DNA from: Ardenticatenaceae bacterium
Lineage (GTDB): Bacteria > Chloroflexota > Anaerolineae > Promineifilales > Promineifilaceae
Assembly: GCA_020634415.1 (NCBI GenBank)
Contig: JACKBT010000054.1
Location: 1-29,835, forward strand
Reading direction: 5' to 3'
DNA: 29,835 nucleotides
The notes beneath the pieces were generated by a model, which saw nothing but the letters and a program-made list of their open reading frames with translations, was not told the origin of the DNA and did no database searches. The position numbers were made by a program, and so were the translations under genes. Of the stretch, positions 1 to 29,835 are shown in pieces (positions within the stretch are counted from its first letter, which is position 1; every line of letters starts with the position of its first letter).

Positions 1-3000
1 GGCCGATTTTTAGCTGGTAGAGGGTGCTGCCTTGCTCGGTGATTTCGCGCATGATGTCGCGCTCGACGAGGGTGTTGAGGGCCAGGGTGACATCGTGGGG
101 GTCGAGGTGGATGTTGTAGCCTTCTAGTTGTTGGGCGGCGAGGGCGGCGTGGAAGGGGCGGTCGGGGTCGAGGAGGTGGGAAACGGCCGTTAAAATCGCC
201 CGTTCTGTAAAAGAAGAACGCTGCCACAGATAAGCAAAATGCACTTCGCCCAGCCGCAGCATCTCATCCAGAGCCGCGTTCACATCGGAGATGGTGACAT
301 AGGCGGTGCGCTGGGCATTGGCCCGTTTGATAAGAGTGTAACAGACAAGCTGCACGAAGTAGGGATGTCCCGCCGTAACACGCAAAATTTTGTCGAGGGC
401 CAGGTCATCATAAACCAGATCGGGGGCGACGGGGCGGGTGATGAGTTCAATGGCCGACTCATCGCGCAGGTAGCTGATTTTTTGGTAGAGGGCGATGTTG
501 AACAAGACTGACCAATAGTCCGCGCTCATCTCTTCCAGGCGGCTGGTGCCGACGAAGATGAAGCCGAGCCGTTCGCTGTGCTGCATGAGGTGGCGCAGGT
601 AGGGGAAGATGGTGGGGGGCAAGATTTTGTCGGTAACAAGCTGCTCGATGGCCTCAAATTCATCGAAAACGAAGACGAGGGTGGTGTCGGAAGGCAGTTG
701 GGCCAGGATTTGGGTGAGGAATTGGCGGCGAAAACGGCCGGTTGGGTTGTGCTGCCATTCTTCGATGTCAGGCACATCAATTTCAATGTCACGATTAGCC
801 AGGGCATCGGCAATGAGCCAGGCGATGTCGTGCAGGAAGGCGGGCATACCGGGGGTTATGCCCAGCGATTGGCAATCAACATAAACGGGCAGCAGTGTGG
901 GCGGCAGATGTTGATCGAGGCGGAGGAGGACTGAGGTTTTGCCGGTGCGCCGCTGGCCGATGAGCATGAGGACGTTGCGCTGTGCTTCTTGGCCGATGTT
1001 TTCGGCGATGAAGTTGAAGAGGTGTTTGCGGCCGACGAAGATGGGGCTGTTTTGGCGCAGGGGGGTGCCGGGCATGTAGGGGTTGGGGATGGGCCTGAAT
1101 TCGCGGGTGGGGGGCAGGAGGTGTACCATGTCGCCGAAGGCCAGGACTTTGTCTTGCTGGTTGCGGTCGTCGTAGGTGAGGGTGAGAGAGATGCGGAAGT
1201 TTTCGTTGATTTTGGGTTCGATGGTGAAGCTGATTTGGCGATCTCGGTTGGGGAGGAGGGTGGGGATGATTTGGGGATCGCTGTGGATGGTGTAGGCGGG
1301 GTTTTCATCTAGGATGATGATGACGTTTTCGGCGGCAGCACGGCCGTTATTTTGCACAATTAGGACGACTTCGGTGCGTTCGGTGGGGATGAGGCGCTTA
1401 GTTTTGAGGGTGACGGTCAGCTCGGCGCGGCCGCGCAGGAGTTCGATTTCGGCGTTGACGAGGCCGACCCAGCGGCGCATGGTGGCGCGGACGAGGGCTT
1501 TTTCGATGTGGGCGGGGAATTCGGTGAGATGCAGTTGCAGTTGGCGCAGCAGGAGGGCGGCTTCGTTGAGGTAAACGAGGCGATCTTCGGCCAGGTCTAC
1601 GCGCTCGCTGTCGCGCAAATTGGTGAGGATGGGCAGGAGGGCATCGAGGATGGGGCTGTATTTTTCGCTGTTGTCGAGGTGGTCGAGGAGTTCGACGAGG
1701 CGGGGGCGCAGCAGGCTGAGTTCGGTGATGCTGGGGGCGTTGAGGAGGGCTTCGCAGGTGCGGTAGGTGAGCAGCCAGCGTTCGTAGCCGGTCCATTTGG
1801 GTTCGAGGTTTTTTACTTCGTCGAGGACGTTGAGGAGGATGGTGAGGCCGGCGTCGGGCTGGTCGGCGAGGAGGTAGATGCCATCGGCGAGGCTGGCGAG
1901 GAGGTAGTTGCCGCGCTGGCGGGCCTGGCCGGCCAGGTTGAGGAGAAAGTCGGGGGAGCCTTCGGTGTTTGTGTAGCGTTGTTCGAGGAGGATGAGGGTT
2001 TGCAGGGGTTGTTGGCGCAGGCGGCTTTGGAAGCGGCGGGCGCGGGCGGCGGGTGTTTGGGATTGGCGCAGGAGGAGAACGGCCGTTGCGGCGGCGGCTA
2101 GTCCTAGAAGGGTGTAGCCGGTGGTGCTGATGGGGCTGCGGGGGGGGATGAGGATGGGGGCGGGGGCGGAGGGCGGGGTGATGATGCCTTCGTGGAAGCC
2201 GTCGTTGTAGTGGAAGCGGTATTGAACGGCCGTTGCCCCTGTGGGTACATTTATATTGGGCCAAAAGAGTGGCCCGCTGCGGCTGGCGAGCTGTTCTTCG
2301 CCTTGTGGCTGCCATTCGCCTGCCGCTGGATCGAAGATTTCGGGCTGTACGAGAACGTCGTCGCCTTCAACATCTTGGACGGAGATGCCCAGGCTGTATT
2401 GGTTAGGGCGCATGTCGTAAATGATGTTGGTGAGTAAGGGGGGGCGGTTTTCTTGACCACGAAAGCGCTGTACGATGCCGGTGTCGGTGATGGCGAGGAG
2501 GTCGGTTTGTTGGCCGGAGCGCAGGACGGTGAGGGCGAAGATGCCGCCGACGAGTTCGAGTTCGTCTATGGGGTCTAGGTCGCGGGTGAAGAGGCGAATA
2601 CGGCCGTTGGCGCTGCCAGCGGCGATGTCGGGCAGGATGTCGCCATCGAGATCGCCCCAGTAGAGGGCGGTGATGTTGTCCATGCCGGAGATGCGCCAGG
2701 AGATGCTGGGCTGATTTTCGCGGATGTTGAGGCGCAGGAGTTGGCTGGCGTTGGTGGCGATGAGGAAGGATTCTTCGGTGAGTTGGTTGAATTCTTCGCG
2801 GGGGAGGACTTCTTCTAGAACGTCGTTGGCGGGCAGGCTGGTTATGGGGCTGCCGCCGAGGGAGACGGGCCATTGGGGCAGTTGGATGCCGCGCCAGTTG
2901 TGGCCGTGGACATTTTCGTCGTCGGTGAGGGCCAACCAGGCGGTGGCGAGTTCGCGGCCGGGTTGGTTGAGTGGGTAGGCGTGGCGAATGGGCTGACTGT

Positions 3001-4933
3001 AGGTGGCGATGGGGAAGTTTATGATGAGGTCGGGGTCGAAGGGGCGGATGTGGTAGATTTGGGTGGTGGTGACGGCTAGTAGTTCGGTGCTGTGTGCTTC
3101 GCTGCTGGGTAGGGTGAGTATTTGTTGGATGGGTTCGTTGATGGTGGTTTGCCATTGCTGGCTGCCGCTGCGGTCGTAGTTGAGGATGCTGCCGTTGTTG
3201 GTGGCGAGGAGGATGTCGGTGAGGTCGTCGTTGTTGAGGTCGGTGATGAGGAGGTCGGTGATGAGGCTGGGGAATGTTTGCTGCCAGAGGATGAGGTTGT
3301 TGAGGTCTTGCAGGCGTAGTTGGCTGTTGGTGATGGTTTCGCCGCTGGCGTTGGTGTCGCTGTGGCTTTGGGTGATGAGGATGTGGGGTGGTTGGCCGGG
3401 GATGGTGGGGACGGTGGCGAGGTGGGTGATGGCGTCGCCGGGGGGGGTGATCCAGATGGCTGTGCCGTCGTTGTCTATGAGGTGTAAACGGCCGTCTTCA
3501 GCGCCAATGAGTAATTCGTTTTCTCGGTCGTCATCAATGTTGAGGCTGAGGTAGGCGTTGGGCTGGGCGCGGAGGTTGTATTGCCAATCTTGGGTGTTTT
3601 TGTTGGCTCCGATGCCGAGGCCGAGCAGTTGTAGGCTGGCAGCGCCGGCGATGGCGACTTCGGTTTGTTGGTCGTGGTTGATGTCGGTGAGTTGGGAGAG
3701 GGTGGTTTGGTCAACGGCCGTTAAGGTGCGCAGGGTGGCTCCGCTGTTGCCGCTGAGGAGAATGATGTCGGCCAGTTGGCTGCTGCTGTTGGGGCTGGGG
3801 GCCAGCAGGGCGGCGAGGGCGGGCTGGCCGGGCTGGCGGGGGGTGTTGTGGTGGTGTGGGGTGCTGATGAGGCGGGTGATGCTGCGATTGGCATCGGGGG
3901 CTAGTTGGGCGGTCCATTGGCGAATGCCCTGGTGGTTGTAGGTGACGATGCGGCCGATGTTGGTGGCGGCGGCGAGGGCGGGGCCGCTGGGGAGTTGGAC
4001 GGCTGTTAGGCTGGTGATGGGGTGGTTGAGGGTGCGCAGCCAGACGCGGGGCTGGCGGTCTTTGTCGAAGAGTTGGAGCTGCCCCTGGTTGTTGCCGACG
4101 GCGATGAAGGGGGTGGTTTGGTCGGCGAAGGTGATGAGGGTGAGGGCGGTTAAACGGCCGTCAATGGGGCGATCCCAAACGGCCGTGTCGTCGTCGAGGA
4201 AGATGAGCTGGCTGAAGCGGCGTAAACCGAAACCGCGCCCCAGGATGATTTCATCGCGGCCATCGGTGTCTACATCTTGGACGATCATTTGGGGTTGGGT
4301 GTTGATGGTGGGGTTGGTGTTTTGGGTGTAGCGCCATTGTAGTGTGCCTGCGGCATCATATCGCTGTACCTGGCCGGAGGCGAGGAGGAGGAGGATTTGT
4401 TCGGGGGCGTTGCTGCTGCTGTGGAAGGGGGCTATGGCTATTGGATCGCTGTGATATTGGGCCAACCATTGGGCCTGGGCTTCTTCACTGCCGTTGAGGA
4501 GCAGGCTGGGGGGTGGGGCGATGGGGGTGATGGGGATGCGCCAGCGTTCGCTGCCGTCGGCGGTGAGGAGGACAAGTTCGTCGGCGGTGGCGAAGATGAT
4601 TTCGCGTTGGGGGGCAGTGTCGGTGTTGGCGGTGCTGATGACGAGGACGGGTGCGGTGTTGGGGTAGCGCCAGAGGCGGCGGCCGTCGGCGGCGATGAGT
4701 TCGATGGCTCCGCTTTCGTCTACGGCGATGAATTCGTCTATGCCGTTGTGGGTGATGTCGGCGGTGGTGAGGTGGCGGAGGCGGATGGGGTATTGCCAGT
4801 AGCTGTCGGTGGGGGTTTGGGCGTTGGCTTGGGGGGAGGTGAGCAGGAGGTAGGTGGTTGTGAGGAGCAGGCAGAGGATGAGGCGAAGGGGGAAGGGAGA
4901 GGGGGGAGGGGGGAGGGGGTGGTGGCTGCTCAT
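1..4933 (-). CDS. Giant membrane protein: secreted beta-propeller, one TM helix, CARDB-like domain and AAA+ ATPase (partial, C-terminus off window)
   Basis: The frame is open for 1644 codons from ATG 4933-4931 to the window edge. Residues 1-38 form a signal peptide (Pro-rich n-region, LRLILCLLL core, cleavage near ANA-Q). Residues about 40-900 contain repeated acidic FG-GAP/VCBS-like loops (DVDTDGRDE near 220, DINHDQQTE near 420, DLNNDDLTD near 570, DLDGDILPD near 765), which suggests one or two beta-propellers outside the cell. A hydrophobic helix lies at about 935-955, followed by basic residues. A helical, TPR-like stretch follows, then a CARDB-like beta domain at about 1170-1250. The ATPase has Walker A GQRRTGKTS at 1326-1334, Walker B VFVFDE ending at 1424-1425, a TSR sensor-like segment, and a GHPYFVQ motif typical of ATPase_2/AAA_16 proteins. 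The sequence stops inside what looks like the last winged-helix part. The function is unknown; it resembles a transmembrane sensor whose ATPase reports ectodomain state. Nine ACGGCCGT sites lie inside. Confidence 0.85.
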   Translation of the reverse strand, partial: MSSHHPLPPPPSPFPLRLILCLLLTTTYLLLTSPQANAQTPTDSYWQYPIRLRHLTTADITHNGIDEFIAVDESGAIELIAADGRRLWRYPNTAPVLVISTANTDTAPQREIIFATADELVLLTADGSERWRIPITPIAPPPSLLLNGSEEAQAQWLAQYHSDPIAIAPFHSSSNAPEQILLLLASGQVQRYDAAGTLQWRYTQNTNPTINTQPQMIVQDVDTDGRDEIILGRGFGLRRFSQLIFLDDDTAVWDRPIDGRLTALTLITFADQTTPFIAVGNNQGQLQLFDKDRQPRVWLRTLNHPITSLTAVQLPSGPALAAATNIGRIVTYNHQGIRQWTAQLAPDANRSITRLISTPHHHNTPRQPGQPALAALLAPSPNSSSQLADIILLSGNSGATLRTLTAVDQTTLSQLTDINHDQQTEVAIAGAASLQLLGLGIGANKNTQDWQYNLRAQPNAYLSLNIDDDRENELLIGAEDGRLHLIDNDGTAIWITPPGDAITHLATVPTIPGQPPHILITQSHSDTNASGETITNSQLRLQDLNNLILWQQTFPSLITDLLITDLNNDDLTDILLATNNGSILNYDRSGSQQWQTTINEPIQQILTLPSSEAHSTELLAVTTTQIYHIRPFDPDLIINFPIATYSQPIRHAYPLNQPGRELATAWLALTDDENVHGHNWRGIQLPQWPVSLGGSPITSLPANDVLEEVLPREEFNQLTEESFLIATNASQLLRLNIRENQPSISWRISGMDNITALYWGDLDGDILPDIAAGSANGRIRLFTRDLDPIDELELVGGIFALTVLRSGQQTDLLAITDTGIVQRFRGQENRPPLLTNIIYDMRPNQYSLGISVQDVEGDDVLVQPEIFDPAAGEWQPQGEEQLASRSGPLFWPNINVPTGATAVQYRFHYNDGFHEGIITPPSAPAPILIPPRSPISTTGYTLLGLAAAATAVLLLRQSQTPAARARRFQSRLRQQPLQTLILLEQRYTNTEGSPDFLLNLAGQARQRGNYLLASLADGIYLLADQPDAGLTILLNVLDEVKNLEPKWTGYERWLLTYRTCEALLNAPSITELSLLRPRLVELLDHLDNSEKYSPILDALLPILTNLRDSERVDLAEDRLVYLNEAALLLRQLQLHLTEFPAHIEKALVRATMRRWVGLVNAEIELLRGRAELTVTLKTKRLIPTERTEVVLIVQNNGRAAAENVIIILDENPAYTIHSDPQIIPTLLPNRDRQISFTIEPKINENFRISLTLTYDDRNQQDKVLAFGDMVHLLPPTREFRPIPNPYMPGTPLRQNSPIFVGRKHLFNFIAENIGQEAQRNVLMLIGQRRTGKTSVLLRLDQHLPPTLLPVYVDCQSLGITPGMPAFLHDIAWLIADALANRDIEIDVPDIEEWQHNPTGRFRRQFLTQILAQLPSDTTLVFVFDEFEAIEQLVTDKILPPTIFPYLRHLMQHSERLGFIFVGTSRLEEMSADYWSVLFNIALYQKISYLRDESAIELITRPVAPDLVYDDLALDKILRVTAGHPYFVQLVCYTLIKRANAQRTAYVTISDVNAALDEMLRLGEVHFAYLWQRSSFTERAILTAVSHLLDPDRPFHAALAAQQLEGYNIHLDPHDVTLALNTLVERDIMREITEQGSTLYQLKIG
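4887..4921 (-). repeat. G-rich polypurine tract inside the signal-peptide region of the giant gene
   Basis: The plus strand here is almost pure G and A, with runs of three to six G. On the coding strand it is C/T-rich and encodes the Pro-rich n-region of the signal peptide (HPLPPPPSPFPL). A very similar tract sits at 28026-28066, just after another signal peptide. G-quadruplex formation is possible but is inference. Confidence 0.6.
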
Positions 4934-4956
4934 TTTGGGTCTTTCCTGAGGGGATA

Positions 4957-4965
4957 ATTGTAGCA
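4957..4965 (-). promoter_or_regulatory. Candidate extended -10 promoter for the giant propeller-AAA gene
   Basis: On the minus strand TGCTACAAT matches the extended -10 form TGnTATAAT at eight of nine positions. It lies 24 bases before the ATG at 4933, implying a short leader. AGGAAAG about 8 bases before the ATG serves as ribosome-binding site. No convincing -35 is seen, as is common for extended -10 promoters. Confidence 0.4.
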
Positions 4966-4982
4966 TATTTCGTGGGGGCGTA

Positions 4983-5010
4983 TTGCTTGCGGCTTTGCCC
5001 ATGTTATACT
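4983..5010 (+). promoter_or_regulatory. Candidate sigma70-type promoter for the dynamin-like gene
   Basis: TTGCTT at 4983-4988 and TATACT at 5005-5010 are separated by 16 bases. Transcription would start near 5017, leaving a leader of roughly 158 bases that contains the inverted repeats at 5046-5110 and the CGTAATGA repeat at 5134-5163. Confidence 0.45.
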
Positions 5011-5045
5011 TTCTCAGCTTTTATTGTTTATTTGTAACTACTAAC

Positions 5046-5110
5046 CCTCCGGGAGGTTTCAAACGAGATGTTACCTCTGGGACGAACCTCCCGGAGGATC
5101 GCTCCAGAGG
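5046..5110. repeat. Two interleaved inverted repeats in the leader of the dynamin-like gene
   Basis: CCTCCGGGAGGTT at 5046-5058 is perfectly complementary to AACCTCCCGGAGG at 5085-5097 (13 bp). CCTCTGG at 5074-5080 pairs with CCAGAGG at 5104-5110 (7 bp). The second pair starts inside the loop of the first and ends outside it, so both together would form a pseudoknot, or they are mutually exclusive. The arms contain anti-SD-like CCTCC and SD-like GGAGG. It could be a mobile REP-type element or an RNA switch; I cannot tell which. Confidence 0.7.
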
Positions 5111-5133
5111 GGCTAAGTAGTTACGTTTATTTG

Positions 5134-5163
5134 CGTAATGACGTAATAACGTAATGACGTAAT
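5134..5163. repeat. Tandem 8-bp repeat, CGTAATGA-type, 3.75 copies
   Basis: Units CGTAATGA, CGTAATAA, CGTAATGA and CGTAAT run head to tail and end 11 bases before the dynamin-like start codon. The same unit type recurs at 10523-10557 and 25404-25460, and in the hairpin at 24182-24210. Confidence 0.85.
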
Positions 5164-5174
5164 TTGGAGCTGGT

Positions 5175-6935
5175 ATGCAAGCGATTTTGACGCATGAGCA
5201 GGAGGAACTGCTTAAACGGACGCGGGATGTGTTGGGGGATTTGCGGGATACGTTGGCGGAAACGGCCGCTTCGGCTGAGGATCGGTCGGCGTTGGCGGAT
5301 TCGATTCGGCAGTTGGATGATCTTTTTTTGTTGGTGGTAGCGGGGGAGTTTAATTCGGGTAAGAGTTCGTTTATTAATGCGCTGTTGGGGAAGCAGTTGC
5401 AGCCGGAGGGGGTGACGCCGACGACGGCGCAGATTTATTTGTTGAAGTATGGGCCGGAGATTAAGCAGTCGCCGGGGGATAAGGGGATTTGGATTCAGAC
5501 GGCGCCGCTGGATTTGTTGCAGAAGATTAGTATTGTGGATACGCCGGGGACGAATGCGATTATGCGGGAGCATGAGGCGTTGACGGCGGAGTTTATTCCG
5601 CGTAGTGATTTGGTGTTGTTTTTGACGTCGGCGGATCGGCCGTTTAGTGAGAGTGAGCGGGCGTTTTTGACGCAGATTCGGGATTGGGGCAAGAAGATTG
5701 TGCTGATTGTGAATAAGGCGGATATTTTGACGGAGGATGGGGAGCGTCAGCAGGTGATGAATTTTGTGGAGAAGGCGGCGCGGGATTTGGTGGGTGAGGT
5801 ATCGGCCGTTTTTTTGGTGAGTGCGAAGCAGGCGCAAAAGGCGAAGCAGGGGCAGCCGCAGTTGTGGGGGACGAGTGGTTTTGAGCCGATGGAGCAGTAT
5901 ATTCATGATACGTTGGATGATAATGAGCGTTTTCGCTTGAAGCTGCTGAATCCGTTGGGGGTAGGGAATAAGCTGGTGGGGAAGCAGTTGGCGGCGATGC
6001 AGGCGGATTTGGAGTCGTTGCAGGCGGATACGCAGTTGCTGGATGATATTCAGCGGCAGATGACGTATTATGATGAGGATATGCAGCGGAATTTTAGGGC
6101 GCGGCTGGGTGAGGTGGATAATATTTTGTTTGAGATGGAGAAGCGGGGGAATCAGTTTTTTGATGATACGATTCGGATTGGGCGGATTCCTGATCTGATG
6201 CGGGCGAAGTATATTCAGAAGGCGTTTGAGGAGGAGGTGATTGGGGATTCGGCGCAGCAGATTGAGTATCGGGTGGGTGAGTTGGTGGATTGGATGGTGG
6301 AGCAGGATTTGCGGCAGTGGACGGCCGTTGCGGAGCATATGGCGCAGCGTAAGGATGCGCACCAGGGGCGTGTGGTGGGGCAGTCGGGGCCGCGTGAGGG
6401 GACGCTGGCTTATGATCGGCAGCGGTTGGTGGATTCGATTGGTAAGGCGACGCGGCAGGCGGTGGCTAGTTATGATCGGGAGCGGGAGTCGGCACAGATT
6501 GCGGAGGCGGCGAGAACGGCCGTTGTCAATACTGGTTTAGCGGGTATTGGTGTGGGTGTGGGTGTGGCGGTGGCGGCGGCGGCGCATTTGGTGTGGGTGG
6601 ATGTGACGGGGATTTTGGCGGGGGTGGCGGCGGCGGCTTTGGGTTTGCTTATTTTGCCCTCGCGTCGTCGTCGGGCTAAAGAGGAGTTGGAGAGTAAGTT
6701 GAATGATTTGCGGCGGAAGTTGATGTCGGGTTTGACGGAGCAGTTTAACCGGGAGATGCAGCGCGGGGCGCGACGGATTGAGGATACGGTGGCTCCTTTT
6801 ACGCGCTTTGTGCGGGCGGAGCAGGATAAGATTGGGGTGCAGCATGAGCAGTTGGTGGCGTTGGAGGCGCATATTACGGGGCTGCAAGCGCATTTGCGCT
6901 TAGAGAGTGCGGAGGCGGCTCATCATCGTGAGTGA
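5175..6935 (+). CDS. Bacterial dynamin-like GTPase with two C-terminal membrane segments
   Basis: The 586-aa protein has a complete GTPase signature: P-loop GEFNSGKSS at 57-65, G2 threonine in VTPTTA near 80-84, G3 DTPG at 122-125, and G4 NKAD at 180-183 after a hydrophobic strand. The middle is long, acidic and helical, as in dynamin stalks. Residues about 450-500 are a Gly/Ala/Val-rich double membrane segment ending in SRRRR, followed by a coiled-coil-like tail. In the dynamin-like family such proteins bind membranes and remodel or tether them on GTP hydrolysis. Start ATG 5175 has GGAG 6 bases upstream. The coding strand is strongly G/T-rich at third positions. It overlaps the next gene by 8 bases, suggesting coupled translation. 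Family assignment is firm; the cellular role is not visible. Confidence 0.9.
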   Translation: MQAILTHEQEELLKRTRDVLGDLRDTLAETAASAEDRSALADSIRQLDDLFLLVVAGEFNSGKSSFINALLGKQLQPEGVTPTTAQIYLLKYGPEIKQSPGDKGIWIQTAPLDLLQKISIVDTPGTNAIMREHEALTAEFIPRSDLVLFLTSADRPFSESERAFLTQIRDWGKKIVLIVNKADILTEDGERQQVMNFVEKAARDLVGEVSAVFLVSAKQAQKAKQGQPQLWGTSGFEPMEQYIHDTLDDNERFRLKLLNPLGVGNKLVGKQLAAMQADLESLQADTQLLDDIQRQMTYYDEDMQRNFRARLGEVDNILFEMEKRGNQFFDDTIRIGRIPDLMRAKYIQKAFEEEVIGDSAQQIEYRVGELVDWMVEQDLRQWTAVAEHMAQRKDAHQGRVVGQSGPREGTLAYDRQRLVDSIGKATRQAVASYDRERESAQIAEAARTAVVNTGLAGIGVGVGVAVAAAAHLVWVDVTGILAGVAAAALGLLILPSRRRRAKEELESKLNDLRRKLMSGLTEQFNREMQRGARRIEDTVAPFTRFVRAEQDKIGVQHEQLVALEAHITGLQAHLRLESAEAAHHRE

Positions 6936-7386
6936 GTGGATGGTTTATAAGTTGGATGAAAACGGCCGTGTTGTCTGGCATTATCCCGCTCAAATTCTCG
7001 AACGCCAACCAAACTTTGTGCGGTTGGAAGCCTTTTTTAATCGAGACGATATGGCTTTGGGTTATACGACGTTTAAGCGGGGGGATCGCTTTATGGAGAC
7101 GTTTTACACGGATCGCTGGTATAACGTGTTTGCGGTGTATGACCGGGATGATGGGGGGTTGAAGGGGTGGTATTGTAATGTGTGCCGGCCGGCGCGGGTG
7201 GTGGAGACGGCCGTTTATTGTGAAGATTTAGCTTTGGATGTGTGGGTGGGGGTAGATGGCTCCCATTTGGTGTTGGATGAGGAGGAGTTTGCGGAGTTGG
7301 CGTTGGGTGAGGAGGAGAGAAGGGAGGGGGAAACGGCCGTGCAGCAGATTTTAGAGGCGGCAAGCGAGAGAGGCTTACCTGCTTAA
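6928..7386 (+). CDS. DUF402 (FomD-like) family protein
   Basis: About 152 aa. The core RWYNVFAVYD, then GWYCNVCRPA, then LALDVWVGVDGSHLVLDEEE matches the order of the DUF402 fold, whose characterised members (for example FomD) are metal-dependent nucleotide or nucleoside-diphosphate hydrolases. The acidic residues expected to hold the metal (D in VYDRDD, D in LDVWVGVDG, LDEEEF) are present. I chose GTG 6928, which overlaps the upstream stop; GGAGG lies 12 bases before it. An in-frame ATG at 6940 and a GTG at 6907 are alternatives. Three ACGGCCGT copies fall inside, two producing ETAV in the protein. Substrate unknown. A strong terminator follows directly. Confidence 0.82.
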   Translation: MSEWMVYKLDENGRVVWHYPAQILERQPNFVRLEAFFNRDDMALGYTTFKRGDRFMETFYTDRWYNVFAVYDRDDGGLKGWYCNVCRPARVVETAVYCEDLALDVWVGVDGSHLVLDEEEFAELALGEEERREGETAVQQILEAASERGLPA

Positions 7387-7390
7387 AATA

Positions 7391-7423
7391 AAAACACCCT
7401 CGTCATAGAGGGTGTTTTTGTTT
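7391..7423. terminator. Bidirectional rho-independent terminator
   Basis: AAAACACCCTC at 7391-7401, a 6-base loop, and GAGGGTGTTTT at 7408-7418 form an 11-bp perfect stem flanked by A- and T-runs. It sits between the convergent DUF402 gene and YIP1-like gene and can serve both. Confidence 0.92.
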
Positions 7424-7445
7424 GATTTAGTGGGAAAAGAGGGGA

Positions 7446-7991
7446 TTAGCCTCCGCTTAATGCGCCAAATGTGGCTGCCGCGCCAAGACCAACGGCTGTG
7501 AGAATTGCGCCAATAATCAATGAAACAACAAAAACAGCGATGAAGGCAATAATGGCCGTCATAATGGCTTTGCCACTGTCCAATTCCAGGCCTTCACGAA
7601 TAGCGATAAAAGTACACGCCAGAGTCCAGAGCCAGCCTACAAAAGAGCCACAAACAGGGATAATGCCTAAGATGCCAGGGGCTTGAGCATAACCAAGCAC
7701 GCGCATCATCTTGGGCAATGTAGCCTGGCCACCAAACAGGGATGTGCCTACAAAATATGTGGCTGCAGCCCATATGACCCAACCAATGAAGGCATTAAGT
7801 AGTTGACTTAGAAATGCTCCGAGAAAGCTGCCACCCATAGCGGCTGAAATGCCACCACCAATTAAACCACCGACGATTGCTACTACAGCGACCACAATGG
7901 CGGCTTCGGACATTGCATTTTCATCGCTTTCGATTTCGTTGTAGGTATTGACATCCAGTTTCAAAACACCAATTATACGTTGAACTAACAT
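7446..7991 (-). CDS. YIP1-family integral membrane protein
   Basis: The 181-aa protein has a short acidic N-terminal part (residues 1-27) and then about five hydrophobic segments: AAIVVAVVAIVGGLIGGG, a segment around FIGWVIWAAATYFVG, GILGIIPVCGSFVGWLWTL, AIMTAIIAFIAVFVVSL, and a Gly/Ala tail. The RVLGYAQAPGIL signature between segments is characteristic of the YIP1 family, small bacterial membrane proteins of unclear role. ATG 7991 is preceded by GGAGG about 11 bases upstream. The gene carries no ACGGCCGT and is less G-rich than its neighbours. No operon partner is evident; 134 bases separate it from the next minus-strand gene. Confidence 0.8.
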   Translation of the reverse strand: MLVQRIIGVLKLDVNTYNEIESDENAMSEAAIVVAVVAIVGGLIGGGISAAMGGSFLGAFLSQLLNAFIGWVIWAAATYFVGTSLFGGQATLPKMMRVLGYAQAPGILGIIPVCGSFVGWLWTLACTFIAIREGLELDSGKAIMTAIIAFIAVFVVSLIIGAILTAVGLGAAATFGALSGG

Positions 7992-8125
7992 ATCTTTTTT
8001 TTGATCCTCCAGGTTATGAAAAATAATAAATAATCTTTAACCAGTGCCTCTATAGTTCAGTTTATTCGATAATTAAGCCTCCTTGCTGTTTGTGAAATCG
8101 CCAATAAAGGGTCGCCGACGAAGCG

Positions 8126-8713
8126 CTATGCATGGTGGGGTGCTAGATTGCGCTGCTTGCGGCGACGGTATACTCTGATTATCCAAATAGTCAGAGTGAG
8201 AGCAACAAAGACTGCTAAGATGGGGATGAGGATGGAGAGGATGGAGATGAAGAAGGCGATGATGTCTTCGACGAGGCTGACGAGCCAGTTGCCTGTGCCG
8301 GCGGTGGTGGCGGTGACAAACGGCCGTATCGTCCCTTTTGCCGCATGAACTGACCCCGCTAACAAGATGCCTGCGACCAGAGCCACAATAGGATGAATGT
8401 CTGTTACCACATTGGCATTGGCGGCAAACAGGATAGCACCGGCGGCAGGGCGTACAATGGTTTGGATGACATCGTTGATGGTGTCTACGGCGGGAATTTT
8501 GTCTACCGTCATTTCAATGAATAGTAAAATGCCCAAAATGCCAATCGCCCACCAACTGCCAATCAGGTTGTATGGTTCTGCTAGCTGTAAATAGGGGCTG
8601 TTGAGGGGAAACCGAGCGGCCAGGGCGACGATGAGGAGGGGAATGTAGGCATTTAGCCCGGCGCTGGTGGCGAGACCAAAGGCTGCACCTAAACCACCCA
8701 ATGCTTCAAGCAT
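8126..8713 (-). CDS. DUF4126 family membrane protein
   Basis: The 195-aa protein begins with a Gly/Ala-rich helix containing GLATSAGLNAYIPLL, continues with DKIPAVDTINDVIQT and RPAAGAILFA, and ends with two long hydrophobic helices and a basic tail (YRRRKQR). This order matches the DUF4126 family of small multi-spanning membrane proteins with no assigned function. Start ATG 8713 has AAAGGAG about 9 bases upstream. One ACGGCCGT copy (about 8321) encodes the TIRPFV part. It could be transcribed with the DUF2085 gene upstream, but a hairpin repeat lies between them. Confidence 0.78.
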   Translation of the reverse strand: MLEALGGLGAAFGLATSAGLNAYIPLLIVALAARFPLNSPYLQLAEPYNLIGSWWAIGILGILLFIEMTVDKIPAVDTINDVIQTIVRPAAGAILFAANANVVTDIHPIVALVAGILLAGSVHAAKGTIRPFVTATTAGTGNWLVSLVEDIIAFFISILSILIPILAVFVALTLTIWIIRVYRRRKQRNLAPHHA

Positions 8714-8730
8714 GAAAATTGCTCCTTTGG

Positions 8731-8798
8731 GGATTGGAGATTACAGACTGGAGACTATGGTGTTCTGCTCAATCTCCAATCTCTAGTCGCTAGTCTCC
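8731..8798. repeat. Intergenic hairpin repeat built of GGAGATTGGAGACT-like units
   Basis: GATTGGAGAT at 8732-8741 pairs with ATCTCCAATC at 8772-8781, and GGAGACTA near 8750-8757 pairs with TAGTCTCC at 8791-8798. Related hairpins lie at 15383-15443 and 20392-20443. It sits between two minus-strand genes. Confidence 0.7.
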
Positions 8799-8802
8799 AC
8801 CC

Positions 8803-9648
8803 TTATAAACCCGGAAATCCGGTCATCGTTCCGGTTAGGCTAAAACGTAAATAGCTAATGGCACTGAGTTCGGTGATGGCGAGGATGAGGCCAATGAGGA
8901 GGGGGAGGCTGGCTTGCTGCCAGTTTTGGGCCAAACTCTCGCGGCGGGTGAGGATGAGTACCATGATGCTGTTGAGCGTGGTGACGATTGCCAGGAGACC
9001 GACCACGCTGATGATGGCTAATACGTAGAGGAGGTGGGGTTGGTTGCTGAGGGTGAGCAGAACGGCCGTTCCGCCTACCACTACCAATCCACCCAATTCT
9101 CGCAGAGTGGACAGCGACGGCCGAAAATCTTGCTCACGCCACAGGGTTTGAGCTAAGGTTGGTAAGAGGATCGCGCCCATAGCCAGCCCTGTGCCTGTGC
9201 CGGTGAGTAGACGCAGCCAGTTGCGTGGCTGGTAGAGGTGGGGGGCGTTGGGGAAGAAGTGGCTGTAGGAGTTGAGGCCATCGAGGCCCATGATGCCGAT
9301 GAAGCCAAGCAGAATGAGTAAGATGGGCAAAGGCGGGAGGAATGTGTGGCGGCTGCGCCCAGCCAGCCAAAGGGTGAGGAGGCTGAGGGCTGCACCCAGG
9401 TACATGCCGGTGCAGCGGGCGCAGAGGGGGAGTTGACGGCCGTTTATCATGAACGTCCGCTCGGTGAGGCGGTGGCAAACGGCATAACCCATCCAATCTG
9501 CGCCAGCCAGAATATGATCATGGGTGAGGTGGTTGGGGTCGGTGATGGTGTAGAAAGCCATAATGAAGATGGCTCCTAAGATGATGAGCAAGAGGAGGGG
9601 GCGGGGAAGCGGCCGTTTATTGTCACGCTTTATCTGACTTGTCGTCAT
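8803..9648 (-). CDS. DUF2085 family membrane protein
   Basis: About 281 aa. After a short basic N-terminus comes a membrane helix (LLLLIILGAIFIMAF), then the diagnostic segment YAVCHRLTERTF and ARCTGMYLG, with the conserved Cys-His and CxxC-like cysteines of DUF2085. Several more hydrophobic helices follow. The family is uncharacterised; the cysteines may bind metal or form a disulfide (inference). I chose ATG 9648 rather than the longer in-frame start at 9708, because the extra residues overlap the upstream gene and are not hydrophobic or conserved-looking. No clear ribosome-binding site precedes 9648, but its first 26 bases overlap the end of the repeat-protein gene, which suggests translational coupling. 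Confidence 0.8.
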   Translation of the reverse strand: MTTSQIKRDNKRPLPRPLLLLIILGAIFIMAFYTITDPNHLTHDHILAGADWMGYAVCHRLTERTFMINGRQLPLCARCTGMYLGAALSLLTLWLAGRSRHTFLPPLPILLILLGFIGIMGLDGLNSYSHFFPNAPHLYQPRNWLRLLTGTGTGLAMGAILLPTLAQTLWREQDFRPSLSTLRELGGLVVVGGTAVLLTLSNQPHLLYVLAIISVVGLLAIVTTLNSIMVLILTRRESLAQNWQQASLPLLIGLILAITELSAISYLRFSLTGTMTGFPGL

Positions 9649-10033
9649 TTGGGGGTGATTCTTGTGATGGTTCTTGAAAAAAGAAAAAGAAAGCGGCTGC
9701 TCCCTCAACGGGATGATGCATATTTTCCAGACGACCTACATAGGCATCACGGCCATGAGGAATGTGACGATACAGTTTGCCATCTTGCTCAATCCGTGCC
9801 ATGTAGATGTCTGGGCCAGGTTTGTGGGCGTAAATGTGTCCGTCGTCATCCACGCGCCCCACATACTCATCGGGGCCAACGCGGTGGGCGTAGATTTTGT
9901 TTTCCTGGTAGTTTACATGGCCGATGTATTTGTCGGGGCCGAGGCGTTCGCTGTAGATACGGCCGTTATCGGGATCAATGCGGCCTAAATATTTATCACG
10001 TTGGTGGGGTAAATGTTGGTAGATATGGATCAT
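9623..10033 (-). CDS. Small protein made of about five 20-residue YxGR(V/I)D repeats
   Basis: The 136-aa protein is mostly tandem repeats of about 20 residues: DKYLGRIDPDNGRIYSERLG, DKYIGHVNYQENKIYAHRVG, DEYVGRVDDDGHIYAHKPG, DIYMARIEQDGKLYRHIP and DAYVGRLE. Each has a D-x-Y-hydrophobic-G-R strand, an acidic turn with Gly, and an IYAH strand. This suggests a beta-hairpin solenoid or a small flower-like fold. The tail is AAAFFFFFQEP and then acidic and polar. There is no signal peptide, so it is probably cytoplasmic. I know of no function. It overlaps the DUF2085 gene by 26 bases. One ACGGCCGT copy encodes part of the first repeat (NGRIY). Confidence 0.75.
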   Translation of the reverse strand: MIHIYQHLPHQRDKYLGRIDPDNGRIYSERLGPDKYIGHVNYQENKIYAHRVGPDEYVGRVDDDGHIYAHKPGPDIYMARIEQDGKLYRHIPHGRDAYVGRLENMHHPVEGAAAFFFFFQEPSQESPPNDDKSDKA

Positions 10034-10099
10034 ATGCCGGATTATAGCAGAAAAGCAGTCAGGCGTAATTGGCTTCTGCCCGATGATCCCTGATTACCG

Positions 10100-10128
10100 T
10101 TGACCGATCCCCTTGCCAATGTTACGAT
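10100..10128 (+). promoter_or_regulatory. Promoter of rnpB
   Basis: TTGACC at 10100-10105 and TACGAT at 10123-10128 are 17 bases apart. The predicted start, 7 bases after the -10, is 10135, exactly the first base of the P1 helix of the RNase P RNA. Confidence 0.75.
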
Positions 10129-10134
10129 CAAACT

Positions 10135-10517
10135 GTCAAGTCGGCTGGGTGATCGCGGCTCCACCTGGAGCTGAGGAAAGTCCGCACTCTACAGGGCACG
10201 GTACCGGCTAACAGCCGGGCGGGGCAACCCGACGGCAAGTGCAACAGAGAAGAGATTGCCCGTCTTTGACGAGTGAGGGTGAAACGGTAGTGTAAGAGAC
10301 TACCGGCGATGGCAGCGATGTCATCGGCCAGGCAAACCCTACCGGGAGCAAGACCAAGCAGGGTGGATGGTTAAACTGCAATTTGCAGTTTAGCCTACGG
10401 AGCGGCCCGTTCCGTCTGACATCCGGGTAGGTCGCACGAGCATATCAGTAATGATGTGCCTAGATAGATGATCACCACCCTTCGGGGAACAGAATGCGGC
10501 TTATAGGCTGGCTTGAC
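10135..10517 (+). ncRNA. rnpB: RNase P RNA, bacterial type A
   Basis: The conserved 5' core GAGGAAAGTCCGCACTC, the ACAGGGCACGGTACC region, and the 3' core with ACAGAATGCGGCTTATAGGC are all present in order. The ends GTCAAGTCGGCT (10135-10146) and GGCTGGCTTGAC (10506-10517) pair over 12 bp, with G-U wobbles, as helix P1. The length of about 383 nt fits type A RNAs. This is the catalytic RNA that matures tRNA 5' ends and probably also the tmRNA encoded at 15475-15881. No terminator follows; an 8-bp tandem repeat begins 5 bases after P1. Confidence 0.97.
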
Positions 10518-10522
10518 ATAAC

Positions 10523-10557
10523 TACGTAATTACGTAATTACGTAATTACGTAATTAC
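10523..10557. repeat. Tandem TACGTAAT repeat, 4.4 copies
   Basis: Four perfect 8-bp copies plus TAC fill the space between rnpB and the phosphatase start codon. The array reads TACGTAATTACGTA, itself palindromic, so it can form hairpins on either strand. It replaces any ribosome-binding site for the next gene. Confidence 0.95.
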
Positions 10558-10560
10558 TTT

Positions 10561-11025
10561 ATGATTACTGTTTTGTTTGTTTGTTTGGGCAATATCTGCC
10601 GCTCACCGATGGCGGAAGCTGTTTTTCAGCAGTTGGTGCAAGCGGCAGGTTTGGGGGAGCAAATTCGGGTTGATTCGGCCGGTACGGGTGATTGGCATGT
10701 GGGGGAAAAGGCGCATTATGGTACGCGCCAAGTTTTGGCAAAGCATGATATTCCTTATAACGGCCGTGCGCGGCAAGTGACGAGTGCTGACATGAGATCG
10801 GCTAATACATATGTGGTGGCTATGGACAGCCGTAATTTGGCGGATTTGCAGCGTCACTATGGTGCACATTCTAATCTGCATCGTTTGCTTGATTTTGCTG
10901 TGAAAACGCACGAGCGAGATGTGCCAGACCCTTATTACACGGGTGGATTTGATGAAGTGTATGAGCTGGTGCTGGATGGCTGCCAGGGTTTGCTGAAGAT
11001 GATTCAGGAAAGGGAGCAGTTGTAG
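10561..11025 (+). CDS. Low-molecular-weight protein tyrosine phosphatase
   Basis: The 154-aa length is typical of the family. The catalytic P-loop is VCLGNICRSP with nucleophile Cys8 and Arg14. The general acid is Asp123 in DPYY. SAGT near residue 40 and AMDSRN near 86 are further family marks. These enzymes hydrolyse phosphotyrosine, or arsenate in related proteins, through a cysteinyl-phosphate intermediate. The ATG lies 3 bases after a TACGTAAT array and has no Shine-Dalgarno sequence, so translation may be leaderless or weak; no better in-frame start exists because the P-loop begins at residue 7. It may be read through from rnpB. One ACGGCCGT lies in the coding part (YNGRARQ). Confidence 0.93.
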   Translation: MITVLFVCLGNICRSPMAEAVFQQLVQAAGLGEQIRVDSAGTGDWHVGEKAHYGTRQVLAKHDIPYNGRARQVTSADMRSANTYVVAMDSRNLADLQRHYGAHSNLHRLLDFAVKTHERDVPDPYYTGGFDEVYELVLDGCQGLLKMIQEREQL

Positions 11026-11121
11026 AAGATGGCTGTGCAGGTGTTGTTAGAGGTTCTATAGGGTTCTTCAGGATTTCAGGGGGTGATGCCCATTTGTTTG
11101 GGCGTGGCTTTATGCCCGCCC

Positions 11122-11151
11122 TCTGGGACGACCACAAGGGTACGCCCCTAC
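11122..11151. repeat. Imperfect inverted repeat, GGGNCGACCACAAGGGT type
   Basis: GGGACGACCACAAGGGTACG followed by CCCCTACA forms a short imperfect hairpin (GGG-CG with CG-CCC arms around CCACAAGGGT). This pattern resembles a short intergenic repeat that I recall from many environmental bacterial genomes; the relation is from memory. It lies in the 238-base gap between the phosphatase and flavoprotein genes, where I see no gene. Confidence 0.4.
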
Positions 11152-11263
11152 ATTTAGGCTAACCTGACGAATTCTCCAAGAGCCGAAATTAGTTGGGTAA
11201 TCAGTAAGTGGCTGCCTGGTGGGTGTGTTGGTTACTGGTGCTGTTTGGATTTGGAGAGAGTGT

Positions 11264-12433
11264 ATGCAACATGAGGTAATTGTGGTTGGTGCTGGCCCGG
11301 CCGGGTCTATGACGGCGATGAGTTTAGCCCAACAGGGTCATGATGTGCTGCTGCTGGATCGGCAGGCGTTCCCACGAGATAAGACGTGTGGGGATGCTGT
11401 GCCGGCGGGGGCTGTGGAATTGATGTATGAGATGGGGATGAAGGATAAGGTGGAAACGGCCGTTGCTCGCGGTGAGTTTTATCCAGCTTATGGTATGCAG
11501 TTGGTATCACCTCAAGGTCATGTGTTGGATGCGGCATTTGCCAAAGGTCGGCACATGGGGCTGGATTCTTATGTGGCTCCTCGTCTCTATCTGGACGCTG
11601 TGTTGCAGCAACATGCGCTTGACAGCGGGGCCAAATTCCAGACGTGGACGGTGAAAGAGCCGATTGTGGAAAACGGCCGTGTCACTGGTGTGCGTGCTCA
11701 AACCAACGGCAGTATCAAAGAAATCAAAGCCCAAATGGTGGTTGGCGCTGATGGTGTCACCTCCGTCATCACTCGGGCGCTGCGCCCTAAAGAGGGTATG
11801 CACCAGGACGGTCATCGGGCTGTCGCTTTGCGTGCCTACATTGAAGACCTGGAAGAGATTCCGAACACGGTTGAGTTCTTTCTTTATAAAGAGATATTGC
11901 CTGGATATGCCTGGATATTTCCCATTGGGGAGGGACGGGCTAACATTGGTCTGGGTTTGCGTTTAGACCATCTGCGCCAACATAATCTGCGCTTGAAAAC
12001 GATGCTGCAGCATTTTTTGGAGATGCCGGCTGTCAAAAAGCGGTTGAAGCAGGGAGGTAAGCTGCATGATATAGCCACCTGGCAGCTTAATTTTGGTTCA
12101 CAAAAGCATATGCAGCACACTTATGATGGGGCTTTGCTGGTTGGTGATGCCGCCGGATTTATTAATCCTTTAACCGGTGGTGGTATTCATAATGCACTTG
12201 TCTCGGCGCGGCTGGCAGCGCAGACGATTCACAATGCTTTGGCAGACAATGATACCTCGCGTGAGCGTTTGCGTGTGTATGAAACACGCTGCCATGAAGA
12301 GATGTGGGATAGTATGAAGCGCTCTTATTTTATGCAACGCGCTTTTATGAAATTTCCTTTCCTAATTGATTGGTTGGTGAGATGGGGCAAAGAAAACAGC
12401 CAATTGGCCCAAACTTTTTTGACGAAGTTGTAG
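11264..12433 (+). CDS. Geranylgeranyl-reductase-family FAD-dependent oxidoreductase
   Basis: About 389 aa from ATG 11264. It begins with the Rossmann FAD motif VIVVGAGPAGS and continues with LLLDRQAFPRDKTCGDAV, the conserved PxxK-x-CG-D segment of the geranylgeranyl reductase group. VVGADGVTS lies in the middle, and the second FAD motif LLVGDAAGFINPLTGGGI appears near residue 300. Family members reduce isoprenoid chains of chlorophyll, menaquinone or ether lipids, or act as related flavin hydroxylases, so the substrate here is open. I chose 11264 because GGAGAG sits 8 bases upstream and the Rossmann strand begins at residue 4; an in-frame GTG start at 11219 adds 15 residues without support. 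It converges with the receiver-domain gene, with 4 bases between stops. Confidence 0.88.
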   Translation: MQHEVIVVGAGPAGSMTAMSLAQQGHDVLLLDRQAFPRDKTCGDAVPAGAVELMYEMGMKDKVETAVARGEFYPAYGMQLVSPQGHVLDAAFAKGRHMGLDSYVAPRLYLDAVLQQHALDSGAKFQTWTVKEPIVENGRVTGVRAQTNGSIKEIKAQMVVGADGVTSVITRALRPKEGMHQDGHRAVALRAYIEDLEEIPNTVEFFLYKEILPGYAWIFPIGEGRANIGLGLRLDHLRQHNLRLKTMLQHFLEMPAVKKRLKQGGKLHDIATWQLNFGSQKHMQHTYDGALLVGDAAGFINPLTGGGIHNALVSARLAAQTIHNALADNDTSRERLRVYETRCHEEMWDSMKRSYFMQRAFMKFPFLIDWLVRWGKENSQLAQTFLTKL

Positions 12434-12437
12434 ATGA

Positions 12438-12806
12438 TTAATGCAATAGACAGGAGTTGATTTTGGCGGGAAGCTCGAAGATGGGGGTTTCTTTGGTGAT
12501 GAGGTCGTTGGCTCCGGCAGCCAGGCTGTTTTCCCGGGTTTCTTTGCGGGAATCGGCTGTGTACATGAGGATGCGGGGCATTTCGATCTCGTAACGGGTG
12601 CGAATTTCGCGGCAGACTTCAATGCCATCCATGCCGGGCATCATGACATCGAGCAGGACGACGTCGGGCATTTCTTCTTGGATGGATTTGAGTGCTTCAC
12701 GGCCGTTTATGGCACCACGCACAGTATAACCTGCATTTTCCAATATAATGCGGCATAATTCTACGAGGGAGGCTTCATCATCAACGACGAGTACTTTGTT
12801 TGCCAT
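12438..12806 (-). CDS. Single-domain response regulator (receiver only)
   Basis: The 122-aa protein is a complete CheY-like receiver: acidic pair Asp9-Asp10 in VVDDE, phosphoacceptor Asp53 in LLDVMMPGMDG, Thr83 in MYTAD, and Lys105 in ITKE. There is no output domain, so it acts through protein contacts or phosphotransfer. No histidine kinase gene is in the window, so it is an orphan here. The last residues (KINSCLLH) are short but cover the final helix. Start ATG 12806 has no strong Shine-Dalgarno. Confidence 0.93.
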   Translation of the reverse strand: MANKVLVVDDEASLVELCRIILENAGYTVRGAINGREALKSIQEEMPDVVLLDVMMPGMDGIEVCREIRTRYEIEMPRILMYTADSRKETRENSLAAGANDLITKETPIFELPAKINSCLLH

Positions 12807-12944
12807 AGCTGTTTATTGTATTGAAGGGTTACAACATCGGTAAATAGGCATAAATGCCCATAACTGTGTATGTTATACGTCTTTCTAATCGAGTTGTCCA
12901 GAGAAAACGGCCGATTCTAAGGATATAAAAGGAGCGTGAATTCC

Positions 12945-13328
12945 ATGAAGCTGATAGTTCGCTTGGTGATCAATGCCCTGGCATTATGGATTGCCATTGA
13001 GTTAATTCCTGGTTTTAACTTTGAAGGCAGCAATGTATCCCTGCTGATAATCGCTTTGATATTTGGGTTGGTTAATGCGATGGTGCGTCCCCTCATCTTG
13101 CTTTTGACATGCCCCTTAGTGCTGCTGACACTGGGGTTGTTTATTTTAGTCGTGAACACGATTATGCTGTCGCTTACAGTGTGGCTGTCTGGGCCGGAGG
13201 TGTTTGGTTTGGGCCTGACATCGCAGGGCTTCTGGACGACTTTTCTGGCGGCTGTCGTCATTAGTATTGTGAGCGGTGTGATGAGTGCGTTGGTGAAGGA
13301 TGATGATGAGAAGCGGGATAGGCGGTAG
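12945..13328 (+). CDS. Phage-holin-like / mycobacterial 4TM family membrane protein (PF04020-type)
   Basis: About 127 aa with four hydrophobic helices: LIVRLVINALALWIAIEL, LLIIALIFGLVNAMVRP, a segment around LTLGLFILVVNTIML, and TTFLAAVVISIVSGVMSAL. The C-terminus is charged (KDDDEKRDRR). The LVNA-x-VRP motif after helix 2 is characteristic of this small conserved family of unknown role; the holin label is only historical. I chose ATG 12945 because GGAG at 12931-12934 is correctly spaced from it and only one base from the alternative GTG at 12936. An A-rich terminator follows the stop. No partner gene is linked. Confidence 0.88.
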   Translation: MKLIVRLVINALALWIAIELIPGFNFEGSNVSLLIIALIFGLVNAMVRPLILLLTCPLVLLTLGLFILVVNTIMLSLTVWLSGPEVFGLGLTSQGFWTTFLAAVVISIVSGVMSALVKDDDEKRDRR

Positions 13329-13338
13329 GCAAAAAAAA

Positions 13339-13367
13339 GCCCGCATAAAGCGGGTCAATATTTTTTC
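13339..13367. terminator. Rho-independent terminator between convergent genes
   Basis: GCCCGC (13339-13344), loop ATAAA, and GCGGGT (13350-13355) form a stem preceded by eight A and followed by TCAATATTTTTT. It lies between the 4TM gene and the convergent cold-shock gene and could serve both. Confidence 0.8.
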
Positions 13368-13383
13368 TGGGGCAACTGTGTAA

Positions 13384-13620
13384 CTAATATTTAGTTACTG
13401 AAGAGCCAAAGCTATGTCTGGCTGTTACATTTTGGGCCTGTGGGCCGCGTCCATGATCCACCAATTCAAATTCGACGCGATCGCCTTCATAGAGGTTGCG
13501 ATATCCGTCGCCGTCAATTGCTGAATAATGGACAAATACTTCTTGCCCACCATCATCTGGATTGATGAAGCCGTAGCCTTTTAACCGACTAAACCATTTG
13601 ACAATACCACTAACTTTCAC
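13384..13620 (-). CDS. Cold-shock domain protein (CspA family)
   Basis: The 78-aa protein is a single cold-shock domain. RNP1 is KGYGFI near residues 14-19 and RNP2 is VFVHYSAI near 28-35, with the usual GIVKWFS start and a [17 protein letters not shown] strand. Members bind single-stranded RNA or DNA and melt mRNA structure in the cytoplasm. The C-terminal [11 protein letters not shown] extension is slightly longer than E. coli CspA. The start is GTG 13620 with GGAGG 6 bases upstream. The leader is long and structured, typical of self-regulated csp mRNAs: a candidate promoter lies at 13737-13765 and a hairpin at 13649-13678. Confidence 0.95.
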
Positions 13621-13648
13621 TTTATACCTCCACTACACTTTGCTAGAT

Positions 13649-13678
13649 AGCACGATTTGGCGCGCCCGAAATCGTGCT
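13649..13678 (-). promoter_or_regulatory. Perfect 10-bp hairpin in the cold-shock leader
   Basis: AGCACGATTT and AAATCGTGCT are perfect complements around a 10-base loop that is itself nearly palindromic (GGCGCGCC). It ends 29 bases before the GTG start and about 18 bases before the GGAGG. No T-run follows, so it is unlikely to be a terminator. A temperature-sensitive or autoregulatory RNA element is possible (inference). Confidence 0.6.
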
Positions 13679-13685
13679 TCTCTAC

Positions 13686-13719
13686 TACCAATACAACTTA
13701 AAAAAGATACCAATACAAC
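13686..13719. repeat. Direct repeat of 12 bp in the cold-shock leader
   Basis: TACCAATACAAC occurs at 13686-13697 and again at 13708-13719, 22 bases apart start to start, about two helical turns. As leader RNA it reads GUUGUAUUGGUA twice. It could be a protein-binding site on DNA or RNA. Confidence 0.75.
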
Positions 13720-13736
13720 GGTTAATGATTAGGATA

Positions 13737-13765
13737 AAGTTATCATGGGGAGGGGGGTAAGTCAA
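13737..13765 (-). promoter_or_regulatory. Candidate promoter of the cold-shock gene
   Basis: On the minus strand TTGACT (13765-13760) and TAACTT (13742-13737) are 17 bases apart. The implied leader is about 110 nt. The -35 is strong and the -10 weak. The rest of the 258-base gap up to 13878 shows nothing else. Confidence 0.5.
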
Positions 13766-13878
13766 TTGGGCGCTGGATGATTTCACAGCAGTTTTACACC
13801 GTAAATGCAGCGTGAATGAAGGGGTTAATGCCTCTATATGGTGGTTTATGGGGTGAGGGATGCACGGCCGTTTTCCGG

Positions 13879-14595
13879 CTAAAAACGGGGTTTGAAGAGG
13901 CCTTGTAACAGGACGTGACGGTAGCCTTTATCTCTAAAACCGAGGCGTTGGGCTAGCTGTAAAGAGGCTTCGTTGTTGTCGGCGACGGCATAGAGGGGAA
14001 GACGGCCGTTTGCCAATACATGATTTACCGCTGCGGCTACTACACTGCGGCCAAAGCCCTGCCGCCGGTGACGCGGATTGGTAGTTACCGTTATTTCTGC
14101 GAAAAAATTGTTTTGCCAATTGATGCCTGCCGATGCCGCAATCTCATCCTGACTGCGAATGATAAAGCGAGGGTATTGATTGTTGGAAGCACTTTCGGTG
14201 ACAAGCACATTGATGATTGGCTCAAACTGGTCTTCATCTAAGACGAGTATGTTGATGTTTTCTTCGGCTTGTACGTCGAGTAGGGCTGTTAGAAGAGGGG
14301 CATCGGTGGGGAGCATGTTGAGGATAACGGCCGTTTCTGGCGCAATCGCCTTATATAATAACTCCAGACTGCCCGTCATGTCATCCGGTGGTAGGCGTAG
14401 TGTTACAAACGGCCGAAACAAATCAATCCCCGTGCGCGACAAAGCCACATACCCCGTCGCCAAAGCAGCATCAATGGGGTAAGTCATAATCTGGGTGCGC
14501 TCCTCCGGGTAATGGAAGGCAAAATAATCAGCGATGCCATCGAGCGGACTGCGCTCGTTGAGGAGGTGGCGAATGGCCTGGCGTGCGGAACTCAT
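13879..14595 (-). CDS. GNAT-family N-acetyltransferase
   Basis: About 238 aa. The C-terminal half holds the GNAT fold: acetyl-CoA-binding motif A is ITVTTNPRHRRQGFGRSVV, with the (R/Q)-x-x-G-x-G loop, followed by AVADNNEASLQLAQRLGF, the usual motif B with Asn and the LGF segment. The N-terminal half is unlike a second GNAT domain and may be a family-specific domain. The substrate cannot be read. I chose ATG 14595; an in-frame GTG at 14631 would add 12 residues and overlap the end of the upstream nucleoside phosphorylase gene. Both have weak ribosome-binding sites. Two ACGGCCGT copies and one ACGGCCGA fall inside. The tight spacing to the upstream gene suggests an operon. Confidence 0.85.
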   Translation of the reverse strand: MSSARQAIRHLLNERSPLDGIADYFAFHYPEERTQIMTYPIDAALATGYVALSRTGIDLFRPFVTLRLPPDDMTGSLELLYKAIAPETAVILNMLPTDAPLLTALLDVQAEENINILVLDEDQFEPIINVLVTESASNNQYPRFIIRSQDEIAASAGINWQNNFFAEITVTTNPRHRRQGFGRSVVAAAVNHVLANGRLPLYAVADNNEASLQLAQRLGFRDKGYRHVLLQGLFKPRF

Positions 14596-14620
14596 CGGAA
14601 CCTGGGGAATGGAGTGGAAC

Positions 14621-15373
14621 TTAAGCTCCACTCTCCAATCTCTTTAACGCTTCAAGGGCAATCTGAATTTCTGCCTCTACAGCCTCAGCCACAATTTGTT
14701 GATGGGGATCATAGGTGTCCATGTTTTCGCCAGCGGCAAGGACGTTGCCATCCACAGCCAAAATAGCGGCTGTGGCCGCGCCACGTAAGCTGCCGACAAT
14801 GAAAAGGGCCGCACATTCCATCTCGACAGCCAAGACGTTAGCTTGGGACATAACCTGGTAGTCTGGGGTGTTGATGGTATTGACCCCCGCGTAAAAATTG
14901 TCACGGGTGATGACGATGCCGCTGTAATGGGCGCGGTTGTGGGAAACGGCCGTTCTCCTCAACGCCATCACCATCTCTGCATCCGCCACCGCCGGATAAC
15001 CCTCCGGCACAGTTTCTCGACCATAGCCCGTGTTTTGCACCGCTGCTGTGGCAATCACCAAATCACCCGACCGAATATTTGGCTGGATGCCCCCACACGT
15101 CCCCACACGCACAATGCGCTTGGCACCAGCCGCAATCAACTCCTCAAAAGCAATCGCTGCGCCTGCTGCCCCAATGCCATGCGAACAAACCGTAACAGCC
15201 ATCCCCTCAAAAGCGCCCTGGTAAATGCGATATTCACGCCGCTCATTCAGCAGCACAGCATCTTCCAGATACGCTGTAATTTTTGTGGCTCGTGCAGGAT
15301 CACCACAAACTAAAACGGCGGGGCTTACTTGCCCAACTCTTAATTCGGTAACAGGTAATATCTTTGTTGACAT
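14621..15373 (-). CDS. Nucleoside phosphorylase (uridine/purine nucleoside phosphorylase family)
   Basis: 250 aa, the usual length of the PNP/UDP family 1. Visible marks are VCGDPARA (phosphate-binding GDP-x-R), VTVCSHGIGAAGAAIAFEEL, RVGTCGGI, and the signature VLAVEMECAALF containing the ribose-binding Glu. The enzymes cleave nucleosides with phosphate to a free base and ribose-1-phosphate, serving salvage. Whether it prefers uridine or purine nucleosides cannot be settled by eye. ATG 15373 has AGGACAG upstream. Its stop lies 25 bases before the GNAT start, so both may share one transcript. An ACGGCCGT near 14946 marks a sharp change of plus-strand composition inside this gene. Confidence 0.9.
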   Translation of the reverse strand: MSTKILPVTELRVGQVSPAVLVCGDPARATKITAYLEDAVLLNERREYRIYQGAFEGMAVTVCSHGIGAAGAAIAFEELIAAGAKRIVRVGTCGGIQPNIRSGDLVIATAAVQNTGYGRETVPEGYPAVADAEMVMALRRTAVSHNRAHYSGIVITRDNFYAGVNTINTPDYQVMSQANVLAVEMECAALFIVGSLRGAATAAILAVDGNVLAAGENMDTYDPHQQIVAEAVEAEIQIALEALKRLESGA

Positions 15374-15382
15374 AAACTGTCC

Positions 15383-15443
15383 TGATGGGGTTGGAGGTTG
15401 GAAATTGGAGATTTTAGTCTCCAGCAGCCAATCTCCAGTCTCC
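15383..15443. repeat. Imperfect intergenic hairpin of TTGGAGA-type units
   Basis: GGTTGGAGGTTGGAAATTGG and the following GAGA units face AGTCTCC, CAATCTCC and AGTCTCCC units on the right. The arms pair imperfectly. It belongs to the same family as 8731-8798 and 20392-20443 and lies between the nucleoside phosphorylase start and the tmRNA terminator. Confidence 0.6.
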
Positions 15444-15472
15444 CAAATTAAAACGCTCCCGAAGGAGCGTTT
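15444..15472 (-). terminator. Terminator of ssrA
   Basis: On the minus strand AAACGCTCC, loop TTCG, GGAGCGTTT then TTAATTT follow the tmRNA 3' end after 2 bases. This is a 9-bp stem with a stable UUCG tetraloop. Confidence 0.92.
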
Positions 15473-15474
15473 AG

Positions 15475-15881
15475 TGGAGATGGCGGGAATCGAACCCGCG
15501 TCCGAAAAATTCGACCTCTGAACGTCTACAAGCTTAGTTAACCTACTTGATGTTTATCGGGGCTGCCCCGGTTAACAGGGTCTAACACCGACTAGCTAAT
15601 GACTCCCGAAAGAGCCGCTTACCCACCTCTATTAGCATCGAGGTGGCGCACGTTGACGGATTTGTCGCCTGCTCCTACCCGGTCAACGAGCGGAATAGGG
15701 CAGACGGGGTTCCATCGTTGGGAACCTCTACTCTTTATAGCTGTTTTAGGCAGCCATTGGAAGAGCGTTGTAAGAACGTGTAGTGTTGCCACTTATCGTT
15801 GTGCTTCCAGTTTATCGAGTTGTAAAGCGTGCTCGGCTTGCAGTCCAGGATCAACCTTCCCCGTCGAAGCCTATCATCCCC
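15475..15881 (-). ncRNA. ssrA: Transfer-messenger RNA (tmRNA), one-piece
   Basis: The 5' end GGGGATGATAGGCTTCGACG and the 3' tRNA-like end GGTTCGATTCCCGCCATCTCC are both standard for tmRNA. GGGGAUG pairs with CAUCUCC as the acceptor stem with one G-U pair. The discriminator is A, followed by CTA, so the CCA end is not encoded and must be added. Length is about 407 nt. With SmpB it frees stalled ribosomes and tags the nascent protein for proteolysis. smpB is not in the window. Confidence 0.97.
15746..15790 (-). other. tmRNA tag reading frame, GNTTRSYNALPMAA
   Basis: Within the tmRNA the frame that ends GCT GCC TAA (Ala-Ala-stop) runs back to a GGC resume codon preceded by TAAGT, at the place where E. 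coli has TAGTC-GCA. The tag would be GNTTRSYNALPMAA. The Ala-Ala end fits recognition by ClpXP-type proteases. The exact resume codon is inference. Confidence 0.75.
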
Positions 15882-15898
15882 ATTTCAGAGATAGACAG

Positions 15899-15927
15899 AG
15901 TATATCACGTAGCTGAGTGACCGTCTA
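15899..15927 (-). promoter_or_regulatory. Candidate promoter of ssrA
   Basis: On the minus strand TAGACG (15927-15922) and TATACT (15904-15899) are 17 bases apart. Transcription would start some 10 bases before the mature 5' end, leaving a short precursor for RNase P to remove. Confidence 0.6.
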
Positions 15928-15950
15928 TCAGAGTTTTATTAATACTTTAA

Positions 15951-17219
15951 TTATGTCAATCTATCCATCATCCGATAATAGATGGCGGCAAAGGGCAGGA
16001 ACCAGGGTTTGTTGCGGTAGAAGAACATGGTCTGGTGCTTGATTTGGGCATAGGGGCTGTCCTTCTTTTTGCCGGCCAGGAGCAGCCCAGCCTCAGTGCC
16101 GACGTAGGTGGCAATGGAGACACCATGCCCTCCATAACCCAGGGCATACATCACCCCGTTAATACGGCCGATATGCGGCATCAAATCGAAGGTGAGTCCT
16201 AATTGTCCGGTCCAGGTGTGGGTGATAGGCACGTTGTCTAGCTGAGGGAAGACACGGTGCATTTGCTCTTTTAGGCTGGTGGCGCTTTCGTGTGGGTCGA
16301 GGTCTACGCTGAGGTTGTTGCGGCCACCAAAAAGCATACGGCCGTCTGGCGTAATGCGAAAATAGTTCAAAAAGTTCTTCGTGTCATAAAACATGCGCCC
16401 TTTGGGGCTAAGCTGCTGCTGCATGGCGGCCGGCAAGGGTTCGGTGACGATGATGTAGCTGCCGACGGGGAAGACACGCGGCTTGAGTTGGGGGATGAGG
16501 CGGTCGGTGTAGCCGTTGGTGGCTACGAGGACATCTTTGGCTTTGACAATGCCCTGTGTGGTGTGGACATTAAAGCCGCTGCTGGTTTTCTCAATGCGGG
16601 TGACACCGCTGTTTTCACACAGTCTGGCCCCGTGTTTGGCTGTGACCCGCGCCAGTTCAAACACATATTTGGCGGGATGCAGCCCCGCGCTGTACTCATC
16701 CACCATGCCGCCATAAAAGGCATCCGAGCCAATCTCGGAATGGATGTCGGATTTGGGCACCATCTCCATGCGATGGCCGAGTTCCTGACGATACCAATCT
16801 ATCTTTTTGGCCATGCTTTCGTAGTGGGCGGGTTTGTAGGCCAGGGCGATATGCCCCTTGCGCACGTAATCACAGTCTAAGCCTTCATCGGCCACAATTT
16901 CGCCGATGAGGTCAATGGCATCGAGGGAGGTTTGCCAGAAGGTGCGCCCCATTTCTTTGCCGTACATGTTGATGATGTTGCCGATTTTTTGTTTGATGCC
17001 AGTGGTAGCCATGCCGCCATTGCGCGAACTGGCTCCCCAGCCGATGGTGTTGCGTTCGAGAACGGCAACGGCCGTTCCCGCCTTGGCCAACACTCGTGCC
17101 GCATTTAATCCCGTAAAACCACTGCCCACAATGGCTACATCCACCGCCTCTGGCAGCGGCGAAACCGCCAGATTGGTGGGTCGGGGATAGTTGTCAGTCC
17201 AAAAAGGAACCGTTTTCAT
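15951..17219 (-). CDS. FAD-dependent oxidoreductase, DadA/PuuB type
   Basis: About 422 aa. The N-terminal Rossmann motif is VAIVGSGFTGLNAARVLAKA at residues 28-47, with Glu55 in VLER to hold the ribose. GWGASSRNGG follows, typical of the glycine/D-amino-acid oxidase family and close to gamma-glutamylputrescine oxidase. The C-terminal part has YALGYGGHGVSIATYVG, the second FAD-contact segment. It likely oxidises an amine or amino acid; the substrate cannot be read. I chose ATG 17219 because GGAGG lies 7 bases upstream. The gene stands alone between tmRNA and the sucrase-like gene. Two palindrome copies (16337, 17068) and one variant (16164) lie within. Confidence 0.88.
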   Translation of the reverse strand: MKTVPFWTDNYPRPTNLAVSPLPEAVDVAIVGSGFTGLNAARVLAKAGTAVAVLERNTIGWGASSRNGGMATTGIKQKIGNIINMYGKEMGRTFWQTSLDAIDLIGEIVADEGLDCDYVRKGHIALAYKPAHYESMAKKIDWYRQELGHRMEMVPKSDIHSEIGSDAFYGGMVDEYSAGLHPAKYVFELARVTAKHGARLCENSGVTRIEKTSSGFNVHTTQGIVKAKDVLVATNGYTDRLIPQLKPRVFPVGSYIIVTEPLPAAMQQQLSPKGRMFYDTKNFLNYFRITPDGRMLFGGRNNLSVDLDPHESATSLKEQMHRVFPQLDNVPITHTWTGQLGLTFDLMPHIGRINGVMYALGYGGHGVSIATYVGTEAGLLLAGKKKDSPYAQIKHQTMFFYRNKPWFLPFAAIYYRMMDRLT

Positions 17220-17335
17220 CAATGCCTCCAAGAGTGGTAAATAGTGAGCGTATTTTCCGCCACCATCCTTGTTCTGGCAATGATGTTTTAGGGGTTTTGT
17301 CTATTGCGGAGGACGAGGGGAATATGCCGATTGGG

Positions 17336-18256
17336 TTAGCCGTAGTCGGCTAACGGATGATTAATTATCGAATGGGATAGACAGGTGTATTGGGAGATAG
17401 GTTTGGTTTGGGGTTTGCCGCAACTGCCGAGGAGGTTGGGGGGGACGGCCGTTTCCACACTTACTACCACTTCATGCACCCTTCCGCCATCAGCCACAAA
17501 CTGCACCTGCCATTGGGAACCATTGCCGTTGTGGTGCTGGTGGTAACGAAAGGCGGATACGGCCGTTTCTCCCGTCGCCTTACGCAAAAAATAATCGGCC
17601 GCTTGCACCACTGGTTCATATTGACCATGCCCGCGATAGTTGTCCAGAATGATCTGGCCTTTTTGATGTCTGGTTAGGAAGTCAGACGCATTTTCGGGGG
17701 ACAAACGGCCGTGTAACACGCCATCGGGCAGAGTGAGCATGGTGGGAGCAAAACGGTGGCCACCAATATGGGTGGTTTGCCAGACGGCCGTTCCGGCCAA
17801 TGGCTGTAAAACTCGGTAAAAAGCGCCCCCCCACAAGGCACAGCAGCGATCTCGTTTGCCATTGGTACAGACCAAATACAAGGGATGTGACCACTGAAAA
17901 CGATCATATTCAGGCGTACCGGCGACGATAGCTGGCACATCCAGTGCGGCTAAATCTTCGTAATTATCTAGCTCAAAGCGGTAGAGGAGGCCGTTTTCAG
18001 GCAGGGCTATAAAGAAGGATAGGGTGGGTTCTGTTTTGTGTTGGCGGATGAATTGGAGACGGCCGTTACCGACCATCTCCAATTGTTGTTGTAACCAGGT
18101 TTGAACGGCCGTTGGCAATTCATTATCATCGGTGGCTTTAGCCGACCAGGGCCGATTGTATTCCAGTAAAAACCAGATTTTGATGTTAGAAACGGCCGTG
18201 CCAAAAAGCTGCTCGCCGATTTGTGCCGAAACTTGTGAACAAAATAAATCACTCAT
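17336..18256 (-). CDS. Sucrase/ferredoxin-like family protein (thioredoxin-like Fe-S)
   Basis: The 306-aa protein carries the marks of the Suc_Fer-like family: YLVCTNGKRDRCCALWG, with cysteines placed as in thioredoxin-like [2Fe-2S] ferredoxins, and later THIGGHRFAPTMLTLPDGV, with the conserved HxGGHRFA. An electron-transfer role is expected; the historical link to sucrose is weak. It starts 7 bases after the folE stop, so the two genes are probably one operon. No Shine-Dalgarno is obvious before ATG 18256. Seven exact ACGGCCGT copies occur in 921 bases, the highest density in the window, and they place ETAV, GTAV, PTAV and NGR in the protein. The C-terminal 25 residues (after GSCGKPQTK) look poorly conserved. 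Confidence 0.85.
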   Translation of the reverse strand: MSDLFCSQVSAQIGEQLFGTAVSNIKIWFLLEYNRPWSAKATDDNELPTAVQTWLQQQLEMVGNGRLQFIRQHKTEPTLSFFIALPENGLLYRFELDNYEDLAALDVPAIVAGTPEYDRFQWSHPLYLVCTNGKRDRCCALWGGAFYRVLQPLAGTAVWQTTHIGGHRFAPTMLTLPDGVLHGRLSPENASDFLTRHQKGQIILDNYRGHGQYEPVVQAADYFLRKATGETAVSAFRYHQHHNGNGSQWQVQFVADGGRVHEVVVSVETAVPPNLLGSCGKPQTKPISQYTCLSHSIINHPLADYG

Positions 18257-18263
18257 GCCCTAA

Positions 18264-18941
18264 TTAAAGCGTGTTTCCCGGCCGCCGCAAATGATCCATA
18301 AACTCATTGCGCGTCATCGCATTCTCCTTGAAAGAACCAAGCATCGCACTCGTCACCATGCGCGGATGCTCCTTTTTTACACCGCGCATCATCGAACACA
18401 TGTGTGAACCTTCCACCACAACAGCCACACCCAATGGATCTAACACTTCCTCAATCATCTCCGCAATTTGCCGCGTCATCCGCTCCTGCACCTGCAAGCG
18501 GCGGGCAAACATTTCCACCATGCGGGGAATTTTGGAGAGGCCGATGACTTTGTGACGCGGAATATAGGCCACATGAGCGCGGCCAAAGAAGGGCAGCATA
18601 TGGTGTTCGCACATGCTAAAAAACTCAATTTCCTTCACAATGATCATCTCATCGTATTCCACATCAAACAAAGCGTCATTCACAAGTTTGACGGGATCGG
18701 TTTTATAACCAGCCAACAACTCATCATACATTTTTGCCACACGATGCGGTGTGCGCAGCAAGCCTTCCCGCTCTGGGTCTTCGCCCACGCTGGTTAAAAT
18801 GGTGCGCACGGCATCTTCAATAACTGCATACGGCTCTGCAGGCATCTCGTTTTCCCGCAGCTCGGCGGCATCAATCACGCGCACTGAGCCATTAGGTGAA
18901 CCATTCTGATGGGTCAAATGTGTATTGTGTAAATTAGACAT
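18264..18941 (-). CDS. folE: GTP cyclohydrolase I
   Basis: The 225-aa protein has the full FolE core: [20 protein letters not shown], then the zinc ligands in [14 protein letters not shown] (Cys111, His114) and SHMCSMMRG (Cys182), and [20 protein letters not shown]. It converts GTP to dihydroneopterin triphosphate, the first step of folate and some other pterin pathways, as a homodecamer or similar toroid. The first 35 residues are variable. ATG 18941 has AAGGAGAG 4 bases upstream, a strong site. It leads an apparent two-gene unit with the sucrase/ferredoxin-like gene and diverges from citrate synthase across 155 bases. It carries no ACGGCCGT copies. Confidence 0.96.
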
Positions 18942-19037
18942 TATCTCTCCTTCACTTATGATGATTGTGGGTCATAAGTATTGGCTTAGACGGGATTTTG
19001 CTCTGTTTACTTACCTGCATTTTCGTTTGATTAAGGT

Positions 19038-19043
19038 TATACT
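19038..19043 (+). promoter_or_regulatory. Candidate -10 of citrate synthase, with ACGGCCGT at the start site
   Basis: TATACT is the only good -10 in the folE/citrate synthase divergent region; its -35 (TGCATT, 17 bases upstream) is weak. ACGGCCGT begins about 2 bases after it, so the palindrome covers the predicted transcription start. Confidence 0.4.
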
Positions 19044-19096
19044 AACGGCCGTAATATCTCCCACACACAATAAGCCATCGGAGGCAAAAAACAAAC

Positions 19097-20383
19097 ATGA
19101 CGAGCGAAACTTTAACAGTAACCGACAATCGTACAGGACAAACCTACGAATTCCCCATCACACATGGCACCATCAGCGCGATGGATCTGCGAAAAATTAA
19201 AGTGAATGAAGACGATTTTGGCATCATGAGCTACGATCCTGCCTTCAAAAACACCGCCTCAACCAAAAGCACCATCACCTATATTGATGGCGACAAAGGC
19301 ATCTTACGCTATCGTGGTTATCCAATCGAGCAATTAGCCGAAAACAGCACCTTTCTAGAAGTGGCCTATCTCATTTTGTATGGAGAACTGCCCACTCAAA
19401 AACAACTAGATGATTGGCGCAATGAAATAACCTATCACACCCTCATTCACGAAAACATAAAAGAGTTATTCAGCGGCTTTCGCTACGATGCCCATCCCAT
19501 GGGAATGCTCATCAGCAGCATCGCCGCCCTCTCCACCTTCTACCCCGAAGCCCGTAATGTAGATGATGCCAGTGTGCGTGAATTACAGATTAAGCGGCTG
19601 GTAGCCAAAGTGCCCACCATGGCCGCCTTTGCCTACCGTCACAGCGTCGGCTTCCCCTTCAATTACCCCGACAACGATCTGAGTTACACCGGCAACTTCT
19701 TGAACATGATGTTCAAAATGGTCGAGCCACGCTACCAGCCACAGCCCGCCCTAGAACGTGCCCTAGACATTCTCTTTATCCTCCACGCCGATCACGAACA
19801 AAACTGCGGTACGAATGCCATGCGTTCCGTATCCAGCTCAAAAGTAGACCCCTACAGCGCTATGGCCGCTGCCGCCGCCGCCCTTTTTGGGCCGCTGCAT
19901 GGTGGGGCTAACGAGGCCGTCTTACGCATGTTAGTCGAGATTGGGCATGTCAACAATGTCCCTGAATTCATAAAGCGCGTCAAAAATCGAGAAGTGCGCC
20001 TCATGGGCTTTGGGCATCGCGTCTATAAGAACTACGATCCGCGGGCGCGTATCATCAAGAAAGCAGCCGACGAGGTATTTGAAGTAACCGGGCGTAACTC
20101 ACTGTTGGATATTGCTCTGGAACTGGAAAAAATTGCTCTAGAAGATGAATACTTTGTAGAGCGAAAACTGTATCCCAATGTAGACTTTTACTCTGGCATT
20201 ATTTACCAGGCGATGGGTTTGCCTACGAGTATGTTTACGGTGATGTTTACGATTCCCCGCACCATTGGCTGGCTGGCCCAATGGAATGAAATGATGAACG
20301 ATTCTGAACAAGCAATTGCCCGTCCTCGCCAGATTTATCTGGGTTACGAATCACGTGACTTTGTGCCGATGGAACAACGGTAA
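19097..20383 (+). CDS. gltA: Citrate synthase
   Basis: The 428-aa protein matches the long bacterial type II citrate synthase. The catalytic triad segments are in place: His in LHGGANEAVL near residue 268, His in MGFGHRVYKNYDPRA near 305, and Asp in VDFYSGIIYQAMG near 362. RYRGYPIEQLA and ADHEQNCGTNAMR are further signatures. It condenses acetyl-CoA and oxaloacetate into citrate in the cytosol. GGAGG lies 12 bases before ATG 19097. The body is A/C-rich on the coding strand and carries no ACGGCCGT, unlike most neighbours. The gene stands alone and ends at a hairpin repeat that can act as terminator. Confidence 0.97.
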   Translation: MTSETLTVTDNRTGQTYEFPITHGTISAMDLRKIKVNEDDFGIMSYDPAFKNTASTKSTITYIDGDKGILRYRGYPIEQLAENSTFLEVAYLILYGELPTQKQLDDWRNEITYHTLIHENIKELFSGFRYDAHPMGMLISSIAALSTFYPEARNVDDASVRELQIKRLVAKVPTMAAFAYRHSVGFPFNYPDNDLSYTGNFLNMMFKMVEPRYQPQPALERALDILFILHADHEQNCGTNAMRSVSSSKVDPYSAMAAAAAALFGPLHGGANEAVLRMLVEIGHVNNVPEFIKRVKNREVRLMGFGHRVYKNYDPRARIIKKAADEVFEVTGRNSLLDIALELEKIALEDEYFVERKLYPNVDFYSGIIYQAMGLPTSMFTVMFTIPRTIGWLAQWNEMMNDSEQAIARPRQIYLGYESRDFVPMEQR

Positions 20384-20391
20384 TATAAACA

Positions 20392-20443
20392 GGAGATTGG
20401 AGACTAGGGACTAGAATCATTCAGTCTCTAGTCTCCAGTCTCT
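20392..20443. repeat. Hairpin repeat of GGAGATTGGAGACT units at convergent gene ends
   Basis: Left arm 20392-20415 (GGAGATTGGAGACTAGGGA and following) pairs imperfectly with right arm 20421-20443 (CAGTCTCTAGTCTCCAGTCT). The right arm reaches into the DUF2203 stop codon. It lies between convergent stops and may terminate both transcripts. Family members: 8731-8798 and 15383-15443. Confidence 0.75.
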
Positions 20444-20819
20444 AAAATTTTCTCCGCCCCTGAAAACCCGTATGTAATTCATGATAATATTCGATGCGAT
20501 CTTCACCAAAACGCCAGCATAGATAGACTTCACGGCCGTTTTTCTCCGCCAAAAAATCTAACAACCCCACATTCAAATCCTTGATCACACAGCCATATTC
20601 TTGAATTTCGGCTATCAACTGCTCGATAACCACAAAATCCAACGTCAACTCCGACAAAATCGGACTGCCCCGATCGACACGCAAATCCTCAAAAAGCTCA
20701 TCAACCTGGCGGCTCATCTTGGCCGCTTTCGCCCGTCGGGTGATGAGCGTATCCATCAGAGGTTTAAGTTGGGGCAATAGGGCGTTGGCCTCTTCTAAAG
20801 TGAAATACCGTGCTGGCAT
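20442..20819 (-). CDS. DUF2203 family protein
   Basis: The 125-aa protein fits DUF2203: N-terminal RYFTLEEANALLPQLKPLMD, a charged helical middle, then IQEYGCVIKDLNVGLLDFLAEKNGREVYLCWRFGEDRIEYYHELHTGFQGR, the most conserved part of the family. No biochemical role is known. Start ATG 20819 has no Shine-Dalgarno, and a 16-bp perfect hairpin ends 11 bases upstream. Transcription of this gene therefore depends either on read-through of the Fe-S carrier terminator or on an unseen promoter. One ACGGCCGT encodes KNGRE. Confidence 0.85.
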   Translation of the reverse strand: MPARYFTLEEANALLPQLKPLMDTLITRRAKAAKMSRQVDELFEDLRVDRGSPILSELTLDFVVIEQLIAEIQEYGCVIKDLNVGLLDFLAEKNGREVYLCWRFGEDRIEYYHELHTGFQGRRKF

Positions 20820-20825
20820 AGGATA

Positions 20826-20863
20826 AAAAGAACGGGACGGATAGTGTCACTATCCGTCCCGTT
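20826..20863 (-). terminator. Strong terminator after the Fe-S carrier gene
   Basis: AACGGGACGGATAGTG (20831-20846) and its exact complement (20848-20863) form a 16-bp inverted repeat with a single central base. On the minus strand it is followed by CTTTTTATCC. It lies directly before the DUF2203 start codon. Confidence 0.88.
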
Positions 20864-20890
20864 AATTCGCAAAAAAAATGGGGCTAAATG

Positions 20891-21298
20891 TTAGCCGCCA
20901 CAGCCGCAGCCACCACCGGCCGCCGCATACGCATCAGACTGCCCAGATGTTTTGAAAGAGTGACCACAACCACAGGAAGAAACGGCGTTGGGATTGTCAA
21001 TCTTAAATCCGCCGCCCATGATGCTGTCTTCATAATCAATCGTGGCCTGATTGAGATACATCATGCTGGTGGGGTCAACAAAAACCTTCACACCACCCTG
21101 TTCAATGACGTGATCGTAGGGGCGTGGCTCAGCTTCTAGTGCCATGCCATACTGCATTCCAGAGCAACCTCCACCAGAGACAAACACACGGAGACCGTGA
21201 TTGGGAACTTCTTTTTGAATGAGCAAATTCCGCACGGTGCTGATAGCACTTTCAGTCAGGTGAATGGTTTCTGTCTCAATTAATTCTACTGTACTCAT
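20891..21298 (-). CDS. A-type iron-sulfur carrier (IscA/ErpA/HesB family)
   Basis: The 135-aa protein has the three conserved cysteines of A-type carriers: Cys45 in GGGCSGMQYG and Cys109/Cys111 in SSCGCGHSF. These proteins carry Fe-S clusters to target enzymes. The usual family ends just after CGCG-x-SF; here a further 20 residues finish in AAAGGGCGCGG, with two more cysteines, an unusual tail that could bind metal. Start ATG 21298 has AAGGAC about 9 bases upstream. It is not linked to other isc/suf genes in the window. An inverted repeat at 21331-21352 is a possible operator. Confidence 0.93.
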   Translation of the reverse strand: MSTVELIETETIHLTESAISTVRNLLIQKEVPNHGLRVFVSGGGCSGMQYGMALEAEPRPYDHVIEQGGVKVFVDPTSMMYLNQATIDYEDSIMGGGFKIDNPNAVSSCGCGHSFKTSGQSDAYAAAGGGCGCGG

Positions 21299-21330
21299 GC
21301 CTATTGTCCTTTATATGAATAGGTTAAACT

Positions 21331-21352
21331 CATATCGAAAAATATTGATATG
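21331..21352. promoter_or_regulatory. Inverted repeat upstream of the Fe-S carrier gene
   Basis: CATATC, 10 bases, GATATG lies 33-54 bases before the start codon in an AT-rich gap of 222 bases. It could be an operator; it does not match a motif I can name. The rest of the gap shows TATACT at 21478-21483, a possible -10 for the downstream esterase, without a clear -35. Confidence 0.35.
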
Positions 21353-21520
21353 ATTCTAACAAGCAAGCGGACTCGTGTCAATTTTCATGAGAATATTCTT
21401 GAAAACCCCTTTTGTAACCCATCCTGGCAAGATGATGACATGCTGCCAACTCAATCGCTCATTCAAGGAAAACGTTATATACTCCTCGCCTGAAAATTCA
21501 ACCTACAAGGAGTCCAAATC

Positions 21521-22477
21521 ATGAGCACATTAGATAAAGTTGATCCCGAAATTATCCCCATTCTGGAAATGATCCCCCCTAATTTCATCAATCTCCACGA
21601 CATTCCTGGAACCCGTACCTTTGCTGCTCAAATGCTGGAGGCGATGAAATCGCAGATGCCACTCGTTGAGGGTGTAAGCAGTGAAGATCGGCACGTGCCA
21701 GGGCCAGAAGGTGATCCTGATGTCATGGTGCGCATCTATTGGCCGGAAAATAGGCCCGAAACGCTGCCTGGTTTGTTGTGGATTCATGGGGGTGGTTATG
21801 TTTTGGGTGATGTTGAAGGGGACGATGCCGCTTCCCGCCAACTGGCTAAAGATATTGAATGCGTCGTGGTTTCTGTCGAATATCGCCTGGCTCCTGAACA
21901 TCCCCATCCGGCACCGGTTGAGGACTGTTACGCAGCCTTGAAATGGTTCTTTGCCCATGCTGGCGAGCTGGGTGTGGATGCGAATCGTATAGCCATTGGT
22001 GGAGGTAGTGCTGGGGGTGGTCTGGCGGCCGGATTGGCATTGTTGGCTCGGGATCGGGGTGAGGTGAATGTTTGCTTCCAACTGCTTGTCTATCCCATGC
22101 TGGATGATCGCAGTATTACACCATCGGCGCAGGTGGAGGACACACCGATCTGGACGCGAGAGAGTAATATCATCGGTTGGCGCTCTTATTTAGGGCAGGA
22201 GGGCGGTGGTGAGGGCGTATCGCCTTATGCAGCCGCAGCGCGGGCGACTGACTTGACCGGTTTGCCACCAGCTTTTATTCCTGTGGGAGATGTAGACCTC
22301 TTTTTGGATGAGGATATTGAGTATGCACGGCGGCTGATGGCGGCGGGTGTGCCGACGGAACTGCATGTGTATCCAGGGGCGATTCATGGGTTTGATGGGT
22401 TGGCTCCGATGTCGGCCGTTGCCCAACGTTTTATTGCCAACCGTAACGGCATCTTGCGCAAAGCGTTACACGGCTAG
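21521..22477 (+). CDS. Alpha/beta hydrolase, hormone-sensitive-lipase type esterase
   Basis: 318 aa, the normal length for this group. The oxyanion-hole motif HGGGYVLGD starts at His89, the nucleophile is Ser163 in GGGSAGGGLAA, the acid is likely the Asp in GDVDLFLDEDIEYA, and the catalytic His is in GAIHGFD near residue 290. Family members hydrolyse short- to medium-chain esters in the cytoplasm; the substrate is not visible. The nucleophile elbow reads G-G-S-A-G instead of the commoner G-D-S-A-G. AAGGAG lies about 8 bases before ATG 21521. A methyltransferase follows after 34 bases, possibly co-transcribed. Confidence 0.92.
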   Translation: MSTLDKVDPEIIPILEMIPPNFINLHDIPGTRTFAAQMLEAMKSQMPLVEGVSSEDRHVPGPEGDPDVMVRIYWPENRPETLPGLLWIHGGGYVLGDVEGDDAASRQLAKDIECVVVSVEYRLAPEHPHPAPVEDCYAALKWFFAHAGELGVDANRIAIGGGSAGGGLAAGLALLARDRGEVNVCFQLLVYPMLDDRSITPSAQVEDTPIWTRESNIIGWRSYLGQEGGGEGVSPYAAAARATDLTGLPPAFIPVGDVDLFLDEDIEYARRLMAAGVPTELHVYPGAIHGFDGLAPMSAVAQRFIANRNGILRKALHG

Positions 22478-22511
22478 GTAAATATTCTAATCTTTGCCTG
22501 CCTAATTCATC

Positions 22512-23150
22512 ATGAAGAAAGACCCGTATCGTCGTATTGCACGGCATTATGACCATTTGTTCCAGTCTATGAATGCGGGGTTGACGGGCATTGGCATGAC
22601 GCTTGCCAGGCCACAGACGGGCATGACTGTGTTGGATGTGGGCTGTGGGACGGGGCTGCAATTGGCGCAGTATCAACAAGCGGGGTGTATGGTGGTGGGG
22701 TTGGATAAGTCGCCTTCGATGTTGCAGGCGGCGCAGCAGAAGCTGGGCCAAACGGCCGAATTACACTACGCCGATGCCACACAAATGCCCTTTGCCAACA
22801 ACCGCTTTGATTTGATAACGGCTACTTTGGTGCTGCATGAGATGGCCCCGGCAGTGCGGGATGGGGTGATGGGGGAGATGAAGCGGGTGTTGAAGGATAA
22901 CGGCCGTCTTCTCTTCACCGACTATCACCCTGGCCCCCTGCGTCCGCCCCAGGGTTGGACGAGCAAATTTCTTATCACCATAGCTGAGGTTTTGGCGGGG
23001 CGGGATCACTTTCGCCATTATCGCCACTTTATGGCGCACAAGGGCTTGCCCGACCTGTTGGCGGCACATGGTCTGGTGGTGGAGAAGCAGAAAATTGTGA
23101 GCGGCGGTAACATGGGTGTTTTTTTGTTGCGGCAGGATGAAGCAAGATGA
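22512..23150 (+). CDS. Class I SAM-dependent methyltransferase
   Basis: The 212-aa protein opens with YRRIARHYDHLF, then motif I VLDVGCGTGLQLAQ, motif II GLDKSPSML, ADATQMPFANNRFDLITATLVLHEM (motifs post-I to III), and MKRVLKDNGRLLFTDYHPG. This is a Methyltransf_11/UbiE-like small-molecule methyltransferase; the substrate is unknown. The stop overlaps the next start by 4 bases (ATGA), a strong sign of translational coupling with the oxidoreductase. No clear Shine-Dalgarno precedes ATG 22512. ACGGCCGT at about 22900 and ACGGCCGA at 22752 each mark a sharp plus-strand change from G-rich to C-rich. Confidence 0.9.
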   Translation: MKKDPYRRIARHYDHLFQSMNAGLTGIGMTLARPQTGMTVLDVGCGTGLQLAQYQQAGCMVVGLDKSPSMLQAAQQKLGQTAELHYADATQMPFANNRFDLITATLVLHEMAPAVRDGVMGEMKRVLKDNGRLLFTDYHPGPLRPPQGWTSKFLITIAEVLAGRDHFRHYRHFMAHKGLPDLLAAHGLVVEKQKIVSGGNMGVFLLRQDEAR

Positions 23151-24184
23151 CAAACTTAGAAAAAGTACGGATTGGTATAGCAGGTTTGACGCATGGGCAT
23201 GTGGGTTGGATTTTGTCACGGCCGTTTCACGCCACATACGAAGTTGTAGGGATTGCCGAGGAGGATACGGCCGTTTACGGCCGTTACGCCCAACGATTTG
23301 ATCTCAGTAAAATCCCCATCTACACCACTTTAGAGGAAATGCTGGACACGGCCCAACCCGAAGCGGTTGTCGCCTTTGGTTCGATTTACGACCATCTGGC
23401 GGTGGTGCAAACCTGTGCGCCGCGTGGCGTGCATGTGATGGTAGAAAAGCCGCTGGCGGTGAACATGAGCCATGCGCAGGCGATGGCTGATTTGGCACGG
23501 CAGCACCATATCCATTTGTTGACCAATTATGAGACGACCTGGTATGCCAGCAACCATGCCGCTTATCAGTTGGTGCATGGGGAGCGGTTGATTGGCGAGG
23601 TGTGGAAGGTGGTGATTTATGATGGGCATAAGGGGCCGCAGGAGATTGGGGTGCAGCCGGAGTTTTTGGCCTGGTTGACGGATCCTGTGCTAAACGGCGG
23701 CGGCGCGGTGATTGATTTTGGCTGTTATGGCGCGAATTTGATGACGTGGCTGATGCGGGGGGAGAAGCCGGTGGCGGTAACGGCCGTTACCCAGCAAATC
23801 AAACCCCACCTCTATCCCCACGTAGATGATGAAGCCACCATTGTCGTCACCTACCCCAAGGCGCAAGCCATTATTCAAGGCTCGTGGAATTGGCCGATTG
23901 CACGCAAGGATATGGAAGTTTATGGGCAGACGGGGCAGCTACACGCGCTCAACGCGCTGGATTTGCGCATTCAGACGCAGGCGGATAAGGAAGCACGGTT
24001 AGAGAAGTTGGAGCCATTGGCTGAGCCGGTGAATGATCCGTTTGTTTATTTTTCGGCCGTTATCCGCCACCAAACCCCCCTTCACGACAACGACCTTTCC
24101 GCTCTCAGCAACAACCTCACCGTTGTCCAAATTTTGGATGCGGCGCGGGAGTCGGCGCGGAGTGGGCAGGTAGTTTATTTGTAA
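23147..24184 (+). CDS. Gfo/Idh/MocA family NAD(P)-dependent oxidoreductase
   Basis: The 345-aa protein starts with RIGIAGLTHGHVGWIL, a Rossmann fold whose loop is G-x-x-H-G-H, a variant of GxGxxG found in this family. VVAFGSIYDHLAVVQTCAPRGVHVMVEKPLAV holds the EKP signature, and GGGAVIDFGCYGANLMTWLM marks the C-terminal substrate domain. It probably oxidises or reduces a sugar or polyol; the substrate is unknown. It overlaps the methyltransferase by 4 bases. Four exact ACGGCCGT copies fall inside, three of them within 67 bases (23218-23284). It ends at a hairpin shared with the convergent purine gene. Confidence 0.92.
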   Translation: MTNLEKVRIGIAGLTHGHVGWILSRPFHATYEVVGIAEEDTAVYGRYAQRFDLSKIPIYTTLEEMLDTAQPEAVVAFGSIYDHLAVVQTCAPRGVHVMVEKPLAVNMSHAQAMADLARQHHIHLLTNYETTWYASNHAAYQLVHGERLIGEVWKVVIYDGHKGPQEIGVQPEFLAWLTDPVLNGGGAVIDFGCYGANLMTWLMRGEKPVAVTAVTQQIKPHLYPHVDDEATIVVTYPKAQAIIQGSWNWPIARKDMEVYGQTGQLHALNALDLRIQTQADKEARLEKLEPLAEPVNDPFVYFSAVIRHQTPLHDNDLSALSNNLTVVQILDAARESARSGQVVYL

Positions 24185-24210
24185 TGACGCATTACGCTGT
24201 TACGTCATTA
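24182..24210. terminator. Hairpin spanning both stops of convergent genes
   Basis: TAATGACG (24182-24189) and CGTCATTA (24203-24210) are exact complements. The left arm contains the oxidoreductase TAA, and the right arm contains the TAA of the AICAR transformylase gene. A T-run is lacking, so its efficiency as a terminator is uncertain. It resembles the CGTAATGA repeat units. Confidence 0.5.
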
Positions 24211-25383
24211 ATGATGGAATAGCCGTGTTTCCGTCAAAGCCATGACCATACCATACTCATCACAAGCCGCAATAACGAGATCATCGCGGATGGAGCCGCC
24301 GGGTTGAGCCACATAGCTGACACCGCTTTGTTGGGCGCGGTCTATGCTGTCGCGGAAGGGGAAGAAGGCATCGGAGCCGAGGCTGACACCGGAGAGTTGG
24401 TTGAGCCAGTCCCGTTTTTCGGCGCGGGTGAGGCGCACGGGCGTTTCAGTGAAGTTTTCCAGCCAGATGGCTTCTTCGGCCGGGGTCAGTTCATCTAGCA
24501 GGAATTGGTCTATGGCGTTGTCGCGGTTGGGACGGCCGATTTTGGCTACAAACGGCAGCGCTAACACACGCGGATGCTGTCGCAGCCACCAAGTATCGGC
24601 CTTTGTGCCTGCCAGCCGGGTGCAATGGATGCGCGACTGCTGCCCCGCACCCATGCCAATGACCTGCCCGTCTTTGGTGTAACAGACGGAGTTGGACTGG
24701 GTGTATTTGAGGGCGATGAGGGCCACGATGAGGTCGCGTTGGGCAGCGGGGGAGAGTTCTTTGTGGGTGGTGACGATGTTGGTGAGATCGGTGGGGGCGG
24801 GAACGGCCGTATTCCTGTGCTGGGCCATCATCACCCCAAACAACTGCCGCGTTTCCATCTCATCTGGCTCGTAGCTGGGGTCAATTTGCACAATGCGGTA
24901 GCCGCCGCCTTTTTTGCCGCGCAAAATCTCTAAGGCTGCGGGTTCATAACCAGGTGCAATCACGCCGTCAGACACTTCGCGGCGCAGAAGTTCGGCGGTG
25001 GGTACATCTACCACATCGCTGAGGGCGGCCCAATCGCCAAACGAGGAGATGCGGTCGGCCCCACGAGCGCGGGCGTAGGCCGAGGCCAGCGGCGATAGTT
25101 CCACATTACCCACGAAGTAGGCTTGTTTGAGCGTGTCGTCCAGAGGTTCGGCGACTGCCGCGCCTGCCGGGCTGACGTGTTTGAAGGAGGCAGCGGCAGG
25201 GAGGTTGAGGGCTTGTTTCAGTTCGCGGACGAGCTGCCAGGCGTTGAGGGCATCGAGGAGGTTGATGTAACCGGGACGGCCGTTTAGCACGGCAAAGGGC
25301 AGCGATCCTTCGTTCATAAAGACCCGCGCCGGGGTTTGGTGCGGGTTCATACCATAGCGGAGTTGGAGTTCGGTTGGGGTCAT
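24208..25383 (-). CDS. Stand-alone AICAR transformylase (phosphoribosylaminoimidazolecarboxamide formyltransferase)
   Basis: The 391-aa protein corresponds to the transformylase half of Pur[13 protein letters not shown] at the start, [12 protein letters not shown] with catalytic Lys68-His69, [54 protein letters not shown] and the closing [20 protein letters not shown]. It transfers a formyl group from 10-formyl-THF to AICAR in purine synthesis. At about 390 residues it is longer than the PurH C-terminal domain and resembles the separate stand-alone transformylase family, so it is a complete enzyme and not a fragment. The preceding gene encodes IMP cyclohydrolase. A 65-base gap with repeats separates them. 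Confidence 0.92.
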
Positions 25384-25403
25384 GTATTTGGGGTAGTAAC
25401 TGG

Positions 25404-25460
25404 GTAACTAAGTAATTGTGTAATTGGTTTAACTACCCAATTACCTAATTACTCAATTAC
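25404..25460. repeat. 24-bp imperfect inverted repeat of 8-bp GTAATTGN units between the two purine genes
   Basis: Arm 25404-25427 (GTAACTAA, GTAATTGT, GTAATTGG) pairs with arm 25437-25460, whose complement reads GTAATTGA, GTAATTAG, GTAATTGG. The loop is 9 bases. The right arm covers the stop codon region of the cyclohydrolase gene. The units are related to those at 5134-5163 and 10523-10557. Confidence 0.85.
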
Positions 25461-26030
25461 TTCTTGTAAATAGGCCGTAATCGCCGTGTCATAGTCGCGG
25501 GTGTGAGCGAAGGCTTTGACGGCGAGGTGACGGCGTTGATTTTCGTCGAGGCTGTTGGTTTGTAGGGCGGTGAGGGTGGGGGTGTAATCGGCCGTTTCGC
25601 ACACTACAATCACCCGTGCAAAGTTTTTGGCGGCAGCACGTAACAACGTCACGCCGCCAATGTCAATCTGCTCAATGGCTTCGGTTAGGGTTACGCCGGG
25701 CTGGGCGATGGTTTCGTTGAAGGGGTAGAGGTTGCAGATGACCATATCTATCATCTGAATGTTTTGGGCGGACAGATCGGCCTCGTCGCTGGGGATGTGG
25801 CGGGCGAGGATGCCGCCGTGAATGGCGGGGTGCAGTGTTTTGACGCGGCCGCCGAGCATCTCGGGTGCGCCGGTTATGTCGGCGACGTCTTGTACAGGCA
25901 AGCCTGCTTCGCGCAGCAGGCGGGCGGTGCCGCCGCTGGCGATGAGTTCCCAATCTAAAGTTACCAATGCCTGGGCGAATTCGACCAGGCCAGTTTTATC
26001 GTACACGGAGAGGATGGCTCGTTTTGTCAT
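25449..26030 (-). CDS. Stand-alone IMP cyclohydrolase (PurH N-terminal, MGS-like domain)
   Basis: About 193 aa, matching only the first domain of bifunctional Pur[69 protein letters not shown] and [18 protein letters not shown]. It closes FAICAR to IMP, the last step of purine synthesis. The stop TAA is genuine and followed by repeats, and the partner activity is in the next gene with its own start. I chose ATG 26030, because PurH homologues start at this point; an in-frame ATG at 26126 would add 32 residues with no family support. Neither start has a Shine-Dalgarno. The C-terminal linker that joins domains in PurH ends in YLQEVIE. Confidence 0.9.
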
Positions 26031-26312
26031 GATTGTGAAATGTAGCACAAGGGGGAACGGCCGTCTAATCCTGATTTCCTTATTTCGCCAACTCCTTAAA
26101 CTGCCCTGTCCTCGGGAGAGATTCATGTGAAATTTACTAAAAATCGTGGCACTTTTGGGGGAAATAAGATAGGCAAATTATTTTTTTTGTTTAGAATTAG
26201 GGGGTATGTTTTGTTATATAGGGTGTGTCTAGGTGTTGTGACTAATGGAACTGTTGCAGCAATTTTAGACATCATCTGCTTTACATCTATCATTACCTAA
26301 AGGCGTAATCTA

Positions 26313-26858
26313 ATGCATACTTATACCTGTGATCCGGCGTTAGAAATCAGTGGGCAGACATTACAAGCCTACATAGATAATGTTCAAGCTGACATTATCG
26401 AACCTATCTTTCATAAGCACGGGATGTCAGTTCCCGACCCCGAAAAGTGGTATCCTCTGCAACCTGTGTTAGATGTATTGAAAGAGATTCATGACAACCC
26501 AGATGCGACGACAAATTTAGTGGCTATTGGCGTGAAAATAGCTGAGTATGGGGTTGAACCAGAGGATATTATTGCGGCTCCGTTGAATGTAGTTTTTGAA
26601 CATTGGGAAGAGCATATGTATTCAAGTGTGCGCAATGGGGATGCTGGCCGCATTATTACCGAAAAGGTGAATGACAAGTTTTATAAAATTACGCAACAGA
26701 ATATCTTTCCCGATGATTTGTGTTACGGATTGGCTTATGGCTTTGCCCGCAGCCGTTTGCCGTTAGGGGTTAATTTTAGGGTTTGGTATGAGGATTATGA
26801 TAACCGTATTGATAATGGTGGCGGGGATAAGACGGTTATTTGTGTGCAATGGGAGTAG
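26313..26858 (+). CDS. Unrecognised 181-aa cytoplasmic protein
   Basis: I do not recognise this family with confidence. The N-terminal half reads ISGQTLQAYIDNVQADIIEPIFHKHG, then PDPEKWYPLQPVLDVLKEI, TNLVAIGVKIAEYGVEPED and a helical segment ending HWEEHMYSSVRNGDAGRI. The layout vaguely recalls Myxococcus-type DUF2378 or heme-NO-binding-like helical domains that measure guanidine- or V4R-like ligands, but this is only resemblance. The C-terminal half is beta-rich (ITQQNIFPDDLCYGLAYGFA, NFRVWYEDYD, KTVICVQWE). There is no signal peptide or membrane segment. The gene is more AT-rich than its neighbours and carries no ACGGCCGT copy. AAAGG lies 11 bases before the ATG, and a terminator follows. 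Recent acquisition is possible. Confidence 0.75.
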   Translation: MHTYTCDPALEISGQTLQAYIDNVQADIIEPIFHKHGMSVPDPEKWYPLQPVLDVLKEIHDNPDATTNLVAIGVKIAEYGVEPEDIIAAPLNVVFEHWEEHMYSSVRNGDAGRIITEKVNDKFYKITQQNIFPDDLCYGLAYGFARSRLPLGVNFRVWYEDYDNRIDNGGGDKTVICVQWE

Positions 26859-26886
26859 GGGTTTGGGGTGAAACGTTTTAGAATGT

Positions 26887-26918
26887 AAAAGGATGGGTTT
26901 TACCCATCCTTTTTTGTT
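26887..26918. terminator. Bidirectional rho-independent terminator
   Basis: AAAAGGATGGGT (26887-26898), loop TTT, and ACCCATCCTTTT (26902-26913) form a 12-bp stem followed by TTG and a further T-run. It separates the 181-aa gene from the convergent secreted hydrolase. Confidence 0.93.
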
Positions 26919-26920
26919 TT

Positions 26921-28144
26921 TTATGGTCTGTCGGTGGCCGGTGGGGAGATGATGATGGGCAGGTAGTTTTGTTGGGGGGTGGTGAGGGTGAGTAAACGGC
27001 CGTATGCCGCTAACACCTCATCTACCGTAAACGCACAGTGGCCGTAACGCTCCGCCGCGAAATGATCGTGTAAGGCGGGGCCGTGAATTTTGGCCGCGTA
27101 TAGGGGACTGTGCCAGTAGGGAACGACGGGATCGGCCGTGGTGTGTAGGGTGACGATGGGGCGGCTGAGGGAACCTGTGGTGATGTAGTGGGCCGCAATC
27201 TCATCGAGCGCAGCCTGATCGCCGCTGACGCGAATTACGCCCGCATTGAGAGCCGCATCATCATCGGAACCTGTGTAGATGCGGTGGGTGTTGCTATAGG
27301 GCTGGCCGCCGAGCTTGAGGGCGGCATCGTTGGTGGCGAAGACGTTGTACCAGAGCAGCCGCTCGATGGTGGCGGTGTTGGTGATGGCCGGGGCCGGTGC
27401 GTACAGCGCGTTGGCGGTGGTAAGGAGTTGGGTGGTGGTATAGGCGTTGGCAGGGTCGCTAATGGCGGGGAGAATGGTGCTGTTGTAGTGGTTGTCCCAG
27501 TTGTCTATGAGTGATTGGGGAATGTTGGTGGGATCGCCAGGCATGAGGCCCGGAAAGTAGTAATCGAACAAGACACGAAAGTCGCCAAAGTAGTTGACTT
27601 GTGCGCCAAAATCGCCATAGGGGCCGCACATGGCTAACCCGCCATCGAAGCGGTCGGGGTAATGTTCGAGGGCGAGGGCGGTGATGATGCCGCCTTCGGA
27701 AACGCCAGCCAGGTAGGTGTGGTTGGGGGGGCCGTACTGGGCGGCAAAGATGTCGAGCAGGTCTATGATGTCGGTGAGGCCGGGCTGGATGGCGAGGCCG
27801 TTGGTGCTGTAGCTGGTGGTGGCGAAGGCGTAACCGAGCAGGTTGACGAGATCAATGATGGAGTTGCCGCCGATGCTGATCTGGTCTTCGGGGATGCCGA
27901 TGGGGGCGGTGGGGGAGACGTAGCCGTGGGCGTAGACGAGGAGATCGCCGTTCCAGTTGTTGGGGACGCAGAGGCGGTAGATGGCGCCGCTGGTTTGGCT
28001 GCCGTCGGGATCGCAGGTGGCGGCAGGGCGAGGGGGGAGGGGTGAGGGGCGAGGGGGGAGGGGGGCAACGGCCGTTGCCGGCTGCACTATCAATAGTATG
28101 AGGAACAGCAGGCAAGCACAGAGGAAGAGTGTTTTACGTATCAT
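26921..28144 (-). CDS. Secreted alpha/beta hydrolase
   Basis: About 407 aa. Residues 1-27 are a signal peptide (RKTLFLCACLLFLILLIV core, cleavage near AVA-P). A Pro-rich stretch (PLPPRPSPLPPRP) follows. The mature part has DLLVYAHGYVSP as an early strand with the oxyanion-hole region, nucleophile Ser149 in LAGVSEGGIITALALE, and late acid and base candidates in HTTADPVVPYWHS and RYGHCAFT. The pattern fits secreted peptidase- or esterase-like alpha/beta hydrolases; the substrate is unknown. Three cysteines could form disulfides outside the cell. I chose ATG 28144; an upstream GTG at 28159 adds 5 residues. No Shine-Dalgarno is visible. The C-terminal YLPIIISPPATDRP could be a short anchor-like tail. 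It diverges from the lipoprotein gene by only 45 bases. Confidence 0.86.
   Translation of the reverse strand: MIRKTLFLCACLLFLILLIVQPATAVAPLPPRPSPLPPRPAATCDPDGSQTSGAIYRLCVPNNWNGDLLVYAHGYVSPTAPIGIPEDQISIGGNSIIDLVNLLGYAFATTSYSTNGLAIQPGLTDIIDLLDIFAAQYGPPNHTYLAGVSEGGIITALALEHYPDRFDGGLAMCGPYGDFGAQVNYFGDFRVLFDYYFPGLMPGDPTNIPQSLIDNWDNHYNSTILPAISDPANAYTTTQLLTTANALYAPAPAITNTATIERLLWYNVFATNDAALKLGGQPYSNTHRIYTGSDDDAALNAGVIRVSGDQAALDEIAAHYITTGSLSRPIVTLHTTADPVVPYWHSPLYAAKIHGPALHDHFAAERYGHCAFTVDEVLAAYGRLLTLTTPQQNYLPIIISPPATDRP
28026..28066 (-). repeat. G-rich tandem tract encoding Pro-rich linker after a signal peptide
   Basis: The plus strand is made of GAGGGG/GCGAGGGGGGAGGGG-type units. Read on the coding strand it gives PLPPRPSPLPPRP. 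It resembles the tract at 4887-4921, and an ACGGCCGT follows directly at about 28068. Confidence 0.65.
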
Positions 28145-28189
28145 CAGGCTATTGTACACTTGTGGTTCATTATTTACAGGGAGAATTGC

Positions 28190-29557
28190 ATGATGAAACG
28201 TAATGGTATGATCAAACTTGTTTGTTTAGGGATGCTGCTGGTGTGGCTGGCGGCTTGTGGTAGTGGGGGGGAAACGGCCGTTCTGGAACCGACTGCTATT
28301 GCCAGTACCCATGAGGAAACGGCGGCTGTGCCGCCCACGCCGACGTTGGTGGCCCCGGCCGCTGCCGATGAGGCTGCACCAACGGTGGCGGTGGCAACGG
28401 AAACGGCCGTTCCCCCCACGCCTGTGCCCCCAACCCCCACTTTTGTACCGACGGTTACGCCGCCACCGGCACCTGTGGATGAGGCGCAGATTCGCCAGGA
28501 ATTGCAAACGCTGGCTTTTCCCGCCGGTATTTATGAGGGTGTGTATGCTTTTCCGCTGCCGCAAGACCCCCATGTGTGGCTGGTTCATTCGGTGGGATTT
28601 CGGCCGTATGAGACGGTTTCTAATCATGCGGCGGCGCTGTACCGTTATGTGGATGGGCAGTGGCAGGAGTTGGCGCGGGTGGAGTTGGTGACACCGGATA
28701 TTTTGTATGAAGAGGCGATTGCGGCGGTGGATTTGGGAGACGGCCGTTATTGGTTTGAGGAGTACAGCTATGTGGGCGCACATGGCAGTTGTTATGAGCT
28801 GCTGCGTTATGATTTTGCGGCTCTGGATGTGGTGATAAGTAACTGCCATTCCAGTAATGCCAGTGGTGGCATTGGCGATTTGAATCAAGACGGCCGTCCT
28901 GATTTGGTGCTGAACCAGACGATTGATTACGTCTTCTGTTTTGCCTGCGGCGTGCGTTATCCTTATTATGATGTATTGGAGTTTGTGGATGGGGAGTGGC
29001 AGCCGGTAACAGTCCGGCTATTGCCCGACGATGCCCAGGTTGACATGCGCAACTTTAATAATGAAGCGGTACGTTTGTACAATCTGGGTCTGTTTAAGCA
29101 AGCCGAAGAGACGATCAACTTGATTGTGGGTGATGTGCCCCTTGTGCTGTGGAATCAGGCCATTATTCGTTTGCACGCGGAGGATGCACGTTTTCAGGCG
29201 CAAAATGGGCCGCTGCCGGTGTTGGGCCAGATTTTTTATGGAGATTATGCCGCGGCTTTGGACATGCTGCGGGTCTATCCGCCGGTGGAACTGTTTACGC
29301 TGCAAAATAATCCGCTGTTGGTGGGCACGGTGGCTGAGGGGTGGGAGGATACATTTGCCGAATGGGTGACGAGTACGACGGTGAGTGTGGTGGAGGGGCA
29401 GCCGGATATGGCTTCGGCTCATTTTCTTTATGGCTGGGGTTTGTATCTGTTGGATGCGACGGATAGCAGGGTGATGGGGGAGTTGGAAACGGCCGTTTCC
29501 CTTGACCCCACTGAGCCGCTGTATCAGGATAGTTTGGCCTATTTGCGTGGAGAATAG
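28190..29557 (+). CDS. Secreted lipoprotein with Pro/Thr-rich linker and FG-GAP/TPR-like regions
   Basis: About 455 aa from ATG 28190. The lipobox is LVWLAAC with Cys23, so the mature protein should be lipid-anchored outside the cell membrane. Residues about 30-105 are a Pro/Thr/Ala linker with PPTPVPPTPTF repeats. The folded part has VWLVHSVGF, then SNASGGIGDLNQDGRPDLVLNQ, a Ca-binding-like FG-GAP loop like those in the giant propeller gene at 1-4933. The C-terminal third is helical and TPR-like (NEAVRLYNLGLFKQAEETI, LYGWGLYLLDATD). Function unknown; ligand sensing or surface binding is plausible. GGGAG sits 7 bases before the ATG. Five exact palindromes lie inside; those in the linker and C-terminus read ETAV. 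Confidence 0.85.
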   Translation: MMKRNGMIKLVCLGMLLVWLAACGSGGETAVLEPTAIASTHEETAAVPPTPTLVAPAAADEAAPTVAVATETAVPPTPVPPTPTFVPTVTPPPAPVDEAQIRQELQTLAFPAGIYEGVYAFPLPQDPHVWLVHSVGFRPYETVSNHAAALYRYVDGQWQELARVELVTPDILYEEAIAAVDLGDGRYWFEEYSYVGAHGSCYELLRYDFAALDVVISNCHSSNASGGIGDLNQDGRPDLVLNQTIDYVFCFACGVRYPYYDVLEFVDGEWQPVTVRLLPDDAQVDMRNFNNEAVRLYNLGLFKQAEETINLIVGDVPLVLWNQAIIRLHAEDARFQAQNGPLPVLGQIFYGDYAAALDMLRVYPPVELFTLQNNPLLVGTVAEGWEDTFAEWVTSTTVSVVEGQPDMASAHFLYGWGLYLLDATDSRVMGELETAVSLDPTEPLYQDSLAYLRGE

Positions 29558-29564
29558 ACTGGGA

Positions 29565-29629
29565 CACAGAGATACGCAGAGAGGCAGAGAGTGCAAGATT
29601 TTGGCTGTTTGCTTCTGTGAATCTCTGTG
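29565..29629. repeat. Intergenic CACAGAGAT inverted repeat with GCAGAGA units
   Basis: CACAGAGAT (29565-29573) is complementary to ATCTCTGTG (29621-29629); between them lie GCAGAGA, GGCAGAGA and related 7-8-base units. It separates the lipoprotein from the last gene and resembles in style, not sequence, the GGAGATTGG hairpins. Confidence 0.6.
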
Positions 29630-29653
29630 ACACTGTTATTAAGGAGTGATGTT

Positions 29654-29835
29654 TTGAACACTGAATTTTTCAGTCTAGTGATAGTATTGCTTTTAGGTTC
29701 TGTACTAATGGGGGTTGCATTGTATTTAATTCTCTTTAAGCCCCAAATAGGTAAAAGGCTTATTGAGATGGGTAAATCACCTCTGCTACCGTGGACTAAA
29801 AAGCGAGGTGCTGATGATATTATGATATTAATGAC
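29654..29835 (+). CDS. Start of a small membrane protein (partial, C-terminus off window)
   Basis: The frame opens at TTG 29654 with AAGGAG 7 bases upstream, an excellent ribosome-binding site; the ATG at 29650 hits a stop after one codon, so the TTG is the likely start. The visible 60 residues begin NTEFFSLVIVLLLGSV, continue as one membrane helix up to LYLILF, and then become charged (KPQIGKRLIEMGKSPLLPWTKKRG). I do not recognise the family. The composition is more AT-rich than upstream genes and has no ACGGCCGT. Confidence 0.65.
   Translation, partial: MNTEFFSLVIVLLLGSVLMGVALYLILFKPQIGKRLIEMGKSPLLPWTKKRGADDIMILM

What the first reader, a model, noticed from the sequence alone, without database searches (positions are those of the whole stretch)
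8250..29550. The palindrome marks one-way switches of strand composition (G/T-rich left, C/A-rich right)
At many copies the plus strand is G/T-rich up to the palindrome and turns C/A-rich right after it for about 50-100 bases. Clear cases are near 8321, 9061, 14003, 14946, 17068, 17443, 17559, 17784, 22752, 22900, 23277, 23789, 24054, 24802, 26057, 26997, 28403 and 29489. Roughly half of all copies show it; others are neutral. I found no clear reversed case. The polarity is the same in plus-strand genes (22512-24184) and minus-strand genes (14621-18256), although the palindrome itself has no direction. Transcription therefore cannot set it. A replication- or repair-linked event at the site, such as fork stalling, re-priming, or resection from a nick with strand-biased base damage, would fit.
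Basis: partly seen in the sequence, partly recalled or inferred. Interest (0 to 1): 0.9.

Follow-up and report, generated by a model that had tools for sequence, protein, structure and literature searches.

The report
Iterated palindrome with purine-rich approach strands
In this group of uncultured bacteria an eight-letter DNA palindrome is repeated thousands of times per genome, and on each strand the 40-60 letters leading into it slowly become rich in purines, a strand mark of unknown cause that follows the palindrome even where its spelling differs.

Summary
The composition switch is real and far beyond chance. The palindrome is ACGGCCGT (52 copies in the window, about 0.5 expected), iterated in a Chloroflexota (Anaerolineae-like) lineage with up to about 15,000 copies per genome. 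G exceeds C before it and C exceeds G after it, over 40-60 bp, in all 18 host loci with copies surveyed. At silent sites the switch is purine-left, pyrimidine-right, symmetric, and not tied to gene or replication direction. Relatives that iterate another palindrome (TCGGCCGA, GCGGCCGC, TGCCGGCA) carry the switch there. Newly gained palindromes show little or none; positions that recently lost the palindrome keep it, so it is a slow consequence of the site. Near old sites substitution is not raised: pyrimidine-to-purine changes are 1.56-fold, the reverse 0.69-fold, transitions 0.88-fold. That fits fixation bias (weak selection, drive or strand-polar repair), not added damage. The palindrome itself is strongly conserved. 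Mobile contigs carrying it show only a weak switch. The molecule that reads it is unknown.

The parts
1..29835 (.). All 52 ACGGCCGT copies. First bases: 183, 1340, 2079, 2226, 2600, 3488, 3714, 4154, 4179, 6321, 6516, 6962, 7207, 7333, 8320, 9062, 9436, 9959, 10760, 11456, 11673, 12699, 13864, 14002, 14327, 14946, 16338, 17068, 17445, 17559, 17705, 17784, 18059, 18105, 18192, 19045, 20532, 22900, 23218, 23267, 23277, 23780, 24803, 25276, 26057, 26996, 28068, 28274, 28403, 28740, 28890, 29489
   Evidence: Exact scan; 52 copies against 0.53 expected from composition
17385..17505 (.). Clearest single example: ACGGCCGT at 17445-17452, G/T-rich before and C/A-rich after
   Evidence: Keto step 0.88, GC step 0.72 over 5-55 bp each side; letters
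23720..23845 (.). Second example: ACGGCCGT at 23780-23787 inside a plus-strand ORF (23147-24184)
   Evidence: Keto step 0.84, GC step 0.62
26940..27060 (.). Third example: ACGGCCGT at 26996-27003 inside a minus-strand ORF (26921-28159)
   Evidence: Keto step 0.84, GC step 0.68
6516..6523 (.). The one full palindrome with a clearly reversed step
   Evidence: Keto step -0.36
1..29835 (.). 32 further CGGCCG cores that are not ACGGCCGT, e.g. cores at 22753 (ACGGCCGA), 24054 (TCGGCCGT), 16165 (ACGGCCGA)
   Evidence: Listed; five of the 32 are reversed beyond -0.2; in G006, end-letter variants of the palindrome show 0.04-0.08 against 0.24 for the full word

Best explanation
What is shown: ACGGCCGT is a chromosome-wide iterated palindrome (comparable to HIP1 of cyanobacteria) that is strongly conserved, by selection or an active process. 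On each strand, the 40-60 bp immediately 5' of it have drifted towards purines, mainly G, so each palindrome sits at a purine-to-pyrimidine switch that reads the same from either strand. The switch depends on the word being the genome's iterated one, not on its exact letters. It builds up after a palindrome is gained and outlasts its loss. Substitution counts fit a bias in which transversions are fixed, not extra mutation.

What is inferred: the palindrome is the target of a symmetric (dimeric) DNA-processing system that acts outward on both strands. A purine-rich strand ending 3' at the site makes the next step work better, so purines are favoured weakly at each position (2Nes about 1, my estimate from silent purine fractions of 0.69-0.78 near the site). 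The step I think likeliest is break or nick processing and strand exchange: if the site is opened, the purine-rich strand is the 3'-ended one on both sides, the strand on which RecA loads and Chi-like signals are read (recalled knowledge). The reader protein was not identified.
For: Size and generality: G006, 819 sites, GC step 0.241 (28 SE). In one search, 18 of 18 loci holding ACGGCCGT have a positive 5-25 bp step, 0.13-0.41 (four further loci held no copy); at 25-75 bp 15 of 18 are above zero.

Silent sites: gene-sense G-C goes from +0.40 to -0.28 across the palindrome, in all three codon phases; the 82 palindromes outside predicted genes show it too (+0.152/-0.154).

Word swap: step 0.237 at TCGGCCGA in G008 (197 sites), 0.221 at GCGGCCGC in G044 (140), 0.171 at TGCCGGCA in G022 (61), 0.129 at TCGGCCGA in G027 (25). 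In G001, with 0.216 at 729 ACGGCCGT, those three words give -0.049, -0.087 and -0.050 on 11, 17 and 21 copies.

Timing: sites present in three genomes 0.220 (SE 0.011, n=450). Sites only in the focal genome 0.056 (0.043, n=23), with -0.014 and 0.017 at the empty positions. Sites kept by the outgroup but lost in the sister: still 0.190 (0.039, n=36) in the sister.

Fixation: silent sites 5-20 bp out, pyrimidine-to-purine 48 against 30.7 expected, purine-to-pyrimidine 75 against 108.6, transitions 155 against 175.3 (an earlier run with other trios, agrees in direction over 5-20 bp).

Conservation: 0.75-0.94 of palindromes kept in 26 ordered genome comparisons, composition-matched 8-mers 0.19-0.66; 0.63-0.99 in 18 further comparisons, run without that control.
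Against: No enzyme or binding protein was identified. No PF00145 C5-methyltransferase was found in G006, G018, G031 and G022, which all have an iterated palindrome (draft genomes, so gaps are possible). Left and right flank strength are uncorrelated across 1746 sites (-0.03; far control -0.04), so there is no sign of strong and weak sites as a unit. No specific word such as a Chi octamer stands out; GAGG, GGGG and GGGA are about 2-fold up. IMG/VR loci carrying the palindrome densely show a much weaker step (0.047, SE 0.010, 368 sites in 31 loci), though single ones reach 0.10-0.13. Selection on what I estimate as up to a million near-neutral positions is demanding. A few rare words in genomes that iterate another word also lean positive on tiny counts (G028 GCGGCCGC 0.117, SE 0.038, n=9; G006 TGCCGGCA 0.114, SE 0.048, n=5). 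Parsimony counts cannot tell selection from biased conversion or strand-polar mismatch repair.
Confidence: 0.42

Rival explanations
1. Strand-polar mismatch repair. The palindrome marks or receives nicks that start repair of the new strand. Excision towards 5' and towards 3' differs over the first 40-60 bp, so polymerase transversion errors (purine-purine versus pyrimidine-pyrimidine mispairs) survive unequally on the two sides. The total rate need not change.
For: Reweighting the two strands raises one direction and lowers the other with no net rise, as seen. A HIP model based on biased mismatch repair exists for cyanobacteria (PMC4390886, section 3.5 read). MutS-type ATPases (PF00488) are found in 14 of 15 genomes searched.
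Against: Transitions should show strand asymmetry too; it is weak and not significant (A>G 1.25, T>C 0.72 of expected, p 0.31 and 0.32). HIP1 shows no step in the first 50 kb of three of four cyanobacterial plasmids (the fourth, 250 kb). The methylated cytosine on which that model rests has no common PF00145 methyltransferase here (other methyltransferase types not searched).
Confidence: 0.25
2. Local DNA damage or error-prone synthesis at the palindrome: breaks or stalled forks expose single strands that mutate with a strand bias.
For: The direction (pyrimidine to purine on the strand that would be the 3' overhang) and the graded range fit resection from a central break.
Against: No excess of substitutions near old sites (0.3015 versus 0.3412 expected per silent site 5-20 bp out; 0.3421 versus 0.3448 at 20-40 bp); purine-to-pyrimidine changes reduced to 0.69 at 5-20 bp; transitions not raised; silent G+C content roughly unchanged.
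Confidence: 0.1
3. Extended binding motif: a protein or DNA-bending requirement prefers purine-pyrimidine context over about 80 bp (for example a topoisomerase or a nucleoid protein), with no cutting or strand exchange.
For: Positions -8, -7 and +6, +7 are enriched for GG and CC (0.48-0.53 each); the gradient is smooth and symmetric.
Against: No helical period is visible in 3-bp bins to 150 bp (by eye, no formal test) and no left-right coupling. The same gradient accompanies a palindrome with a different core (TGCCGGCA).
Confidence: 0.2
4. Hairpin or cruciform stems: the flanks are complementary arms around the palindrome.
For: G-rich left and C-rich right arms could pair.
Against: Mirrored positions match no more than their base frequencies predict (observed 7.84, expected 7.89, z -0.6 at shift 0; 13 shifts, z -2.5 to 1.2); 73% of palindromes do not extend by even one base pair (G006 only).
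Confidence: 0.02
5. Codon or amino-acid context of the word produces the step.
For: Palindromes lie mostly in predicted genes and prefer one codon phase (401 of 737).
Against: The step is largest at 4-fold silent sites, occurs in all three phases and outside genes, is absent at other palindromes, and is absent at the iterated words of relatives where they are rare in G001.
Confidence: 0.01

Closest known systems
HIP1 (highly iterated palindrome GCGATCGC) and other HIPs of cyanobacteria (PMC4390886, 2015; three passages and section 19 read; author Elhai recalled)
   Same: An 8-bp palindrome iterated at about one site per 1000 nt through a genome, with other words in some relatives (section 19); flanking letters beyond the octamer noted in some genomes (passage).
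   Different: Different phylum and words. The main text has no 'skew', 'purine', 'asymmetr', 'CGGCCG' or 'Chloroflex' (0 occurrences each). HIP1 in stretches of four cyanobacterial plasmids: weak step in one (0.070, 159 sites), none in three (0.016, -0.004, -0.025; 66, 27 and 32 sites). No PF00145 methyltransferase found in several genomes here.
Chi, KOPS and SRS polar sequences (recalled)
   Same: G- or purine-rich strand asymmetry that points towards a processing site.
   Different: Those are fixed directional words over kilobases to megabases; here a smooth base-composition bias of 40-60 bp, mirrored about a palindrome, with no dominant word.
DNA uptake sequences (USS/DUS) (recalled)
   Same: Genome-wide iterated short words maintained against mutation, possibly by drive.
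   Different: USS/DUS are not palindromes and I recall no mirrored purine|pyrimidine flank.
Replication-linked GC skew
   Same: G over C on one strand.
   Different: Switches at each palindrome (mean spacing 512 bp in G006) and both sides deviate whatever the background skew.

Membership tests
Highly iterated palindromes (HIP class) | Palindromic octamer in large excess across the whole genome | tested here: met
   G001: 11,907 ACGGCCGT in 8.1 Mb, reversed word 403; 30 of 52 family genomes have more than 1,500 copies
Highly iterated palindromes (HIP class) | Spread over genes and intergenic DNA, not a transposon-like long repeat | tested here: met
   G006: 737 of 819 in predicted genes, no fixed consensus beyond about 9 bp from the centre
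Highly iterated palindromes (HIP class) | Kept by selection or an active process | tested here: met
   0.75-0.94 conserved against 0.19-0.66 for composition-matched 8-mers in 26 ordered comparisons; 0.63-0.99 in 18 more without control
HIP1 of cyanobacteria proper | Word GCGATCGC | tested here: not met
   ACGGCCGT, TCGGCCGA, GCGGCCGC or TGCCGGCA here
HIP1 of cyanobacteria proper | Cognate solitary DNA methyltransferase | tested here: inconclusive
   PF00145 found in 11 of 19 genomes, not in G006, G018, G031, G022 and four others; N4/N6 methyltransferases not searched; drafts may be incomplete
HIP1 of cyanobacteria proper | Purine|pyrimidine flank switch | tested here: inconclusive
   Present weakly in A. 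variabilis plasmid A, not in stretches of three other plasmids; chromosomes not examined
Restriction or break site | Cleavage or nicking at the word | not testable with these tools
   Needs end-mapping; some IMG/VR contigs carry the word densely, so it is not avoided in them
Chi-type recombination signal | A defined oriented octamer | tested here: inconclusive
   No dominant word of 2-7 letters in flanks; best 7-mer 4.5-fold with 28 copies; 8-mers not run

The most novel reading that the evidence does not exclude
These Chloroflexota have a genome-wide recombination or DNA-exchange system centred on a lineage-specific palindrome. DNA is opened at the palindrome, the purine-rich 3'-ended strands on both sides are exchanged, and alleles with better tails spread by drive. 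The palindrome word can be replaced in evolution and the flank signature then re-forms around the new word.
Probability: 0.15. Interest if true: 0.93.

Novelty: new variant of a known kind. Interest (0 to 1): 0.76.

Why it matters
What iterated palindromes are for has been open since HIP1 was described (recalled). This signature gives a handle: it is directional on each strand, has a length scale of 40-60 bp, can be dated (little or none at new sites, still present at recently lost ones) and follows the word when the word changes. It says that the site is acted on beyond its own 8 bp, symmetrically, and points to fixation bias over damage. Any model of iterated palindromes in this group must explain it, and it can be tested in a culturable relative.

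Tried and rejected
Hairpin stems: no covariation of mirrored positions. Codon or protein context: rejected by silent, phase and intergenic tests. A general property of palindromes: in G001 ten other words of twelve run gave nothing comparable (largest positive GGCGCC, keto 0.079, SE 0.035). In G006, among six-mer palindromes with 15 or more usable sites, none but CGGCCG passes 2.8 SE (TAATTA), leaving aside runs of N; the only other octamer palindrome with 25 or more copies, GGCGCGCC, gives 0.023. A general HIP1 property: not seen in three of four cyanobacterial plasmids. A property of overrepresented palindromes in other bacteria: all nine locus-word pairs tested lie within two SE of zero; CGAGCTCG pooled from three loci -0.017 (SE 0.017, 72 sites). 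Replication direction: both sides deviate in strongly skewed pieces. Damage: no raised rate. C5-methyltransferase as the common reader: not found in several genomes. Literature: no paper on this seen in the listings (titles and abstracts only, several capped: 20 of 10,154, 15 of 196, 15 of 573); the library lacks most subscription journals. A 2018 study of HIP1 selection and spacing (Xu, Lawrence and Durand, recalled) was not found or read.

Weak points. Genes were called by a greedy longest-ORF script, not a trained gene finder. Conserved sites are counted from more than one focal genome, so n=450 is not 450 independent sites; a fourth class there (kept in the sister, absent in the outgroup, n=87) has 0.203 in the focal genome and 0.106 in the outgroup. 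Gained and lost classes are small (23 and 36). Sites not aligned in both partners were dropped. In one search two of the five trios share sequence, so its p values are nominal; parsimony understates rare-to-common changes. One search, the first run, used four trios and shows R-to-Y above the far rate in one bin (20-30 bp, 0.166 against 0.143). Near-miss words were counted only if more than 60 bp from a full site. The iterated word of G015, G016, G023 and G033-G040 was not determined. G006 contig C1 holds a run of about 100 N.
Full report
THE OBSERVATION. The palindrome is ACGGCCGT with core CGGCCG: 52 and 84 copies in the window, about 0.5 expected for the octamer. The step of (G+T)-(A+C) across the 84 cores is 8.1, 9.3 and 8.1 SD above random positions for 5-25, 5-50 and 5-100 bp, 2.5 at 100-200 and 0.6 at 200-400 bp. 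38 of 52 full palindromes exceed +0.2 and one is below -0.2; random positions give 19% each way. The GC step over 5-40 bp is 0.302 in plus-strand genes (23 sites), 0.368 in minus-strand genes (25) and 0.236 outside genes (4).

THE LOGIC. G/T before and C/A after is unchanged by taking the reverse complement. So equal polarity in both gene orientations is not evidence, no chromosome strand is singled out, and an origin/terminus sign flip cannot occur. What could reveal direction is unequal size of the two sides against background. In pieces with strong background skew both sides deviate (+0.131 and -0.098, 294 sites in 18 pieces; window +0.193 and -0.139).

THE ORGANISM GROUP. The window's citrate synthase (19097-20383) matches a named Anaerolineaceae metagenome genome at 74% identity (L002). 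Of the 80 loci kept from that scan (best of 588), only this one has the palindrome at comparable density (39 copies in 21 kb; next L080, 5 against 0.85 expected). That genome, G001, has 11,907 copies in 8.1 Mb. Of 52 family genomes 30 have more than 1,500 copies, up to 15,176. The nearest of 36 relatives searched is G043 (82% in citrate synthase).

SHAPE. In 338 kb of G001 (439 sites) GC skew goes from +0.32 to -0.29 at 5-20 bp and decays by about 75 bp; ten other palindromic words run there show nothing comparable. In 420 kb of G006 (819 sites) the decay at silent sites is smooth, from 79% G among G+C at 7-10 bp to 53-60% at 43-60 bp, without a visible helical period. At silent sites A rises with G near the site: purine left, pyrimidine right, with G+C content roughly unchanged. 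In the window, G008 and G044 a tail is seen to 60-100 bp. Positions -8,-7 and +6,+7 carry GG and CC at about 0.5.

NOT PROTEIN OR RNA STRUCTURE. The step is largest at 4-fold silent sites (G-C +0.40 to -0.28 in gene sense), occurs in all three codon phases and around palindromes outside predicted genes. Mirrored positions do not covary. Left and right flank strengths are uncorrelated (-0.03, 1746 sites), and no single word dominates the flanks.

WORD SWAP. Family genomes poor in ACGGCCGT iterate other palindromes: TCGGCCGA in G008 and G027, GCGGCCGC in G044, TGCCGGCA in G022. Each shows the step at its own word (0.237, 0.129, 0.221, 0.171), while these words are flat or slightly negative where they are rare in G001. 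Small positive exceptions on tiny counts: G006 TGCCGGCA (0.114, SE 0.048, n=5), G028 GCGGCCGC (0.117, SE 0.038, n=9), window GCGGCCGC (0.157, n=2), G008 ACGGCCGT (0.114, SE 0.121, n=2). One-letter variants of ACGGCCGT in G006 show at most weak or noisy steps (-0.08 to 0.14). The signature therefore goes with being the iterated word.

OUTSIDE THE GROUP. HIP1 shows 0.070 in 250 kb of A. variabilis plasmid A (159 sites; its core CGATCG, 5.2 SE, is the highest of 28 six-mer palindromes there) but 0.016, -0.004 and -0.025 in 50 kb each of three other cyanobacterial plasmids. Nine locus-word pairs of overrepresented palindromes outside the group lie within two SE of zero. So this is not a general feature of iterated palindromes.

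TIME ORDER. In three-genome comparisons, palindromes present in all three have step 0.220 (n=450). Those present only in the focal genome have 0.056 (n=23), and the empty orthologous positions -0.014 and 0.017. Where the sister has lost the palindrome its flanks still have 0.190 (n=36). Sites shared with the sister but absent in the outgroup (n=87, gains and losses mixed) have 0.203, and 0.106 in the outgroup. New palindromes thus seem to arise in ordinary DNA and acquire the flank signature slowly.

MUTATION OR FIXATION. At silent sites 5-20 bp from old palindromes, pyrimidine-to-purine substitutions are 1.56 of expectation (p=0.005), purine-to-pyrimidine 0.69 (p=0.0008), transitions 0.88, and the total is 0.3015 against 0.3412 expected. 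At 20-40 bp the ratios are 1.34 (p=0.02) and 0.89 (p=0.27, not significant) (p values nominal). Extra mutation alone would leave purine-to-pyrimidine changes at 1 and raise the total. The pattern fits weak selection, biased conversion or drive, or a repair bias that redistributes errors between strands.

THE PALINDROME ITSELF. It is conserved in 0.75-0.94 of aligned places in 26 ordered comparisons at 79-93% identity; composition-matched words in 0.19-0.66. In 18 further comparisons at 77-89% identity it is 0.63-0.99. Spacing in G006 averages 512 bp with CV 1.11, and gaps under 64 bp are scarcer than exponential (63 against about 96 expected). IMG/VR contigs (L300, L332, L286) carry it at 3.0-3.7 per kb. 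L300 has partition, anti-repressor and FtsK-like genes and L286 a weak replication-initiation match; the three L332 proteins scanned gave one weak match. So it is not avoided in such DNA, yet the pooled step is only 0.047 (368 sites in 31 loci), in line with a slow, chromosome-resident process.

MECHANISM. Shown: symmetric, word-independent within the iterated class, slow, fixation-biased, length 40-60 bp. Inferred: a dimeric processing system at the palindrome acting outward on both strands. I favour break or nick processing with strand exchange, because the purine- and G-rich strand is on both sides the one that would end 3' at the site. The rivals, strand-polar mismatch repair and an extended binding preference, remain open. 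A PF00145 methyltransferase is not the common reader as far as these drafts show. MutS-type ATPases (PF00488) were found in 14 of 15 genomes searched, so repair-based models have their machinery.

VERDICT. A real and strong signal whose first interpretation rests on a symmetry error. It is a new property of a known kind of element, the iterated palindrome, in a phylum for which I saw no report in the searches listed.

Noticed in passing
L286, L300, L332 (IMG/VR contigs): Contigs carrying ACGGCCGT at 3.0-3.7 per kb (O/E 130-153), at or above the densest 20-kb host stretch counted in G006 (58 copies), with a weak flank step (0.03-0.10).
   Followed up: partly
G008, G027, G044, G022 (L108, L121, L113, L214-L230, L232): Within one family the iterated palindrome changes its outer letters (A/T, T/A, G/C) and in G022 its core (TGCCGGCA).
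   Followed up: partly
L241 (Calothrix sp. NIES-4105 plasmid, AP018291.1 1-50000): No HIP1 excess; instead AGGCGCCT (14) and TGGCGCCA (11) in 50 kb, 73 and 57 times expectation.
   Followed up: no
L070 (Actinomycetes MAG): CGGATCCG 17 copies in 13 kb, 30 times expectation, without a clear flank step.
   Followed up: no
G006 contig C1, gaps between palindromes: Gaps between successive palindromes are a multiple of 3 in 351 of 818 cases, which would fit the preferred codon phase.
   Followed up: no
window, CGTAATTACG and ATTACGTAAT: Two further 10-bp palindromes occur three times each, also in 12-bp forms ACGTAATTACGT and AATTACGTAATT; places not looked up.
   Followed up: no
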